From Pedococcus aerophilus (lineage in GTDB: Bacteria > Actinomycetota > Actinomycetes > Actinomycetales > Dermatophilaceae): a DNA stretch of 64,000 nt. The notes beneath the pieces were generated by a model. The model was not told the origin of the DNA. It worked only from the letters and a program-made list of their open reading frames with translations, and searched no databases. The position numbers and the translations under genes were made by a program. The stretch is from NCBI RefSeq assembly GCF_039532215.1, contig NZ_BAAARN010000003.1:264485-328484 (forward strand), given 5' to 3'. Positions 1 through 64,000 of this stretch are shown here, piece by piece; within the stretch, counting starts at the first letter, position 1; every line of letters starts with the position of its first letter.

Positions 1-182
1 GCGGCCCCACGGCCGGCAGGGGCGCTGTCGTTGCGCCACAAGGACATTCGCCCCCCCTGTGGCGAGGCGATTCCGTGCTCGGCAGGAAGAAACCTCGAAA
101 AAGTTTCGCCCGGGCCCAATCCGCTTCCTGCACAGGGCCGAATGCCAGATGTCAGAACGTCACTGAAACAAGGAGCCACATC

Positions 183-821
183 ATGCGACTCGCACGCCGC
201 AGCACCATCGCCGTCCTCGGCCTCGCCCTTCCCCTGAGCCTCGCCGCCTGTGGGAGCTCCGACTCCGACACCGCCGCGTCCCCCTCGGCCTCGATGACGA
301 GCAGCTCGAGCTCCTCCTCCTCGTCGTCCTCCACCACCGACGAGATGGCTTCCAAGCCCTTCGGTGACGGCTGCGCCGCTGTCCCGGCCGACGGCAAGGG
401 TTCCTTCTCCGGCATGGCCACCGACCCGGTCGCCACCGCCGCCAGCAACAACCCGGTCCTGTCCACCCTGGTCACCGCCGTCGGCGAGGCCGGCCTGGGC
501 GAGACCCTGAACTCGGCCAAGGACATCACCGTCTTCGCCCCGAGCAACGACGCGTTCAAGGCCGTCCCGGCCGCCACGATGGACGCCGCGATGAAGGACC
601 CGAAGGGTCTGCTCACCAAGGTCCTCACCAACCACGTCGTCGAGGGTCGCCTGACCCCGGAGACCCTGGCCGGCGAGCACAAGACCCTGGGTGGCGGCAC
701 CATCACCGTCGAGGGTTCCGGCGAGTCCTTCAAGGTCGGCACGGCCAACGTGATCTGCGGCAACGTGCAGACCGCGAACGCCACCGTCTACATCATCGAC
801 GGCGTCCTGCTCCCCAAGTAA
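183..821 (+). CDS. Fasciclin (FAS1) domain lipoprotein, MPT70/MPT83-like
   Basis: Predicted secreted lipoprotein of 212 aa. The start is chosen because AGGAG lies 8 nt upstream and the N-terminus is a lipoprotein signal peptide (MRLARR, hydrophobic core, lipobox LAAC, with the acylated Cys near residue 23). A Ser-rich linker follows, including a run of about ten serines. Residues 75-212 form one FAS1 domain, with the usual ITVFAPSNDAFKAVP stretch and a C-terminal NATVYIIDGVLLPK. FAS1 domains mediate adhesion or surface interactions. Its position just upstream of sigK-rskA matches mycobacteria, where MPT70/MPT83 are the main SigK targets, so SigK control is likely, though I found no certain SigK promoter. 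Confidence 0.9.
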   Translation: MRLARRSTIAVLGLALPLSLAACGSSDSDTAASPSASMTSSSSSSSSSSSTTDEMASKPFGDGCAAVPADGKGSFSGMATDPVATAASNNPVLSTLVTAVGEAGLGETLNSAKDITVFAPSNDAFKAVPAATMDAAMKDPKGLLTKVLTNHVVEGRLTPETLAGEHKTLGGGTITVEGSGESFKVGTANVICGNVQTANATVYIIDGVLLPK

Positions 822-894
822 CACCGGATCAGCGATGATGGTGTCCATGGCAGCGACTTCCTCAGGTCCCAACCCGACTTGGGGAGGTCCTGCC

Positions 895-1443
895 ATGGCA
901 CCGGACCTCGGAGAGCTCTTGCGGATGTGTTCCCTCGGGGACGAGTCCGCATTCGCCCGGTTGTACGACGCGGTGTCCTCCCGGATCTACGGGCTGGTCC
1001 TCCGAGTCGTGCGTGACCCGGCACAGTCCGAAGAGGTCGCCCAGGAAGCCTTGCTCGACATCTGGCGCACCAGCGCCCGGTTCGACCCCGAGCGTGGGAG
1101 CCCGGTGAGCTGGATGCTCACCATCGCCCACCGCAAGGCGGTCGACCGGGTGCGGTCCGCCCAGGCGTCCACGGATCGCGAGGACAGCTACGGTTCACGC
1201 AACCAGGAGCGGTCCTTCGACCAGACGGTCGAGGCCGTAGAGCGCAACCTCGACGCCCAGCGCGTGCGCAACGCGATGGACTCCCTTACGGAGACCCAGC
1301 GCAAAGCGGTCGAGCTGGCCTACTTCGGTGGTTACACGCACACCGAGGTCGCTTCCCTCCTCGGCGTTCCCCTGGGAACGGCGAAGACCCGAATACGTGA
1401 CGGATTGATCCGTCTGAGAGACACCCTGGGGGTGCAGCAATGA
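895..1443 (+). CDS. sigK: ECF RNA polymerase sigma factor SigK
   Basis: ECF sigma factor with regions sigma-2 (ARLYDAVSSRIYGLVLRVVRD, then AQEALLDIWR) and sigma-4 (LTETQRKAVELAYFGGYTHTEVA, then GTAKTRIRDGL). Within family knowledge it is closest to mycobacterial SigK, with its HRKAVDRVR and ELAYFGG signatures. I chose the ATG at 895 because GGGGAGG stands 7 nt before it; in-frame ATGs at 835, 838 and 847 lack a clear ribosome site but cannot be excluded. Its stop overlaps the anti-sigma gene by 4 nt, so the two are translationally coupled. Confidence 0.88.
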   Translation: MAPDLGELLRMCSLGDESAFARLYDAVSSRIYGLVLRVVRDPAQSEEVAQEALLDIWRTSARFDPERGSPVSWMLTIAHRKAVDRVRSAQASTDREDSYGSRNQERSFDQTVEAVERNLDAQRVRNAMDSLTETQRKAVELAYFGGYTHTEVASLLGVPLGTAKTRIRDGLIRLRDTLGVQQ

Positions 1444-2315
1444 GTGCCGACGTCCACAGCCTGGTCGGCGCCTATGCCGTCGATGCGATCGACGAGCAGG
1501 AGCGCGCTGCGTTCGAGCTCCACCTCCGTGAGTGCCCAGAATGCATGGACGAGGTCTCCAGCCTGCGTGCTGCCGCGTCCAGCCTCTCCCTCGTCAGCGA
1601 GGTCGTCCCGCCCGCGTCGATGCGTGACGCGGTGCTGGCCGGCATCCGCACTGTCCGCCCCCTTCCCCCGCTCGAGACGAGCGGAACAGCAGGGCACACT
1701 CTTGACTCCTCCTCCGACGAGGGCCCGACCGGTCCGGTCGGCCCCGGTGGATCTGGCGCCTCGAGCTCGGTCCGCACCAATGGCACCGGCACAGACGGCT
1801 CCCCTGCCCACACCGGCGCGGTCCAGCAGGACCTGCCGTCCAACGTCGTCCCGATGCGTCGCCGCCGCCCGGTGGCCGAGTGGCTCGTCGGGGCAGCCGC
1901 CGCGGTCGCGCTGATCGCCGGCGGGATCGCCTGGAGCCCGTGGTCCTCCGGACCCGACACCCAGCAGATCTCTGCCTCCGAGCGGGTCCTCGAGGCCTCC
2001 GACGCCCAACGCGTCGTCCAGAACATCAACGGCGCGAAGGTGACCATCGTCCGCAGCCAGTCCCTCGGCAAGGCGGTCGTCATCGCCGACAACATGCCGG
2101 CGGCTCCTGACGGGAAGGACTTCCAGTTCTGGTTCAACCAGCCCAACAAGGGCATGGTCAGCGCCGGGGTCATGCCCCACGGCACCGCACCGACCGTCTC
2201 GGTGATGCTCGACGGTGACGCCTCGACCGCCTTGGCGGCCGGCATCACGCTCGAGCCTGCTGGCGGCTCCCCGGAACCGACCAGCGCCCCGCTCGCCCTC
2301 TTCGCCTTCAGCTGA
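1440..2315 (+). CDS. rskA: Anti-sigma-K factor RskA
   Basis: Membrane anti-sigma factor of 291 aa. The N-terminal cytoplasmic domain carries a zinc-type anti-sigma motif (FELHLRECPEC, residues 24-35). A Pro/Thr/Ser-rich linker leads to one transmembrane helix (about residues 149-166, after RRRRPVAEW). The extracytoplasmic C-terminus is an RskA domain (KVTIVRSQSLGKAVVIADNMP, FQFWF). Such proteins hold the sigma factor until regulated proteolysis releases it. The start codon overlaps the sigK stop (ATGA). Family, overlap and synteny with the fasciclin gene agree. Confidence 0.9.
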   Translation: MSADVHSLVGAYAVDAIDEQERAAFELHLRECPECMDEVSSLRAAASSLSLVSEVVPPASMRDAVLAGIRTVRPLPPLETSGTAGHTLDSSSDEGPTGPVGPGGSGASSSVRTNGTGTDGSPAHTGAVQQDLPSNVVPMRRRRPVAEWLVGAAAAVALIAGGIAWSPWSSGPDTQQISASERVLEASDAQRVVQNINGAKVTIVRSQSLGKAVVIADNMPAAPDGKDFQFWFNQPNKGMVSAGVMPHGTAPTVSVMLDGDASTALAAGITLEPAGGSPEPTSAPLALFAFS

Positions 2316-2330
2316 GCACCGGCAGGGCCC

Positions 2331-2355
2331 GGGCGTCCGGGCCCGCCGGACGCCC
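2331..2355. terminator. Bidirectional terminator hairpin between rskA and the oxidoreductase gene
   Basis: Perfect 10-bp inverted repeat (GGGCGTCCGG / CCGGACGCCC) with a 5-nt loop, exactly filling the gap between two convergent genes. There is no U tract, as is usual for high-GC actinobacterial terminators. Confidence 0.7.
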
Positions 2356-3228
2356 TCAGCTGGGGCTGCGCAGGTCGTCCAACCGACCCGCCACCTCCTC
2401 GAGCACCGCCACCGAGCCCGCGTAGGGCTCGGTGGCCCGCGGCCAGTGGGTCACCACGTCGGTGAACCCCAGCTCTGCGGCCCTGCCCACCATGTCCTCG
2501 AACACCCCGATGCTCTCGAGCGAGAACTGGGGCGACCCGTCGAGGGACAGGTAGCGGTCGAGGGGTTCTTCGCGATCGGCAGTCGCCTCGGCCTCGTCGA
2601 GCAGCCGGCCGAGCTCGCCGACCCCGGACCACCACTGCTCGAGCGTGTCCCCGCCGCGGCCGTACGTCACCCAGCCCTGTCCCAGCCGGGCCGCGAGCCG
2701 CAGCGAGCGCGGGCCGTTCGCAGCCACGAGGAACGGCAGCCTCGGCCGCTGGACGGCTCCCGGCAGGGTCCGTGCGCCGACCGTGGTGAAGTGGTCGCCG
2801 TCGTGGTCGACGCGGTCCTCGCGGAACAACCGGTCGAGCAGCTCGACGAACTCGTGGAACCGGTCCACCCGCTCCTTGAGCGGGCGGTCCTCCCCGAGGA
2901 TCCGTGAGTCGAGGTCGCCGCCGGTGCCCAGGCCGCAGATGAACCGCCCACCCGAGATGTCGTCGACGGCCAGCAGGTCGCGCAGGAACGTGTAGGGGTG
3001 GCGGTAGTTCGGCGAGCTGACGAACGTCCCGAGCCGGATCGTCGAGGTGACCGTCGCGGCCGCCGTCAGCGTGGGGAGCGCACCGAACCACGGAGAGTCC
3101 TGGAGCCCGCCCCACACGAGGTGGTCGTAGGTCCAGGCGTGGTCGAAGCCGTACTCCTCGGCCCGCCGCCACAGCGGCGCCGCCTCGGTCCACGGGAGCT
3201 CGGGCAGGATCGTGATTCCGACGCGCAT
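2356..3228 (-). CDS. LLM-class (luciferase-like) F420-dependent oxidoreductase
   Basis: 290-aa TIM-barrel flavin/F420 oxidoreductase. The start MRVGITILPELPW fits the beta-1 strand of the family; WTYDHL, IRLGTFVSSPNYRHP, GRFICGLGTGGD and FLVAANGPRSLRLAARLGQGWVTYG are typical LLM segments. Substrate cannot be told from sequence. The gene is divergent from the alcohol dehydrogenase at 3283, with 54 nt between them holding one copy of the GTATGCC motif. Upstream in-frame extension is rejected because the family N-terminus is already complete here. Confidence 0.87.
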   Translation of the reverse strand: MRVGITILPELPWTEAAPLWRRAEEYGFDHAWTYDHLVWGGLQDSPWFGALPTLTAAATVTSTIRLGTFVSSPNYRHPYTFLRDLLAVDDISGGRFICGLGTGGDLDSRILGEDRPLKERVDRFHEFVELLDRLFREDRVDHDGDHFTTVGARTLPGAVQRPRLPFLVAANGPRSLRLAARLGQGWVTYGRGGDTLEQWWSGVGELGRLLDEAEATADREEPLDRYLSLDGSPQFSLESIGVFEDMVGRAAELGFTDVVTHWPRATEPYAGSVAVLEEVAGRLDDLRSPS

Positions 3229-3282
3229 CCCGTGACTGTATGCCGCCGCGGAGCCACCGCGCGTGCGTGGGAGGCTGTGCCC

Positions 3283-4329
3283 ATGAAGGCCACGATCCTG
3301 CACGCGCCCGGCGACATCCGTCTCGACGAGGTCCCGGACCCCGTCCTGGTCGCCCCGACCGATGCCCTCGTCCGCGTCACCGCCTCCTGCGTCTGCGGCA
3401 GCGACCTGTGGCCCTACCGCGGGATCAACGACGTCGCCGAGCCCACCCGGATCGGTCACGAGTTCGTCGGGATCGTCGAGGAGGTCGGCGCCGAGGTGCG
3501 AAGCCTGCGCCCCGGCGACTTCGTCATCGCTCCCTTCATGTACTCCGACAACACCTGCCCGCACTGCCGGGTCGGCATCCAGTCGCGGTGCTCGCACGGC
3601 GGCTTCTGGGGTGGCGAGGACCGCGACGGCGCGATGGTCGACGGCGGTCAGGGCGAGTACGTCCGGGTGCCGCTCGCCGACGGGACGCTGGTCTCCACCC
3701 GCGAGGTGCCGGACGACTCGCTCATCCCGTCGCTGCTGAGCCTCTCCGACGTCATGGGCACCGGCTGGCACGCCGGGGTCGCCGCCCGCGTCTCCGAGGG
3801 CGACACGGTCGTCGTCGTGGGCGACGGTGCCGTCGGGCTCAGCGGCGTCCTCGCCGCGGCGCGGATGGGCGCCGAGCGCATCATCGCGATGTCACGGCAC
3901 GCCTCCCGCCAGGCGGTCGCCCGCGACTTCGGCGCCACCGACATCGTCGAGGTGCGTGGCGACGACGCGGTCGCGGCCGTCAAGGAGCTCACCGACGGCG
4001 TGGGTGCCGACGCCGTGCTGGAGTGCGTCGGCACCAACGAGTCGATGCACACCGCCATCGCCGCGGCCCGCCCCGGCGCCACGGTCGGCTACGTCGGCGT
4101 GCCGCACGGCATCGAGTATCCGGTGCGCGACATGTTCGTCCGCAACGTCGGGATCGCCGGCGGCATCGCCCCAGCCCGCCAGTACCTGCCCCAGCTGCGC
4201 GACGAGGTGCTCGCCGGGGCGATCAACCCCGGTGCGGTCTTCGACCTCGAGCTCCCACTCACCGAGGTGGCCGAGGCGTACGCCGCGATGGACGAGCGCC
4301 GCGCGATCAAGTCGCTGCTGCGCCCCTGA
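3283..4329 (+). CDS. Zinc-dependent alcohol dehydrogenase family protein (MDR superfamily)
   Basis: 348-aa medium-chain dehydrogenase/reductase. Catalytic zinc ligands are visible in CVCGSDLWPYRG (Cys near residue 37) and IGHEFVGIVEEVG (GHE). The usual structural-zinc lobe is altered: DNTCPHCRVGIQSRCSHGG has fewer regularly spaced cysteines than the standard four. The Rossmann motif is VVVVGDGAVGLSGVLAA. Substrate unknown. GGGAGG precedes the ATG by 8 nt. The next gene begins 2 nt after the stop, so the two probably share a transcript. Confidence 0.88.
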   Translation: MKATILHAPGDIRLDEVPDPVLVAPTDALVRVTASCVCGSDLWPYRGINDVAEPTRIGHEFVGIVEEVGAEVRSLRPGDFVIAPFMYSDNTCPHCRVGIQSRCSHGGFWGGEDRDGAMVDGGQGEYVRVPLADGTLVSTREVPDDSLIPSLLSLSDVMGTGWHAGVAARVSEGDTVVVVGDGAVGLSGVLAAARMGAERIIAMSRHASRQAVARDFGATDIVEVRGDDAVAAVKELTDGVGADAVLECVGTNESMHTAIAAARPGATVGYVGVPHGIEYPVRDMFVRNVGIAGGIAPARQYLPQLRDEVLAGAINPGAVFDLELPLTEVAEAYAAMDERRAIKSLLRP

Positions 4330-4331
4330 CG

Positions 4332-5201
4332 ATGGCGGCCCGCGACAGGGGGAAGCGGCGGAAGGGCTCTGCGGCCGACGACGCACCTGACGACGACGCC
4401 GCGTCGCCCGTCGAGTTCGTCGACGACGGGACCGGTGGGACGGTCGTCATGATCGACGGCCACCCGCAGTCCTACGTCCAGCTCGACGACCCTCGGTTGC
4501 TGGTCTTCGAGTACGTCCAGTTCCTCGCCGCCGTCGCCGACGTCCTGCCCGACGGCCCGGTCGCCGCCACGCACGTCGGCGGAGCAGGCCTGACCCTCCC
4601 CCGGTATCTCGCCCACACCCGGCCCGGCTCGCCGCAGATCGTCCTCGAACCCGCCGAGGCCGTGACCGCGGCGGTCCGGGAGAGGTTGCCGCTGCCGCGT
4701 GGTCACCGGATCAGGGTGCGCCCGGTGGACGGTCGGACCGGACTGGCCACCCTCGCTGACGACAGCGCCGACCTCGTCGTGGTCGATGCGTATGCCGCGG
4801 GGCGGGTCCCGGCCGAGCTCACCTCGACGCAGTGGTTCACCGACGTGGCCCGGGTGCTGCGTCCCGACGGCCTGCTGTCGATGAACACCGCCGACGAGCC
4901 CCATCGCCGCCACCTCGCCAGGCTGCACGCCACGATCGCGTCGGTCCTGCCGCACACCGCCGCGATCGCCACCTCCGAGGTGCGCAAGGGCCGCCGGTTC
5001 GGCAACACCGTGCTCGTCGCGAGCGCCCAGCCGCTGCCGCTGCCCGCCCTGACCCGACGGGTCGCCATGACGGCGTTCTCCGCGACCCTGCTGCACGGGC
5101 CGGCCCTGGCCACGGCGCTCGGGTCCGCACAGGTCTTCACCGACGACGACGCCCAACCCTCGCCGGAGCCACCGAAGGTCGAGGGCTGGCGCATTCGCTG
5201 A
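4332..5201 (+). CDS. Spermidine synthase-like methyltransferase-fold protein
   Basis: 289-aa protein with a Rossmann methyltransferase fold of the spermidine-synthase type: THVGGAGLTLPRYLAHTRPGSPQIVLEPAEAV is the nucleotide-binding segment, DSADLVVVDAYAAGRVPAELTS the post-strand-4 region, and LRPDGLLSMN the next strand. No transmembrane half is present, unlike fused MFS/spermidine synthases. The first 25 residues are charged and low in complexity. It lies 2 nt after the dehydrogenase, suggesting an operon. Many actinobacterial members are not proven aminopropyltransferases, so the reaction is left open. Confidence 0.8.
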   Translation: MAARDRGKRRKGSAADDAPDDDAASPVEFVDDGTGGTVVMIDGHPQSYVQLDDPRLLVFEYVQFLAAVADVLPDGPVAATHVGGAGLTLPRYLAHTRPGSPQIVLEPAEAVTAAVRERLPLPRGHRIRVRPVDGRTGLATLADDSADLVVVDAYAAGRVPAELTSTQWFTDVARVLRPDGLLSMNTADEPHRRHLARLHATIASVLPHTAAIATSEVRKGRRFGNTVLVASAQPLPLPALTRRVAMTAFSATLLHGPALATALGSAQVFTDDDAQPSPEPPKVEGWRIR

Positions 5202-5286
5202 CGCGTCGGCACCACGCACCCCTCGGATGACCCGCGCCCTCCGGCGCCACGCGCCATACCGGCCGCCACCGGGCAGGATGGAGGCC

Positions 5287-6321
5287 ATGACCTCCGGCCT
5301 GAAGCTGCCCTCCCCGCGCGTCCCCGACCCCCGCTCCGCACCGGTGCTGCGCTGGGGCGTCATCGCCCCCGGCGGCATCGCCCGGACCTTCGGGCGGGCG
5401 CTGCGGGCGCGGACCAACCAGGAGCTCAGGGCCGTCGCCTCCCGCAGCCTCGAACGCGCCGAGGCCTACCGCGACGAGTTCGGGGTCGAGGTGGCCTACG
5501 GGTCCTACGAGGAGCTCGTCGCCGACCCGCACGTCGACGCCGTGTACGTCGCGTCGCCGCACTCGGAGCACCTCGCCCACGCCCAGCTCGCCCTCGAGGC
5601 CGGCAAGCCCGTGCTCGTCGAGAAGGCGTTCACCCGCAACGGTGCCGAGGCGCGGGCGGTCCTGGAGACCGCGGACCGCGCAGGCATGTTCGCGATGGAG
5701 GCGATGTGGACGCGCTTCCTGCCGCACATGGACGTGGTTCGTCAGGTGCTGGAGCAGGGCCTGCTCGGCGAGGTGCAGGTGGTCGCGGCCGACCACGGCC
5801 AGAAGCTCTACCCCGACGGGCCGCAACGGCTCAGCGACCCGGCGCTGGCCGGAGGCGCGCTGCTCGACCTCTGCGTGTACCCGATCTCGTTCGCGTCCAT
5901 GGTGCTCGGGGAGTTCGACTCGCTGCACGCGACGGGCCTGCTGACGGACGAAGGCGTCGACGCGCAGGAGGCCGTCACGGTCCAGAACGCCGCCGGGGCC
6001 CTCGGGCTGCTCAGCGCCAGCATGGTGTCGAGCACCCCGACCACGGCGTCGATCTCCGGGACGCGGGCGAGGCTGGAGTTCTCCGGCGCCTTCTACGGGC
6101 AGTCGACGCTCACCCTGCTCTCACCCCACGACGAGGTCCTCGACGTCCTCGAGCCCAGCGATCGCGAGCACGGGCTGCACCACGAGATCGTCGAGGTCGC
6201 TGCGTGCGTCGACGCGCGGCTGCTCGAGTCGCCGCTGATGCCCTGGGCCGAGACCCTGCGCGTGATGGACGCCATGGACGCGGTGCGCGAGCAGATCGGG
6301 TTCCGCCTGCCGGGCGAGTGA
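5287..6321 (+). CDS. Gfo/Idh/MocA family oxidoreductase
   Basis: 344-aa NAD(P)-dependent oxidoreductase. Residues 20-135 form the Rossmann domain (LRWGVIAPGGIARTFGRAL; VDAVYVASPHSEH; ALEAGKPVLVEKAF, with the EKAF lysine typical of the family). The C-terminal part is the alpha/beta sheet domain, with LLDLCVYPI. Substrate is unknown, probably a sugar or cyclitol derivative. The ATG at 5287 is preferred; an in-frame ATG at 5278 is possible because the GGAGG there is very close. Convergent with the sterol-carrier gene, 9 nt away. Confidence 0.86.
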   Translation: MTSGLKLPSPRVPDPRSAPVLRWGVIAPGGIARTFGRALRARTNQELRAVASRSLERAEAYRDEFGVEVAYGSYEELVADPHVDAVYVASPHSEHLAHAQLALEAGKPVLVEKAFTRNGAEARAVLETADRAGMFAMEAMWTRFLPHMDVVRQVLEQGLLGEVQVVAADHGQKLYPDGPQRLSDPALAGGALLDLCVYPISFASMVLGEFDSLHATGLLTDEGVDAQEAVTVQNAAGALGLLSASMVSSTPTTASISGTRARLEFSGAFYGQSTLTLLSPHDEVLDVLEPSDREHGLHHEIVEVAACVDARLLESPLMPWAETLRVMDAMDAVREQIGFRLPGE

Positions 6322-6330
6322 CCGCGGGGT

Positions 6331-6693
6331 TCAGACCAGCGGGAGGTATGCCGCGAGGTCGGCACGGTGGCCGCTGACCCGCAGGCTCCCGGCCTCCCAG
6401 GCCCCGTCCCAGCTGAGCGCGCCGGTGGCCACCTGGAGCCAGGTCTGCGCGTCGGTCTCGACGACGTTCGGCGGTGTGCCCCGGGTGTGGGTCGTTCCCG
6501 ACACGCACTGCACGGCCCCGAACGGCGGCACCCGGACCTCGACACTTCGTCCCGGCGCGACGGTCGCCAGCTCCTCGAGCGCGTACCGCACCGCGGTCGC
6601 GAGGTCGTCGCGGGCCAGCTCGGTCCCGGTGTCGCGCCACCGCTGCACCGCGGCCCGGCCGGCGACGACAGGGACTCGGCGACGCGGCGGCAT
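6331..6693 (-). CDS. Sterol carrier family protein (SCP-like, actinobacterial)
   Basis: 120-aa soluble protein of the small sterol-carrier-like family often found beside purine genes in actinobacteria. Recognisable segments are LATAVRYALEELA, GRSVEVRVPPFGAVQC, RGTPPNVVETDAQTWLQVATG and a C-terminal AAYLPL. No enzymatic residues are evident; ligand unknown. The start codon is unusual: ATG sits inside GGTATGCCGCC, a copy of the dispersed motif, with GGAGG only 1-2 nt upstream, so ribosome placement there looks strained and a nearby non-ATG start is possible. Confidence 0.75.
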   Translation of the reverse strand: MPPRRRVPVVAGRAAVQRWRDTGTELARDDLATAVRYALEELATVAPGRSVEVRVPPFGAVQCVSGTTHTRGTPPNVVETDAQTWLQVATGALSWDGAWEAGSLRVSGHRADLAAYLPLV

Positions 6694-6760
6694 ACCTCCA
6701 TCGTAGGCAGGCGTCCGACGCGGGCCACCGGCCGGGACCGGGCTGTTCGACGACCGGCGA

Positions 6761-6778
6761 ATGGGTAGTTCTACCCAT
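6761..6778. promoter_or_regulatory. Perfect dyad, candidate operator
   Basis: ATGGGTAG-TT-CTACCCAT, 8-bp perfect arms with a 2-nt centre, in the gap between the GAF kinase end (6893) and the sterol-carrier start (6693). The size fits a dimeric repressor site for the sterol-carrier gene. The regulator is unknown. Confidence 0.4.
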
Positions 6779-6835
6779 CGACGGTTGTCGGTGACCGGGC
6801 CTAGTGTTCGTTGCGGGGACACCACAGGGGACGAA

Positions 6836-6871
6836 CGGCCCGGCCACGCAGGGGGATGCGTGACCGGGCCG
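6836..6871 (-). terminator. Terminator hairpin after the GAF kinase pair
   Basis: CGGCCCGG and ACGCA pair with TGCGT and CCGGGCCG around a 6-nt C-rich loop (minus strand), 22 nt beyond the stop of the gene ending at 6893. Confidence 0.6.
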
Positions 6872-6892
6872 CTCGCTGTCCGGGGTGTCAGG

Positions 6893-7645
6893 TCAGGAGC
6901 GCTCGTCGCCCGGTGACTTCGTCACCGTCGCTCCGCTGCCGGCTCGGACGACGTCCAGCAGCTCACCGATCATCGCGCCCATGCCGGCTGCCGAGGACTC
7001 GGCGCGGGCCAACAGCTGGCGCGCCTGCACCGAGCCTGCCAGCGCGGGACTGCCCGCGGCGAGCTCGATGAACCACGTGAGGGCCATGAGCGGGTTGCGC
7101 AGGTCGTGGCACACCTGGCCGGCGAACTTCATCAGGTGCTCGTTGGACCTGGCCAGCTCACGGGACACCAGGCGCAGCTCGAGGACGTCGACGATCTGGC
7201 CCGCCAGGGCTCCGAGGGCCCGGCCACCGGCCACGGACAGCCTCCGCGGGACGTCGTCGAAGACGCAGAGCGTCCCGATCGGGACGCCGGCCGGGGTCAC
7301 GAGCGGGCTCGAGGCGTAGAAGCGGACGGTGGCGATCTCACCCGTGACGAACGGGTTGTCCTTGAAGCGGTCGTCGACGCGGGCGTCGGGCACGGCCACC
7401 TGCATCGGGTCGGTGAGCACCCTGGCGCACATGGACTCCTCACGAGAGCAGACCGCGGCGGGCAGGCCCACGGCGGCGATCTGGTGCTGGTTGCGGTCGT
7501 CGATGATGTTGATGACCGCGGTCGGGACGTCGCACATGGCCGCGGCCAGCTCCACGAGGCGTTCGAGCTCCGGGTCGGTCGGTGCGCCGATGACGTCGTA
7601 CTCGTCGATCGCGTCCCGGCGGGCGAGACCCTGGACCGTGCTCAC
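6893..7645 (-). CDS. GAF-domain histidine kinase paralogue without a catalytic ATPase domain
   Basis: 250 aa. Residues 12-150 are a GAF domain (ELERLVELAAAMCDVPTAVINIIDD, GVPIGTLCVFDDVPRRLS). Then comes a coiled linker and a DHp helix with an intact H-box (FAGQVCHDLRNPLMALTWF). The protein ends at the second DHp helix (AESSAAGMGAMIGELLDV); the N, G1 and G2 boxes of the HATPase domain are absent. It is a clear paralogue of the next gene (7660-8844), collinear with it to this point. The GTG start at 7645 is chosen by homology with that gene's GTG-AGC start and lies 14 nt past its stop. It could accept phosphate or heterodimerise with the full kinase. Confidence 0.82.
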   Translation of the reverse strand: MSTVQGLARRDAIDEYDVIGAPTDPELERLVELAAAMCDVPTAVINIIDDRNQHQIAAVGLPAAVCSREESMCARVLTDPMQVAVPDARVDDRFKDNPFVTGEIATVRFYASSPLVTPAGVPIGTLCVFDDVPRRLSVAGGRALGALAGQIVDVLELRLVSRELARSNEHLMKFAGQVCHDLRNPLMALTWFIELAAGSPALAGSVQARQLLARAESSAAGMGAMIGELLDVVRAGSGATVTKSPGDERS

Positions 7646-7659
7646 CGCAGTCGTCCCGC

Positions 7660-8844
7660 TCAGTCGGTGGGTCGGTCCGGGAACGACACCCACACCGAGG
7701 CGCCGCCGAGGTCGGAGTCGGCGATGCCGATGCGACCACCGTGCGACTGGACGATGCGACGACAGGTGCTCAGACCGATGCCCAGGCCCTCGACGCCCTG
7801 CTTGTCGTCACCACGGGCGAGGAGCTCGAAGACGCGGTCGCGGTCCGGCTCGGGGACCCCCGGGCCGTTGTCGTCGACCGTGACGCGCCACCCACCGGTG
7901 ATGTGCTCGGCCGCCACCCGCACCACCGGCCGGGTGGATCCGGCGACCGCGCTGAACTTCACGGCGTTGGCGACGAGGTTCTGCAGCAGGGCGCGCAGGA
8001 GGGTGGCGTCGCCGGCGACCTTGGGCAGCCCGGCGACCTGCACGTCCGCGTCGGCCGAGGCGATCTGGGCCGACAGGTCCTCCAGGACCGCCTCGGCCTC
8101 GTCCTGCAGGTCGACCATCACGGTCCGCCCGCCACCGCCGATACGGGCGAAGTCGAGGAGGTCGCCGATCATCGCCGTCATCCGGGCGGCCGACGACTCC
8201 GCGCGGGCGAGCAGCTCGGCAGCGTCGGGGGCGTGGGCGAGCTCGGGGCTGTCGGCGGCGAGCTCGAGGAACCCCGTCAGCGCCGCCAAGGGGTTGCGCA
8301 GGTCGTGGCTCACCTGTCCGGCGAACTGGGTCAGCTGCTCGTTGGACCGCTCGAGCTCTCGGGTCAGGCGGCGCAATTCCAGCACATCCACCACCTGCTC
8401 GGCGAGCACCCCGAGCGCCTTGCTCGCAGCGACCGACAGACGCCGAGGGACGTCGTCGAAGACGCAGAGCGTGCCGATGGGCACCCCGCTCGGCGTGATG
8501 AGGGGGCTGGAGGCGTAGAAGCGGACGTTGGCGATGGCCCCCGTGACGAACGGGTTGGCGGCGAAGCGCTCGTCGAGGCGCGCGTCCGGGACGGTCACGA
8601 GCTGGGGGTTGTCGATGACCCGGGCGCACATGGAGTCCTCGCGCGAGCACACGCTCGCCGAGAGGCCGATCGCCGCGATCTGGTGCTGCTGACGGTCGTC
8701 GATGATGTTGATGACGGCCGTCGGGACGTCGCACACCGCAGCGGCCAGCTCCACGAGCCGTTGGATGTCCGGCTCAGCCGGGCGACCGACGACCTCGTAG
8801 TCCTCGATCGCCTCGCGCCGGGCGAGGTCCTGCATCGAGCTCAC
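7660..8844 (-). CDS. GAF-domain sensor histidine kinase
   Basis: 394 aa, no transmembrane segment, so a cytoplasmic sensor. GAF domain at residues 20-155, H-box FAGQVSHDLRNPLAALTGF near residue 185, second DHp helix (ARMTAMIGDLLDFARIGGG), then a complete HATPase domain: NLVANAVKFSA (N box), VDDNGPGVPEPDRDRVFE (G1) and GLGIGLSTCRRIVQSHGG (G2). GTG start with GAAGGAG 5 nt upstream. No response regulator is adjacent; the neighbour downstream is its truncated copy. It starts 54 nt after purL, so read-through from the purine genes is possible. Confidence 0.9.
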   Translation of the reverse strand: MSSMQDLARREAIEDYEVVGRPAEPDIQRLVELAAAVCDVPTAVINIIDDRQQHQIAAIGLSASVCSREDSMCARVIDNPQLVTVPDARLDERFAANPFVTGAIANVRFYASSPLITPSGVPIGTLCVFDDVPRRLSVAASKALGVLAEQVVDVLELRRLTRELERSNEQLTQFAGQVSHDLRNPLAALTGFLELAADSPELAHAPDAAELLARAESSAARMTAMIGDLLDFARIGGGGRTVMVDLQDEAEAVLEDLSAQIASADADVQVAGLPKVAGDATLLRALLQNLVANAVKFSAVAGSTRPVVRVAAEHITGGWRVTVDDNGPGVPEPDRDRVFELLARGDDKQGVEGLGIGLSTCRRIVQSHGGRIGIADSDLGGASVWVSFPDRPTD

Positions 8845-8898
8845 GAGACTCCTTCAGGGGCGGGCCGACCACGATGTCGACTCGGCGGGACAGGACGG

Positions 8899-11195
<2,297 letters not shown>

Positions 11196-11199
<4 letters not shown>

Positions 11200-11867
11200 G
11201 CTGAAACCACCTGTCGCAGAACAGAAGTGAAGAACGGGAGCCCGTCGGTCGAGGGGCCGTAGCCCTCCTCGACGCAGTGCTCGGGGTGGGGCATGAGGCC
11301 CACGATGTTGCCGCGCTCGTTGGTGATGCCCGCGATCCCGCGGTACGAGCCGTTGGGGTTGTCGCCGGCATACCGGAAGGCCACGCGGCCCTCGCCCTCG
11401 AGCTCGTCCAAGGTGCGCTCGTCGGCGACGAACCCACCCTCGCCGTTCTTGAGGACGATCGTGATCTCCTGGCCGGCCTCGAAGTCGGAAGTCCAGGCGG
11501 TGGAGGCGTTCTCGACGAGGAGCCGCTGGTCGACGCAGTTGAACTTGCGGTGGTCGTTGCGGATCAACGCACCGGGCAGCAGGTGGCTCTCGCAGAGCAC
11601 CTGGAACCCGTTGCAGATGCCGAGCACCGGCAGGCCGCCCCGGGCCGCCGGGATGAGCGCATCCATGACCGGGGCGAAGCGGGCGATGGCACCGCAGCGC
11701 AGGTAGTCCCCGTACGAGAACCCACCGGGCAGGACCACCGCGTCGACGCCCTTGAGGTCGGCGTCGCCGTGCCAGAGGCTGACCGCCTCGGCACCGACGG
11801 CGCGCACCGCACGGGCGGCGTCACGGTCGTCGAGGGAGCCCGGAAACGTGACGACCCCGACCTTCAC
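11196..11867 (-). CDS. purQ: Phosphoribosylformylglycinamidine synthase, glutaminase subunit PurQ
   Basis: 223-aa class I glutamine amidotransferase supplying ammonia to PurL. The nucleophilic Cys is in [13 protein letters not shown]; the His/Glu pair is in [11 protein letters not shown]. The N-terminus [20 protein letters not shown] and [18 protein letters not shown] are diagnostic. It overlaps purS upstream and purL downstream by 4 nt each. Confidence 0.97.
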
Positions 11868-12145
11868 TGGCCGGGGTCCTGGTCGTCGTCCACGTCGGCG
11901 GCGGCGGCACGCACGCTCACGACGTCCTCGATGACGGGGTTGGACAGCAGCTTCTCGGCTGCCTCCCGCGCCGCCGCGAGCACCTCGTCGGTGACCTCTC
12001 CGTCCACGGTGAGGACGAAGCGCTTGCCCTGCCTCACATCCGTGAACTGCTCGAAGCCGAGCCGGGGAAGCGCCCCGTTCACGGCCTGACCCTGGGGGTC
12101 GAGGATCTCTGGCTTCAGCATGACGTCAATGACGACGTGGCCCAT
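11864..12145 (-). CDS. purS: Phosphoribosylformylglycinamidine synthase subunit PurS
   Basis: 93-aa structural subunit that bridges PurL and Pur[20 protein letters not shown] and [14 protein letters not shown] are the family signatures. The acidic C-tail ([10 protein letters not shown]) is an extension beyond the core fold. The ATG at 12145 is chosen because AGGAG lies 7 nt upstream and the family starts just there; an in-frame ATG eight codons earlier is unneeded. First gene of the purSQL operon. Confidence 0.95.
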
Positions 12146-12232
12146 TCGGGTGTCTCCTGGGTTCAGCACGGAACTGCGGGGGTGGGAAGCGTCGGCAGTC
12201 TATCCGGGCGACGGAGCAGGTATGCCGCGTGG

Positions 12233-12490
12233 TCACCTCCCGGACGCCGGGCCCCCGCCCGGGGTTCCTCGCCTGGTCCGGTCGCGCAGGACGTCCCTGA
12301 CGAGGAACCCGAGCGCGAAGGCGCAGGCTGCCAGGATGATCGCCGCGCCGATGCTGGCACCCTCCCGGTCGATCCGCTGCACGAGCAGCACCACGCGCCA
12401 CAGCAGGAAGAGGAGGACGGCGAACTCGACGACGTTGAGCCGCCAGCCCAGCGCCCGCCCCTTCTCCCGCACCGACCCCAGCCACGACAC
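12233..12490 (-). CDS. Small two-helix membrane protein, function unknown
   Basis: 85 aa from a GTG start (MSWLGSVREKGRALGWRLN). Two transmembrane helices are predicted: VEFAVLLFLLWRVVLLV and ASIGAAIILAACAFALGFLV, joined by a short charged loop (QRIDREG), followed by a basic Gly/Pro-rich tail. I do not recognise the family. No strong ribosome site precedes the GTG, so the start is uncertain; the hydrophobic pattern and codon use support a real gene. It lies upstream of purSQL on the same strand, 87 nt away. Confidence 0.6.
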   Translation of the reverse strand: MSWLGSVREKGRALGWRLNVVEFAVLLFLLWRVVLLVQRIDREGASIGAAIILAACAFALGFLVRDVLRDRTRRGTPGGGPASGR

Positions 12491-12684
12491 CCGGCCAGTG
12501 TGTCGCAACCGCCTGCCGGGCGTGGCGGGTTTGCGCGGTTGACCCGTCGCGGTCGCCGGAGGAGCGTCCGGGGGAAGAGCCCGGCAGGCACCATGACCAC
12601 CGCCAGGCAGGCCGTCATGCGCGTCGGCAGCACCGTGGCCGTCGATGCCTTCGAGGTGTCCGGTGGCGAGCTGACCGGCGCGCG
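12491..12684. other. Gap with no convincing gene
   Basis: 194 nt between the small membrane protein and the decarboxylase. A plus-strand reading frame from an ATG at 12592 runs into the antisense of the decarboxylase and has no recognisable protein; I see no clear hairpin or promoter. Confidence 0.4.
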
Positions 12685-14076
12685 TCAGCTGCGGGCCGCG
12701 GCGAGGGCGGACAGGATCGCGGCCACCGAACGCTCGACGTCCTCGGCGGTGGTCAACCAGCCCGACACCGAGAGGCGCATGACGGCCGCCCCCTGCCAGC
12801 TGCTGCCACCGAGCCACGCCTCCCCGCCGGCCTGGACCCCGGCGATCACGGCCCGCGTGACGTCGTCGGAGTCGTCGAAGCGGACGAGGACCTGGTTGAG
12901 GACGACGTCGTTGAGCACGGTGACCCCCGGGTCGGCGTCGGCGAGACTCGTGGCGAACCTGCGCGCATGGCCGCACGACCGGTCGACGAGGTCGGCGACC
13001 CCGTCCCGGCCGAGCTGCGACAGGGCCGCCCAGAGCGCGAAACCTCTCGCCCGACGAGACGCCTCAGGCACGTAGCGGTACGGGTCGCGGCCGGCTCCGG
13101 GCACGACGTAGGGCGCCTCCCAGGACATCGCTGCGACATGCGCGACGGGGTCGCGGGTCGCCACGAAGGCCGAGTCGTAGGGGACGTTGAGCCACTTGTG
13201 GCAGTCGGTCGCCCAGGAGTCGGCACGCTCGACTCCCGCGACCAGGGACCGCAGCCGGTCGCTCGCCCCTGCCCAGAGGCCGAAGGCGCCGTCCACGTGC
13301 AGCCAGGCACCGGTCTGCGCGCAGAGGTCGGCGAGGTCGGCGAACGGGTCGAACGCGCCGGTGTTCACGTTGCCGGCCTGCGCGCAGACGATGACCGGCC
13401 CCCCGTCGCTGCGGAGCACCTGCTCGAGGGCGGCAGGGCGCATCCGTCCCTGCTCGTCGCTCTCGGCGACGTCGGGGCGGCTGCCCAGCCCAGCGAGGCG
13501 CAGCGCCTGGGGCACAGTCGCGTGGACCTGGCCGCCGACGACGACCTGGATGCGCGGCGCACCCTGCAGGCCGTCGGCCTCGACGTCCCACCCTGCCCGG
13601 TCCAGGACGGCGTGCCGAGCCGTCGCAAGGGCCGTGAAGTTGGCCATCTGAGCCCCGGTCGGGAACCCGAACGAGGCGTCCGCCGGCAGACCGAGCAGGT
13701 CGAGCACCCAGCCCCCGGCGACCTCCTCCACCGCCGCGGCCGCAGGGGACATCACCTCGAGCCCGGCGACCTGGTCCCAGGCCACGGCGAGCCAGTCGGC
13801 CGCCATGGCCGCCTCCAGCGTGCCGCCGACGACGTAGCCGAAGTAGCGCGGACCGCTGGAGGCCACGAGTCCCGGTGCCGCTGCGGCCACGAGGCGTTCG
13901 ACGACCTCGGCGGGCTCGCTGCCGTGCACCGGCACGGGGCCGCCCAGCGCGGTCCGGAGGGTCTCGCTCGTGACGTCGGGGGACGCCCCGACGCGGCGCT
14001 CACGCAGGCCGTCGAGGTGGGCGCGGGCGGCGGCACTCGCCGCCGCAAGGGCAGGGTGGCCCTCCAGGTCCTCCAC
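12685..14076 (-). CDS. PLP-dependent group II amino-acid decarboxylase family protein
   Basis: 463-aa fold-type I PLP enzyme of the aromatic amino-acid/glutamate decarboxylase group. The PLP lysine is in SWATDCHKWLNVPYDSAFV; the Asp binding the pyridine nitrogen is in WLHVDGAFGLWAGAS; FGFPTGAQMANFTALATARHAVL is the cofactor phosphate region. N-terminal RYFGYVVGGTLEAAMAADWLA is also typical. Substrate cannot be named. The GTG start at 14076 is 27 nt downstream of the purC stop on the same strand, so it may be cotranscribed with purC. Confidence 0.9.
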   Translation of the reverse strand: MEDLEGHPALAAASAAARAHLDGLRERRVGASPDVTSETLRTALGGPVPVHGSEPAEVVERLVAAAAPGLVASSGPRYFGYVVGGTLEAAMAADWLAVAWDQVAGLEVMSPAAAAVEEVAGGWVLDLLGLPADASFGFPTGAQMANFTALATARHAVLDRAGWDVEADGLQGAPRIQVVVGGQVHATVPQALRLAGLGSRPDVAESDEQGRMRPAALEQVLRSDGGPVIVCAQAGNVNTGAFDPFADLADLCAQTGAWLHVDGAFGLWAGASDRLRSLVAGVERADSWATDCHKWLNVPYDSAFVATRDPVAHVAAMSWEAPYVVPGAGRDPYRYVPEASRRARGFALWAALSQLGRDGVADLVDRSCGHARRFATSLADADPGVTVLNDVVLNQVLVRFDDSDDVTRAVIAGVQAGGEAWLGGSSWQGAAVMRLSVSGWLTTAEDVERSVAAILSALAAARS

Positions 14077-14103
14077 GTCGGCAGGCTACGCCCGCAGGGT
14101 CCG

Positions 14104-15000
14104 TCAGGAGAAGGTGCGGCCGGTCAGGCGTTCGTAGGCCTCGACGTACTTCGCACGCGTCTGGGCGATGACGTCCTCGGGCAGGTCTGGAGGCGCCTCG
14201 CCCGAGGCCTTGTCCCAGCCGCTGGCCGACGACGTGAGCCACTCACGGACGAACTGCTTGTCGTACGACGGCTGCGGGTGGCCCGGCTCCCAGAGGTCGG
14301 CCGGCCAGAACCGCGAGGAGTCCGGGGTCAGCACCTCGTCCGCGAGGACGACGTCGTCACCGTCGAGGCCGAACTCGACCTTGGTGTCGGCGATGAGGAT
14401 GCCACGCTCTGCGGCGATCTCGTTGCCCCGTGCGAGGATCGCCGTGGTCAGGTCACGCACGCGCGACGCGAGGGGCGCGCCGATCTCGGCCTCCACGGCG
14501 GCATAGGGCATGGGCTGGTCGTGCTCCCCCATCGGCGCCTTGGTGGACGGGGTGAAGACGGGCTCCGGCAGACGAGAGCCGTCGACGAGTCCCTCGGGGA
14601 GCGCGATGCCGGAGACGTGCCCGTCGGCGAGGTACTCGTTCAGGCCGCCGCCGGTGAGGTAGGCGCGGGCCACGCACTCGACCGGCAGCATCGCGAGCCG
14701 CTTGACGAGCACGGCGCGCCCGGCGACGACATCGGGCACGTCGGTCGACACCACGTGGTTGGGCACGAGGTCCTCGAGGCGTTCGAACCACCACAGCGAC
14801 AGCTGGGTGAGGACCGCACCCTTGTCCGGGATCGGGGTGTCGAGGACGAAGTCGTAGGCCGACAACCGGTCGCTGGCGACGAGGAGCAGCTGGTCGTTCC
14901 GCGGAGTACCCGAGTCGTCGAGCGGTGCGTAGAGATCACGCACCTTGCCCGAGTAGACGTGGGCGTAGCCGGGCACCGTGAGCGGCTGGGAGGACGTCAT
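14104..15000 (-). CDS. purC: Phosphoribosylaminoimidazole-succinocarboxamide synthase (SAICAR synthetase)
   Basis: 298-aa ATP-dependent ligase joining CAIR and aspartate, step 8 of purine synthesis. Signatures: VYSGKVRDLY near the N-terminus, PVECVARAYLTGGG, LIADTKVEFGLDGDDVVLADEVLTPDSSRFW and PSYDKQFVREWL. The ATG at 15000 is preferred because GGGAGG lies 9 nt upstream. It is divergent from the MFS gene at 15106. The purine genes here are interrupted by unrelated ones rather than forming one operon. Confidence 0.97.
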   Translation of the reverse strand: MTSSQPLTVPGYAHVYSGKVRDLYAPLDDSGTPRNDQLLLVASDRLSAYDFVLDTPIPDKGAVLTQLSLWWFERLEDLVPNHVVSTDVPDVVAGRAVLVKRLAMLPVECVARAYLTGGGLNEYLADGHVSGIALPEGLVDGSRLPEPVFTPSTKAPMGEHDQPMPYAAVEAEIGAPLASRVRDLTTAILARGNEIAAERGILIADTKVEFGLDGDDVVLADEVLTPDSSRFWPADLWEPGHPQPSYDKQFVREWLTSSASGWDKASGEAPPDLPEDVIAQTRAKYVEAYERLTGRTFS

Positions 15001-15067
15001 GGCCGACATCCTCCCAGCCACGACAGCCTCGGTGCGTGGTGGTCCCGCGAGCCGACCTCGTCTCGGC

Positions 15068-15087
15068 TTGACTTGAAGTCCACTTCA
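15068..15087 (+). promoter_or_regulatory. Candidate promoter with MerR-type operator ahead of the MFS gene
   Basis: A -35-like TTGACT (15068-15073) runs directly into the dyad TGAAGT-CC-ACTTCA (15074-15087). A dyad just inside the -35 element is the layout MerR-family activators use; a repressor site is the alternative. The -10 is not clear. No regulator gene is adjacent. Confidence 0.45.
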
Positions 15088-15105
15088 TCTTTGAGGATGG
15101 CGACC

Positions 15106-16506
15106 ATGTCCACCGCCACGACCCGCAGCCGTCACGACGACCGGCCGCCCAGCCTGTTCACCCGGGAGCACCTCCCGTTCGCCGTGGGGGCGGTCGCGCT
15201 CGTGACGCTCGCCGCGTTCGAGAACCGCGCCACCACCACGGTCCTGCCGACCGTGGCGCGCGACCTCGACGGGCTGTGGCTCTTCGGTGCCGCGAGCGCT
15301 GCACCGCTCGTGTCGTTCGTGCTGGCCACGGTCGTGGCCGGCGCGTGGGCGGACCATCGCGGACCGGTGCGCCCGCTCCAGGCCGGGATGGTGGTGTTCG
15401 TCGCCTCCCAGGTCCTCATGGCGGTCGCACCGGGCATGGCGCTGTTCACGATCGGGCGGTTCGGCTCAGGGATCTCGGAGGCGCTGCTCGACGTGTCCCT
15501 GACGGTGCTGCTCGCCCGGGCGCTGCCGGAGGCGTTGCGGGCCAAGGTGTTCGCCGCCTTCGCCGCCGCGTGGGTGCTCCCGTCGCTGGTGGGACCGCCC
15601 ATCGCCGGGGCCCTGACCGAGGTGTGGTCGTGGCGGTCCGTGTTCGCGATCGGCGTCGCGCTGCTCGTTCCGGCGGGGCTGCTGCTGCGACCGTCGATGC
15701 GAGCCTCCGCGGCGCAGACCGGCACCGCGACACGCTGGACTTCGAGCGAGCACCGCGCCGTACGCGCGGCCGCCCTCGCCGCCACCGGTCTCGCGGCGCT
15801 GACCGCCGGCGGCTCGCTGCTCGGACGCAGTGGCCCGGTCCGCGCCCTCGGCATCGTCCTGGTGGTCGCCGGGCTCGCCGCCACGGCGCCGGCGGTCCGC
15901 GCCGTGCTGCCGGCCGGGACGCTTCGGCTCGCCCGCGGCATACCCGCCCTCGTGGCCCTGCGTGGTCTCGTGTCCGCGGCCTTCGGCACCGCGGGAAGCC
16001 TCCTACCGCTCATGCTCACGACGGTCCACCACCTCGGGCCGGCCGCAGCCGGCGCGAGCCTGACGGTGACCGGGCTTTGCTGGGCAGCCGGGTCCCAGCT
16101 GCACGGGCTCGACGCCGTGCAGCGCCGCGTGGGGGCGGTGCGACGGCTCCAGGTCGGCTTCGCCCTCATCACCGTCGGCATCGTCGGACCGGCACTGACC
16201 AGCCTGGCGCTTCTGCCGGTGGTCCCGGGGCTCGTGCTCTGGGGCGTCGCCGGGATCGGGATGGGGATCGTGTCGCCGACCCTGTCCACCCAGCTGCTGC
16301 ACCTCGCCCCCGTGGCCGACCAGGGGCGCATCACCGCGGCGTCCAGCCTCACGGCCTCGGTGGCGGGCGCGGTGGCCCTGGCAGCCGCCGGTGCCCTCAT
16401 CGCGTGGCAGGCGCCGGCGCTGCCGGGATGGCTCTTCGCTGCGGTGATGGTCGGCAGCGCCGCGATCGGCGCCCTCGGCTGGGCCGCCTCCCGCCGCGCG
16501 GGCTGA
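15106..16506 (+). CDS. MFS transporter, drug-efflux type
   Basis: 466-aa membrane protein with about 12-14 hydrophobic helices. Helix 1 begins after REHLPFAVGAVALVTLAAFENRATTTVLPTVARDL, the loop 2-3 motif is GAWADHRGPVRPLQAG, and VGPPIAGALTEVWSWRSVF is a motif C-like segment of antiporters. The likely role is proton-driven export of small molecules; substrate unknown. ATG at 15106 is chosen; ATG at 15097 is also in frame. It uses a rare ATA Ile codon at 15939, inside a copy of the dispersed motif. A candidate operator lies upstream. Confidence 0.87.
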   Translation: MSTATTRSRHDDRPPSLFTREHLPFAVGAVALVTLAAFENRATTTVLPTVARDLDGLWLFGAASAAPLVSFVLATVVAGAWADHRGPVRPLQAGMVVFVASQVLMAVAPGMALFTIGRFGSGISEALLDVSLTVLLARALPEALRAKVFAAFAAAWVLPSLVGPPIAGALTEVWSWRSVFAIGVALLVPAGLLLRPSMRASAAQTGTATRWTSSEHRAVRAAALAATGLAALTAGGSLLGRSGPVRALGIVLVVAGLAATAPAVRAVLPAGTLRLARGIPALVALRGLVSAAFGTAGSLLPLMLTTVHHLGPAAAGASLTVTGLCWAAGSQLHGLDAVQRRVGAVRRLQVGFALITVGIVGPALTSLALLPVVPGLVLWGVAGIGMGIVSPTLSTQLLHLAPVADQGRITAASSLTASVAGAVALAAAGALIAWQAPALPGWLFAAVMVGSAAIGALGWAASRRAG

Positions 16507-16510
16507 GCCG

Positions 16511-17794
16511 TCAGCCGACGTGCAGCTCGTCCCGCTCCGCCGCGAGGGCGATGTCGGTGCGGTGGTGGGACCCGTCGAGCTCGATGGAGCCGATCCCCTC
16601 GTAGACGCGCTCGCGGGCCTGGGTGAGGCTGTCGCCCAGGGCGACGACCGACAGGACCCGTCCCCCGGCCGACACCAGCGTGCCGTCGTCGGCCCGGCCG
16701 GTGCCGGCGTGCAGGACGTAGACGCTGGGCACCTCGGTGGCGTCCTCGATGCCGGTGATGGGGTCGCCGGTGCGCGGGGTGTCGGGGTAGTTGTGCGAGG
16801 CGACGACGACGGTGACGGCGTGCTGCGGAGACCAGTGCAGGGCACCGACCTCGGCGAGCCGCCCCGTGGCGGCGGACAGCAGCAAACCGCCGAGGGGCGT
16901 CTGCAGCCGGGCGAGCACCACCTGCGTCTCGGGGTCGCCGAAGCGGGCGTTGAACTCGATCACCCGCGGTCCCCGTGAGGTCAGGGCCAGGCCGATGAAG
17001 AGCACCCCGACGAAGGGCGTCCCGCGGCGACGCATCTCGTCGACCGTCGGCTGGGCCACCCGCGTGACGAGCTCGTCCACCATCGTCGGGGGCGCCCAGT
17101 CCAGCGGGGAGTAGGCACCCATCCCTCCGGTGTTGGGGCCACGGTCCTGGTCGAAGACGCGCTTGAAGTCCTGGGCGGGAGCGAGCGGGACGACGTCCAC
17201 CCCGTCGCAGAGCACGAACAACGACACCTCGGGGCCGTCGAGGAACTCCTCGATCACGACGCGACCGTCGTCCTTGGCCAGACAGCCCCGGGCGTGCGCC
17301 AGCGCGGCGTCGCGGTCGTCGGTGACGACCACACCCTTGCCTGCTGCCAGTCCGTCGTCCTTGACGACGTACGGCGCCCCCATGGCATCCAGCGCCTCGG
17401 CCACCTCGTCGACGGTCGTGCAGACGCGGGCCAGTGCCGTGGGCACCTCCGCAGCCGCCATGACCTCCTTGGCGAAGGCCTTGCTGCCCTCGAGCCGCGC
17501 AGCCTCTGCCGACGGACCGAAGACGGCGAACCCCGCGTCCCGCACGACGTCGGCGACTCCTGCGACCAAGGGCGCCTCCGGGCCGATGACGACCAGATCG
17601 ACACCGTGGTGGCGGGCGAGCTCGGCGACGCCCTCCCCGTCGAGCAGCCCGGCCGGCAACGGCTCGCACAGGGCGATGGCATCCATGCCGGGGTTGCCGG
17701 GAGCGACCACCACGGCATCGACGTCCGGGTCGGCGCCCAGGGCCTTGACGATGGCGTGCTCGCGAGCACCGGATCCGACGACGAGAACCTTCAC
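16511..17794 (-). CDS. purD: Phosphoribosylamine-glycine ligase (GAR synthetase)
   Basis: 427-aa ATP-grasp enzyme catalysing step 2 of purine synthesis. MKVLVVGSGAREHAIVKAL at the N-terminus, VVIGPEAPLVAGVAD, the ATP-grasp segment APYVVKDDGLAAGKGVVV, DQDRGPNTGGMGAYSP and VIEFNARFGDPETQVVL are all diagnostic. The start is GTG at 17794. Convergent with the MFS gene: only 4 nt separate the stops, and a short hairpin (GGCTGA-gccg-TCAGCC) contains both stop codons. Two strong hairpins lie 34-130 nt upstream of the start. Confidence 0.96.
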   Translation of the reverse strand: MKVLVVGSGAREHAIVKALGADPDVDAVVVAPGNPGMDAIALCEPLPAGLLDGEGVAELARHHGVDLVVIGPEAPLVAGVADVVRDAGFAVFGPSAEAARLEGSKAFAKEVMAAAEVPTALARVCTTVDEVAEALDAMGAPYVVKDDGLAAGKGVVVTDDRDAALAHARGCLAKDDGRVVIEEFLDGPEVSLFVLCDGVDVVPLAPAQDFKRVFDQDRGPNTGGMGAYSPLDWAPPTMVDELVTRVAQPTVDEMRRRGTPFVGVLFIGLALTSRGPRVIEFNARFGDPETQVVLARLQTPLGGLLLSAATGRLAEVGALHWSPQHAVTVVVASHNYPDTPRTGDPITGIEDATEVPSVYVLHAGTGRADDGTLVSAGGRVLSVVALGDSLTQARERVYEGIGSIELDGSHHRTDIALAAERDELHVG

Positions 17795-17827
17795 ACGCCC
17801 AGCGTAGAGACCCGCGGGGGGAATGAG

Positions 17828-17924
17828 TGCGCGGCGTCCCGGGGAGGCAGGGGGGACATTCTCCCCGGGACGCCGCGCAGCCGACGTGCGGTCGCCTGGC
17901 GGGGGAACCGGCAACCGGGCACGT
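17828..17924 (-). ncRNA. Tandem C-loop hairpins, candidate 6C-like RNA or purD leader
   Basis: Read on the minus strand, two stem-loops stand 4 nt apart. The first (17924-17884) pairs ACGTGC and GGT-GCC-type segments around a loop with five Cs. The second (17879-17828) has a perfect 19-bp stem and a 14-nt loop with six Cs. The known actinobacterial 6C RNA is defined by two hairpins with C-runs in their loops, so this is a candidate; assignment is inference. As it lies 34 nt before purD, it could instead be a leader attenuator for that gene. Confidence 0.45.
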
Positions 17925-17958
17925 GGGTCGACACAGTCGACTTCGACCAGAGTGGACC

Positions 17959-18087
17959 ATGACCGGTCCGCACGTAAAGTCCCTGAGTGGCGGACTTGCG
18001 CCATTGACGGAATCTCGCCAGCACACCAGCATGGGTGCCGGCCACTTCCTTCAGGACGAGGAGCAGCGCATGGGCGGGAACTCGTGA
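17959..18087 (+). CDS. Possible 42-aa leader peptide overlapping the HTH regulator start
   Basis: Short frame (MTGPHVKSLSGGLAPL to a C-terminal EEQRMGGNS) whose stop overlaps the GTG of the next gene by 4 nt (GTGA), the arrangement of translationally coupled genes. An internal ATG at 18070 has GAGGAG 6 nt upstream and would give a five-codon uORF. No known family. It may simply be a coupling device for the regulator, or chance. Confidence 0.3.
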   Translation: MTGPHVKSLSGGLAPLTESRQHTSMGAGHFLQDEEQRMGGNS

Positions 18088-19085
18088 GCGACGCTGCGGG
18101 CCCCCTGGGCCTCGATCGCCAGGACGGCGACGGGGACGGGGTCGTGACGCGGGTCTACCTCGCGGCACTCCAGCACCCCGAGCCGACGCGGTCACTGCTC
18201 GTCGCCCAGGGCATGAAGGCCCCGCTGGTCGACCACTCCCTCGAGGTGCTGCAGGAGCGCGGCCTGGTCCGCCTGCAACCGGGCGGCGTCATCGAGGTCA
18301 TCCCGCCCGACATCTCCCTGCCGACCCTGGCGCTCAGCTACGAGCGGCGCGCCCGCGAGACCCGGTCGGCGGCGCACGAGCTCTCCCAGGTCTTCTTCCA
18401 GGCGAGGGCGGCGACGACCACCCCGGACGCGGGCACCATACGGATCCTCAACTCCCTGGACGAGATGGCGGCGGTGACGGCCGAGGCGATCGCGACCGGC
18501 ACCGAGATCGTCCGGGTCTTCCGCGCTCCGTCGCCGCGCACCGACGCGATCTTCGACAGCCCTCTCCACAGCCACGAGGAGCCGAGCCACGGTGCGGGCG
18601 GCATCGTCCTCGACATGGCCTCCGTCTACGACTCGCGTGTCCTCGACCTGCCGGACGCCCTCACCGTCCTCGAGGCCCGCGAGCGGGGCGGCGAGCGCTT
18701 CCGGCTCACCACGAGCGTGCCGTTCTCCTGCGTCATCGTCGACGACACGGCAGCCATCGTCGACGTCAGCGCCTTCGACCCGACGGGGTTCGGGTCCGCC
18801 CTGGTGCGGGCGCGGGCGATGGTCCTGGCGCTGATCGCGTTGTTCGACCACTTCTGGACGCTCGGCTCACCCCTCCAGCGGGCGGGGTCGGGCAGCGCGG
18901 CCGAGCAGCGCGACCAGCTCATCCTGTCGCTGCTCGCCGCCGGCGCCCCCGACGCCACGATCGCCCGGCAGACCGGGGTCTCCCAACGGACCGTCGAGCG
19001 CCGGGTCCGCGCCCTGATGGACCAGCTCGGGGCCGGCACGCGGTTCCAGGCGGGGGTCCAGGCCGGGCGGCGTGGCCTGATCTGA
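18084..19085 (+). CDS. HTH transcriptional regulator with C-terminal LuxR-type helix-turn-helix
   Basis: 333 aa. The N-terminus (VTRVYLAALQHPEPTRSLLVAQGMKAPLVDHSLEVLQERGLVRLQPGG) resembles a winged helix of the TrmB/LuxR-associated type. The middle (residues 120-260) looks like a phospholipase-D-like sensor region. The C-terminus holds an HTH (PDATIARQTGVSQRTVERRVRALMDQLGAGTRFQ). A paralogue with the same end lies at 22983-23822. GTG at 18084 is chosen for its coupling to the preceding short frame. Targets are unknown; helD follows 168 nt later. Confidence 0.78.
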   Translation: MSDAAGPLGLDRQDGDGDGVVTRVYLAALQHPEPTRSLLVAQGMKAPLVDHSLEVLQERGLVRLQPGGVIEVIPPDISLPTLALSYERRARETRSAAHELSQVFFQARAATTTPDAGTIRILNSLDEMAAVTAEAIATGTEIVRVFRAPSPRTDAIFDSPLHSHEEPSHGAGGIVLDMASVYDSRVLDLPDALTVLEARERGGERFRLTTSVPFSCVIVDDTAAIVDVSAFDPTGFGSALVRARAMVLALIALFDHFWTLGSPLQRAGSGSAAEQRDQLILSLLAAGAPDATIARQTGVSQRTVERRVRALMDQLGAGTRFQAGVQAGRRGLI

Positions 19086-19253
19086 GCGGGCCGGTACGGC
19101 GCCGCGGGCACCCCTCCCGCGAGCTGGTCGCCGGACCCTCGCGAGGGCCCCGGAACCCGTGGGGTGGGATGGCGCCCTGAGGCGGCTGGGGCGGGGCTAG
19201 ACTCGTGCGTTCTCTGCGGGACGAGCAGGCCGTTCGACAAGAAAGTCACCACC

Positions 19254-21488
19254 GTGACCGCTCCGGATCACCAGCCCACCACCTCCAACAAGGCGACCAC
19301 CGCCGAGGTGGCACGCGAGATCGCCGTCGAGCAGGCGCACGTGGACGTCGTCTACGCCGAGCTGGCCAAGGCCAAGCTCCGGGCCGGGCTCGTCGAGACC
19401 GACGGCCTCGCCCGCGGACGCACCGACCGCACCGGCGACGTCCGCGACGAGGAGCTCACCGGGCTCTTCGAGCGTGACGCCCTCGTCTTCAACGCGGCCC
19501 GTCGTCGCTCGACCCTGGACACGCAGTTCGAGGGACTGGTCTTCGGGCGGCTGGACCTCGACCACGCCCTGTCCCGGGACGGCGCGGACAGTGACCGCGA
19601 GACCCGCTACATCGGGCGCCTCGGCGTCCGCGACGACGACTACGAGCCGCTCGTCGTCGACTGGCGCGCCCCGGCCGCCGCGGCGTTCTACCGCGCGACC
19701 CCCGTCGAGCCGATGGACGTCCTGCGCCGCCGGGTGCTGCGTTGCAAGGGTCCCGACGTCGTCGGCGTCGAGGACGACCTGATGGTCGCCGAGGCACCGG
19801 ACGACCTCGTCATCGTCGGCGACGGCGCGCTCCTCGCGGCCCTGACCCGCAGCCGCGGCGCGCAGATGCGCGACATCGTCGCCACCATCCAGCGCCACCA
19901 GGACGAGGCCATCCGCGCCTCGGCCCGCGGCATCACCGAGATCACCGGCGGACCCGGCACCGGCAAGACCGTCGTCGCCCTGCACCGCGCCGCCTACCTG
20001 CTCTACTCCGACCGGCGACGCTTCGAGAACGGCGGCATCCTCGTCGTCGGTCCGTCCTCGGCCTACACCGCCTACATCGAGCGGGTGCTGCCGTCGCTGG
20101 GCGAGGAGTCGGTGACGCTGCGCTCGCTCGGAGACGTCGTCGACGGGGTCACCGCCGTACGGCTCGACTCCCCGCAGGTAGCCGCCGTCAAGGGTTCGCT
20201 GCGCGTGCGGCGCCTGCTGTCGCGCGCCGCCGCCGACAGCCCGCCGGGCGCTCCGACGCAGTTCCGCGCCTTCGTGAACGGCAAGGCCGTCCGCGTCGAC
20301 ACCCCGGCCCTGGACCGCATCCGCGCCCAGGTCCTGCGTGGGCACCAGCGCAACCTCGCGTCCAAGGCCGTGCGCGCCCAGCTCGCCGAGGCCGCGTGGA
20401 ACACCGTCCGCGAGGGTGACCGCAACGAGTTCATGGACCACTTCGAGGACCACCTCGAGGTCGACGCCTTCCTCGAGCGCTGGTGGCCGCAGGTCGACCC
20501 GCGCGAGGTGCTGCTGTGGCTCGCCGACCCCGACCTCGCCACCCGTCATGGGCGCGGCGTCCTCACCGCGGAGGAGTCGGTGGCGTTCGCCGCGTCGATG
20601 CGCGACGCCCTCGAGTCCGGCACCTGGTCGGTCGCCGACGCGGCCCTCGTCGACGACCTCGCCGCCCGGATGGGTCCGGTCCAGGAGGGGCCGGTCGAGG
20701 AGCGCGAGTTCTACGAGATCGAGGAGCTCGACGACGTCTCGCAGTTCGGCGTCGCCGAGGTCCGCGCGACCCGGCAGTCCGGCGCCGGCTCGGCGAACGG
20801 CTCCTCCCGCATCGCCCTGACCGATCCGCGCGACCGGCTCCTGCAGGGACGCATCGACGGGCCGGGCGAGTACGCCCACGTCCTCGTCGACGAGGCCCAG
20901 GACCTGTCCCCCATGCAGTGGCGGATGCTCGGACGCCGTGGGCGCTACTCGTCGTGGACCGTGGTCGGTGACGCCGCCCAGGCGTCGTGGCCCGATGCGC
21001 AGGAGTCCGGACGGGCGCGCGAGGAGGCGTTCGGCACCCAGGAGCGCCGGCTGTTCCACATGGACACCAACTACCGCAACGCCCGCGAGATCTTCGACTA
21101 CGCCGCCACGGTCGTGAAGGCCCAGGTGCCCGACGCCGACATCCCGCAGGCGGTCCGCGAAACGGGCGCCCACCCCGTCGACCTCACGGTGGCGGGCAGC
21201 AACTGGGCCGCGGTCGCGACCGAGGCCGTCGAGGCGCTGCTCGGGGAGGTCGAGGGCTCGATCGCCGTCATCGCCCCGGAGCGACACCGCGCCGCGCTGG
21301 CTGCCGTCGGCGAGCTCGGGGAGCGCGTCGTCGTCATCGACCCGATGTCGACGAAGGGTCTGGAGTACGACGCCACGGTCGTGGTCGACCCCGACGCCAT
21401 CACCGAGGAGTCACCCGGTGGCGTGCGCGTGCTCTACGTCGCGCTGACGCGGGCCGCGCACCGCATGACGGTCCTGCGCCCCGCCTGA
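19254..21488 (+). CDS. helD: HelD-like UvrD/Rep-family ATPase
   Basis: 744-aa superfamily 1 helicase-like protein. N-terminal coiled coil (residues 15-75: VEQAHVDVVYAELAKAKLRAG), then YEPLVVDWRAPAAAAFYRATP, Walker A ITGGPGTGKTVVALHRAAYLLY, Walker B VLVDEAQDLSPMQWRML, GDAAQASWP, and C-terminal VLYVALTRAAHRMTVL. The layout matches actinobacterial HelD proteins, which bind RNA polymerase, recycle stalled complexes and can confer rifamycin tolerance. GTG start at 19254. A -10-like TAGACT is at 19198. I saw no rifamycin-associated element upstream. Confidence 0.85.
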   Translation: MTAPDHQPTTSNKATTAEVAREIAVEQAHVDVVYAELAKAKLRAGLVETDGLARGRTDRTGDVRDEELTGLFERDALVFNAARRRSTLDTQFEGLVFGRLDLDHALSRDGADSDRETRYIGRLGVRDDDYEPLVVDWRAPAAAAFYRATPVEPMDVLRRRVLRCKGPDVVGVEDDLMVAEAPDDLVIVGDGALLAALTRSRGAQMRDIVATIQRHQDEAIRASARGITEITGGPGTGKTVVALHRAAYLLYSDRRRFENGGILVVGPSSAYTAYIERVLPSLGEESVTLRSLGDVVDGVTAVRLDSPQVAAVKGSLRVRRLLSRAAADSPPGAPTQFRAFVNGKAVRVDTPALDRIRAQVLRGHQRNLASKAVRAQLAEAAWNTVREGDRNEFMDHFEDHLEVDAFLERWWPQVDPREVLLWLADPDLATRHGRGVLTAEESVAFAASMRDALESGTWSVADAALVDDLAARMGPVQEGPVEEREFYEIEELDDVSQFGVAEVRATRQSGAGSANGSSRIALTDPRDRLLQGRIDGPGEYAHVLVDEAQDLSPMQWRMLGRRGRYSSWTVVGDAAQASWPDAQESGRAREEAFGTQERRLFHMDTNYRNAREIFDYAATVVKAQVPDADIPQAVRETGAHPVDLTVAGSNWAAVATEAVEALLGEVEGSIAVIAPERHRAALAAVGELGERVVVIDPMSTKGLEYDATVVVDPDAITEESPGGVRVLYVALTRAAHRMTVLRPA

Positions 21489-21505
21489 CCGTCGCTCAAA
21501 CGCTC

Positions 21506-21545
21506 CCGCTGCAGCAACCTCTGCTAGCAGGGGTTGCTGCAGCGG
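21506..21545. terminator. Bidirectional terminator between helD and purA
   Basis: 14-bp perfect arms (CCGCTGCAGCAACC / GGTTGCTGCAGCGG) enclose an inner palindrome CTGCTAGCAG, making an almost uninterrupted 40-nt hairpin between convergent genes. Further partial copies of GCAGC-ACCTCTGCT follow at 21571. Confidence 0.7.
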
Positions 21546-21595
21546 CGGCAGGTTGCTGCCTGCCCGTGGGGCAGCGACCTCTGCTGAGTCGGCTG

Positions 21596-22927
<1,332 letters not shown>

Positions 22928-22982
22928 CTACGGCCATGCAGCGGGCCCCTCGCGTACCGCGCGGGGCCCGTACCGGTGAAGG

Positions 22983-23822
22983 CTACCGGTCCGTGGAGCG
23001 GTCGAGGGCGACGAGTCCGGTGCGCGCAGCGGCGACACCGAGCTGGAACCGGGTCTGGACGCCGTACCGGTCCATGAGCTGCGCCACGCGGCGGCGGACC
23101 GTGCGCAGGCTACAGCCGAGGTAGCGGGCGATGGACTCGTCCTTGAGCCCCAGCTCGAGCAGGCGGACCAGCTCGGCGTCGTCGTCGGTGCCGTGGCCCT
23201 CGGGCGTGATCGGCAGCGCCCGGGCGAACGAACGGTCGAACAGCGAGGTGAAGGCGGCGATGACCATGGGGTCGCGGATGAGGACGTAGTCGGCGGCCGG
23301 GTTGGCCCACTCGGCGACGGCCACCACCGCCTGGTCGTCGAAGATCGCGAACTCGCTCGGCGGCACGAGGCTGACCCGCTGCTCCTCCCCGGCATCGGCC
23401 CAGGACCGGACCCAGGCGCGACCGGGCTCGGTGTCGAGGATGTCCATCGGGTAGATCGTCTGCTGGCGGAAGGCACCCTCGCCGATGCGGGCCTGGGTGT
23501 TGCGGATGTTCTCGGCGTCGGTGCCCGAACCGATGTCGATGCTCAGGGCGCAGTTGCGCACGACGGTCGTCGTGGTGTCGACGAGGTGTCGGAGCAGGGG
23601 TGGGGCGACCTCGGCTGGGAGGGACTCCAGGACCACCTGGCCGCGCACCGTCGAGGCCGCCGGGTGGGCCGCCAGCTCGAACAGGGCATAGCGGGCGTCG
23701 GCGAGCTCGGCCCGCCGCACCTCGAGGTGGCGCTCGCCCCGCTCGAGGATCTTGTGCAGGCGTTCCAGCGGATCGGAGAAGAGTGCTTCGAGCTCGTGCG
23801 GCGGCACGTCCTTGCTGGTCAC
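22983..23822 (-). CDS. HTH transcriptional regulator, paralogue of the one at 18084
   Basis: 279 aa. The N-terminal half is helical (PHELEALFSDPLERLHKILERGERHLEVRRAELADARYALFEL); the middle (QTIYPMDILDTEPGRAWV, ADAGEEQRVSLVPPSEFAIFDD) resembles the sensor region of its paralogue. The C-terminal HTH is LKDESIARYLGCSLRTVRRRVAQLMDRYGVQTRFQLGV. GTG at 23822 is chosen because GGGGAGGGG lies 3-6 nt upstream; a TTG at 23840 is an alternative. It lies upstream of purA on the same strand. Targets unknown. Confidence 0.78.
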   Translation of the reverse strand: MTSKDVPPHELEALFSDPLERLHKILERGERHLEVRRAELADARYALFELAAHPAASTVRGQVVLESLPAEVAPPLLRHLVDTTTTVVRNCALSIDIGSGTDAENIRNTQARIGEGAFRQQTIYPMDILDTEPGRAWVRSWADAGEEQRVSLVPPSEFAIFDDQAVVAVAEWANPAADYVLIRDPMVIAAFTSLFDRSFARALPITPEGHGTDDDAELVRLLELGLKDESIARYLGCSLRTVRRRVAQLMDRYGVQTRFQLGVAAARTGLVALDRSTDR

Positions 23823-24171
23823 GGGCCCCTCCCCCGACAATTCGTCATCATCTGGCCAATGTCACCATAGTGCCACCTTCAGGACGCATCGGCAGGGCAC
23901 AATGAGTCCCGCGCGCTCGTCGACTCGGCAGGGGACGAACAGACGAACCGCGCGCAGGGCGGCTCTCGAGTCCGTCCGCAGGGGGCGACGCCGGGGGGTG
24001 GGATCGACGAGATCCCACCCCCCGGCTTCACTGTGTGGGGCCCGACCCCTGACCGTGGCCAGCACGCGGTGGAGCCACCGAGTGAGCTGCGCAGCCAACC
24101 CGGCGAGGTCGTATGGCGTCGTCAGGGGTGAGGGCGCAGCCGCCCGGGACACCACGAGACAGGGGAGCTCG
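23823..24171. other. 349-nt divergent intergenic region
   Basis: Lies between the regulator (minus) and a lipoprotein gene (plus). It holds a strong hairpin at 23991-24025, a GTATGGC motif copy at 24111, and CAGGGGACGAAC at 23929-23940, a 12-mer also present at 6825-6836. No protein in it is recognisable. Confidence 0.6.
23991..24025. terminator. Strong hairpin in a divergent promoter region
   Basis: 15-bp perfect arms (CCGGGGGGTGGGATC / GATCCCACCCCCCGG), loop GACGA. A terminator is odd here because genes point away on both sides, so it may end a short transcript begun near 23880 or act in the mRNA leader of the lipoprotein. Confidence 0.5.
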
Positions 24172-24729
24172 ATGACCACCACGCGCACGACCACCGTCCT
24201 GACCGCCACCGCAGGCCTGCTGGGCCTCGGTCTGCTCGGTGCCTGCGGGAGCACCGACACCACCAGCGCCTCGGGCACGACCTCGACGACACCCACCTCG
24301 AGCACGACCTCGAGCACGGAATCGACCTCGACCTCGCCGGACCCCACCACCGTCACCGTGACGACGACGGCATCCCCCAGCTCGACGACGCGCAAGCCCC
24401 AGGTCGACTCCTCACCCACGACGCCACCGCCCGGCAAGGACGCCCCCGCCATCCCCCGCTCGGCGCAGGACTACGGGACGGCGTTCGTCGCGGCCTGGGT
24501 GGAGGGAGACCGCACCCGGGCGACCCAGCTCGGGACCGAGGCCGCCGTCAAGGCCGCCTTCGCGAGCACGGTCGACACCATGCCGCGGTTCGTGCGGTGC
24601 GAGGGCGCGGCCGGGTCGAGCTACTGCACGTGGGAGGGCAACGAGTACACGCTGCAGGTCAGGCTCCGGAACGAGATGGCCTCCCTCGGGCAGCCCCACG
24701 CCGTCACCGAGGTCGTGTTCCAGCACTGA
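24172..24729 (+). CDS. Small secreted lipoprotein, function unknown
   Basis: 185 aa with a lipoprotein signal peptide (MTTTRTTTVLTATAGLLGLGLLGAC, acylated Cys near 25). Residues 30-95 are a low-complexity Thr/Ser/Pro linker. The folded C-terminal part (residues 97-185, QDYGTAFVAAWVEGDRTRATQLGTEAAVKAAF) has two Cys (RCEGAAGSSYCTWEG) likely forming a disulphide. It resembles small actinobacterial exported proteins of unknown role. GGGGAG lies 6 nt before the ATG. Confidence 0.8.
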   Translation: MTTTRTTTVLTATAGLLGLGLLGACGSTDTTSASGTTSTTPTSSTTSSTESTSTSPDPTTVTVTTTASPSSTTRKPQVDSSPTTPPPGKDAPAIPRSAQDYGTAFVAAWVEGDRTRATQLGTEAAVKAAFASTVDTMPRFVRCEGAAGSSYCTWEGNEYTLQVRLRNEMASLGQPHAVTEVVFQH

Positions 24730-24778
24730 GGGGCGCAGGCGCCATACGCCCACGCCCCTCGTCGACCCCGTGGGGTCG
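24728..24778. terminator. Terminator hairpins between the lipoprotein and DUF3151 genes
   Basis: GAGGGGCG (24728-24735) pairs with CGCCCCTC (24753-24760), with a GCCATAC motif in its loop; CGACCCC-gt-GGGGTCG (24763-24778) follows. The flanking genes converge here. Confidence 0.6.
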
Positions 24779-24813
24779 GTGACCTACCCGGTCAGCACCT
24801 GGCAGAGCGGAAC

Positions 24814-25214
24814 CTACAGGCCGAGCTCGCGCGCCCCGGCGGTCGAGGAGTCGCGCAGGAACTCGGTGCAGCGGTGCTGCTCGTCGGTCTCGCCGATCGC
24901 GCCGGCCGCCTTGGCCAGGGCTGCGAGCGCCCGCAGGAAGCCGCGGTTGGGCTCGTGCTCCCACGGGACCGGGCCCTGGCCGCGCCAGCCGTTCTTGCGC
25001 AACGAGTCCAGCGCGCGGTGGTAGCCGGTCCGGGCGTACGCGTAGCCCTCGACGGTACGGCCGTCGGCGAGCGCGTCCTCGGCGAGGGTGGCCCAGGCCA
25101 GCGACGACGTCGGGTGGGCGGCTGCCACCTGGTCGGCGGCCACACCGTCGTCCAGCAGACGGGCTGCCGGGTCGACGGGGAGCCGGGTCTCGGGGATGCC
25201 GAGCAGGTTGTCGC

Positions 25215-25218
<4 letters not shown>
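24814..25218 (-). CDS. DUF3151 family protein
   Basis: 134-aa cytoplasmic protein of a conserved actinobacterial family (DUF3151). Characteristic segments: NLLGIPETRLPVDP, AHPTSSLAWATLAEDAL, EGYAYARTGYHRALDSLRKNGWRGQGPVPWEHEPNRGFLRAL. The helical pattern is TPR-like. Function is not known. The GTG start overlaps the fbaA stop by 4 nt (GTGA), so it is translationally coupled to aldolase, a linkage also common in related genomes. Confidence 0.88.
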
Positions 25219-26240
<1,022 letters not shown>

Positions 26241-26326
26241 GGACTCTCTCCTTCGAAAGACATGGCACGGGGTCTTGCGTCGTCGCCGATCCTTCCACGT
26301 CCGTCGCCGCCGGCGACACCCGTGTC

Positions 26327-27586
26327 TCAGCCGGGCGCGGCGCCCAGCGCGTCACGGCGCTCGACGAGCAGCGCGAGCTCGGCGTCGTTGGCGCACCGTT
26401 CGATCGCGAGCCCGTATGCAGCGCGCGCACCGTCGGCGTCGCCCGCGCGGCTCAGCAGCTCGGCCCGGACGGCGGGGAGGCGGTGGCTGTGCGGCAGGTC
26501 CGCGTCCAACCCGTCCAGGGCTGCCAGCCCCTCCTGAGGACCCCGCGCCTCGGCGACCGCGACCGCCCGCGCCAGCCGGGCACTGGGCGTGGGGGCGAAG
26601 CCGAGCAGGGTGTCGTAGTGGTGCACGACCTGCTCCCAGTCGGTGTCGGCGGCCGTCGCGGCGGTGGCGTGCACGGCCGCGATCCGGGCCTGGACGGCGA
26701 ACCCGGCGGCAGCGACGTCGATCGGGCCGGTGAGCACGAGCGAGCCGAGCAGCCCCAGCGCCTCGGCCACCTCGTCGTGGCGCCACCGGGACCGGTCCTG
26801 GTCGGGCAGCAGGACGATCCGGCCCGTGTCGTCGACCCGCGCGTCGCGACGGGAGTGCTGGAGCAGCATGAGGGCGAGCAGGGCGACGAGGACGGGTTCG
26901 CCGGGTCGCAGGCCGTCGACGAGGCGCACCAGCCGGATCGCCTCACCCGCGAGCTCGGTGCGCAGCGCATCCGGGCCGCTGCCCGGCGCGTAGCCCGCGG
27001 TGAAGGCGAGGTAGGCGGTCTGGGCGACGACGCCGAGCCGCTCCGGCAGGTCGTCGGCGGACGGGACGGAGAACGGGATGCCCGCGGAGACGATCTTCTT
27101 CTTGGCCCGGGTCAGCCGCGCCGCCATCGTCGGCTCCGGCACGAGGAAGAGCCTGGCGACGTCGTGGGTGGTGACACCGAGGACGAGTCGCAGCGCCAGG
27201 GCGCTCGCCGCGGACGGGTCGAGCGCCGGGTGCGTGCACATCAGGACGAGCCGCAGCCGCTCGTCCTCGACGAGACCACCCGGATCGGCACGCACGACGG
27301 CCTCCTGTCGTTCGGCATCGACGACGAGCAGCGGCGCCTTGCGCTGGGCCATCGCCTCGGCGCGCATCCGGTCCAGCACCCGTCGGCGGGCGGCGGTGTG
27401 CAGCCACGCTGCCGGGTTGTCGGGCGTGCCGTCCCGGGGCCACCGACGGGTGGCTGTCTCGACGGCGTCGGCAAGGGCGTCCTCGACGAGGTCGAGCCGC
27501 CGGAACTGCGCGAGGAGCAGGGACACCAGTCGCCCCCACTCCTCGCGCACCGTGCCGGCCAGCACGTCCTGCGCCGTGGCGGTCAC
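26327..27586 (-). CDS. ECF42-type RNA polymerase sigma factor with C-terminal extension
   Basis: 419 aa, far longer than a plain ECF factor. Residues 1-170 hold sigma-2 (LVEDALADAVETATRRWPRDGTPDNPAAWLHTAARRRVLDRMR) and sigma-4 (LGVTTHDVARLFLVPEPTMAARLTRAKKKI). Residues 190-419 are the helical TPR-like extension of the family (YLAFTAGYAPGSG, LRPGEPVLVALLALMLLQHSRRDAR). This class is known to be linked to DGPF (YCII-related) proteins, and two such genes lie directly upstream with 4-nt overlaps. The extension is thought to replace an anti-sigma factor. Confidence 0.92.
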   Translation of the reverse strand: MTATAQDVLAGTVREEWGRLVSLLLAQFRRLDLVEDALADAVETATRRWPRDGTPDNPAAWLHTAARRRVLDRMRAEAMAQRKAPLLVVDAERQEAVVRADPGGLVEDERLRLVLMCTHPALDPSAASALALRLVLGVTTHDVARLFLVPEPTMAARLTRAKKKIVSAGIPFSVPSADDLPERLGVVAQTAYLAFTAGYAPGSGPDALRTELAGEAIRLVRLVDGLRPGEPVLVALLALMLLQHSRRDARVDDTGRIVLLPDQDRSRWRHDEVAEALGLLGSLVLTGPIDVAAAGFAVQARIAAVHATAATAADTDWEQVVHHYDTLLGFAPTPSARLARAVAVAEARGPQEGLAALDGLDADLPHSHRLPAVRAELLSRAGDADGARAAYGLAIERCANDAELALLVERRDALGAAPG

Positions 27587-27945
27587 AGGCTCTCGTAGCC
27601 CTCGACCCCGACGACGGGGCGGACCTCGACGGTGTAGCTGGTGGGCAGCAGCTTGGCCGCGGCGATCGCCGTGTCGAGGTCCGGCAGCTCGACGTCGTAG
27701 TAGCCGCCGACCTGTTCGGTCAGCTCGACGAAGGGGCCGTCGGTGACGACCGCAGCACCGTCCTCACCGTGGCGGATCGTCGTGGCCAGGTCTGCGTCGC
27801 AGAGCGCCGCACTCTGCAACCGTCGACCGTGCTCGTCGACGAACCGCTCGAACGCGTGGTGGGCGTCGAAGAACTGTTGCCGCTCCTGCGGCCCGGCCTC
27901 CTCCCACCGCCCGGGAACGTAGGCGATGAGGACGACGTACCTCAC
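27583..27945 (-). CDS. YCII-related DGPF-domain protein
   Basis: 120-aa ferredoxin-like alpha/beta protein. MRYVVLIAYVPGRWEE begins strand 1; the family DGPF motif is intact (VVTDGPFVELTEQVGGYYDVELPDLDTAIAAAK). It overlaps the sigma gene downstream and the second DGPF gene upstream by 4 nt each. DGPF proteins are linked to ECF42 factors, probably as their regulon or partner; the biochemical role is unknown. Confidence 0.9.
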   Translation of the reverse strand: MRYVVLIAYVPGRWEEAGPQERQQFFDAHHAFERFVDEHGRRLQSAALCDADLATTIRHGEDGAAVVTDGPFVELTEQVGGYYDVELPDLDTAIAAAKLLPTSYTVEVRPVVGVEGYESL

Positions 27946-28304
27946 GAGGGACGGTCCTCGGGCCTGACCACCCGACGCACCTCGATGCCGTCGCCGAGGG
28001 CGGCGATGATCTGGCAGCAGTCGAGGAGGTCGTCGAGGTCGTCGGTCTCCACCTGGTAGAAGCCGCCGACCTGTTCGGTGACCTCGGCGAACGGTCCCTC
28101 GGTCGGGGTCCCGCCACCGCCGGGGATGCGCCGCGCCTCACCCATCCCGTGCAGCTCGGCGCCGCCGGTGATCTTGTGCCCCCGCTGGGTCAGCTCGCCG
28201 GCGAACCGGTTGTACTCGGCATACCCGGCGGTGCGCTGCTCGACGCTCATGGTGGTCCACCAGCGGTCGGCGTCCCCCACGATCAGCACGACGTACTCGG
28301 TCAT
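27942..28304 (-). CDS. YCII-related protein, second DGPF paralogue
   Basis: 120 aa, MTEYVVLIVGDADRWW at the start. The motif is changed to EGPF (TPTEGPFAEVTEQVGGFYQVE), Asp to Glu. The rest of the fold is conserved. ATG at 28304 has GAGGAGAG 5 nt upstream. It is the first gene of the three-gene unit with the DGPF protein and the ECF42 sigma factor, and is divergent from the SigE-type gene. Confidence 0.88.
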   Translation of the reverse strand: MTEYVVLIVGDADRWWTTMSVEQRTAGYAEYNRFAGELTQRGHKITGGAELHGMGEARRIPGGGGTPTEGPFAEVTEQVGGFYQVETDDLDDLLDCCQIIAALGDGIEVRRVVRPEDRPS

Positions 28305-28467
28305 CGGTCTCTCCTCACTCTCGGTGGCCGCGGGCGCGACCTCACCCCTGTGACGGACGAGGACACCCCGGATCGACAGCCTGCCGGAAACTTCTCGGAA
28401 AAGGCTGTCCCCGGACACACCCGAACCGGCACCCTTCGACGTCATGGGGGGTGTGGAGCTGGAGGGC

Positions 28468-28980
28468 ATGGCCGGGTTCGAGCGCTTCGTGCAGTCGCGC
28501 TCGCACGTCCTGCTGCGCACCGCCTACCTCCTCGCCGGCGACCGGCACCTCGCCGAGGACCTCCTCCAGGACACCCTGAGCAAGGTCGCCCAGCACTGGG
28601 AGGTCGTTGTCGCAGAAGGAAACCCAGAGGCGTACGCGCGCACCGTGCTCTACCACCGGGCCGTCGACACCTGGCGCACCCGGCTGCGACGCCCCAAGGT
28701 CGTCGGTGACGTGGTCCGGGAGCCCGCCGAGCCGTCCGACCTCTTCGGCGACTCGGACCGGCGGATGCTCCTGCGATCCGCACTGGCGCGTCTGACCGCC
28801 AGACAGCGGGCGGTGCTCGTCCTGCGGTTCTACGAGGACCGGACCGAGGCCCAGGCCGCAGAGGTGCTCGGCTGCTCGGTCAGCACGGTCAAGACCACGA
28901 CCCGGGCGGCGCTCGAGCGCCTGCGGGTCACCGCCCCCGAGCTCGCCGAGCTCACCGACCGGATGGTGGTGTCCCCATGA
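28468..28980 (+). CDS. SigE-family ECF RNA polymerase sigma factor
   Basis: 170 aa with MAGFERFVQSRSHVLLRTAYLLAGDRHLAEDLLQDTLSKVAQHW (sigma-2) and LTARQRAVLVLRFYEDRTEAQAAEVLGCSVSTVKTTTRAALERL (sigma-4), the pattern of the actinobacterial SigE-family. The start is uncertain: ATG at 28444 and GTG at 28453 are in frame; 28468 matches the family N-terminus and has GGAG upstream. Its stop overlaps the next gene by 4 nt. GGAAAC at 28387 may be part of an ECF -35 element, weak evidence for autoregulation. Confidence 0.87.
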   Translation: MAGFERFVQSRSHVLLRTAYLLAGDRHLAEDLLQDTLSKVAQHWEVVVAEGNPEAYARTVLYHRAVDTWRTRLRRPKVVGDVVREPAEPSDLFGDSDRRMLLRSALARLTARQRAVLVLRFYEDRTEAQAAEVLGCSVSTVKTTTRAALERLRVTAPELAELTDRMVVSP

Positions 28981-30389
28981 CGACCGAGCTCACCGACGCC
29001 CTGGACTCCCTCGCCGCCGATGTCGACGTCACACCACCCCGGACCGATCTCGCGACGGCCGCGTGGACCCGGGGGCGGCGGGCCCGCACGCGTGCCCGGG
29101 CGAGCAGGGTCGCCCTCGCGGCCGCGGCAGTCGTGACCGTGGTGGCAGCCGTCCTGCCCGGGTCGTGGGACCGCTCGGCGCTGCCCTCCAGCTCCAGGGA
29201 GACCTCGTCCACCGGCTACCCCGTCCGGATCACCAAGCCGTGGACCACCGAGGACCTGCCCCTGCGCGGCGAACCGCTGGCCGGCGTGCTCCTGTCCGAG
29301 GCCCGCGGCTACACCGGCTGGTATGCCGTCACCAAGGACGGCGACCTCCGTCGCCTCCCCGTGAGCGGCGGGTTCATGCGTGGGAACGTCCCCACTCTCT
29401 CGGACGACGGGCGGCTGATCGGCTACGTCGACTCCAGCAGCGGGCAGTACGTGCTGCACGACGTCGTCTCCGGTCGGGTCACCTCGTTCCCTGACGTGCG
29501 CGCGGAGAACTCCACGGACCCTCAGGCGGAAGCGCCGGCGCCGTACAGGGTCGGTCCACAGATCCCCGGCTACGTCTCCCCCGACGGGGTGCACGTCGCC
29601 GTCCCGGGCACGACGGGGACCGACGGCACGACTGCGATCCTCGTCCTCGGCACAGACGGCTCGGTGCGTCCGGTCGCCGTCGGCGGCGAGGACGGCCTCG
29701 TCGGGTGGCTCGACGACCAGACGCTGCTGACCATGAACAGCAAGGACTCAGGTCCCGACGACGCCGGGGTCTCGACCCTCACCCCCGTCGCCATCGGGCT
29801 CGACGGCACGACCCGCCGCCTGCCCACCCTGCGCCCGTCGGAGCCCGTCGCCGCGTTCAGCTACAGCCAGTGGAGCCCGGCCCTCTCGCCGGACCACCGG
29901 TCGCTCGCCATGGGCCTCTCGGACCACGGAAGACCTTCCTCCCTGGTCTTCGACCTCGCAGATGGGCGGGAGGTCGAGAGCCGGCGCGATTCGACCATCC
30001 TGCCGGGCTCTCCGACGGTGAACGCCTCGACGTCGGGGATGAAGCACATCGAGTGGGCCGGGAGCACCTGGTACGGCGTGCTCCCGGGCCCGGCGGTCCG
30101 CGCCATGGCACCACAGTCCTCGACGGACGACCCCGCGATCGTCGTCGACCCCCGGCTCGACACCGCATGGCTCGACCTCGCCGACGACGCCCTCTCGGGT
30201 CCGGCCCACGGCAACGTCCTGGGCACCGCCGACACGTGGGTCGCGTGGCACTGGCGCGAGGTGCTCATCGCAGCGGGCGTGCTGATCCTCGTCGCGCTCG
30301 GCCTCCACCTGACGGCCGGACGGAGCCAGCAACCGGTCAGGCGTTCGCCGACCCGGCCCCGGGGACCTGACCGAAGGCGTGACGCCTGA
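28977..30389 (+). CDS. Membrane-anchored propeller-like protein, probable anti-sigma partner
   Basis: 470 aa, ATG overlapping the sigma gene stop. A short cytoplasmic N-terminus (residues 1-45, TELTDALDSLAADVDVTPPRTDLATAAWTRGRRARTRARA) precedes a transmembrane helix (about 46-62). The large extracytoplasmic part has repeated strand segments (LPTLSDDGRLIGYVDS, YVSPDGVHVAVPG, ALSPDHRSLAMGLSDHGRPSSLVFDL) suggesting a beta-propeller. A second hydrophobic helix lies near 432-450. Position and topology suggest it senses an envelope signal for the sigma factor. Its 3' end overlaps the opposing TrmH gene by 53 nt. Confidence 0.75.
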   Translation: MTTELTDALDSLAADVDVTPPRTDLATAAWTRGRRARTRARASRVALAAAAVVTVVAAVLPGSWDRSALPSSSRETSSTGYPVRITKPWTTEDLPLRGEPLAGVLLSEARGYTGWYAVTKDGDLRRLPVSGGFMRGNVPTLSDDGRLIGYVDSSSGQYVLHDVVSGRVTSFPDVRAENSTDPQAEAPAPYRVGPQIPGYVSPDGVHVAVPGTTGTDGTTAILVLGTDGSVRPVAVGGEDGLVGWLDDQTLLTMNSKDSGPDDAGVSTLTPVAIGLDGTTRRLPTLRPSEPVAAFSYSQWSPALSPDHRSLAMGLSDHGRPSSLVFDLADGREVESRRDSTILPGSPTVNASTSGMKHIEWAGSTWYGVLPGPAVRAMAPQSSTDDPAIVVDPRLDTAWLDLADDALSGPAHGNVLGTADTWVAWHWREVLIAAGVLILVALGLHLTAGRSQQPVRRSPTRPRGPDRRRDA

Positions 30390-31032
30390 CCCACGCGTGC
30401 ATGGCGACAGCTGCCGCGGCACCGGCGTTGATCGAGCGGGTCGAGCCGAACTGCTCGATGTGCAGCACCACGTCGCACGCCTCCCGCATGTCACCCGAGA
30501 GCCCCGGCCCCTCCTGACCGAAGACCAGGACGCACTCGCGCGGGAGGTCGTGGGTCTCCAGCGGCACCGAGCCGGGCAGGTTGTCGATACCTATGAGCGG
30601 TATGGCGCGTGGCCGGCCCGCGTCGTCGCGTCCGGCGGTCGCGGCCCAGGCGACGAGGTCGTCGACGGTCGGGTGGTGGTGCTCGTGCTGGTAGCGGTCG
30701 GTGACCATGGCGCCCCGGCGGTTCCACCGGCGCTTGCCGACGATGTGGAAAGCCTTGGCGTTGAAGGCGTTCGCTGTCCGGATCACCGAGCCGATGTTGA
30801 AGTCGTGGCCCCAGTTCTCCACGGCGACGTGGAACTCGTGGCGGTGGGTGTCGAGGTCGGCGACGATCGCGTCGTGCCGCCAGTAGCGGTAGGCGTCGAC
30901 GACGTTGCGCCGGTCGCCGTCCCGGAGCAGATCGGGGTCCCAGTGCTCCCCCGACGGCCACTCGCCCTTCCACGGGCCGACGCCGACCGCGTCCTCCGCG
31001 GGCTGGTGCTCCGCCGGCGCCTGTTCGCTCAC
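30337..31032 (-). CDS. TrmH/SpoU-family RNA 2'-O-methyltransferase
   Basis: 231 aa. The SPOUT fold is shown by EFHVAVENWGHDFNIGSVIRTANAFNAKAFHIVGKRRWNRRG, then CVLVFGQEGPGLSGDMREACDVVLHIEQFGSTRSINAGAAAAVAMHAW, the knot that binds SAM. It methylates a ribose in tRNA or rRNA; the site is unknown. Start is GTG at 31032. It uses two ATA codons, very rare here, in RAIPLIGID, one inside a motif copy. The gene overlaps the opposing propeller gene at its 3' end. Confidence 0.9.
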   Translation of the reverse strand: MSEQAPAEHQPAEDAVGVGPWKGEWPSGEHWDPDLLRDGDRRNVVDAYRYWRHDAIVADLDTHRHEFHVAVENWGHDFNIGSVIRTANAFNAKAFHIVGKRRWNRRGAMVTDRYQHEHHHPTVDDLVAWAATAGRDDAGRPRAIPLIGIDNLPGSVPLETHDLPRECVLVFGQEGPGLSGDMREACDVVLHIEQFGSTRSINAGAAAAVAMHAWVRRHAFGQVPGAGSANA

Positions 31033-31156
31033 CGGGCCACCCTAGGCGCACGCCGCCACGCGGCGGCCGGTCGGCAGCAGGTCCCGCAGACTCACACCAT
31101 CCGCACAGGCGAGGATGCGGGCGGACCACGGCGGGCGGCATACCCTTGTCCGCGTG

Positions 31157-31846
31157 ATGACACCCTCGCTCGGCCCCGACTGGATGGACCCCCAGTGGCT
31201 CCTCGCACGCTTCGGGTCCCAGTTCTTCTGGGTCAGCGCCGCCATCGTCTTCGTCGAGTGCGGCCTGCTCTTCCCGATCCTCCCGGGTGACTCCCTGCTC
31301 TTCGCGGTGGGACTGTTCATCGCCGAGGGCTCGATCAAGATCAACATCGCGCTGGCCTGCCTGGTCCTCACGCTGGTCGCGTTCGCGGGCAACGTCGTCG
31401 GCTACGAGATCGGCCGCGCGCTGGGCGCGCCGCTCTACGAGCGCGAGGGTCGTTTCCTCAAGAAGAAGTACTTCGACCAGACCCACGAGTTCTTCGAGCG
31501 CCACGGCGCCAAGGCCCTGGTGCTGGGCCGGTTCGTCCCGATCGTGCGGACCTTCATCACCGTCGTCGCCGGGGTCGGCCGGATGGACCGCCGCCACTTC
31601 TTCGTGTGGAGCGCGGTGGGGTCGGTGCTCTGGGCCAGCGGCCTGACCCTGATCGGCTACTTCCTCGGCCAGGCCTTCCCGGTGCTCAAGGACCACCTCG
31701 AGGCCGCGATCCTGGCGATCGTCCTCGTGTCGGTGATCCCGATGGCCATCGAGGTCGTCCGGGCCCGGCGCGGCCACACCGCGAGCGAGGTCATCCTCGA
31801 AGAAGCCGGGGAGGCCTTCGACGACGTCAGGGACGACCGGGCCTGA
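31157..31846 (+). CDS. DedA family membrane protein
   Basis: 229-aa integral membrane protein of the DedA/SNARE-associated family. Signatures: FVECGLLFPILPGDSLLFAVGLF, AFAGNVVGYEIGRALG, RHGAKALVLGRFVPIVRTFITVVAGVGRMDRRHFFVWSAVGSVLWA. These proteins are now linked to undecaprenyl-phosphate or phospholipid recycling. GTG at 31154 and ATG at 31157 are adjacent; no ribosome site is seen, so the mRNA may be leaderless. A GGCATAC motif lies 14 nt upstream. Confidence 0.92.
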   Translation: MTPSLGPDWMDPQWLLARFGSQFFWVSAAIVFVECGLLFPILPGDSLLFAVGLFIAEGSIKINIALACLVLTLVAFAGNVVGYEIGRALGAPLYEREGRFLKKKYFDQTHEFFERHGAKALVLGRFVPIVRTFITVVAGVGRMDRRHFFVWSAVGSVLWASGLTLIGYFLGQAFPVLKDHLEAAILAIVLVSVIPMAIEVVRARRGHTASEVILEEAGEAFDDVRDDRA

Positions 31847-31860
31847 GGCCCCGCCGGGAG

Positions 31861-32505
31861 CTACAGCTCGATGATCCCGGCGCGCAGGGCAGCGGTCACG
31901 GCTGCCGTGCGGTCGGTGACGCCGAGCTTCTCGAAGGCCCGGAGCAGGTGCGTCTTCACCGTGGCCTCGCCGATGTGCAGCTCGCGGCCGACGGCGGCGT
32001 TCGACAGGCCCTTGGCCACGCAGCGCAGCACCTCGGTCTCCCGCTCGGTCAGCGACGGACCGGCCGGCGCACGCATGCGGCTGGCCAGCCGGGCGACGAC
32101 CGGCGGAGCGAGCACCGTCTCGCCCCGAGCCGCGCGACGGATCGCGTCCGCCAGCACCTCGCGCGGCGAGTCCTTGAGCAGGTAGCCGTTGGCCCCGGCC
32201 TCCACGGCCCGCACGATGTCGGCGTCGGTGTCGTAGGTCGTGAGGACGAGCACCGCCGGCGCACCGGCCGAGCCCCGGAGCCGCGCGGTCGCCGCTGCAC
32301 CGTCGAGCACGGGCATCCGCAGGTCCATCAGGACCACGTCCGGCGAGAGGCGCTCGGCCAGCAGGACCGCCTCGGCTCCGTCGGCGGCCTCGCCGACCAC
32401 CTCGAAGTCGGCGTGCTCCGACAGCATCGCCACGAGTCCCATCCGCACGACGGGGTGGTCGTCGACGACGAGCAGCCGCAGGGATGTCGACGGCTCGGCG
32501 GTCAT
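31861..32505 (-). CDS. NarL/FixJ-type response regulator
   Basis: 214 aa. Receiver domain at residues 9-125 (LRLLVVDDHPVVRMG, phospho-acceptor Asp in DVVLMDLRMP, Lys in GYLLKDSP). LuxR HTH at 150-210 (LTERETEVLRCVAKGLSNAAVGRELHIGEATVKTHLLRAFEKLGV). Its start overlaps the kinase stop by 4 nt; last gene of a four-gene exporter and two-component operon starting at 35432. Confidence 0.95.
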   Translation of the reverse strand: MTAEPSTSLRLLVVDDHPVVRMGLVAMLSEHADFEVVGEAADGAEAVLLAERLSPDVVLMDLRMPVLDGAAATARLRGSAGAPAVLVLTTYDTDADIVRAVEAGANGYLLKDSPREVLADAIRRAARGETVLAPPVVARLASRMRAPAGPSLTERETEVLRCVAKGLSNAAVGRELHIGEATVKTHLLRAFEKLGVTDRTAAVTAALRAGIIEL

Positions 32506-33725
32506 CGCGGCACCTCCATCCGCAGACGGGTCCCCGACCCCGGGGCGCTGTGCACCTCGAACCGACCGCCGACCTCGTCGGCGCGCGCCGTGGCGCCGTC
32601 GAGCCCGTAGCCACGGTCGGGGGTGTCGGGAGCGAACCCGACCCCGTCGTCGGCGACCTCGAGGGACACCGGGGAGTCGGCGGCATACGTGAGGCGCACC
32701 TCGAAGCTGCCCGCGTGGGCGTGCCGTCGGACGTTGGCCAAGCCCTCCTGGGCCGTGCGGAGCAGGACCACCTCGGAGTTGGCGGGAAGCACGGTCGGCT
32801 CGCCCTGGACCACGAGGCTCCCGCGCATGCCGGACTCGGCGGCCACCGCGTCGACGAGCCGGCCGAGGGCCTCGGACAGCGTGCGGGACTGGAGGTGTCC
32901 GGGGGTCGTCTCGGCGACGATGAGGCGCGCCTCGGAGAGGTTGTCGGCAGCGGTCTGCTCGATGAGGCGCACCCGCTCGCGCACCACGTCCAGGTCGCCG
33001 CGGTCGAGCGCCGCCTCGGTCGCGCGGGCCAGCGTGACGAGCGAGGTGAAGCCCTGGGCGAGGGTGTCGTGGATCTCGCGGGACATGCGTTCGCGTTCTC
33101 CTGCAACGCCCTGGGCGCGTTCGGCGGCGGCCAGCTGGGCCTGGGTCCGCCGCAGCTCGTCGATGGTGAACGCCCGGCTGTCGGCCTCGTTGATGATCTT
33201 GTGGATGAACAGGCCCAGGGCCAACGAGATCGACAACGTGATGACGGTGCTGATGGCGATGCCGACGGCGTCGTCGCCGGTGCGGGGGGCCTGCCACAGC
33301 CGCACCGCCCCGATGGCCACGACCGCGGCGACCACGACGGCGGCGGCCCGGTTGCGCGGCAGCATCGCCCACGTCTGCGGGAACAGGCCGAACGTCAGGA
33401 TCCACGCCGTGCCCGACCCGTCGAGGGCCATGAGGGCGACCAGTCCGACCCAGGCGACCGTCAGGTAGAGGTTGGCGGCCCGGGGAGCCTGCTCGCCGAT
33501 GCCGCGACGGCCCCAGACGGCGTAGGCCGCCGCGATCACCGCGAGGCCCACGAGCGACCACCCGACGTGGTCACCGTCCTCGGCCAGCAGGACCGCAGCC
33601 GTCGTCGCGACGAGGACCCCGAAGAACAGGTGCCACCAGACGAGCTGCCGGCGCCACATCTCGTCGAGCTCGCCGGACGACGTCCCGGGCTCGGGGCGGC
33701 AGTCCGAGGGCTGGTCGGCGCTCAT
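32502..33725 (-). CDS. Sensor histidine kinase, HisKA_3 (NarX/DesK) type
   Basis: 407 aa. Six hydrophobic segments lie between residues 30 and 195, with little periplasmic sequence, like DesK-type membrane sensors. DHp: GERERMSREIHDTLAQGFTSLVTLAR with the phospho-His. HATPase: LRTAQEGLANVRRHAHAG (N box), VADDGVGF (G1). The usual GLxGMRER segment reads RGYGLDGATARADEVGG, a mild departure. It partners the overlapping response regulator and follows ABC exporter genes it probably regulates. Confidence 0.92.
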   Translation of the reverse strand: MSADQPSDCRPEPGTSSGELDEMWRRQLVWWHLFFGVLVATTAAVLLAEDGDHVGWSLVGLAVIAAAYAVWGRRGIGEQAPRAANLYLTVAWVGLVALMALDGSGTAWILTFGLFPQTWAMLPRNRAAAVVVAAVVAIGAVRLWQAPRTGDDAVGIAISTVITLSISLALGLFIHKIINEADSRAFTIDELRRTQAQLAAAERAQGVAGERERMSREIHDTLAQGFTSLVTLARATEAALDRGDLDVVRERVRLIEQTAADNLSEARLIVAETTPGHLQSRTLSEALGRLVDAVAAESGMRGSLVVQGEPTVLPANSEVVLLRTAQEGLANVRRHAHAGSFEVRLTYAADSPVSLEVADDGVGFAPDTPDRGYGLDGATARADEVGGRFEVHSAPGSGTRLRMEVPR

Positions 33726-33732
33726 CGCCCCA

Positions 33733-34536
33733 TCATGTCGTGCCGCGCTTGGTCCAGCGGAAGGTCCTGGCGCACAGGAGGAGTCCGGCGACGAGCCAGA
33801 CAGCGAGGACGAGCGCGGTGCGGCCGTGCTCCCAGACCCCGGCCATCTCCTGGGTCTGCCAGTCGTCGGGGAAGAACACCGAGCGCATCCCCTGCGCGAT
33901 CCACTTCAGCGGGAAGACGCTCGCCACCTGCTTGAGCCAGTCGGGCAGGTCGGTGAAGGCGAAGTAGACGCCCGAGATGAACTGCAGGACCAGTGTCGGG
34001 GCGATGACGATCGCCCCGACCGAGCGCGACGAGGAGGCCATGGAGGAGTAGGCGATCCCGAGCACCGTGCCGGTCGCCACGCCGAGCAGGAAGACCCAGA
34101 GGAACGTCACCCAGTTGCCGGCGCTCGTGGGGAGCTGCACCCCGAACCCCACCTTGGCGATGAGGATGAGCAGGACGAACTGCGCCAGTGAGGTGACGGC
34201 GACGAGCCCGACCTTGCCCAGGAAGTAGGCGACGGGCGGCATCGGTGTCGACCGCAACCGCTTGAGGGTGCCGTCGTCGCGTTCGACCGCCACGCTCAGC
34301 GCCATCGACTGGAAGCTCGTCAGCATCACACCGGCCGCGACCATGCCGGGCAGGAAGAACCGCGCCGCGTTGACGCCGGACTGCTCCTCGTTGCCGAACT
34401 GGTCGCCGAAGATCGTGGCGAACATCGAGAGCATGAGGATCGGGAAGACGAAGGAGAAGAAGACGGCCTCCTTCTCGCGGAAGTACATCTTGAGCTCGAG
34501 GATGGTCCGGTCCCACCCGATCGCTGCGGTGTTCAT
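33733..34536 (-). CDS. ABC-2 type transporter permease
   Basis: 267 aa, about six transmembrane helices: FFSFVFPILMLSMFATIFGDQF, FFLPGMVAAGVMLTSFQSMAL, LAQFVLLILIAKVGFG, FLWVFLLGVATGTVLGIAY, VIAPTLVLQFISGVYF and a last one at LVLAVWLVAGLLL. ERDDGTLKRLRSTPMPP is the typical ABC-2 coupling helix. The ATG overlaps the ATPase stop by 4 nt; the kinase begins 7 nt after its stop. Exports a lipid, peptide or drug; substrate unknown. Confidence 0.92.
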   Translation of the reverse strand: MNTAAIGWDRTILELKMYFREKEAVFFSFVFPILMLSMFATIFGDQFGNEEQSGVNAARFFLPGMVAAGVMLTSFQSMALSVAVERDDGTLKRLRSTPMPPVAYFLGKVGLVAVTSLAQFVLLILIAKVGFGVQLPTSAGNWVTFLWVFLLGVATGTVLGIAYSSMASSSRSVGAIVIAPTLVLQFISGVYFAFTDLPDWLKQVASVFPLKWIAQGMRSVFFPDDWQTQEMAGVWEHGRTALVLAVWLVAGLLLCARTFRWTKRGTT

Positions 34537-35432
34537 GCCGACACCGCCACGGCGTCGGCCGCACCGGTCACGCCGGCGACGCCGGCTTCGTCGAGGTGCG
34601 GGGCGATGAGTCCCAGGTAGGTGTCCTCGAGGGAGGGCCGACTGACGGTCAGCCGTGGGACCTCGCCGCCCAGCCGGGCCGCCAGCCCTGCGACGTACTG
34701 CGTCGGCATGCTGGTCCGCTCGCTGCGGCGGCTCCCGTCCTCCTCCCACGACACCGTGGCCTCCGAGGAGGCGCGTCCGCCGAGGTTCGCCGGGGTGTCG
34801 AGGGCGAGCATGCGACCGGCGGCGATGACGCCGACCCGGTCGGCGAGCTGCTCCGCCTCGTCGAGGTAGTGGGTCGTCAGCAGGATCGTCGTGCCGCCGT
34901 CCGCGAGGGAGCGGATGAGCTCCCAGAAGTCGCGGCGCGCCTGGGGGTCGAAGCCTGTCGTGGGTTCGTCGAGGAAGAGCAGCTCCGGTCGCCCGACGAT
35001 GCCCAGCGCCACGTCGAGACGGCGGCGCTGACCTCCGCTGAGCTTGCCGATCCGGTCGTCGGCCTTGTCCTCCAGGCCCACCGCTGCGATGACCTCGTCG
35101 ACGTCGCGCGGCGTGCGGTAGACCTTGGCGTTGCTGGAGATGACCTCTCGCGGCGTGAGCAGCTCCAGGCCCGTCGAGGTCTGGAGCACGATGCCCACGC
35201 GGTTGCGCCAGTCGAGGCCCGCGGTCTCGGGGTCGGCGCCGAGGACCGTGACCTCGCCGCCGTCACGGCGCCGGAATCCCTCGAGGATCTCGACCGTGGT
35301 GGTCTTGCCGGCGCCGTTGGGACCGAGCAGGGCGAACACCTCGCCCGCCTCGATCGTCAGGTCGAGGCCGTCGACGGCCTCACGGTTCCCGTAGGTCTTG
35401 CGCAGTCCGGTGACGGAGATCGGTGCGTCCAT
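34533..35432 (-). CDS. ABC transporter ATP-binding protein
   Basis: 299-aa DrrA/CcmA-like ATPase. Walker A LLGPNGAGKTTTVEIL, signature KLSGGQRRRLDVALG, Walker B LLFLDEPTTGFDP, H-loop LLTTHYLDEAEQLADR. The C-terminal extension (residues 215-299) is typical of drug exporters of this class and ends in a Val/Ala-rich tail. First gene of the exporter and two-component operon. Confidence 0.95.
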   Translation of the reverse strand: MDAPISVTGLRKTYGNREAVDGLDLTIEAGEVFALLGPNGAGKTTTVEILEGFRRRDGGEVTVLGADPETAGLDWRNRVGIVLQTSTGLELLTPREVISSNAKVYRTPRDVDEVIAAVGLEDKADDRIGKLSGGQRRRLDVALGIVGRPELLFLDEPTTGFDPQARRDFWELIRSLADGGTTILLTTHYLDEAEQLADRVGVIAAGRMLALDTPANLGGRASSEATVSWEEDGSRRSERTSMPTQYVAGLAARLGGEVPRLTVSRPSLEDTYLGLIAPHLDEAGVAGVTGAADAVAVSA

Positions 35433-35489
35433 GGGACCACCCTCCCGCGCGGGGCACCGGTCGTGGCAGCGTCAGCCGGTTGATTCGGC

Positions 35490-35507
35490 GTCCACCGACC
35501 GGTGGAC
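35490..35507. terminator. Short perfect hairpin between lemA and the ABC operon
   Basis: GTCCACCG-ac-CGGTGGAC, 8-bp arms, 58 nt before the ABC ATPase start and 96 nt after the lemA stop on the same strand. It may end the lemA transcript or be an operator for the exporter; a GTATGGC motif copy is at 35560. Confidence 0.4.
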
Positions 35508-35602
35508 CCGCGTCAGCCCCATTCGCGACCTCGTGCCCGGTGTTCCGGTCAAGACAGCCGTATGGCGCCGTGCAACCGGCTCTGCGGGTACGAAGTCGGG
35601 GC

Positions 35603-36301
35603 TCAGGACTGGGTGGGAGGCTGCGCGGGGGGCGCGGGCGGGGATGCAGGCGGGCTCTCCGGCGCAACCACGGGCGGAGCCGCGGGGACACCGGCCTCGG
35701 TGCCTGCGGCATACCCGCTCGGGGGCGGGATGGACGCGTCGCGCTGGCCGAAGTCGACCTTCACCGGGTCGCGCTCGGCGCCCTCGGCCTCGAAGTACTC
35801 CTCGCGCTTCACCTGGGCGAGCCCCGCGATGATGTTGGAGGGGATGGTCTCGACCTTGGTGTTCAGCTCGCGGACGTTGGCGTTGTAGTAGCGCCGGGCC
35901 GAGGCGATGCGGTCCTCGGTCGAGGTGAGCTCGGTCTGGAGGGCGAGGAAGTTCTGGTTGGCCTTGAGGTCGGGGTAGGCCTCGGCGACGGCGATGAGGC
36001 GGCCGAGCGCCTGGCTGAGCAACCCCTCGCTCTGCGCCTGCTGGGCCGGCGACTGACCGCCGGCCATGGCGGCGGAGCGCGCCTTCATGACGTCCTCGAG
36101 GGTGCCGCGCTCGTGGGCGGCATACCCCTTGACCGTCTCGACGAGGTTGCCGATGAGGTCGTGGCGACGGGTGAGCTCGACGTCGATCTGGCGCCAGGCC
36201 TCCTGCACGAGGTTGCGCAGCTTGATCAGGCCGTTGTAGATGCTGACGCCCCACAGGACCAGCAGCACGACGATGACGACGATGACGATCGCGGTGATCA
36301 T
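35603..36301 (-). CDS. lemA: LemA family protein
   Basis: 232 aa. One N-terminal transmembrane helix (AIVIVVIVVLLVLWGVSIYNGL) and a four-helix LemA domain (LRNLVQEAWRQIDVELTRRHDLIGNLVETVKGYAAHERGTLEDVMKARSAA, NQNFLALQTELTSTEDRIASARRYYNANVRELNTKVETIPSNIIA). The last 45 residues are Pro/Ala-rich and disordered. GGGGAG precedes the ATG. Role unknown; a membrane scaffold is often proposed. Confidence 0.93.
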   Translation of the reverse strand: MITAIVIVVIVVLLVLWGVSIYNGLIKLRNLVQEAWRQIDVELTRRHDLIGNLVETVKGYAAHERGTLEDVMKARSAAMAGGQSPAQQAQSEGLLSQALGRLIAVAEAYPDLKANQNFLALQTELTSTEDRIASARRYYNANVRELNTKVETIPSNIIAGLAQVKREEYFEAEGAERDPVKVDFGQRDASIPPPSGYAAGTEAGVPAAPPVVAPESPPASPPAPPAQPPTQS

Positions 36302-36342
36302 GGAACTCCCCTTGGCTCGGTCGTGACGGTCCTGGGCCGAGC

Positions 36343-36897
36343 CTAGGCGAGTCCGAGCTCCTCGAGGCCGTAGACGGAGCGGTACTCGATGCCGGCGTCG
36401 GCGAACCGCTTCTCCGCGCCGGTCGCGCGGTCGGCGATCGTGGCGATGGCGACGACCTCTGCCCCGGCCTCGCGGGCGGCGTCGACGGCGTCCAGCGGCG
36501 AGTTTCCGGTGGTCGTCGTGTCCTCGACGATGACCACGCGACGGCCCTCGATCGACGGGCCCTCGATGCGCTGCTGGAGACCGTGGGCCTTGCCCGCCTT
36601 GCGCACGACGAAGGCGTCCTTGCGGTCACCGGCGGCTGCGCTGGCGTGCAGGATCGCGGTGGCCACCGGGTCGGCGCCGAGCGTCAGGCCGCCGACGGCG
36701 TCGTAGTCGAGGTCGCCGATGAGGTCGCGCATGACGATCCCCACCAGCGGCGAGGCCTCACCGTCGAGGGTGATGCGGCGCAGGTCGACGTAGTAGTCGG
36801 CCTCCTTGCCGGAGGAGAGGGTGACGCGGCCGTGGACGATGGCCTTGTCCTTGACGATCTCGAGCAGGCGGGCGCGGGCGGCGGTGGAGTCGGTCAC
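36343..36897 (-). CDS. pyrE: Orotate phosphoribosyltransferase
   Basis: 184-aa pyrimidine enzyme joining orotate and PRPP to give OMP. HGRVTLSSGKEADYYVDLRRITL is the orotate region, GGLTLGADPVATAI a strand of the fold, VVRKAGKAHGLQQRIEG the catalytic loop, and VVIVEDTTTTGNSPLDAV the PRPP motif. GTG start. It stands alone, away from other pyr genes, and lies 41 nt upstream of lemA. Confidence 0.96.
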   Translation of the reverse strand: MTDSTAARARLLEIVKDKAIVHGRVTLSSGKEADYYVDLRRITLDGEASPLVGIVMRDLIGDLDYDAVGGLTLGADPVATAILHASAAAGDRKDAFVVRKAGKAHGLQQRIEGPSIEGRRVVIVEDTTTTGNSPLDAVDAAREAGAEVVAIATIADRATGAEKRFADAGIEYRSVYGLEELGLA

Positions 36898-36980
36898 GGC
36901 TCAGCAGCCTAGCGAGGACCGTCCCGCGAACGGTCGTGGCGCCGAACCGTGGGCGCCGGGGACGGCGCCATACGCAGGGC

Positions 36981-37766
36981 TCAGCGACTGCCCTTCGACC
37001 CGTCCTTGGGGCGGTGCACGGTCCTGGCCCGCGAGCGGACGAGGCCGCGCGGCACCAGCCGGAGGAGCGCCACGATGGCCTTGTACTGGCCACCGGGGAC
37101 GGACACGACCTTGCCCTTGGCCACGTCGTCGAGGCAGTCGCGGACGAGGCGGTGGGCGTCGAGCCACATGAACTCGGGAATGCCCGACATGTTGATGCCG
37201 GCTCGGTCGTGGAACTCGGTGTGCGTGAACCCCGGGCACAGCGCCGTCGCGGTGACGCCGGAGCCGGCGAGCTCGCCGGACAGTCCCTCGGTGAAGACGG
37301 TGACGAAGGACTTCTCGGCCGAGTAGGTGCCGGACGTGATGAAGCTGGCGACGGAGGAGACGTTGACGATGGCGCCGTGACCGCGCTCGCGCATCGCCCG
37401 GGCGGCGGCGTGGGAGAGGACGAAGACAGCCCGGCAGAGCACGTCGAACAGCGCCTCCTCCTCGGTGATGTCGTTGTCGAGGAACCGCTTCTTCAGCGAG
37501 TACCCCGCGTTGTTGACGAGCAGGTCCACCGGCCGCGCAGCGTCGGAGAGTCGCTCGGAGACCTGGCCCGTGTCGGCGCGGTCGGACAGGTCGGCGACGA
37601 GGATCTCGGTGCCCACCTTGTACTTCGCGCGCAGCTCGTCGGACAGGTTCTCCAGCCGCACGCGGTCCCGGGCCACGAGGACGACGTCGTGCCCCCGCTC
37701 GGCGAGCTGGTGGGCGAAGGACAGTCCGATGCCGGCGGTGGCGCCGGTGACGAGGGCGGTGCTCAT
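36981..37766 (-). CDS. Short-chain dehydrogenase/reductase (classical SDR)
   Basis: 261 aa. Cofactor motif TGATAGIGLSFAHQLAERG, VLVARDRVRL (Arg favours NADP), LLVNNAGYS, catalytic Ser in VNVSSVASF, and Tyr/Lys in GTYSAEKSFV. The C-terminal basic tail (RSRARTVHRPKDGSKGSR) is unusual and may be disordered. Substrate unknown. The start at 37766 begins directly with STALVTGATAGIG. It is divergent from the exonuclease gene, 37 nt away. Confidence 0.9.
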   Translation of the reverse strand: MSTALVTGATAGIGLSFAHQLAERGHDVVLVARDRVRLENLSDELRAKYKVGTEILVADLSDRADTGQVSERLSDAARPVDLLVNNAGYSLKKRFLDNDITEEEALFDVLCRAVFVLSHAAARAMRERGHGAIVNVSSVASFITSGTYSAEKSFVTVFTEGLSGELAGSGVTATALCPGFTHTEFHDRAGINMSGIPEFMWLDAHRLVRDCLDDVAKGKVVSVPGGQYKAIVALLRLVPRGLVRSRARTVHRPKDGSKGSR

Positions 37767-37803
37767 GGAGCCCACTCTAGGTGCGCCCCATAAGGTTGGC
37801 ATC

Positions 37804-38586
37804 GTGCGAATTGCGACGTGGAACGTCAACTCCATCCGATCCCGGATCGACCGCGTCGAGGCGTGGCTCCAGCGCAGCGACGTCGACGTCGTGGCCATCC
37901 AGGAGACCAAGGCAAAGGACTCGCAGTTCCCGTTCGACCGGCTCCAGGCCCTCGGCTACGAGGTCGCCCACCACGGCCTCAACCACTGGAACGGCGTGGC
38001 CATCGTGTCCCGCGTCGGGCTCACCGACGTCGTCCCGTCGTTCGCCGACGCCCCCGGGTGGGGCGACCCGGAGGTCGTCGAGGCCCGCGCGCTGACCGCC
38101 ACCTGTGGCGGGGTCAAGGTCACGTCGGTCTACGTCCCCAACGGCCGCCAGCTCGAGGACCCGCACATGGCCTACAAGCTCTCGTGGCTGGCCGCGCTGC
38201 GCTCGGAGGCGGAGCGGTCGGCTGCGGCTGGAGAGACCGCCGCGATCATGGGCGACTGGAACATCGCGCCGCAGGACGAGGACGTCTGGTCGATGGAGTA
38301 CTACCTCGACAAGAGCCACGTGTCCGAGCCCGAGCGTGCGGCCTTCCGGGCCGTGCTCGACGCCGGGTTCGTCGACGTCGTCCGCCCCCACGTCGAGCCG
38401 GGTGCCTTCACCTACTGGGACTACACGCAGCTCGCGTTCGCCAAGCGGCGCGGCATGCGGATCGACTTCATCCTCGGCACCCAGCCGTTCGCCGACCGGG
38501 TGCTGGGTGCGGCGATCGACCGCGAGGAGCGCAAGGGCAAGGGCGCCTCCGACCACGCCCCGGTGGTCGTCGAGCTGGCCGACTGA
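37804..38586 (+). CDS. xth: Exodeoxyribonuclease III
   Basis: 260-aa AP endonuclease / 3'-5' exonuclease for base excision repair. GTG start (MRIATWNVNSIRSRIDR). Metal and catalytic residues: Asn in WNVNS, Glu in VAIQETKAKD, MGDWNIAPQDEDVW (Asp/Asn), Asp in MRIDFIL, and the catalytic ASDHAPVV at the end. The hydrolase gene follows after a single nucleotide. Confidence 0.95.
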   Translation: MRIATWNVNSIRSRIDRVEAWLQRSDVDVVAIQETKAKDSQFPFDRLQALGYEVAHHGLNHWNGVAIVSRVGLTDVVPSFADAPGWGDPEVVEARALTATCGGVKVTSVYVPNGRQLEDPHMAYKLSWLAALRSEAERSAAAGETAAIMGDWNIAPQDEDVWSMEYYLDKSHVSEPERAAFRAVLDAGFVDVVRPHVEPGAFTYWDYTQLAFAKRRGMRIDFILGTQPFADRVLGAAIDREERKGKGASDHAPVVVELAD

Positions 38587-38587
38587 G

Positions 38588-39445
38588 GTGCCGACCCCCT
38601 CGATCCTGACCGTCGCCGCTCCTGACGGGGTCCGTCTGCGCGTCCAGGTGTATGCCGCGTCGGCACCTCCGCCTGCGGCCGCACCGACCGTGGTCCTCGC
38701 CCACGGGTGGACCCTGACCCACGCCTCGTGGCTGCCCGTCGTGGAGCAGCTGACCGCGCAGGGGCTCCGCGTCGTGACCTGGGACCAGCGCGGCCACGGC
38801 CGTTCGGGGGCGCTTCGCGGGGCGACCTCGGTCCGTTCGCTGGGTGACGACCTCGCTGCGGTGCTGGCGGTCGTCGCGCCCGAGGGACCCCTGGTGCTCG
38901 GTGGCCACTCCATGGGTGGCATGACGGTGATGGCGTATGCCGGCCTGCACCCGGAGGCGTTCGCCTCACGGGTCCGCGGTGTCGTGCTCGTCTCGACGAT
39001 GGCGGAGTCGTTCGACCGCCCCGTCCCGATCCGACAGCGCCGCGCGATGGGACTGATGGCCCGCCTCCCGCGGATCCGGGCCGGGCGCTTCGTCACGCTC
39101 GACAGCCAACGGAAGCTGCTCTTCGGGAGTGCTGCCGACGATGCCTCCGTGGCGCTGACCCGAGACATGGTCGCCGCGACCACCCTGCCCACGATGGGCC
39201 GCTTCTACCGAGCCATCCAGGAGCTCGACGAGGCCCGGGCACTGAGCCACTTCGACGGCATACCGACCGTGGTCCTGGTCGGCGAGCAGGACCGGCTCAC
39301 TCCCCCGCGCCAGTCGCAGCGGATCGCCGAGCTCGTGCCGCACGCCGAGCTGCGGCTGCTGCCCGGCCTCGGGCACATGCTCGCCTACGAGGCGACGGAC
39401 GAGGTCGTCGCCGCGTTCGAGACGGTGCTGCACCGCTCGGCCTGA
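38588..39445 (+). CDS. Alpha/beta hydrolase
   Basis: 285 aa. Oxyanion HGW in VVLAHGWTLTHASW, WDQRGHGRSG, nucleophile elbow GGHSMGGM, acid in VGEQDRLTP, catalytic His in LPGLGHMLAYE. Lid region between residues 140 and 200. Substrate unknown; an esterase or epoxide hydrolase-like role is possible. The GTG start is 1 nt after the exonuclease stop. One ATA codon in DGIPT falls in a motif copy. Confidence 0.88.
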   Translation: MPTPSILTVAAPDGVRLRVQVYAASAPPPAAAPTVVLAHGWTLTHASWLPVVEQLTAQGLRVVTWDQRGHGRSGALRGATSVRSLGDDLAAVLAVVAPEGPLVLGGHSMGGMTVMAYAGLHPEAFASRVRGVVLVSTMAESFDRPVPIRQRRAMGLMARLPRIRAGRFVTLDSQRKLLFGSAADDASVALTRDMVAATTLPTMGRFYRAIQELDEARALSHFDGIPTVVLVGEQDRLTPPRQSQRIAELVPHAELRLLPGLGHMLAYEATDEVVAAFETVLHRSA

Positions 39446-39494
39446 CGCACCCCGGAGTCGGCCGCCTCGGCACCTGGCGACAGGAGCGCGGCAA

Positions 39495-39554
39495 AACGGT
39501 GGTTGCTCGACGACACGGGGGTCATGACAGCCGTTTCGTCGAGCAACCACCGTT
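39495..39554. repeat. Palindromic intergenic repeat, copy 1 (also terminator)
   Basis: 19-bp perfect arms AACGGTGGTTGCTCGACGA (39495-39513) and its complement (39536-39554) around a 22-nt loop, between two convergent genes. The arm sequence is the same as in the copy at 52120-52181, while the loops have diverged. It probably ends transcription from both sides. Confidence 0.8.
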
Positions 39555-39572
39555 GTGCGGGGTGGAGGCGGG

Positions 39573-41228
39573 TCACAGTGGTGGGATGGCACCGACCGGC
39601 CGCTGGTTCCGGCGGAGGCCGAGGCCGATCGAGGCCAGCGCCCCGAGGAGGGCGGCGACGGCCGCGCCGGTGAACACGGTCTGCACCTGGACGATGCCGG
39701 CGGCGGCCAGGGCCTTCGTGTCGGTCTGGTCGGGCAGGGCCGCAACGGTCTCGTAGTAGCGGTGCAGGCCGATCGCGGTCAGCAGGGCCAGACCGACGAC
39801 CATGCCGACCATCCGCGCGACGACGACCAGTGCCGAGGCGACACCGTGGGCATCGTCGGGGGCGGCGGCCAGGGCCGCGTTGTTCACCGGCGCGAGGGCC
39901 AGGCCGATGCCGAGACCGACGAGCGCCAGGACCACCGTGGCGGAGAACCCGTCGAGCGATCCCTCGCCCCACCGGCTCATCGCGAACAGCCCCACCGCCG
40001 CCAGCGCCAGGCCGGCGCCGCTGACCACCCCGTCCCCGAGGCGGCGCAGCGACCATCCGCCGAGCAGGGCTCCGACGGGCACCGCCACGAGGAACCGCAC
40101 GAGGACGAGAGCCGCCTCGGTCTGCGAGTCGGTGAGGGTGAGGCGGGCGAGGACGGGCACGTCGACCACGACCGAGACCAGCGCGGCCCCGACGAAGACG
40201 CTCACCAGCAGCGCGAAACGCGCACGACCCCGGACCACGCCGCGCGCGATGAGCGGCTCGGCAGCCCGCCGGTGTCGCCAGACGTAGAGCCCGAAGGCCA
40301 ATGCCCCCAAGGGAAGCAGCGCGAACCCCCACGGTCCGACGACCTCACGCTCGGGGTCGCTCGCCGCGAAGGTCAGGACGACGCTGCCGAGCGCGACGCC
40401 GAGCAGCAGCGCCCCCAGAAGGTCGGCTCGACCGAGCACCTGCCACCACCCGCGGGCACTGGCGGTGAACCATGCCAGCACGAGGACCAGTGCCACGACC
40501 CCGATCGGCGTGGCCAGCCTCGAGGTCGATCCCTCGAACGGCACGAACGGCACCCCGAGCGAGATGTCGGTGACGAGCCGCTGCGGAGCGGCGAGCGCGA
40601 GCACCGTGACCGCGAGGGCGAGGAGTCCCAGGACGAGCGGTATGGCGCGTGGCCGGGGCGGGCGTTCACCTCCGGCCACGACGACGGCCGCGGCAAGAAC
40701 CACCCCGGCGACCACGTTGAGCCAGAAGATCATCCGCCAGTCCGAGACCGCGAGGACCGCGGCTCCGAGCACCGGGCCCAGCACGCTCCCCAGCTCCTGC
40801 ACGGCACCGACGACACCCAGCGGCATACCCCGCTTCTCGGCCGGCCAGAGGTCGGCGACGAGGGTCAGGGTCGCGGGCACGAGCCCACCGCCACCGACAC
40901 CCTGGAGGACCCGGCCGGACACCAGCACCGGGAGCTCGACGGCGAGCGCCGTCACTGCTGAGCCGACGACGAAGATCGCCAAGCAGGCCAACAAGATCCG
41001 TTGGCGCGAGGCGAGGTCGGCGAGGCGACCGATGAGGGGCAGCACGGCGATGTAGCCGAGGAGGAAGCCCGAGATGATCGGGGTGGCCTTCTGCAGGGCG
41101 TCGATGCCGAGACCGACGCCGGTCATCATGTCGGTCAGTGCCAGCACCACGACATAGGTGTCGGCCGCGGCGAGCGCCACGGCCACCGAGGCGGTGGCCA
41201 GCAGCGCCCTAGGGGCGGGTGATCGCAA
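39573..41228 (-). CDS. P55-type MFS lipid/drug exporter, partner of LprG
   Basis: About 551 aa with 14 predicted helices. Helix 1 carries ADTYVVVLALTDMMTGVGL, then ISGFLLGYIAVLPLIGRLADLASRQR (motif A), and GRVLQGVGGGGLVPATLTLVADLWP. This matches Rv1410c (P55) of M. tuberculosis, which with LprG moves triacylated lipids to the outer envelope and affects drug tolerance. The start is uncertain: a TTG at 41228, overlapping lprG by 20 nt, gives the family N-terminus; no ATG fits as well. An ATA codon lies in PRAIPL. Confidence 0.85.
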   Translation of the reverse strand: MRSPAPRALLATASVAVALAAADTYVVVLALTDMMTGVGLGIDALQKATPIISGFLLGYIAVLPLIGRLADLASRQRILLACLAIFVVGSAVTALAVELPVLVSGRVLQGVGGGGLVPATLTLVADLWPAEKRGMPLGVVGAVQELGSVLGPVLGAAVLAVSDWRMIFWLNVVAGVVLAAAVVVAGGERPPRPRAIPLVLGLLALAVTVLALAAPQRLVTDISLGVPFVPFEGSTSRLATPIGVVALVLVLAWFTASARGWWQVLGRADLLGALLLGVALGSVVLTFAASDPEREVVGPWGFALLPLGALAFGLYVWRHRRAAEPLIARGVVRGRARFALLVSVFVGAALVSVVVDVPVLARLTLTDSQTEAALVLVRFLVAVPVGALLGGWSLRRLGDGVVSGAGLALAAVGLFAMSRWGEGSLDGFSATVVLALVGLGIGLALAPVNNAALAAAPDDAHGVASALVVVARMVGMVVGLALLTAIGLHRYYETVAALPDQTDTKALAAAGIVQVQTVFTGAAVAALLGALASIGLGLRRNQRPVGAIPPL

Positions 41229-41904
41229 CGGGCTGGGCCAGGCTCTTGAGGCGCAGGGTGTAGGTCGAGGTGGCACCGGCGTAGAAGGGGCCCTTGATGA
41301 CGACGCTGCGCAGCTCCTTGCCGGACTGGGTCACGCCGTAGGTCACGTCGAAGGTGCTGTTGCGGTCGCCGACGACGAGCAGGTCGGCGACTGCCGCGCC
41401 GGGCAGCTTGCCGGTGAAGGTGTTGAGGACGTCGGCGCCGTCACGAACCGTCGAGGCCTTCGTCGGGCTCTGGGTCTTCGTGATCAGGGCGGTGATCCCG
41501 GTGTCCTTGTTGAAGAGCTGGGCGGGGTTCGGCGCGCCGTAGGTCGCGGGGTCGATCTTGTTGAACGTCGGCGTGAAGAACTTCATGTAGACGTCCTGCT
41601 CGACGGCGACGACCTCGACCGTGCCGGTGACGCCCTTGATCGAGGCGTTGAGCGTGCCCTGGAAGGACGGCGGCGTGAACAGCCCGGTCCCCTTGGCCCC
41701 CGAGACGCCGACTGCCTTGCCCGGCAGGCCCTCCGACTCGAGGGTGAAGGTCACGGCCGGGCTCTTCTCCAGCGTCGTGCGCGCGGCCGCGAGCTGCTCG
41801 GCCGGCGGGAGCTCGGCGGCAGCCTCGTCGGACCCCCCGGAGCACGCCGACAGCGCCAGCATCGTGACGAGTCCGGCGATGGCGAGGGAACGGGTGGTGC
41901 GCAC
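41209..41904 (-). CDS. lprG: LprG/LppX-family lipid-binding lipoprotein
   Basis: 231 aa. Lipoprotein signal with lipobox ALSAC, acylated Cys near residue 21. The body (AAARTTLEKSPAVTFTLESEGLP, TLNASIKGVTGTVEVVAVEQDVYMKFF) is the LppX_LprAFG fold, a half-barrel with a lipid pocket. The downstream partner is the P55-type exporter, as in mycobacteria. GTG start at 41904. Known homologues carry lipoglycans or triacylglycerides across the periplasm. Confidence 0.9.
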   Translation of the reverse strand: MRTTRSLAIAGLVTMLALSACSGGSDEAAAELPPAEQLAAARTTLEKSPAVTFTLESEGLPGKAVGVSGAKGTGLFTPPSFQGTLNASIKGVTGTVEVVAVEQDVYMKFFTPTFNKIDPATYGAPNPAQLFNKDTGITALITKTQSPTKASTVRDGADVLNTFTGKLPGAAVADLLVVGDRNSTFDVTYGVTQSGKELRSVVIKGPFYAGATSTYTLRLKSLAQPVAITRP

Positions 41905-42010
41905 AGGGCCACGGTAACCGGGGACTGCTCCCCATGGTCGGGAAGCCGCGCCGCTCCTAGCGTTCCGACCGAGCCGGCACCGCGTCGGTCGAGATCCGAG
42001 GGGGATTCCC

Positions 42011-42844
42011 ATGCAACTGCTCAGCACCCGGCGTCGCAGGCTGGCCACGGCCGCCGCGTCCGTGATCCTGGTCGGCGCCCCGCTGGTCGGCACCGTCGCC
42101 GCCCAGGCCGCCGACACCGCGACCGGCCGCGTCAACACCAGCGGCGCTCCGCTCAAGGTCCGCTCCGCCCCCACCACCGACTCCGGTGTGGTGGGCACCC
42201 GCGCCGACGGCGCTCGCGTGACCATCGTCTGCCAGACCTACGGCCAGCAGGTGTCCGGCACCTACGGCACCACCAAGGTCTGGGACAAGCTCAAGAGCGG
42301 CGGCTTCGTCAGCGACGCCTTCGTCAAGACCGGCTCCGACGGCCTCGTCGCCCCGCTGTGCAAGGGCACGACGACGCCTCCTCCCGCCACCGGCCAGTCG
42401 GCCAGGGTCAAGGCCACGATCGCCGCGGCCAAGGGAATGCTCGGCAAGTACCCCTACTCGTGGGGTGGCGGCAACTACTCCGGTCCCACCAAGGGGATCT
42501 GCTGCAGCCCGAGCGGGATCGACGACCGCGACACCGTCGGCTTCGACTGCTCCGGCTTCATGGAGTACGTCTTCCACAAGGGTGCCGGCCTGCGCCTGTC
42601 GAGCACCTCGCGCAGCCAGTACTCGGACGGCCCGCGCGTCTCCATCTCCCAGCTCAGGGCCGGCGACATGGTCTTCTGGTCCAACTCGAGCAGGACCGCG
42701 TCCGGCATCCACCACGTCGCCCTCTACATCGGTGACGGCAAGATCGCCGAGGCCAACCGCGTGAGCGGCCCCGACGTCCGCATCCGCTCCTTCTCCAAGG
42801 GTGAGTCCGGTGTCATGCCCTACGTGGTGCGTCCGATCCGCTGA
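42011..42844 (+). CDS. Secreted SH3 and NlpC/P60 peptidoglycan endopeptidase
   Basis: 277 aa. Signal peptide (RRRRLATAAASVILVGAPLVGTVAAQA). Residues 40-110 are an SH3-like domain (VNTSGAPLKVRSAPTTDSGVVGT). Residues 130-277 are NlpC/P60: catalytic Cys in DTVGFDCSGFMEYVF, His in IHHVALYIGDGKI. An inserted ICCSPSGIDDRD lies before the active Cys. It should cleave stem peptides during growth or division. GAGGGGG is 7 nt upstream of the ATG; a -10-like TAGCGT is near 41957. Confidence 0.92.
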   Translation: MQLLSTRRRRLATAAASVILVGAPLVGTVAAQAADTATGRVNTSGAPLKVRSAPTTDSGVVGTRADGARVTIVCQTYGQQVSGTYGTTKVWDKLKSGGFVSDAFVKTGSDGLVAPLCKGTTTPPPATGQSARVKATIAAAKGMLGKYPYSWGGGNYSGPTKGICCSPSGIDDRDTVGFDCSGFMEYVFHKGAGLRLSSTSRSQYSDGPRVSISQLRAGDMVFWSNSSRTASGIHHVALYIGDGKIAEANRVSGPDVRIRSFSKGESGVMPYVVRPIR

Positions 42845-42858
42845 CCCCACCGCACGAG

Positions 42859-42899
42859 CGAGGGGTATGGCGCGTGGTGACCACGCGCCATACCCCTCG
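42859..42899. terminator. Bidirectional terminator built from the GTATGGC motif
   Basis: 20-bp perfect arms around a single central base; each arm carries GGTATGGCGCGTGG, so two motif copies face each other. It sits between convergent genes and is followed on the plus strand by TTGTTGTTC. Confidence 0.8.
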
Positions 42900-42917
42900 T
42901 TGTTGTTCTCCCCGAGA

Positions 42918-43367
42918 TCAGTCGGGGGTGGCTGCGTGCCCCGCGCGACCGTCCGTCCGACGGTCCGCCTTCATCTCCGCCTCGAAGACGTGACGCCGGC
43001 CGTCCATCAGCTCGTCGCGCACGACCTCCTCCAGGCGCTGGAAGTCGGCGTAGTAGCCGTCGTCGAACTCCTCGACGAGCTGGAACGTCCACCGGCCCTG
43101 GATGAAGTTGCGCCCGACGAGCTCGGTCTCGAGACGGTCGGCGAGGTCGTCGTGACCGGCCTTGCGCAACAGCTCGCACGCCTCGCCGAGCGCGAGGTCG
43201 GCCGAGCCGGTGAGGCGGTGCAGGCCGTACAGCCGGCCCCGCACCTCCTCGATCGTCTCGAAGGCCTCGCTCAGCTTGCCGACCGCCTCGACGGTCGCGT
43301 CGTCGACACCGTCGGGGCGGCGGTCGAGCCCGCGCTCCCCCGGGTTGGCTGCACCCTCGTCACTCAT
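42918..43367 (-). CDS. Conserved hypothetical protein
   Basis: 149 aa, soluble, acidic. Helical middle (ATVEAVGKLSEAFETIEEVRGRLYGLHRLTGSADLALGEACELLRKAGHDDLADRLETEL) followed by FIQGRWTFQLVEEFDDGYYADFQRLEEVVRDEL. I do not recognise a named family or catalytic motif. It lies 17 nt beyond the clpB stop on the opposite side of the NlpC terminator and upstream of clpB's neighbour region; a stand-alone gene by position. Confidence 0.72.
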   Translation of the reverse strand: MSDEGAANPGERGLDRRPDGVDDATVEAVGKLSEAFETIEEVRGRLYGLHRLTGSADLALGEACELLRKAGHDDLADRLETELVGRNFIQGRWTFQLVEEFDDGYYADFQRLEEVVRDELMDGRRHVFEAEMKADRRTDGRAGHAATPD

Positions 43368-43384
43368 CTGGCCAGTCTGGGTCG

Positions 43385-45988
43385 TCAGGCCGACGCGCGC
43401 ACGACGAGGTGGTCCACCTCGGGGTCGCGGTCGATGACGACGGCCTCGCCGTCACGGACCTGGCCGGAGAGGACCGCCTTGGCGAGCCGGTCACCGATCT
43501 CCTTCTGCACCAGACGTCGCAGCGGCCGTGCGCCGTACGCCGGGTCGTAGCCGGTGATGGCCAACCACTCCCGGGCCGCGGGCGTGACCTCGAGGCTGAT
43601 CCGACGGTCGACGAGGCGGCTGGCCAGCTCGCGGACCTGGAGCTCGACGATGTGGGTGAGCTCCTCGGAGCTGAGCGGGTCGAAGATGACGACCTCGTCG
43701 AGCCGGTTGAGGAACTCGGGCTTGAAGCTGGCCCGCACCACGCCCATCACGGCCTCGCGCTTGGCCGACTCCTCCATCAAGGGGTCGACGAGGAACTGGC
43801 TGCCGAGGTTGCTGGTCATCACGAGGATGACGTTGCGGAAGTCGACGGTGCGGCCCTGCCCGTCGGTCAGGCGACCGTCGTCGAGCACCTGGAGCAGGAT
43901 GTCGAACGTCTCCGGGTGCGCCTTCTCCACCTCGTCGAGCAGCACGACCGAGTAGGGGCGCCGACGGACGGCCTCGGTGAGCTGACCGCCCTCCTCGTAC
44001 CCGACGTAGCCGGGAGGCGCACCGATGAGGCGCGCGACCGAGTGGCGCTCGGAGTACTCGCTCATGTCGATGCGGACCATCGCCCGCTCGTCGTCGAAGA
44101 GGAAGTCGGCCAGGCTCTTGGCGAGCTCGGTCTTGCCGACACCCGTGGGCCCGAGGAACAGGAACGAGCCGGTGGGGCGGTTCGGGTCGGAGAGCCCGGC
44201 GCGCGAACGACGCACGGCATCGCTGACGGCCTCGACCGCGGCGCCCTGGCCGATGAGGCGCGAGCCGATGATCGACTCCATCGACAGCAGCTTCTCGGTC
44301 TCGCCCTGGAGCAGGCGGCCGGCCGGGATGCCGGTCCACGCCGAGATGACCTCGGCGATGTCGTCGGCGCCGACCCGCTCCTTGACCATCAGCTCGTCAG
44401 GCTGTCCGCCGTGCTCGCGGACCGCGAGGGCCTTGCTGCCCTCGGCCTCCTGGGCGCTCCGGAGGGACTTCTCGAGGGCGGGGATGTCGCCGTAGAGCAG
44501 CTTGGACGCGCCCTCGTAGTCACCCTCGCGCTGGAGCCGCTCGGCCTGGCTGCGGGCCTCGTCGATCTGCGACTTGAGGTCGCCCACGCGGTTGAGGCCG
44601 GACTTCTCCGACTCCCAGCGGGCGTTGAGCGCGGCGAGCTCCTCGCTCTTGTCGGCGAGGTCCTTGCGCAGCCGCTCGAGCCGGTCCACCGACGCGTCGT
44701 CGGTCTCGCGGGCAAGGTGCAGCTCCTCCATGCGGAGGCGGTCGACGGCGCGGCGGAGCTGGTCGATCTCGACCGGCGAGGAGTCGATCTCCATGCGCAG
44801 CCGGGACGCCGCCTCGTCGACGAGGTCGATCGCCTTGTCGGGCAGCTGGCGGCCACTGATGTAGCGGTCGGACAGGCTCGCTGCGGCGACCAGCGCGGCA
44901 TCCTCGATCTCGACCTTGTGGTGCGCCTCGTAGCGCTCCTTGAGCCCGCGCAGGATGGCGATCGTGTCCTCGACGGACGGCTCGCCGACGAAGACCTGCT
45001 GGAACCGGCGCTCCAGCGCCGGGTCCTTCTCGATGTGCTGGCGGTACTCGTCGAGCGTCGTCGCGCCGACGAGACGCAGCTCGCCGCGGGCCAGCAGCGG
45101 CTTGAGCATGTTGCCGGCGTCCATCGCGCCGTCGCCGGAACCGCCCGCGCCGACGACCGTGTGCAGCTCGTCGATGAACGTCACGACCTGGCCGTCGCTC
45201 GCCCGGATCTCCTCCAGGACCGCCTTGAGCCGCTCCTCGAACTCACCGCGGTACTTCGCGCCCGCGACCATCGCGGCGAGGTCGAGGCTGATCAACCGCT
45301 TGTCCCGCAGCGACTCCGGCACGTCACCGTCGACGATGCGCTGGGCGAGCCCTTCGACGACCGCGGTCTTGCCGACACCGGGCTCGCCGATGAGGACGGG
45401 GTTGTTCTTGGTGCGGCGCGAGAGCACCTGCACGACGCGGCGGATCTCCGAGTCCCGGCCGATGACCGGGTCGAGCTTGCCGTCGCGCGCCGCCTGGGTG
45501 AGGTCGGCGCCATACTTCTCCAGCGCCTCGCCGCCCTCGACGGGCAGCTCGCTGTTCACCTTGCGACCGGCGCGCAGGGCGTCGATCTTGGCCTCCATGT
45601 CCTTGGCGCCACGCTTCTGGACCGCGGCGAGGTGCCCGGTCTCGGCGAGCGCGAGGAGGAGGAGGTCGCCGGCGAGGTAGGTGTCGCCCTTGGCGCGCAT
45701 CAAGGTGTCGGCCTGCTGGAGGACGGCGATGGCGTCGCGACCGAAGGTCGGCGGCTGGGTGGCCCCGGTGGTGGTGGGCAGCGTGCGCAGCCGCGCATCG
45801 GCCTGGCCGAGGACGTGGCCGGCGCCGGTCCCGGCGGCCTGCAGCAGGACGTCGGCCTGCGCGGTCTCGAGCTGGACCAGCGCGCTGGTGAGGTGGTCGG
45901 GGGTGATCTCGGGGTGGCCCGCGGTCTGCGCGGCGCGCTGGGCGAGGGCCAGCGCCTCGGCGACCTTGGCGGTGGGCTTCAGATCCAT
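43385..45988 (-). CDS. clpB: ATP-dependent disaggregase ClpB
   Basis: 867-aa Hsp100 protein. Clp N-domain at residues 1-145; NBD1 Walker [18 protein letters not shown] and Walker [15 protein letters not shown]; middle coiled coil at about 410-520; NBD2 Walker [20 protein letters not shown] and [13 protein letters not shown]. It works with DnaK/DnaJ/GrpE to rescue aggregates. A HAIR operator lies 57-77 nt upstream, so HspR represses it together with the dnaK operon. Confidence 0.97.
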
Positions 45989-46044
45989 GCCTGGGTGCTC
46001 CTGGGTGTTCGGTCTACCTGTTCGTGGGAGACAACCGCTCCAAA

Positions 46045-46065
46045 GTTGAGTGTATTCCGCTCAAC
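46045..46065 (-). promoter_or_regulatory. HAIR element (HspR operator) for clpB
   Basis: GTTGAGT-N7-GCTCAAC, matching the HAIR consensus CTTGAGT-N7-ACTCAAG, 57 nt upstream of the clpB ATG. The TTGAGC on the minus strand may double as a -35 element. Confidence 0.85.
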
Positions 46066-46095
46066 CTTGGGTTCGCACAGGCCATTGGTCCCCTC

Positions 46096-46371
46096 CTACA
46101 GGACGCGGGGCGTCGGCTCCGGGTCGTACCAGCCGCCGTGCTCCTCGGCCAGCGCCTGGAACCGGTCGCGCAGACCGCCCTCGACCGGCCCCGACTCGTC
46201 GGCGACCATCTCCTCGACGACGTGAACGGCCCACTCGTGTGCCTCGGAGTCGTCCTCGCCCGCGAGCGCCTCACGCACGACCCGCACGCCGGTGAACCCC
46301 TCCTCGGACAGCTCGGCAGCCACCTCGTCGGCGGTGTCACGCTCGGGGAAGACCAGCAGGTGCTCGCTCAC
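46096..46371 (-). CDS. RraB-like (ribonuclease E inhibitor) domain protein
   Basis: 91 aa: MSEHLLVFPERDTADEVAAELSEEGFTGVRVVREALAGEDDSEAHEWAVHVVEEM then RDRFQALAEEHGGWYDPEPT. The ferredoxin-like pattern and the GGWYD end resemble RraB, a regulator of RNase E. Family assignment is moderate. GTG at 46371 is chosen; no strong ribosome site. Its 3' end is 31 nt from the clpB HAIR element. Confidence 0.72.
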   Translation of the reverse strand: MSEHLLVFPERDTADEVAAELSEEGFTGVRVVREALAGEDDSEAHEWAVHVVEEMVADESGPVEGGLRDRFQALAEEHGGWYDPEPTPRVL

Positions 46372-46404
46372 AGGCCGAGTATGCCGCGTGCTTGGATGGC
46401 CGTG

Positions 46405-47679
46405 ATGCCCCGCCACCCCGACGCGCCCAGGTCCGACGACCCGTGGGAGGGGTACCGGTCCGGGTCGGCCGGCTACCGCCGGATCTCCGCCTCGGTGTTC
46501 CTCGCCGGGATGGCGACGTTCGCGCTGCTCTACACGACCCAGCCGCTGCTGCCGCTGCTGTCGCGCGAGTTCGACGTGTCACCGGCGCAGAGCTCGCTCA
46601 CGGTCTCGCTGTCCACGATCGGGCTCGGCCTGGCCATGCTCGTCGCCGCTCCGGTGTCCGAGCGCTTCGGTCGCACCACGATGATGCACGTCTCGCTGCT
46701 CGGTTCGAGCATCGTGTGCGCCCTCGCGGCCTTCGCTCCGACCTGGTCGACCCTGCTCGGGCTACGGCTGCTGCTCGGCGTCGTCCTGGCCGGCCTGCCC
46801 GCCGTCGCGATGGCCTACCTCACCGAGGAGCTCCACGGCAGCGCGGCCGCCCAGGCCGCAGGCCTGTACATCGCGGGGACCGCGCTCGGCGGCATGACCG
46901 GCCGTCTCCTGGCCGGCCTGCTCGCCCAGCTCTGGGACTGGCGCGCGGCGCAGCTCGGGATGGGTGGGCTCGGGATCCTCTGTGCCGCAGCGGTGCTCGC
47001 GCTGCTTCCGAGGTCCCGGCGCTTCACACCGGCCCCTCCCGGGTTGGGCGAGGCGGTCCGCAGCACCCGGGCGATCTTGCGCGACCCCGCACTGCTCATG
47101 CTGTTCGGCATCTCACTGACGGCCATGGGCGCCCAGGTCGGCATCTACAACACCATCGGGTTCCGGCTCGAGGCCCCGCCGTACGCCCTGCCGGTGGCGC
47201 TGGCCTCGCTCGTGTTCCTCGTCTACCTCGGCGGGTCGGCGGCCTCGACGATCGCCGGCAGGTGGTCCTCCAGGGTCGGTCGCCGCACGGTGGCGCCGGT
47301 CGCCGCGGTGGTCATGCTCCTGGGCGTCGTGCTGTCGCTCGCTCAACCGCTGTGGCTGGTCGTCGTGGCCCTGGCGGTCAGCACCGCGGGGTTCTTCGCG
47401 CTGCACGGGGTGGCCAGCGGCTGGGTGCCGGTGCGGGCGCGACTCGGCCGTGGCGGCGCCGCGCAGGCGAGCTCGCTCTACCTGTTCGCGTACTACCTGG
47501 GCTCGTCGGTGTTCGGCACGGCAGCGGGGTCGGCATGGGAGGCCGCCGGTTGGGCACCGGTCGTGGCGCTCTGCGGGGGCCTGGTCGTCGTCGCCCTCGG
47601 GCTCACCCTGCTCCTGCGCCGGACGCACAGCCTCGAGCCCGGAGGCGGCACCGGCCCGGGGCCTCAGACCGCCGGCTGA
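46405..47679 (+). CDS. MFS transporter, YnfM-like
   Basis: 424 aa, 12 helices: ISASVFLAGMATFALLYTTQPLLPLLSREF (helix 1), SERFGRTTMMHVSLLG (motif A), GLPAVAMAYLTEELHGSAAAQAAGLYIAG, GRWSSRVGRRTVAPVA. This resembles YnfM/arabinose-efflux-type permeases; substrate unknown. Start unsettled: ATGs at 46381, 46396 and 46405 are in frame. The one at 46381 lies in GTATGCCGCGTG, a motif copy. Divergent from the RraB-like gene. Confidence 0.85.
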   Translation: MPRHPDAPRSDDPWEGYRSGSAGYRRISASVFLAGMATFALLYTTQPLLPLLSREFDVSPAQSSLTVSLSTIGLGLAMLVAAPVSERFGRTTMMHVSLLGSSIVCALAAFAPTWSTLLGLRLLLGVVLAGLPAVAMAYLTEELHGSAAAQAAGLYIAGTALGGMTGRLLAGLLAQLWDWRAAQLGMGGLGILCAAAVLALLPRSRRFTPAPPGLGEAVRSTRAILRDPALLMLFGISLTAMGAQVGIYNTIGFRLEAPPYALPVALASLVFLVYLGGSAASTIAGRWSSRVGRRTVAPVAAVVMLLGVVLSLAQPLWLVVVALAVSTAGFFALHGVASGWVPVRARLGRGGAAQASSLYLFAYYLGSSVFGTAAGSAWEAAGWAPVVALCGGLVVVALGLTLLLRRTHSLEPGGGTGPGPQTAG

Positions 47680-47747
47680 CCTCGCCGGCACGCAGTTCGT
47701 CGAGCGCGGGCACTGTGGGCAGGGGTGTCCCTGCGCCGGTCCCGGGC

Positions 47748-48212
47748 TCAGCGGTGGGACGGTCGCCAGACGACGAGGGCCTGGGAGCGTCCGCTGCGCG
47801 GGCGCTCCCCCGCCCGGACGGCGATCACGTCGCCGGTCGGGCCGACCGCGAAGACCCGCGAGCCGAAGGTGCCCCGGGTCGCCATCCTCAGGCTGTCGAC
47901 CTCGTCGGAGAGCTCGCGGACCCGCGCGCGCAGGGCGTCGACCTGGTGCTCGAGCTCGAGGATGCGCTGGATGCCGGCGAGGCTGATGCCCTCCTCCTGG
48001 GAGAGCCGCTGGACCTCGCGCAGCATCGCCACGTCGCGCCCGGAGTAGCGACGACCGCCACCCCGGGTGCGCGACGGGCTGACGATGCCGAGCCGGTCGT
48101 ACTGCCGCAGCGTCTGCGCGTGCATCCCGGCAAGCGTGGCCGCCACGGAGATGACGAAGACGGGGGCCTCGTCGTCAGGCGAGAAGCCGGGACCGGGGGC
48201 TGCGGGCGCCAC
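47748..48212 (-). CDS. hspR: Heat-shock repressor HspR
   Basis: 154-aa MerR-family repressor. PVFVISVAATLAGMHAQTLRQYDRLGIVSPSRTRGGGRRYSGRDVAMLREVQRLSQEEG is the DNA-binding domain; LAGIQRILELEHQVDALRARVRELSDEVDSL is the dimerising coiled coil. It binds HAIR elements, with DnaK as co-repressor, giving feedback control. Last gene of dnaK-grpE-dnaJ-hspR, 6 nt after dnaJ. GTG start. The C-terminal tail is longer than the core of the family. Confidence 0.95.
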   Translation of the reverse strand: MAPAAPGPGFSPDDEAPVFVISVAATLAGMHAQTLRQYDRLGIVSPSRTRGGGRRYSGRDVAMLREVQRLSQEEGISLAGIQRILELEHQVDALRARVRELSDEVDSLRMATRGTFGSRVFAVGPTGDVIAVRAGERPRSGRSQALVVWRPSHR

Positions 48213-48218
48213 GGAGGG

Positions 48219-49250
48219 TCACCGTCCTGCGTTCTCGAAGAGCTCGGCGCGGGGGTCATGGCCCTCGTCCAGAGTCTTGAGCACCTCGACGGCCTCCCGG
48301 GCCTCGTCGGTCAGCCGCTGCGGCACGACCACGACGACGCGGGCCATGAGGTCGCCGGGCGCCCCCTTGACCTGGACCCCGCGTCCCTTGACACGCAGCA
48401 CCCGACCACTCGGGGTGCCGGGGGCGATGCGGACCTTGACGGGTCCACCGGTCAGCGTCGGGACCGACACCGTGGCACCGAGGGTCGCCTCGGCGAAGGT
48501 GACCGGCAGGTCGATCGCGAGGTTGTCGCCCTCGCGGGTGAAGACCGGGTGCTTCTCGACGCTGACGGTGAGGATGAGGTCACCCGGGTCGGCGCCGCGG
48601 TCGCCGGGCTGGCCCTTGCCACGCAGACGGATCTTCTGGCCGTCCTTGACCCCGGCGGGGATCCGCGTGGTGATGGTGCCGCCACCGGCGACACCGAGGG
48701 TGACGGTCGCACCTTCGACCGCGTCGCGGAACGGCAGGCTGGTGCGGGCGGTCAGGTCACCGCCCTTGCGTGGTCCGGTCGGGGCCCGGAACCCGGCCCC
48801 GCCGCCATACGACTGACCGGCGCCTCCGCCGCCCCCGAACATGCCGAAGAGGTCCTCGAGGTTGGGCTGGCCGGCGCCGCCGGCACCACCGGTGGAGTAG
48901 CGGACGCGCTGGCCCCCACCGCCCCCACCTCCGAACATCGAGGAGAACACGTCGTCGAACCCGCCTCCACCGGCCGGCCCGCCTGGGCCACCTGCGGTGA
49001 AGCGGGCGCCGCCGCGGGCCATCTGGCGCACGGCGTCGTACTCGCGGCGCTTCTCCGGGTCGGACAGGACCGAGTTGGCCTCGCCGATGTCCTTGAAGCG
49101 CTGCTCTGCCGCCGCGTCCCCGGGGTTCTGGTCGGGGTGGTGCTTGCGGGCGAGCTTGCGGTAGGCCTTCTTGACCGCCGCCTCGTCAGCGTCCTGGGGG
49201 ACGCCGAGGATGGCGTAGAAGTCCTTCTCGAACCAGTCCTGGCTGGCCAT
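48219..49250 (-). CDS. dnaJ: DnaJ-type co-chaperone without zinc finger (class B)
   Basis: 343 aa. J domain at residues 9-75 with the HPD motif (KLARKHHPDQNPGD), then a long Gly/Phe-rich region (90-160: MFGGGGGGG, LFGMFGGGGGAG) and the C-terminal substrate-binding domains. The four CxxCxGxG zinc motifs of canonical DnaJ are absent; the protein has no cysteine, so it is a class B (CbpA/DjlA-unlike, Sis1-type) J-protein in the place of DnaJ. It stimulates DnaK ATPase. ATG start; 119 nt separate it from grpE. Confidence 0.93.
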   Translation of the reverse strand: MASQDWFEKDFYAILGVPQDADEAAVKKAYRKLARKHHPDQNPGDAAAEQRFKDIGEANSVLSDPEKRREYDAVRQMARGGARFTAGGPGGPAGGGGFDDVFSSMFGGGGGGGQRVRYSTGGAGGAGQPNLEDLFGMFGGGGGAGQSYGGGAGFRAPTGPRKGGDLTARTSLPFRDAVEGATVTLGVAGGGTITTRIPAGVKDGQKIRLRGKGQPGDRGADPGDLILTVSVEKHPVFTREGDNLAIDLPVTFAEATLGATVSVPTLTGGPVKVRIAPGTPSGRVLRVKGRGVQVKGAPGDLMARVVVVVPQRLTDEAREAVEVLKTLDEGHDPRAELFENAGR

Positions 49251-49369
49251 GTCCGGGTCCTCCTCTCAGCGGGTGGGGCGGGCGGGTGGTGCGTCCGTGG
49301 TGGGCGGGGGCCCGGCCAGATCGTATGGCGCGGACCCCCGGACCACGGTGTCGTGCAGTCTTGCTCGGG

Positions 49370-49992
49370 TCACTCGGGGTCCGCCACGGCGACACGCGCC
49401 GCACGCAGGACCTGCTCGCCGGCGCGGTAGCCGGGCTGGAGCACCTGGACCACCGTGGTCGACCCGGTGGAGGTGACCGAACCGTCCTGCGGCCAGGCCG
49501 TGTGCATGAGCGCCTCGTGGAGGTTCGGGTCGAACTCCTCGCCCACGGCGCCGTACCGCTCGAGACCGAACTTGCCGAGCGTGGACTCGAGCTTGTCGGC
49601 GATCGAGGAGAACGGGCCGCCCTCGAGGTCGCCGTGCTCGCGCGCGGCCTGGATGTCGTCGAGCACCGGCAGCAGCGCCTCGACCACGGACCGGGCGGCG
49701 CGCTCCTGCACGACCGCACGGTCACGGTCGACGCGACGCTTGTAGTTGACGTACTCCGCCTGGAGGCGCTGCAGGTCGACGAGCCGCTCCGCCGCGAGGG
49801 CGGTGTCGGGGTGGCCACCGGCAGCATCGCCGTCGGTGGGCACCTCGGCCCGGTCGGTCACCAACTCCTCGACGAGGTCGCCCTCGAGCGGGGTCTCGGC
49901 GCCCGCGGGGGCGGTGGGGCCGGCCTGCTGACCGGCACCCACCTCCTCCTCGCCGTCCGGGCGGGTGCCCTCGGGCCGGGAGCTGTGCTCCG

Positions 49993-49996
<4 letters not shown>
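49370..49996 (-). CDS. grpE: Nucleotide exchange factor GrpE
   Basis: 208 aa. Disordered acidic N-terminus (1-70), coiled coil ([29 protein letters not shown]), then the beta-wing domain ([42 protein letters not shown]). It releases ADP from DnaK. The GTG start overlaps the dnaK stop by 4 nt. Confidence 0.95.
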
Positions 49997-51891
<1,895 letters not shown>

Positions 51892-51915
51892 GGTGATGCT
51901 CCTGTGGTGCTCGGG

Positions 51916-51936
51916 GTTGAGTTGCTTCCACTCAAG
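51916..51936 (-). promoter_or_regulatory. HAIR element 1 of the dnaK promoter
   Basis: GTTGAGT-N7-ACTCAAG, one mismatch to the HspR operator consensus, 25 nt before the dnaK start. Confidence 0.9.
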
Positions 51937-51977
51937 TTAGGACGACGTCCCGGTGGGTGCAAATCCGGGATCGCAAA

Positions 51978-51998
51978 CTTGAGTTCATCAGGCTCAAC
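51978..51998 (-). promoter_or_regulatory. HAIR element 2 of the dnaK promoter
   Basis: CTTGAGT-N7-GCTCAAC, 87 nt before the dnaK start; the TTGAGC on the minus strand is a likely -35 element, so HspR binding would mask the promoter. Confidence 0.88.
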
Positions 51999-52026
51999 TT
52001 CGTGCGTGGAGACTTTGTTCCCGCCC

Positions 52027-52091
52027 GTATGCCGCCGTGCCCGACACCGCGCCGAGCCGCGCCCCCGCGGGGTGGCGGGCAGGCGGCATAC
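52027..52091. repeat. Hairpin with GTATGCCGCC / GGCGGCATAC ends
   Basis: Two inverted copies of the dispersed motif form the base of an imperfect stem (GTATGCCGCC-g-TGCCCG pairs with CGGGCA-GGCGGCATAC). It lies between the dnaK promoter and the palindromic repeat, downstream of the GH65 gene. Confidence 0.55.
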
Positions 52092-52119
52092 CCCGCCGTC
52101 CTCGCCGGTGACCGCGGCA

Positions 52120-52181
52120 AAACGGTGGTTGCTCGACGAAACGGGCCCCATGTCCGCCGTTTCGTCGAGCAACCACCGTTT
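52120..52181. repeat. Palindromic intergenic repeat, copy 2 (also terminator)
   Basis: 25-bp perfect arms beginning AAACGGTGGTTGCTCGACGA (52120-52144) and their complement (52157-52181) around a 12-nt loop. The arms are the same as in the copy at 39495-39554. It lies 36 nt beyond the GH65 stop, so it serves as that gene's terminator. Confidence 0.8.
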
Positions 52182-52216
52182 CGCGGGTCGGAGGCCAGGC
52201 CGGCGGCCGCTGGGCG

Positions 52217-54766
52217 TCAGGTGGGCTTGTGGTCCTCTTGGCGCTTGCGGCTGCGGGGGTCGGGGACCCCTGCGGTGTAGACCATCTCGTGCTCGTCGCC
52301 ACGGCCGACGACGGGCATGCTGCCGAGCTCGCGCGTGATGACCGGGCCCTGGTCCTGCAGGGGCACGACGGTCGGCTCGCCGGGGTCGACCCGCACGCGC
52401 TCGCCGCGCACGACGAACTCCAGGCCGTCGCCCTCGACGAGGGTGAAGGCGATCTGGTCCGGCAGGATCTCGACCCGGACCCGGTTGCCGCGCACGCGGA
52501 GCCGGAACTCCAGCCGCGGCCAGCTCGCCGGCAGCCGCGGGTCGAAGGTCAGGGTGCCGTTGTGGTCGCGCATGCCACCGAACCCGTAGACCGAGGCGTT
52601 CCAGACCCCGCCGCAGGACGCGATGTGCACGCCGTCGGCGGCGTTGCGGTGCAGGTCGGCGAGGTCGACGTAGAGGCCGTCGTGGAAGTAGCGCAGCGCC
52701 AGGTCCTGGTACCCGACCTCGGCGGCGATGATCGACTGGACGACGGCAGACAGGGTCGAGTCGCCCGTGGTGATCGGGTCGTAGTACTCGAAGTCGGCGC
52801 GCTTCTCCTCGACGCTGAACAGGTCGCCCTGGAGGAACAGCGCCGCCACGACATCGGCCTGCTTGAGCACCTGGAACCGGTAGATGACGAGCGGGTGGTA
52901 GTGCAGCAGCAGCGGTCGCTTGTCGGGCGGGGTCGCGGCGAGGTCCCACACCTCGCGCTCGAGGAAGTGCTGGTCCTGGGGGTGCACGCCCATCGCCTCG
53001 TCATAGGGGATGTGCATCCCCTCGGCGCAGTGCCGCCACTCCTCGATCTCGGCGTCCTCGACCTCGAGCCGGGCCATCATCCGGGCGAACTCGGCCGGCC
53101 GGCGCTCGCGCAGGATGTCCGACCACCGGGCGGCCTGGCGCAGGTTGTCGCGGGCCATGACGTTGGTGAAGAGGTTGTTGTTGACGACGGTCGTGTACTC
53201 GTCCGGGCCGGTGACGCCGTGGATGTGGAACCGAGGCTCCTTGCGCCCCAACCAGAATCCGAGGTCGGCCCACATGCGCGCGGTCTCGACGAGCACGTCG
53301 ATCCCCTCGCGCATCATGAAGTCCTCGTCACCGCTGGCGCTGACGTACTTCGAGAGCGCGTAGGCGATGTCGGCGTTGATGTGGAACTGCGCGGTGCCGG
53401 CGGCGTAGTAGGCCGAGGCCTCCTCACCGTTGATGGTCCGCCACGGGAAGGCCGCCCCTGACTGGGACAGCTCGCGCGCACGACGGCGGGCGGCCGGGAG
53501 CATCTGGTAGCGGAAGCGCAGCGCCCCGCGAGCCATCCACGGCGAGGTGTAGCTGAGGAACGGCAGGACGTAGGTCTCGGTGTCCCAGAAGTAGTGCCCC
53601 TCGTACCCGGAACCGGTGACGCCCTTGGCCGGGATGCCGGCCTGCTCCACGCGACCCGAGGCCTGCGCGAGCTGGAAGAGGTTCCAGCGCACCGCCTGCT
53701 GCACGTCGGGGTGGCCGTCGACGACCACGTCCGAGTCGGCCCAGAACCGGTCCATCCAGCGCCGCTGCTCGGCGAACAGCTCGTCCACGCCGGCCTCGCG
53801 GGCTCGGTCGAGGGTGCGTCGACCGCGGTCGACCAGCTCGCGCACAGGCACCCCGCGCGACGAGTGGTATGCCGCGACCTTGGTGATCGTGATCGGCACG
53901 CCTTCCTTGGCCGTGACCCGGTAGACCTTCTTGGCCAGGTCCTCCTCGGCGTGCGCCAGCTCCTCGAACTCGTTCTCGGTGCGGATCTCGTGGTCCACGG
54001 CGACGGCGACCGTCATGCCCGAGCTGGCGCAGCGGTAGCCGAGGATGGCACGGCGCTCGCTGCACCAGTGGCTCTGCGGGAGCAGGACCCGCTCGGTGAA
54101 CTTCGCCGCCTTGCGCGGGTCGAAGCCGGCACCCATCGCGGCGGACTTCACGAAGTACTCGTCCTGGCCGTCCTGGCGGTTGAGCACCTGCGAGGAGATC
54201 GCGATGGGGGCGTCGCCGTCGAGCAGGGTGACCTCGAAGGTCATCACGGCGAGGTGGCGCTGCTCGAAGGACACCATCCGGCGCGACTCGACCTTGACCC
54301 GCTTGCCCGACGGGGTGCACCAGACCAGCGACCTGCTCAGGACGCCGTCCGCGAAGTCGAGCGTGCGGTCGTAGTGCTCGAGGTCCGCGACGGACAGCAG
54401 CAGCGGCTCGTCGTCGACGTAGAGCTTGATCGTCTTGACGTCGGGGACGTTGACGATGGTCTGGCCGGTCTGCGCGAAGCCGAAGGCCTCCTCCGCGTGC
54501 CGGATCTTCCACGTCTCGTGGAAGCCGTTGATGAAGGTCCCGTGCGCGTGCGTCTCGCGCCCGTCCTCGGGGTTGCCGCGCATCCCGAGGTAGCCGTTGC
54601 CGACGGCAAAGACCGTCTCGGTGACGCCGAGGTCCTCGTTGGAGTAGTAGGACTCGGTCCAGCGCCACTCGTCGACGGGGAACCTCGTGCGGTCGACCGG
54701 GTCGGCAGCGCCCACCCGCCCCGGTGTCGCGGCGTGCCCGTCCTGCTCCGTGTCGACGTCGGTCAT
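52217..54766 (-). CDS. Glycoside hydrolase family 65 phosphorylase (trehalose/maltose/kojibiose type)
   Basis: 849 aa. N-terminal beta-sandwich (1-290; VTETVFAVGNGYLGMRGN, THAHGTFINGFHETWKI), (alpha/alpha)6 barrel (350-720) with YEGHYFWDTETYVLPFLSYTSP, FHIHGVTGPDEYTTVVNNNLFTN (catalytic acid Glu) and a C-terminal domain (GGVWNASVYGFGGMRDHNGTLTFDPRLP). GH65 phosphorylases use phosphate to split a disaccharide into beta-glucose 1-phosphate and glucose. The overlapping beta-phosphoglucomutase gene supports this. The exact disaccharide is unclear. Confidence 0.93.
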   Translation of the reverse strand: MTDVDTEQDGHAATPGRVGAADPVDRTRFPVDEWRWTESYYSNEDLGVTETVFAVGNGYLGMRGNPEDGRETHAHGTFINGFHETWKIRHAEEAFGFAQTGQTIVNVPDVKTIKLYVDDEPLLLSVADLEHYDRTLDFADGVLSRSLVWCTPSGKRVKVESRRMVSFEQRHLAVMTFEVTLLDGDAPIAISSQVLNRQDGQDEYFVKSAAMGAGFDPRKAAKFTERVLLPQSHWCSERRAILGYRCASSGMTVAVAVDHEIRTENEFEELAHAEEDLAKKVYRVTAKEGVPITITKVAAYHSSRGVPVRELVDRGRRTLDRAREAGVDELFAEQRRWMDRFWADSDVVVDGHPDVQQAVRWNLFQLAQASGRVEQAGIPAKGVTGSGYEGHYFWDTETYVLPFLSYTSPWMARGALRFRYQMLPAARRRARELSQSGAAFPWRTINGEEASAYYAAGTAQFHINADIAYALSKYVSASGDEDFMMREGIDVLVETARMWADLGFWLGRKEPRFHIHGVTGPDEYTTVVNNNLFTNVMARDNLRQAARWSDILRERRPAEFARMMARLEVEDAEIEEWRHCAEGMHIPYDEAMGVHPQDQHFLEREVWDLAATPPDKRPLLLHYHPLVIYRFQVLKQADVVAALFLQGDLFSVEEKRADFEYYDPITTGDSTLSAVVQSIIAAEVGYQDLALRYFHDGLYVDLADLHRNAADGVHIASCGGVWNASVYGFGGMRDHNGTLTFDPRLPASWPRLEFRLRVRGNRVRVEILPDQIAFTLVEGDGLEFVVRGERVRVDPGEPTVVPLQDQGPVITRELGSMPVVGRGDEHEMVYTAGVPDPRSRKRQEDHKPT

Positions 54767-55482
54767 CGACCGATCAGCTCGTCGAGCTCGGCCACGACGA
54801 CGTCGGCGCCACCGTCGAGCAGCGGCTGGGCTCCGGCGCCCCGGTCGACCCCGACGACGAGCCCGAAGTCACCGGCCCGGCCGGACTGCACGCCGGACAG
54901 GGCGTCCTCGAGCACGACCGCACGGTCCTTGGTCACGCCGAGCTGCTCCGCGGCATACAGGTAGGTGTCGGGGGCCGGCTTGCCCGGCAGCCCGGCGGCC
55001 GACGCGACCTGGCCGTCGACGACGACCTCGAAGCGGTCGGCGAGGCCGGCGGCGGCGAGCACGGCAGGAGCGTTGCGGGAGGAGGAGACGACGGCCACGG
55101 CGGTGCCGCGCTCGCGCAGGTGGTCCAGGAGGGCGACCGAAGCGGGGTAGGGGGTGACGCCCTCGTCGCGCAGGACCGCGGAGAAGGCGGCGTTCTTGCG
55201 GTTGCCGAGGCCGCAGACGGTCTCGAGCTCGGGGGCGTCCTCGGGCGTGCCGTCGGGCAGGGTGATGCCCCGGGAGGCGAGGAAGGAGCGGACCCCGTCG
55301 TAGCGCGGTTTGCCGTCGACCCAGGCGAAGTAGTCCTCGTCGGTGTACGGCTGCTGGTCGTCGTCGCGCTCGTCGAGGTAGGCGTTGAACATGACGTCCC
55401 ACGCCCGCATGTGCACCTCGGCGGTGGGGGTCAGCACCCCGTCGAGGTCGAAGAGGGCAGCGTCGTAGTCGGTCCAGTCCAC
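54763..55482 (-). CDS. pgmB: Beta-phosphoglucomutase family HAD hydrolase
   Basis: 239 aa. HAD motif I FDLDGVLTPTAEVH, cap with CGLGNRKNAAFSAVL, motif II VVSSSRNAPAVL, motif III KPAPDTYLYAAEQLG, motif IV VVLEDALSGVQSG. It converts beta-glucose 1-phosphate to glucose 6-phosphate, feeding glycolysis. The GTG start is at 55482; the stop overlaps the GH65 start by 4 nt. Motif I has Thr where many members have Asp three residues later, so a pure phosphatase role is not excluded. Confidence 0.9.
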   Translation of the reverse strand: MDWTDYDAALFDLDGVLTPTAEVHMRAWDVMFNAYLDERDDDQQPYTDEDYFAWVDGKPRYDGVRSFLASRGITLPDGTPEDAPELETVCGLGNRKNAAFSAVLRDEGVTPYPASVALLDHLRERGTAVAVVSSSRNAPAVLAAAGLADRFEVVVDGQVASAAGLPGKPAPDTYLYAAEQLGVTKDRAVVLEDALSGVQSGRAGDFGLVVGVDRGAGAQPLLDGGADVVVAELDELIGR

Positions 55483-55712
55483 CGGACAAGGCTAGAGGCC
55501 GTCCGGGGCGGCGGTCGCACAGGTCCGGCACCCTCCCCGAAGTCCGCCCGGAGTCGACCCGTTCGGCCCCCGACGGACCCGCTCCTACCGGGGCAAATGG
55601 GTGCCGGCTGGCACGGCTCCGGGAGTCCTGCAGGAATTGCGGGGGCCTCCCGACGGACGTTGACTGAGAGAGTCGCCGACCTCGCGGCGACAGGACGGAA
55701 GGCTTCCCCCGC
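55483..55712. promoter_or_regulatory. Divergent intergenic region between pgmB and paoA
   Basis: 230 nt between two divergent operons, so it should hold both promoters. TTGACT at about 55659 is a possible -35 for paoA. Small dyads are present (GTGCCGGCTGGCAC, CCTGCAGG); none is assignable to a regulator. Confidence 0.4.
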
Positions 55713-56219
55713 ATGCAGTCCGAGATCACCCTCGTCGTCGACGGAGCCGAGCGCACCGTCGAGGTGGACCACCGCAGCACCCTGCTCGACACCCTCCGCG
55801 ACCGGCTCGGGGTGACGTCGCCCAAGAAGGGGTGCGACCACGGGCAGTGCGGCTCGTGCACGGTGCTCCTCGACGGTCGTCGCCACCTCTCGTGCCTCAC
55901 CCTCGCAGTGGCCCAGGACGGCGCGGAGGTCACCACCGCCGCCGGGCTCGGCGACGGGGACTCCCTGCACGCGGTGCAGGAGGCGTTCCTCGCCGAGGAC
56001 GGGTTCCAGTGCGGCTACTGCACACCGGGCCAGGTCTGCTCCGCCGTCGGCATGCTCGAGGAGGCCAAGCAGGGCAACCCCAGCCACGTCACCGACGACC
56101 TCGTCGGCGACGTCGAGCTCACCGACGAGGAGATCCGCGAGCGGATGAGCGGCAACCTCTGCCGCTGCGGCGCCTACGTCAACATCGTCGCCGCGATCCG
56201 AGAGGCGGCCAAGGCATGA
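55713..56219 (+). CDS. paoA: Molybdenum hydroxylase 2Fe-2S subunit, PaoA-like
   Basis: 168 aa. Plant-type ferredoxin cluster CDHGQCGSCTVLLDG, and the second, C-terminal cluster FQCGYCTPGQVCS with GNLCRCGAY. It passes electrons from the molybdenum centre to FAD. There is no twin-arginine signal, unlike periplasmic E. coli PaoA, so this enzyme is likely cytoplasmic. GGAAGG is 10 nt upstream. Overlaps paoB by 4 nt. Confidence 0.92.
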   Translation: MQSEITLVVDGAERTVEVDHRSTLLDTLRDRLGVTSPKKGCDHGQCGSCTVLLDGRRHLSCLTLAVAQDGAEVTTAAGLGDGDSLHAVQEAFLAEDGFQCGYCTPGQVCSAVGMLEEAKQGNPSHVTDDLVGDVELTDEEIRERMSGNLCRCGAYVNIVAAIREAAKA

Positions 56220-57265
56220 GGGCCCACACCTGGGAACGCGCGACCGACGCCGCCTCGGCCGTCGAGCGCGTCAGCTCCGCCCCCGACGCGCAGTTCATCG
56301 CCGCCGGGAGCAACCTCGTCGACCACCTCAAGCTCGGCATCGCTCGCCCTGACCTCCTCGTCGACGTGAGCCGCCTGCCGCTGGACCAGATCGACCACTC
56401 CGAGGCGGGCGTGCGCATCGGGGCCAACGTCCGCAACAGCGACCTCGCCGCCGACGCGGGCATCCGTCAGGGGTATGCCGTGCTGTCCCGGGCCCTGCTG
56501 TCCGGGGCTTCCGGCCAGATCCGGAACCAGGCCACCACCGCGGGAAACCTGCTGCAGCGGACGCGCTGCGTCTACTTCCAGGACGTCACGACGCCGTGCA
56601 ACAAGCGCGAACCCGGTTCGGGCTGCTCGGCGCTCGAGGGGTACGGCCGCTACAACGCCATCCTCGGAGCCTCGTCCGACTGCGTCGCCGTGCACCCGTC
56701 GGACCTCGCCGTCTCGCTCGCTGCGCTCGACGCCACGGTGACGGTGCTCGGCAGCGAAGGCGAGCGGGAGGTGGCGTTCGAGGACCTGCACCGCCTCCCC
56801 GGCGACCACCCCGAGCGGGACACGACTCTGCGCCACGGCGACCTCGTCACCGGCGTCTTCGTCCCCGCGCTCCCTTCCGGCACGCGGTCGACCTACACCA
56901 AGGTCCGCGACCGGGCGTCGTACGCGTTCGCCCTCGTCTCCGTCGCGGTCGTCGTGAGGGTGGCCGACGACGGCACGCTCGACGACATCCGCATCGCCTG
57001 GGGTGGCGCCTCGCACAAGCCGTGGCGGGCCCGTCGCGCCGAGGACCTGCTGCGCGGCAAGGAGCCCAGCGCCGAGAACGTGCGGGCCGCGCTCGACGCC
57101 GAGCTGGCGGAGGCGAAGACCTCCGCCGACACGGCCTACAAGGTGCCGATGCTCCTTCGCACCACCGCGATGACGCTCGTGCAGCTGACCTCGCCGGGCT
57201 CGTCCCCGTTACCCACGTCGTCCACCACCTCGACCACCACGTCGACCGAGGAGGCCTCCGCATGA
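56216..57265 (+). CDS. paoB: Molybdenum hydroxylase FAD subunit with 4Fe-4S insertion, PaoB-like
   Basis: 349 aa. FAD domain (FIAAGSNLVDHLKLGIARP, IRNQATTAGNLLQRTRC). The insertion RCVYFQDVTTPCNKREPGSGC...SSDC carries four cysteines, the extra 4Fe-4S cluster of PaoB/HcrB-type subunits, absent in plain xanthine dehydrogenases. The C-terminal CODH-type domain ends in a Ser/Thr-rich tail. Coupled to both neighbours by 4-nt overlaps. Confidence 0.9.
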   Translation: MRAHTWERATDAASAVERVSSAPDAQFIAAGSNLVDHLKLGIARPDLLVDVSRLPLDQIDHSEAGVRIGANVRNSDLAADAGIRQGYAVLSRALLSGASGQIRNQATTAGNLLQRTRCVYFQDVTTPCNKREPGSGCSALEGYGRYNAILGASSDCVAVHPSDLAVSLAALDATVTVLGSEGEREVAFEDLHRLPGDHPERDTTLRHGDLVTGVFVPALPSGTRSTYTKVRDRASYAFALVSVAVVVRVADDGTLDDIRIAWGGASHKPWRARRAEDLLRGKEPSAENVRAALDAELAEAKTSADTAYKVPMLLRTTAMTLVQLTSPGSSPLPTSSTTSTTTSTEEASA

Positions 57266-59460
57266 GCAGCCACGACACCGGCAGCACCCGGCCTGCGCCG
57301 ACCACCGACTCCGGCGCCCTCGAGGTCGCTGCCATCGGGCAGGGCACCCGTCGAATCGAGGGCCGCCTGAAGGTGACCGGTGACGCGACGTACGCCTACG
57401 AGGCCGACGTCGAGCGACCGCTCTACCTGCACCTCGTGCAGTCGACCATCGCCAAGGGCACCGTCACCGGGATCGACAGCACCACGGCGCGCGCACTCGA
57501 GGGGGTCGTCGCGGTGCTCGACCACACCAACGCTCCACGTCTGGAGTCGACCGAGGACGCCGAATACGCTGCGCTGCAAGGTGATTCGGTGGGCTTCCGC
57601 GGGCAGGTGATCGCTGTGGTCATCGCCGAGAGCGTCGAGGCGGCCCGCGAGGGCGCCCTCCTCGTCGAGGTGACGTACGACGAGCAGGAGCACCGGGCCG
57701 ACTTCGTCGCCGACGACCCCGAGCTCTACAAGCCTGAGAAGGTCAACCCTGCCTTCCCGACCGACAGCAACGTCGGCCGGATGGACCGGGCGCTGGAGAA
57801 CGCCGATGTCGTCGTCGACCAGACGTACCGCACGCCGTTCGAGCACAACAGCCCGATGGAGCCGCACGCGCTGACAGCACGGTGGGACCACGAGGCGGCC
57901 GAGGGCGAGCCGGTGCTCTTCATGCATGCCTCGACCCAGGCGGTGCACGGTGTGGTCAAGACGCTGGCACCGTTGTTCGGGCTGGACGCGACCCAGGTGC
58001 ACGTCGTGTCACCGTTCGTCGGTGGCGGGTTCGGCAGCAAGGGACTCCCCCACGTCCACGACGTGGTGGCCGCCCTTGCGGCGCAGACCACCGGTGGCCG
58101 TCCGGTGCGGCTGGCGCTGACCCGTCAGCAGCTCTTCGCCCTGGCGGGCTACCGCACCGCGACGATCCAGCGGTTCCAGCTCGCGGCCGACTCGACCGGT
58201 CGGCTCGTCGGCATCAACCACGAGGTCATCGAGCAGACCTCTGCCATCAAGGAGTTCGCCGAGCAGACCGCGATCGCCACGCGCCACATGTATGCCGCGC
58301 CGAACCGGCACACGTCGCACCGGCTCGCGCCGCTCGACGTCGCCGTCCCGTCGTGGATGCGGGCACCGGGCGAGATGCCGGGGATGTTCGCCCACGAGGT
58401 CGCGATGGACGAGCTCGCCGAGGCCGTCGGCGTCGACCCGGTCGAGCTGCGCATCCTCAACGAGCCGGAGACCGACCCCGAGACGGGACAGGAGTTCGGG
58501 CACCGCAAGCTCGTCGAGTGCCTGCGCGAGGGTGCGTCCCGCTTCGGCTGGGCCGACCGCGACCTGCGGCCCGGCGCCACCCGTGACGGCGACTGGCTCG
58601 TGGGCACCGGGGTCGCGGCGGCGACCTACCCCTACTACCAGCAGCCCGGCAACCGGGCCACGATCCGCGCCCTCGAGGGTGGCCGCTACGCCGTCGAGAT
58701 CGGCGCTGCCGACATCGGCACCGGTGCCCTCACGGTGCTGAGCCAGATCTCGGCCGACGCCCTCGGGGTGCGCCTCGGCGACGTCGAGGTGGCCATCGCG
58801 GACAGCCGGCTCCCGGTCGCCACCGTCGCCGGCGGCTCTGCCGGCACGGCCTCGTGGGGCTCGGCCATCGTCGGCGCCTCCCGGGCGTTCCGCGAGGAGC
58901 ACGGCACCTCGCCGTCGGTGGGTGACGAGACCACCGCGGGACCGGCGGGCAACCCCAACATGGGCAAGTACTCGCTGCACTCGTTCGGGGCGCAGTTCGT
59001 CGAGCTCAGGGTGAACATCTGGACCGGCGAGCTGCGGGTGGCCCGCGCCCTCGGTGTCTTCTCGGCGGGCCGGATCATCAACCCCGTCACGGCGCGGTCT
59101 CAGCTCATCGGCGGCATGACGATGGGCCTGTCGACAGGGCTGTTCGAGGAGTCGGTGCGCGACCCGCGCTTCGGCCACATCGTCACCCAGGACCTCGCGA
59201 GCTACCACGTCGCCTCGCACGCCGACATCCCGGAGATCGAGGCGGTCTGGCTCGACGAGACCGACCCGCTGACCAACCCGATGGGCTCGCGCGGCATCGG
59301 CGAGATCGGCATCGTCGGTGCTGCCGCGGCCGTGGCGAACGCGGCCTGGCACGCGACCGGGGTGCGGGTGCGCGACATCCCGCTGACGGCCGACAAGTTC
59401 CTCGACCTCTCGCCCGAGCTCCCCGCGCTCAAGGGTCACCCGGCAGCCGCTTTCGCCTGA
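57262..59460 (+). CDS. paoC: Molybdenum hydroxylase catalytic subunit, PaoC-like
   Basis: 732 aa. Segments: GRLKVTGDATYAYEADV, YRTPFEHNSPMEPHALTARW, VVSPFVGGGFGSKG (molybdopterin site), GEIGIVGAAAA with the catalytic Glu in GSRGIGEIG. Together with the two upstream subunits it should oxidise aldehydes or N-heterocycles. No XdhC or cofactor genes are nearby, so insertion factors must lie elsewhere. Ends before a terminator cluster. Confidence 0.92.
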   Translation: MSSHDTGSTRPAPTTDSGALEVAAIGQGTRRIEGRLKVTGDATYAYEADVERPLYLHLVQSTIAKGTVTGIDSTTARALEGVVAVLDHTNAPRLESTEDAEYAALQGDSVGFRGQVIAVVIAESVEAAREGALLVEVTYDEQEHRADFVADDPELYKPEKVNPAFPTDSNVGRMDRALENADVVVDQTYRTPFEHNSPMEPHALTARWDHEAAEGEPVLFMHASTQAVHGVVKTLAPLFGLDATQVHVVSPFVGGGFGSKGLPHVHDVVAALAAQTTGGRPVRLALTRQQLFALAGYRTATIQRFQLAADSTGRLVGINHEVIEQTSAIKEFAEQTAIATRHMYAAPNRHTSHRLAPLDVAVPSWMRAPGEMPGMFAHEVAMDELAEAVGVDPVELRILNEPETDPETGQEFGHRKLVECLREGASRFGWADRDLRPGATRDGDWLVGTGVAAATYPYYQQPGNRATIRALEGGRYAVEIGAADIGTGALTVLSQISADALGVRLGDVEVAIADSRLPVATVAGGSAGTASWGSAIVGASRAFREEHGTSPSVGDETTAGPAGNPNMGKYSLHSFGAQFVELRVNIWTGELRVARALGVFSAGRIINPVTARSQLIGGMTMGLSTGLFEESVRDPRFGHIVTQDLASYHVASHADIPEIEAVWLDETDPLTNPMGSRGIGEIGIVGAAAAVANAAWHATGVRVRDIPLTADKFLDLSPELPALKGHPAAAFA

Positions 59461-59480
59461 CGGCTCCCGCCCGCAGCGCG

Positions 59481-59519
59481 AGGTATGGCGCGACGCCCAC
59501 TCGGCGCCGCGCCATACCT
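59481..59519. terminator. Terminator after paoC, hairpin made of two motif copies
   Basis: AGGTATGGCGCG (59481-59492) pairs with CGCGCCATACCT (59508-59519); an inner CGCC/GGCG extends the stem. The base of the stem is two facing GTATGGC motif copies, as in the hairpin at 42859. Convergent genes flank it. Confidence 0.75.
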
Positions 59520-59532
59520 GTGCTCGGGGAAC

Positions 59533-59612
59533 GACCATCGGTGGCCCAGGAGCCACGAATGGTCCGGTCCGCAGGGTGACGACACTTCGTGGCCCGCCGG
59601 CCACGAAGTGTC
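59533..59612. terminator. Two further hairpins between paoC and the ECF transporter gene
   Basis: 59533-59564: GACCAT/ATGGTC and GTGGC/GCCAC with a 2-nt internal loop. 59581-59612: 14-bp perfect arms GACACTTCGTGGCC / GGCCACGAAGTGTC, loop CGCC. The two share the core TTCGTGGC, so they look like diverged copies. The second ends 7 nt from the stop of the minus-strand gene. Confidence 0.65.
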
Positions 59613-59618
59613 GCGTGG

Positions 59619-61889
59619 CTAGGTCGCGAGGACCGCGACGGCGACCGGGAGCAGGGACAGCAGGAGCACGAGGGAGTCGGCGAGCCGCCACGGCGCGGGC
59701 TGGGCCCAGGTGCGACGCGAGGCCGTCGCGAAGCCGCGCGAGTCCATCGCCACGGCGAGCGCTGCGGCCGCCTGGAGCGAGCGCACCAGCATGCCGAGCG
59801 TGAGCGCCCAGACCTCGCCGAGCACCGACCTCGGGGACCGTGCCGTCGCGGCGATCCCGCGCACCCGTCGGGCCCGGGCGATCTCGGCCCAGACGTCGCC
59901 GAACGTGTGGACCCGCTGGAGGGCCGCGGCCAGGGCCACGACCGGCCGGGCCGGCAGGCGCAGCTGCTGGGCGAGGTGGTCGCCGAGGGCATCGGCGTCG
60001 ACGTGCTGGATGAGCACGGCCGACGGCAGCACGATGATGAGGACCCGCAGCCCGGCCGTGGCGACCACGTCGAGGTCACGGGTGCCGAGCAGCCAGGTCG
60101 ACCAGGCCACCGACACCGCCCCAATGAGGCCCGGCACCAGGCGCAACGCGACGCCCCGGGTCCGGCCCGCCGGACTGACGCCGCGACCCGGCGCGGACAG
60201 GGCCAGGACCGCGAGCACGAGCTGGGTGGCGAGGACTGCGAGGCTGGTGCGCCAGTGCGGTGCGGCCACCCCGGCCGGTATGGCGAGCATCGAGGCGCCG
60301 AGGAGCGCGAGCGGGCCCGCTCGGGAGACCAGCGGTCGTCGGGGGGCCGGTGGGGTGGGCGGCTGGACGGGGCGTTCGATCGTCGTGACGCGGTCCGCTC
60401 GGGCCACGACCCCGTCGTCGTGGGTCGTGACCACGACGGCCGAGCCCGCGTCGCGCAGCGCCTCGAGGATGCCGGTCACCGCGGCCCACGTGTGCCGGTC
60501 CTGGCCGACCGTGGCCTCGTCGGCGAGCAGGACCGCCGGCTGGTGGGCGACGGCCGAGGCCATCGCGAGGCGGCGTTGCTCACCCCCGGACAGGTGCCGT
60601 GGGTCGGCCTGTTCGAGGTGGTCGAGCCGTAGGACGGCGAGCAGCGTTCGGCACCGGGCCAGGGCCTCGGACTCCACCAGTCCCAGGGCGCGCGACGTCG
60701 TCATCACCTCATCGAGCACGGTCGACGCGACGAGGGTCGAGCTCGCCCACTGCGGCACCCAGGCCAGGGTGCGCGCGACGTCGAGGGTCGACCAGTCGCG
60801 TGGGTCGCGGCGGCCGTCGACGGCGAGGTCGGGGTGGACCCGGACCTCGCCGCCCTTGCGGTCGACCAGGCCGGCGAGCGCGAGCACCAGAGTGGACTTG
60901 CCCGCGCCGGAGGGCCCCACGAGCGCGTGCGACTCGGCGGCGCGCAGCTGGAGCCACTGACCGTCGACGGCCACGCTGGTGCGGGTCGACCCGTCCAGCC
61001 GTCGCACCGAACGCTCGACCCGCAGGTCGACGGCGTCGAGCGCCACGACGTGGGCACCGAGCCGTCCCGACGCGAACGTCCCTGCCGGGACGGGTCGGGG
61101 GTCGGGGTCCGGGACACCCGGCACCCAGATCCCCTGTGCGGCGAGGGACTCGCTCCGCTCCGCCAGGACCTGACGGGGGTCGCCGTCGGCGACGACCCGG
61201 CCACCGTCGTCGAGGACGACGAGCCGGTCGGCGAAGTCCACCCACGGCCCGAGCCGGTGCTCGACGACGACGGTGGTCAGGTGGCGTGACGCGGTGACGT
61301 CGGCGACGACGTCCCGGACGGAGGCGGCGTTGTCCGGGTCGAGCATCGCGGTGGGTTCGTCCAGGAGCAAGAGGCTCGGCTCGAGCGCCAGCGCCCCGGC
61401 GAGCGCGAGCCGCTGCTGCTCGCCCCCGGACAGGGCGTGCGTCGGGGTGTCCTGCGGCATGGTCAGGTGGACCGCAGCCAGCGCGACGGCGACGCGCGCG
61501 GGCATGGCCGCGCGCGGCATACCGGTGTTCTCCAGGCCGAAGGCGACGTCGCGCCCGATCGTCGCGGACACCACCCCTGCCCCCGGCTCCTGGAGGACCA
61601 GGCCGACCGCACCGGCGCGGGCGCCCGGCTCGGCACCGTCGAGGTCGACCGAACCGGATCGTTCCCCGGAGTCGGCGACCTCGAGCACCCCCGCGAGCGC
61701 ACGCAGCAGGGTGGACTTGCCGGAGCCGCTGGGGCCCACGAGCAGCACCCGCTGCCCGGCGGGGACGACCAGGTCGATGCCGCGCAGGACGGGCTCACGG
61801 CGACCGTAGGGGCGCCAGGTGAGGTCGTGGACCTCGACGCGTCCGGGGTGTCCCCCGGCGACGGCGGGACCGTCGCCGGGGGTCAGCAC
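59619..61889 (-). CDS. Single-chain ECF transporter core: two ATPases fused to EcfT
   Basis: About 756 aa. ATPase 1 (residues 20-260): Walker A LLVGPSGSGKSTLLRAL, signature HALSGGEQQRLALA, LLLDEPTAMLDPDN. ATPase 2 (270-490): LVGPSGAGKSTLVLAL, HLSGGEQRRLAMA, VLLADEATVGQDRHTW. EcfT-like membrane domain (510-756): helices at LALLGASMLAIPAGVA and others, ARARRVRGIAATARSPRS holding the coupling Ala-Arg pair. It powers thiamine-precursor uptake with the adjacent YkoE protein. GTG at 61889, overlapping ykoE, is tentative. One ATA codon in a motif copy. Confidence 0.9.
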   Translation of the reverse strand: MLTPGDGPAVAGGHPGRVEVHDLTWRPYGRREPVLRGIDLVVPAGQRVLLVGPSGSGKSTLLRALAGVLEVADSGERSGSVDLDGAEPGARAGAVGLVLQEPGAGVVSATIGRDVAFGLENTGMPRAAMPARVAVALAAVHLTMPQDTPTHALSGGEQQRLALAGALALEPSLLLLDEPTAMLDPDNAASVRDVVADVTASRHLTTVVVEHRLGPWVDFADRLVVLDDGGRVVADGDPRQVLAERSESLAAQGIWVPGVPDPDPRPVPAGTFASGRLGAHVVALDAVDLRVERSVRRLDGSTRTSVAVDGQWLQLRAAESHALVGPSGAGKSTLVLALAGLVDRKGGEVRVHPDLAVDGRRDPRDWSTLDVARTLAWVPQWASSTLVASTVLDEVMTTSRALGLVESEALARCRTLLAVLRLDHLEQADPRHLSGGEQRRLAMASAVAHQPAVLLADEATVGQDRHTWAAVTGILEALRDAGSAVVVTTHDDGVVARADRVTTIERPVQPPTPPAPRRPLVSRAGPLALLGASMLAIPAGVAAPHWRTSLAVLATQLVLAVLALSAPGRGVSPAGRTRGVALRLVPGLIGAVSVAWSTWLLGTRDLDVVATAGLRVLIIVLPSAVLIQHVDADALGDHLAQQLRLPARPVVALAAALQRVHTFGDVWAEIARARRVRGIAATARSPRSVLGEVWALTLGMLVRSLQAAAALAVAMDSRGFATASRRTWAQPAPWRLADSLVLLLSLLPVAVAVLAT

Positions 61890-61902
61890 CGGGCCGACGA
61901 CG

Positions 61903-62616
61903 TCAGACAGCGTGGGACTCCCTGGCTTCCTGGCCGGCCGGGAAGGCCCCGAGCGCGCCGGCCCTCGCGAGCGCCCGGGTGAGCAACCAGCCGAGTCCAC
62001 CGGCGATGACGGCACCGGCGGCCGTGAAGATGACGAGGTAGACGACCTTGTAGTCCATCGCCCAGTCAGTCCAGTAGACCTGCCACTCGTAGAGCGCCTC
62101 GAGCGGGGCGCTGAGGGCACCGGCGAGCATGGCGGCGCCGAGGCCGAAGGCGCCGTAGCCGAGCAGGAGGAAGGCGATCTCGGCGCCGAGGCCCTGGAGG
62201 ATGCCCGAGATCAGCACGGTCGCTCCCCACTGCGTGCCGGGGAGCATGGAGACGAGCGCCGCGATGACCTCGCAGAGCAGAGCTGCGCCGGGGCGCCGCA
62301 CGACGAGGCCACCGACCACGCCGGCGATGAGCCAGGGGGCGGCGGTGATGCCCTGGAGCGGGGGGAACGCCTTGGTCAGGGCCTCGGCGGGCACGCCGTA
62401 GGCGAGGCCCCAGCCCCAGTAGGCGATGCCGAACGCGGCGCCGAGGAAGGCGACGGTCAGCAGGTCGACCGTTCGCCACCCCATGAGGGAGCCGCTCGCG
62501 CGGATGCTGCCTCCTCGACCGCGCGGGGACGGGCTGGAGCTGGTGGTGGTCTGCGTGGTGCTGTTCTTGGTGGTGCTGCTCTCGGCCGAGCCGGCCGGGG
62601 TGTTGGTGGTGCTCAT
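61903..62616 (-). CDS. ykoE: ECF transporter S component, YkoE family (HMP/thiamine precursor)
   Basis: 237 aa. Residues 1-40 are a Ser/Thr-rich tail, then six helices beginning WRTVDLLTVAFLGAAFGIAYWGWGLAYG; PWLIAGVVGGLVVRRPGAALLCEVIAALVSMLPGTQWG and ALYEWQVYWTDWAMDYKVVYLVIFT are typical of YkoE, which takes up hydroxymethylpyrimidine. The TPP riboswitch upstream supports the substrate. GGGAGG lies 7 nt before the ATG. Directly followed by the fused ATPase/EcfT gene. Confidence 0.9.
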   Translation of the reverse strand: MSTTNTPAGSAESSTTKNSTTQTTTSSSPSPRGRGGSIRASGSLMGWRTVDLLTVAFLGAAFGIAYWGWGLAYGVPAEALTKAFPPLQGITAAPWLIAGVVGGLVVRRPGAALLCEVIAALVSMLPGTQWGATVLISGILQGLGAEIAFLLLGYGAFGLGAAMLAGALSAPLEALYEWQVYWTDWAMDYKVVYLVIFTAAGAVIAGGLGWLLTRALARAGALGAFPAGQEARESHAV

Positions 62617-62728
62617 GGTGGTGCCTCCCGAGGATCCGTTGGATTCCGAGGGGGTTGCCCCTGCCGACCGGACGCACCCACGGGCACGAGGCTCGACGGC
62701 TGCGACGGTCGACAGGTGCGTGAGAACT

Positions 62729-62815
62729 CGACTCCCTACGCCGGTGCGAACCGGATCAGGTGTGAGGGTCTGCGGTGGGCCGCACTCTCAGCGCTTGCGC
62801 GCTCCCCTGTCGTGA
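62729..62815 (-). promoter_or_regulatory. TPP (thiamine pyrophosphate) riboswitch
   Basis: On the minus strand the conserved parts are present in order: GCTGAGAG (near 62785), ACCTGATCCGG (near 62760) and GTAGGGA (near 62735), with CGAC/GTCG closing P1. It leads the ykoE transcript and should shut it off when TPP is high. The 113 nt between it and the ATG hold the expression platform, probably a hairpin masking the ribosome site. Confidence 0.92.
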
Positions 62816-62900
62816 CGTCTGCAGGCTACTCCACCCTGTGCAAGGCTGGACAGGACGATGGCGCAGAGATCTGCGACCTGCACGACGACTGGAGGACGAC

Positions 62901-63179
62901 ATGGGCCCGATGGTGTGGAGAATTCTGGGATCGGGATCTGCGGTCCTTGCCGGGGTCGTGGCGAACAAGCTCGTCACGACGATCTGGAAGAAGGCCGGCA
63001 AGGACTCGACGCTGGACCCGCGCGATCCGCGCACGCCGTGGAAGGACGCGGTGGCGTTCGCTGCGCTCACCGGCCTGGCTGCCGGCGCCGCGAAGGTCGC
63101 GATGACCCGCAAGGCCGCCCAGTACTACGAGAAGTCCTCCGGTCACCTGCCGCAGGCCATGCAGGAGGGCGACGCCTAG
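62901..63179 (+). CDS. DUF4235 family small membrane protein
   Basis: 92 aa, MGPMVWRILGSGSAVLAGVVANKLVTTIWKKAGKDS with one N-terminal hydrophobic helix, then PWKDAVAFAALTGLAAGAAKVAMTRKAAQYYEKSSG with a second amphipathic one. This is the DUF4235 pattern, common in actinobacteria; role unknown. GGAGG is 5 nt before the ATG. Its stop TAG shares the CTAG palindrome with the stop of the opposing gene. Confidence 0.85.
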   Translation: MGPMVWRILGSGSAVLAGVVANKLVTTIWKKAGKDSTLDPRDPRTPWKDAVAFAALTGLAAGAAKVAMTRKAAQYYEKSSGHLPQAMQEGDA

Positions 63180-63571
63180 GGCTGCTCGGGCGGCAGCAGG
63201 TCGGTGCGGCCGAACATCTCGGCGGTCGCCCGCGCGCTGGGCGTTCCCAGCTCGGGGTCGGCGCCGTGCTGCAGCAGCGCCCTCACCACGTCGTCCTCGC
63301 CCTTGAAGACGGCCCCGGCCAGGGGCGTCTGACCGCGGTCGTTGGTGCGGTCGACCTCGGCGCCGGCAGCAGCCAGGCCGAGGACCGCGTCGGCGTGCCC
63401 GTGGTAGGCGGCGAGCATGAGGAGCGTGTTGCCACTGGCGTCCGTGAGGTCGACCGGCACCCCTGCCGCGACGTAGGCGAGCAACCTCGGCGTGTCACCG
63501 TGGCGCGCGAAGTCGAAGCAGGCGTGCGCCACCTCGACCAGCTCGGGGGCTGGGGTGGTCGGCTCGGTCAT
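63176..63571 (-). CDS. Ankyrin-repeat protein
   Basis: 131 aa with about three ankyrin repeats: [83 protein letters not shown]. No catalytic domain. Its start overlaps the hutI stop (ATGA), so it is translationally coupled to the imidazolonepropionase gene. Confidence 0.88.
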
Positions 63572-64000
63572 GAGGGTCCTCCGGACGGTGCGGCGAGGTC
63601 GAGCGCCCGGGCGATGGGCACGCCTGCACGGTAGGACAGGTGGACGTGCGACGGCGCGTCGAGGACGGTGAGGTCCGCCCGGGACCCGACCCGGATCTGC
63701 CCGATGTCGCTGCGGCGCAACGACTTCGCGGAGCCGGCCGTCGCGGCATACACGGCCTCGCCGGGCGTGAGGCCCATCTCGCGGACGGCGAGCGCGACGA
63801 CGAACGGCATCGACGACGAGTAGCAGGTGCCGGGGTTGCAGTCGGTGGCCAGCGCGATGTCGACGCCGGCGCGCAGCAGCCCCGCGGCGTCGGGGTAGGG
63901 CGAGCGGGTCGAGAACTCCACCCCGGGCAGCAGGGTCGCCACCGTGGTGCCGGCGGCGTCGGCGAGGGCGGTGACGTCGTCGTCGGACAGGTAGGTGCAG
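63568..64000 (-). CDS. hutI: Imidazolonepropionase, 3' part (5' end outside the window)
   Basis: C-terminal 143 aa of an amidohydrolase of histidine degradation. Diagnostic: [94 protein letters not shown]. The Asp in ATDCNPG is a metal ligand. Other hut genes should lie to the right of the window. Confidence 0.92.

Follow-up and report, generated by a model that had tools for sequence, protein, structure and literature searches.

GTATGSCG, an over-represented octamer of Pedococcus aerophilus and its family with same-strand exclusion: a possible self-recognition tag for DNA exchange

Introduction

Self-tagging of DNA for exchange has been described in two Gram-negative families (PMC1939737). 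The DUS of the Neisseriaceae occur in many copies, lack orientation bias and are in excess outside genes (PMC1939737). Close inverted pairs form terminators, copies are conserved and spacing is 1.1-1.5 kb (PMC2397512), and eight related dialects are found along the family tree (PMC3630211). The USS of the Pasteurellaceae are characterized by their copy number, a spacing of ~1 kb, an excess outside genes and hairpin pairs (PMC1939737, PMC7811141). HIP1 of cyanobacteria, GCGATCGC, is a massively repeated octamer whose abundance varies among related genomes (PMC4390886).

We found that an octamer in Pedococcus aerophilus (genome G000), GTATGSCG, shares features with each of these. It resembles DUS in its over-representation, lack of orientation bias, intergenic excess, inverted pairs, conserved copies and dialects. 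It differs from DUS in the word itself, in its high-GC Gram-positive host, in a spacing that counts the copies of one strand only, and in that a PilT-type pilus was not found in G000. Copy number, ~1 kb spacing, intergenic excess and hairpin pairs are shared with USS. The USS site, however, is longer and has AT-tracts (PMC7811141), and its uptake was found to be independent of orientation (PMC1939737), whereas orientation matters for GTATGSCG. Like HIP1, GTATGSCG is a massively repeated octamer that differs in abundance between relatives. HIP1 is palindromic and tied to orphan methylases, whereas GTATGSCG differs from its reverse complement and the methylase families PF01555 and PF00145 are not common to its carriers. 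Chi of Escherichia coli, GCTGGTGG, is likewise short and oriented and has a link to recombination. In the same tests, Chi was strand-imbalanced and without exclusion; in contrast, GTATGSCG was strand-balanced and showed exclusion.

Results

The word in a 64-kb window

The window is a 64,000-nucleotide stretch of G000 (contig NZ_BAAARN010000003.1, positions 264,485 to 328,484). The original prediction was that GTATGSC occurs about 47 times in it, 20 times on one strand and 27 on the other. We counted exactly 47, 20 on the plus strand and 27 on the minus strand. The accompanying chance expectation of ~12 was too high: 100 dinucleotide shuffles averaged 3.47 copies (sd 1.90) and never exceeded 8. 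The seven-base word is real, but its core has eight bases, GTATGSCG, because G comes next in 47 of 47 copies. C follows the core in 34 of the 47, and 47 of the 49 occurrences of GTATG in the window are part of the word. The longer form GGTATGGCGCGTG recurs as had been noted, with exact copies at 5248, 30599, 40639, 42864 and 42882. At 14.7 words per 20 kb, the window is denser than 19 of 20 other sampled stretches (4 to 15 per 20 kb).

About a third of the copies had been placed in intergenic DNA, and this holds: 18 of 47 are not wholly within the genes called here, which make up 92.4% of the window. Intergenic copies of GTATGCCG lie at 3238..3245, 12220..12227, 38650..38657 and 52027..52034 (plus strand; the last upstream of dnaK) and at 6688..6695, 31136..31143 and 52084..52091 (minus strand; the last 57 bp from its inverted partner at 52027). 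Intergenic copies of GTATGGCG lie at 24111..24118, 35560..35567 and 49323..49330 (plus) and at 5252..5259 (within GGTATGGCGCGTG), 24740..24747 and 36966..36973 (minus). Other plus-strand copies of GTATGCCG are at 4790..4797, 6346..6353, 29321..29328, 38935..38942, 46379..46386, 53867..53874, 56473..56480 and 58290..58297. Its other minus-strand copies are at 10365..10372, 11366..11373, 22306..22313, 26210..26217, 28217..28224, 32681..32688, 35707..35714, 36118..36125, 40821..40828, 54951..54958, 61515..61522 and 63744..63751, with one in dnaK (50130..50137) and one overlapping the called start codon of adenylosuccinate synthetase (22892..22899). GTATGGCG is also found on the minus strand at 9180..9187, 48803..48810 and, in clpB, 45508..45515.

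The rare codons TAT and ATA were said to occur mostly in the word. With the genes as called here, GTATGSCG accounts for 19 of the 26 TAT codons and for 5 of the 8 ATA codons, the same five ATA codons as were named before. They are forced by GTATGCCG at 15936..15943 and 39256..39263 (minus) and by GTATGGCG at 30600..30607 and 40640..40647 (both within GGTATGGCGCGTG) and 60278..60285 (plus).

Two hairpins, each between convergent genes, are built from two inverted words. At 42857..42901, a 21-bp perfect stem with a 3-base loop carries GTATGGCG in its left arm (42865..42872, plus) and right arm (42886..42893, minus); at -44.4 kcal/mol (z -9.5), it looks like a bidirectional terminator, by prediction. 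At 59475..59524 (-38.8 kcal/mol, z -5.2), the arms hold GTATGGCG at 59483..59490 (left, plus) and 59510..59517 (right, minus).

Abundance in the genome and the family

The excess extends to the full genome, far above a Markov model (order 3, words masked). GTATGCCG was enriched 49x in G000, 86x in G002 and 223x in G017, and in all three the top-scoring 8-mer was either GTATGCCG itself or a shifted, overlapping version of it. G000 has 1,807 copies of GTATGSCG compared to 169 of the reversed word. Enrichment was found in 10 of 10 relatives in the genus Pedococcus, in 13 of 25 other genera of the family, and in none of 147 genomes sampled outside it, and words are scattered on the family tree. 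We found no published mention of the word in open-licence literature, where a passing mention could be missed.

Words were not concentrated in one region of G000 (sampled stretches), and local GC did not predict them (rho 0.09, p 0.41). The 9 lowest-GC of 92 windows had 1.11 words per 5 kb, and the rest had 2.06-2.62.

There was no orientation bias in G000 (chi2 7.3 over 20 stretches) or G002 (chi2 2.1 over 8 stretches). With the strands balanced, a replication-oriented segregation site, one of the roles first suggested, is not supported. A KOPS-like bias along chromosome arms was not seen in the sampled stretches. Nor did strand balance per stretch reveal a leading-strand bias of the Chi type; E. 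coli Chi, the positive control, was strongly imbalanced (chi2 37 over 8 stretches).

Several family genomes have dialects of the word. These were counted in intergenic DNA and are therefore free of codon effects: in different genomes, GTATGCGG was found 7 times (0.2 expected), GGATGCCG 12 times (0.7), GTACGNCG 19 times (2.8) and GTATGNCG 19 times (1.6), with CGTACGCC a weaker case (8 vs 0.8). Three candidates enriched in genes only were dropped: GGACGCCG in G020 (intergenic 2 vs 1.1), GTACGCCG in G029 (1 vs 0.5) and CGATGCCG in G011 (5 vs 2.5). No convincing word was seen in G012 (CTATGCC only, 16 vs 2.7), G018 (a local cluster), G019 or G024; for G016 and G023 the inspection covered 20 kb. 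In Arthrobacter, CGACGNCG is in intergenic excess (60 vs 10.3). We do not claim it as the same system, since same-strand CGACGVCG pairs were not depleted (579 vs 497.5). A signal in Rothia was one gene region in two strains.

The DNA word is kept within and outside genes

It had been proposed that the DNA word itself is kept. Our results agree: the word is kept against codon preference, in genes and intergenic DNA alike. Sixty-two of 209 sites lay outside genes, within 11.8% of the bases, and intergenic enrichment was 25x in G000 and 47x in both G002 and G017. Beyond the two hairpins of the window, close pairs 15-30 bp apart were mostly inverted: 15 were '+-', 1 was '-+' and 2 were '++'. In a comparison with relatives, also suggested earlier, 290 of 502 ordered pairwise comparisons had conserved positions, compared to 130 expected from identity alone (one 20-kb region).

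By their reading frame, the genic copies would be compatible with TAC being changed to TAT ahead of GCC through a mutational, codon-pair or tRNA context: of the 105 sense copies in G000, 91 are in frame G-TAT-GSC-G. Such a context does not fit the intergenic enrichment. A mutational context is also unlikely because the main one-mismatch words are not depleted in G000: GTACGCCG occurred 57 times (26.2 expected), GTGTGCCG 27 (21.3), GCATGCCG 40 (29.9) and GTCTGCCG 28 (36.8). Together with the slot test below, we consider this explanation already refuted.

Words exclude each other on the same strand

We found that words are depleted near other words on the same strand, and only there. Among 818 sites in 24 genomes, there were 109 same-strand pairs less than 750 bp apart (~246 expected) and 267 opposite-strand pairs (246 expected). 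L164 and L165, which overlap the window and L097, were left out of this count. Opposite-strand pairs were near expectation (0.86-1.08) at every distance above 100 bp. Spacing is even when each strand is taken separately. Karlin is said to have described in 1996 that USS are evenly spaced within each orientation.

Same-strand pairs within ~750 bp numbered 6 in G000 (34.6 expected), 28 in G002 (55.4), 42 in G017 (64.8) and 6 in G030 (17.3). Exclusion was weak in G026 (16 vs 22.4; 89 of 1000 simulations equally low) and undetectable in the dialect carriers G013, G033 and G034. A test of strand alternation was convincing in G000 (2 of 500 permutations reached it) and G002 (0 of 500); taken alone, it was unconvincing in G017 (62 of 500) and in the other 21 genomes (32 of 500).

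We controlled for codons by using slots, tyrosine positions one silent change away from the word. In G000, 84 of 127 slots without a same-strand word within 750 bp were filled. In contrast, only 7 of 35 with one were filled (p = 1.7e-6; opposite strand, p = 0.73). The same-strand effect was also seen at 500 bp (p 0.0009) and 1000 bp (p 0.0001). The test covers G000, as G002 and G017 have 6 and 4 unfilled slots. A pooled test of the three genomes is confounded by density and was set aside (same-strand p 0.21 at 750 bp; filled slots more often had opposite-strand neighbors, p 0.012). Because identical slots are filled according to the same-strand neighbor, a mutational context, which the original prediction had listed, and a codon context are ruled out.

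Even spacing per strand and conserved positions could also reflect a chromosome-organising site bound by a nucleoid or segregation protein. We think this very improbable. The strand bias of oriented translocase sites is absent, density is not limited to one region, and a double-strand binder should not ignore copies on the opposite strand. A one-sided double-strand model was unsupported as well, with 140 convergent and 152 divergent opposite-strand pairs at 100-1000 bp.

A proposed self-tag read on one strand

The best-fitting reading is one absent from the original prediction: GTATGSCG as a self-recognition tag, read on one strand and spread by preferential uptake or recombination of word-bearing DNA. 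We give it an even chance. Within the population, cells would favor word-bearing DNA in uptake or recombination, and the word would accumulate by molecular drive, as uptake sequences do in Neisseria and the Pasteurellaceae. A putative reader protein would recognize the 8-base core, and drift of its specificity between lineages would give dialects. The reader would act on one strand, so that a word serves its own strand over roughly 0.75-1 kb. A second same-strand word within that range would be redundant and lost, and one on the opposite strand would not. In a toy drive model, same-strand-only exclusion arose only if the word was read on one strand. Reading would take place on single-stranded DNA, the process may be natural transformation or another recombination route, and drive, rather than direct selection, would maintain the word. 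Counting against a self-tag, exclusion between strands, as expected for orientation-blind uptake of the kind described for Haemophilus (PMC1939737), was not seen. The dialect genomes with undetectable exclusion and the weak exclusion in G026 also count against it.

More broadly, and tentatively enough that we lean against it, a one-strand self-tag of this kind may serve transformation or recombination in the Intrasporangiaceae and possibly in further Micrococcales such as Arthrobacter and its relatives. It would be a Gram-positive counterpart of DUS and USS, with each strand tagged every one to four kilobases and dialects (NNAYGNSG) separating related species genetically. If Actinobacteria have an equally strong word with dialects, its origin, its receptor and the question of drive versus selection could be tested in an independent lineage. 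The exclusion on the same strand gives a quantitative hint at the way such words are read. The word may also matter for transforming these bacteria: DNA that carries its proper form may enter the cell or recombine more efficiently.

Candidate readers

We looked for gene families that correlate with the word in 36 family genomes (28 for PF00437 and PDDEXK_1). No reader protein was found among them: none of PilT, ComEC, PF00437, RecC, PDDEXK_1/AdnAB and two methylase families marks carriers cleanly. ComEC was present in 36 of 36 genomes, equally in those without words, and so does not predict words; in G000, ComEA adjoins it (translation read). T2SSE-family ATPases (PF00437) were above cut-off in 27 of 28 genomes, some probably Tad. 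A ComP-like receptor (a minor pilin in a retractable type IV pilus) is not indicated: PilT was above the family cut-off in just 1 of 36 genomes (G035) and not in G000. G015 has strong pieces slightly below cut-off, which G000 also lacks. The pilus type bearing the Neisseria receptor thus appears mostly missing. Because of this and the lack of a reader, we do not claim membership in DUS. A limited literature search gave no report of natural transformation in Intrasporangiaceae.

It is possible, but unlikely, that the word works in recombination as Chi does, with the end-resection enzyme AdnAB reading it in one direction, on one strand, and passing over oppositely oriented copies. Adjacent PDDEXK_1 frames of the AdnAB type were found in 28 of 28 genomes, and orientation-specific action accounts for exclusion among same-strand copies only. 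However, these pairs occur equally in genomes without words. E. coli Chi, read by RecC, showed no exclusion (10 pairs vs 12.0; 400 kb, 96 sites, modest power), and its enrichment is far below the 50-220x of GTATGSCG. RecC was found in 3 of 24 genomes enriched for GTATGSCG and 7 of 12 non-enriched genomes, a difference partly due to shared ancestry. In the 21 enriched genomes that lack RecC, RecBCD is not the reader.

A modified site, with a HIP1-like orphan methylase marking one strand for repair strand discrimination or another epigenetic role, seems to us more doubtful still; a methylation target was among the roles first listed. If just one strand of a non-palindromic site carried the mark, at roughly one per kilobase of each strand, this would suit the per-strand spacing, and parts of HIP1 are recognized by two orphan methylases (PMC4390886). 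However, PF01555 (N6/N4 methylase) was absent from 15 of the 24 enriched genomes, including G000, and PF00145 (C5 methylase) from 12 of 24. Selection on one mark among thousands also seems too weak against codon bias.

Separately, an extra small PDDEXK_1 frame tracked the words: 15 carriers had it and 4 did not, and 1 non-carrier had it and 8 did not, in a count that takes dialect genomes as carriers and is confounded by the tree. This frame is mostly ~8-15 kb from adnAB, and in G000 it lies amid ordinary-looking chromosome.

Abundance and genomic context of the word

We found that the window contains 47 copies of GTATGSC (20 and 27 on the two strands), in agreement with the original prediction. 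The predicted enrichment held, but the number expected by chance is 3.5 (dinucleotide shuffles) and not the ~12 that had been claimed. The core is also longer than the seven bases proposed: GTATGSC was followed by G in 47/47 copies and by GC in 34 of them, and 47 of the 49 occurrences of GTATG in the window belong to the word. Below, "the word" is GTATGSCG.

The genome containing the window (G000; 4.02 Mb, 10 contigs) has 1,807 copies of GTATGSCG vs 169 of its reversed-order control. The two top-scoring 8-mers in 464 kb of this genome were GTATGCCG and its shift, TATGCCGC. Compared to an order-3 model in which the words were masked beforehand, GTATGCCG was enriched 49-fold and GTATGGCG 19-fold in G000, and GTATGCCG was enriched 86-fold and 223-fold in the relatives G002 and G017, respectively. 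The main one-change words were not depleted relative to this model, indicating that the word was not made at the expense of one parent word. GTATGCAG, possibly a weak form of the word, was likewise enriched in the G000 sample comprising the window and loci L089-L108 (15 vs 1.3).

In G000, 62 of 209 copies were outside called genes (calls from a simple script), which leave 11.8% of bases, and word density peaked between convergent genes. Pairs of words 15-30 bp apart were mostly facing (15 "+-", one "-+" and two "++"). One such inverted pair, at 42857-42901, forms a hairpin with a perfect stem of 21 bp. In addition, word places in one 20-kb region from 11 Pedococcus genomes were shared in 290 of 502 ordered comparisons vs 130 expected from identity alone, although these comparisons are not independent.

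Words on the same strand exclude each other

We measured spacing in a pooled set of 818 sites from 24 genomes. Same-strand pairs up to 750 bp apart occurred at 0.24-0.57 of expectation, those 750-1000 bp apart at 0.80, and those farther apart at normal frequency. Opposite-strand pairs more than 100 bp apart were at 0.86-1.08 of expectation, and those less than 50 bp apart, which form hairpins, were in excess (1.98). Neighbors at least 100 bp apart alternated in strand, 415 to 275, above all 500 label shuffles. Same-strand pairs within 750 bp were depleted in G000 (6 vs 34.6 expected), G002 (28 vs 55.4), G017 (42 vs 64.8) and G030 (6 vs 17.3). Exclusion was weak in G026, and none was seen in G013, G033 and G034.

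As controls, we used eight other frequent 8-mers in G000, G002 and G011. None of the eight had depletion of same-strand pairs within 750 bp, and six exceeded expectation. Two of the controls, CTCGGGGT and GTACGGCG, were near expectation; GTACGGCG nonetheless alternated in strand (29 to 15).

The original prediction had raised a mutational-context effect as a possible cause. We examined all Tyr codons in called genes of G000 that are one silent change from the word (slots; G|TAY|GCC or GGC|G, n=162). TAT was used in 7 of 35 slots with a same-strand word within 750 bp and in 84 of 127 slots without one (p = 1.7e-6). A word on the opposite strand had no effect on slot filling (p = 0.73, G000). 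Because the slot bases are identical in both groups, neither mutation nor codon context can explain the effect of the neighbor. Empty slots in G002 and G017 were too few for a repeat of the test.

Alternative functions

A segregation site was another proposed role, but the strand balance of the word, which across stretches is tighter than chance, does not fit one that is oriented. As for a methylation target, the two methylase families searched were not common to carriers.

A Chi-like recombination signal would also act strand-specifically, so we analyzed Chi in E. coli (400 kb, 96 sites). Chi had no exclusion (10 pairs vs 12.0, with modest power) and had a strong strand imbalance (chi2 37 over 8 stretches). 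Among 36 genomes of the family, RecC (PF04257) was missing from 21 of the 24 enriched for GTATGSCG (present in 3) and present in 7 of the 12 that were not enriched, and pairs resembling the end-resection enzyme AdnAB failed to separate carriers from others (28 genomes).

A small PDDEXK_1 nuclease frame lies ~14 kb from adnAB in G000 (L235, contig 1, G000:C1:1290000-1301000; minus strand, 6292-7176). Most word-carrying genera have such a frame. Most other genera lack it, as do 9 of the 10 RecC-bearing genomes.

Similarity to DNA uptake sequences

As described in four papers, the uptake sequences of Neisseriaceae (DUS) and Pasteurellaceae (USS) resemble the word in their enrichment, dialects (altered forms in relatives), excess between genes, conservation of positions, terminator pairs and ~1 kb spacing (PMC3630211, PMC2397512, PMC1939737, PMC7811141). 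By analogy, the word may work like a DUS. We do not class it as one because PilT, a defining feature of Neisseria DUS, was over the cut-off in 1 of 36 family genomes, and that genome was not G000.

ComEC was found in 36/36 family genomes, and ComEA adjoins it in G000. In G005, a single-contig genome, the ComEC match is split into two adjoining pieces (G005:C1:1517076-1517881); the gene is broken or the split is a sequencing error. Micrococcus luteus belongs to the same order. Its transformation is described as requiring ComEC and Tad/Flp pili (PMC4322843).

In a toy model of drive, a word had no use if its fragment carried another readable word. With per-strand reading, values in the 0-100 and 100-300 bp bins were 0.23 and 0.60 for same-strand pairs and 0.98 and 0.97 for opposite-strand pairs. 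With double-stranded reading, there was exclusion on both strands (0.47 and 0.76; 0.36 and 0.78). That is, in the model, per-strand but not double-stranded reading yields same-strand-only exclusion. The word might be read on a single strand, during or after DNA entry. This would fit the passage of DNA through ComEC as a single strand, as stated in one of these papers (PMC7811141). None of the gene families searched across the family genomes identified a protein that might recognize the word.

Distribution and dialects

We considered GTATGSCG enriched if there were >200 copies and >2.2 times the reversed word. It was enriched in 10/10 other Pedococcus genomes searched and in 13 of 25 further genera from the same family (mildly in G025 and G026). 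A wider sample of the order included 147 genomes from outside the family, none of which reached this level. A tree of four heat-shock proteins, rooted at its midpoint, had carriers and non-carriers interleaved, which suggests repeated loss of the word. G010, a Pedococcus genome with few words, retained 2 of 36 word places known from relatives; G000, G003 and G009 retained 14/34, 6/24 and 4/24, respectively.

Some genomes without or poor in GTATGSCG have a related word. Codon use can mimic the word inside genes, so dialects were tested in intergenic DNA alone (from ~76-116 kb per genome). The dialects were GTATGCGG in G030 (7 vs 0.2), GGATGCCG in G026 (12 vs 0.7), GTACGNCG in G033 (19 vs 2.8) and CGTACGCC in G034 (8 vs 0.8). 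In G013, which is rich in GTATGSCG, the sixth place can be any base (GTATGNCG, 19 vs 1.6). Three further candidates failed this test. The sixth base was C in 74 of 75 sampled copies from six Pedococcus relatives (G001, G003-G006 and G008), in 153 of 154 copies in G002, and in 152 of 221 copies in G000 and G007, the other 69 having G.

An Arthrobacter-like pool (15 loci) had CGACGNCG between genes 60 times vs 10.3; the corresponding numbers were 41 vs 42.7 in 20 Streptomyces loci and 94 vs 53.9 in G000. No spacing signature was found for this Arthrobacter-like word. In Rothia nasimurium, GGACGCCG was present between genes 6 times vs 0.2 in a single gene region from two strains (L078 and L087), and is possibly a dialect outside the family.

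Other repeated words were AAACCTAGG in G015 (L145) and AAAGAGCA in G025 (L155, L221-L223), both probably local repeats. The palindrome CGCATGCG occurred 46 times (both strands counted) in G018 (L163, L210-L212), tightly clustered, and is probably a local repeat array.
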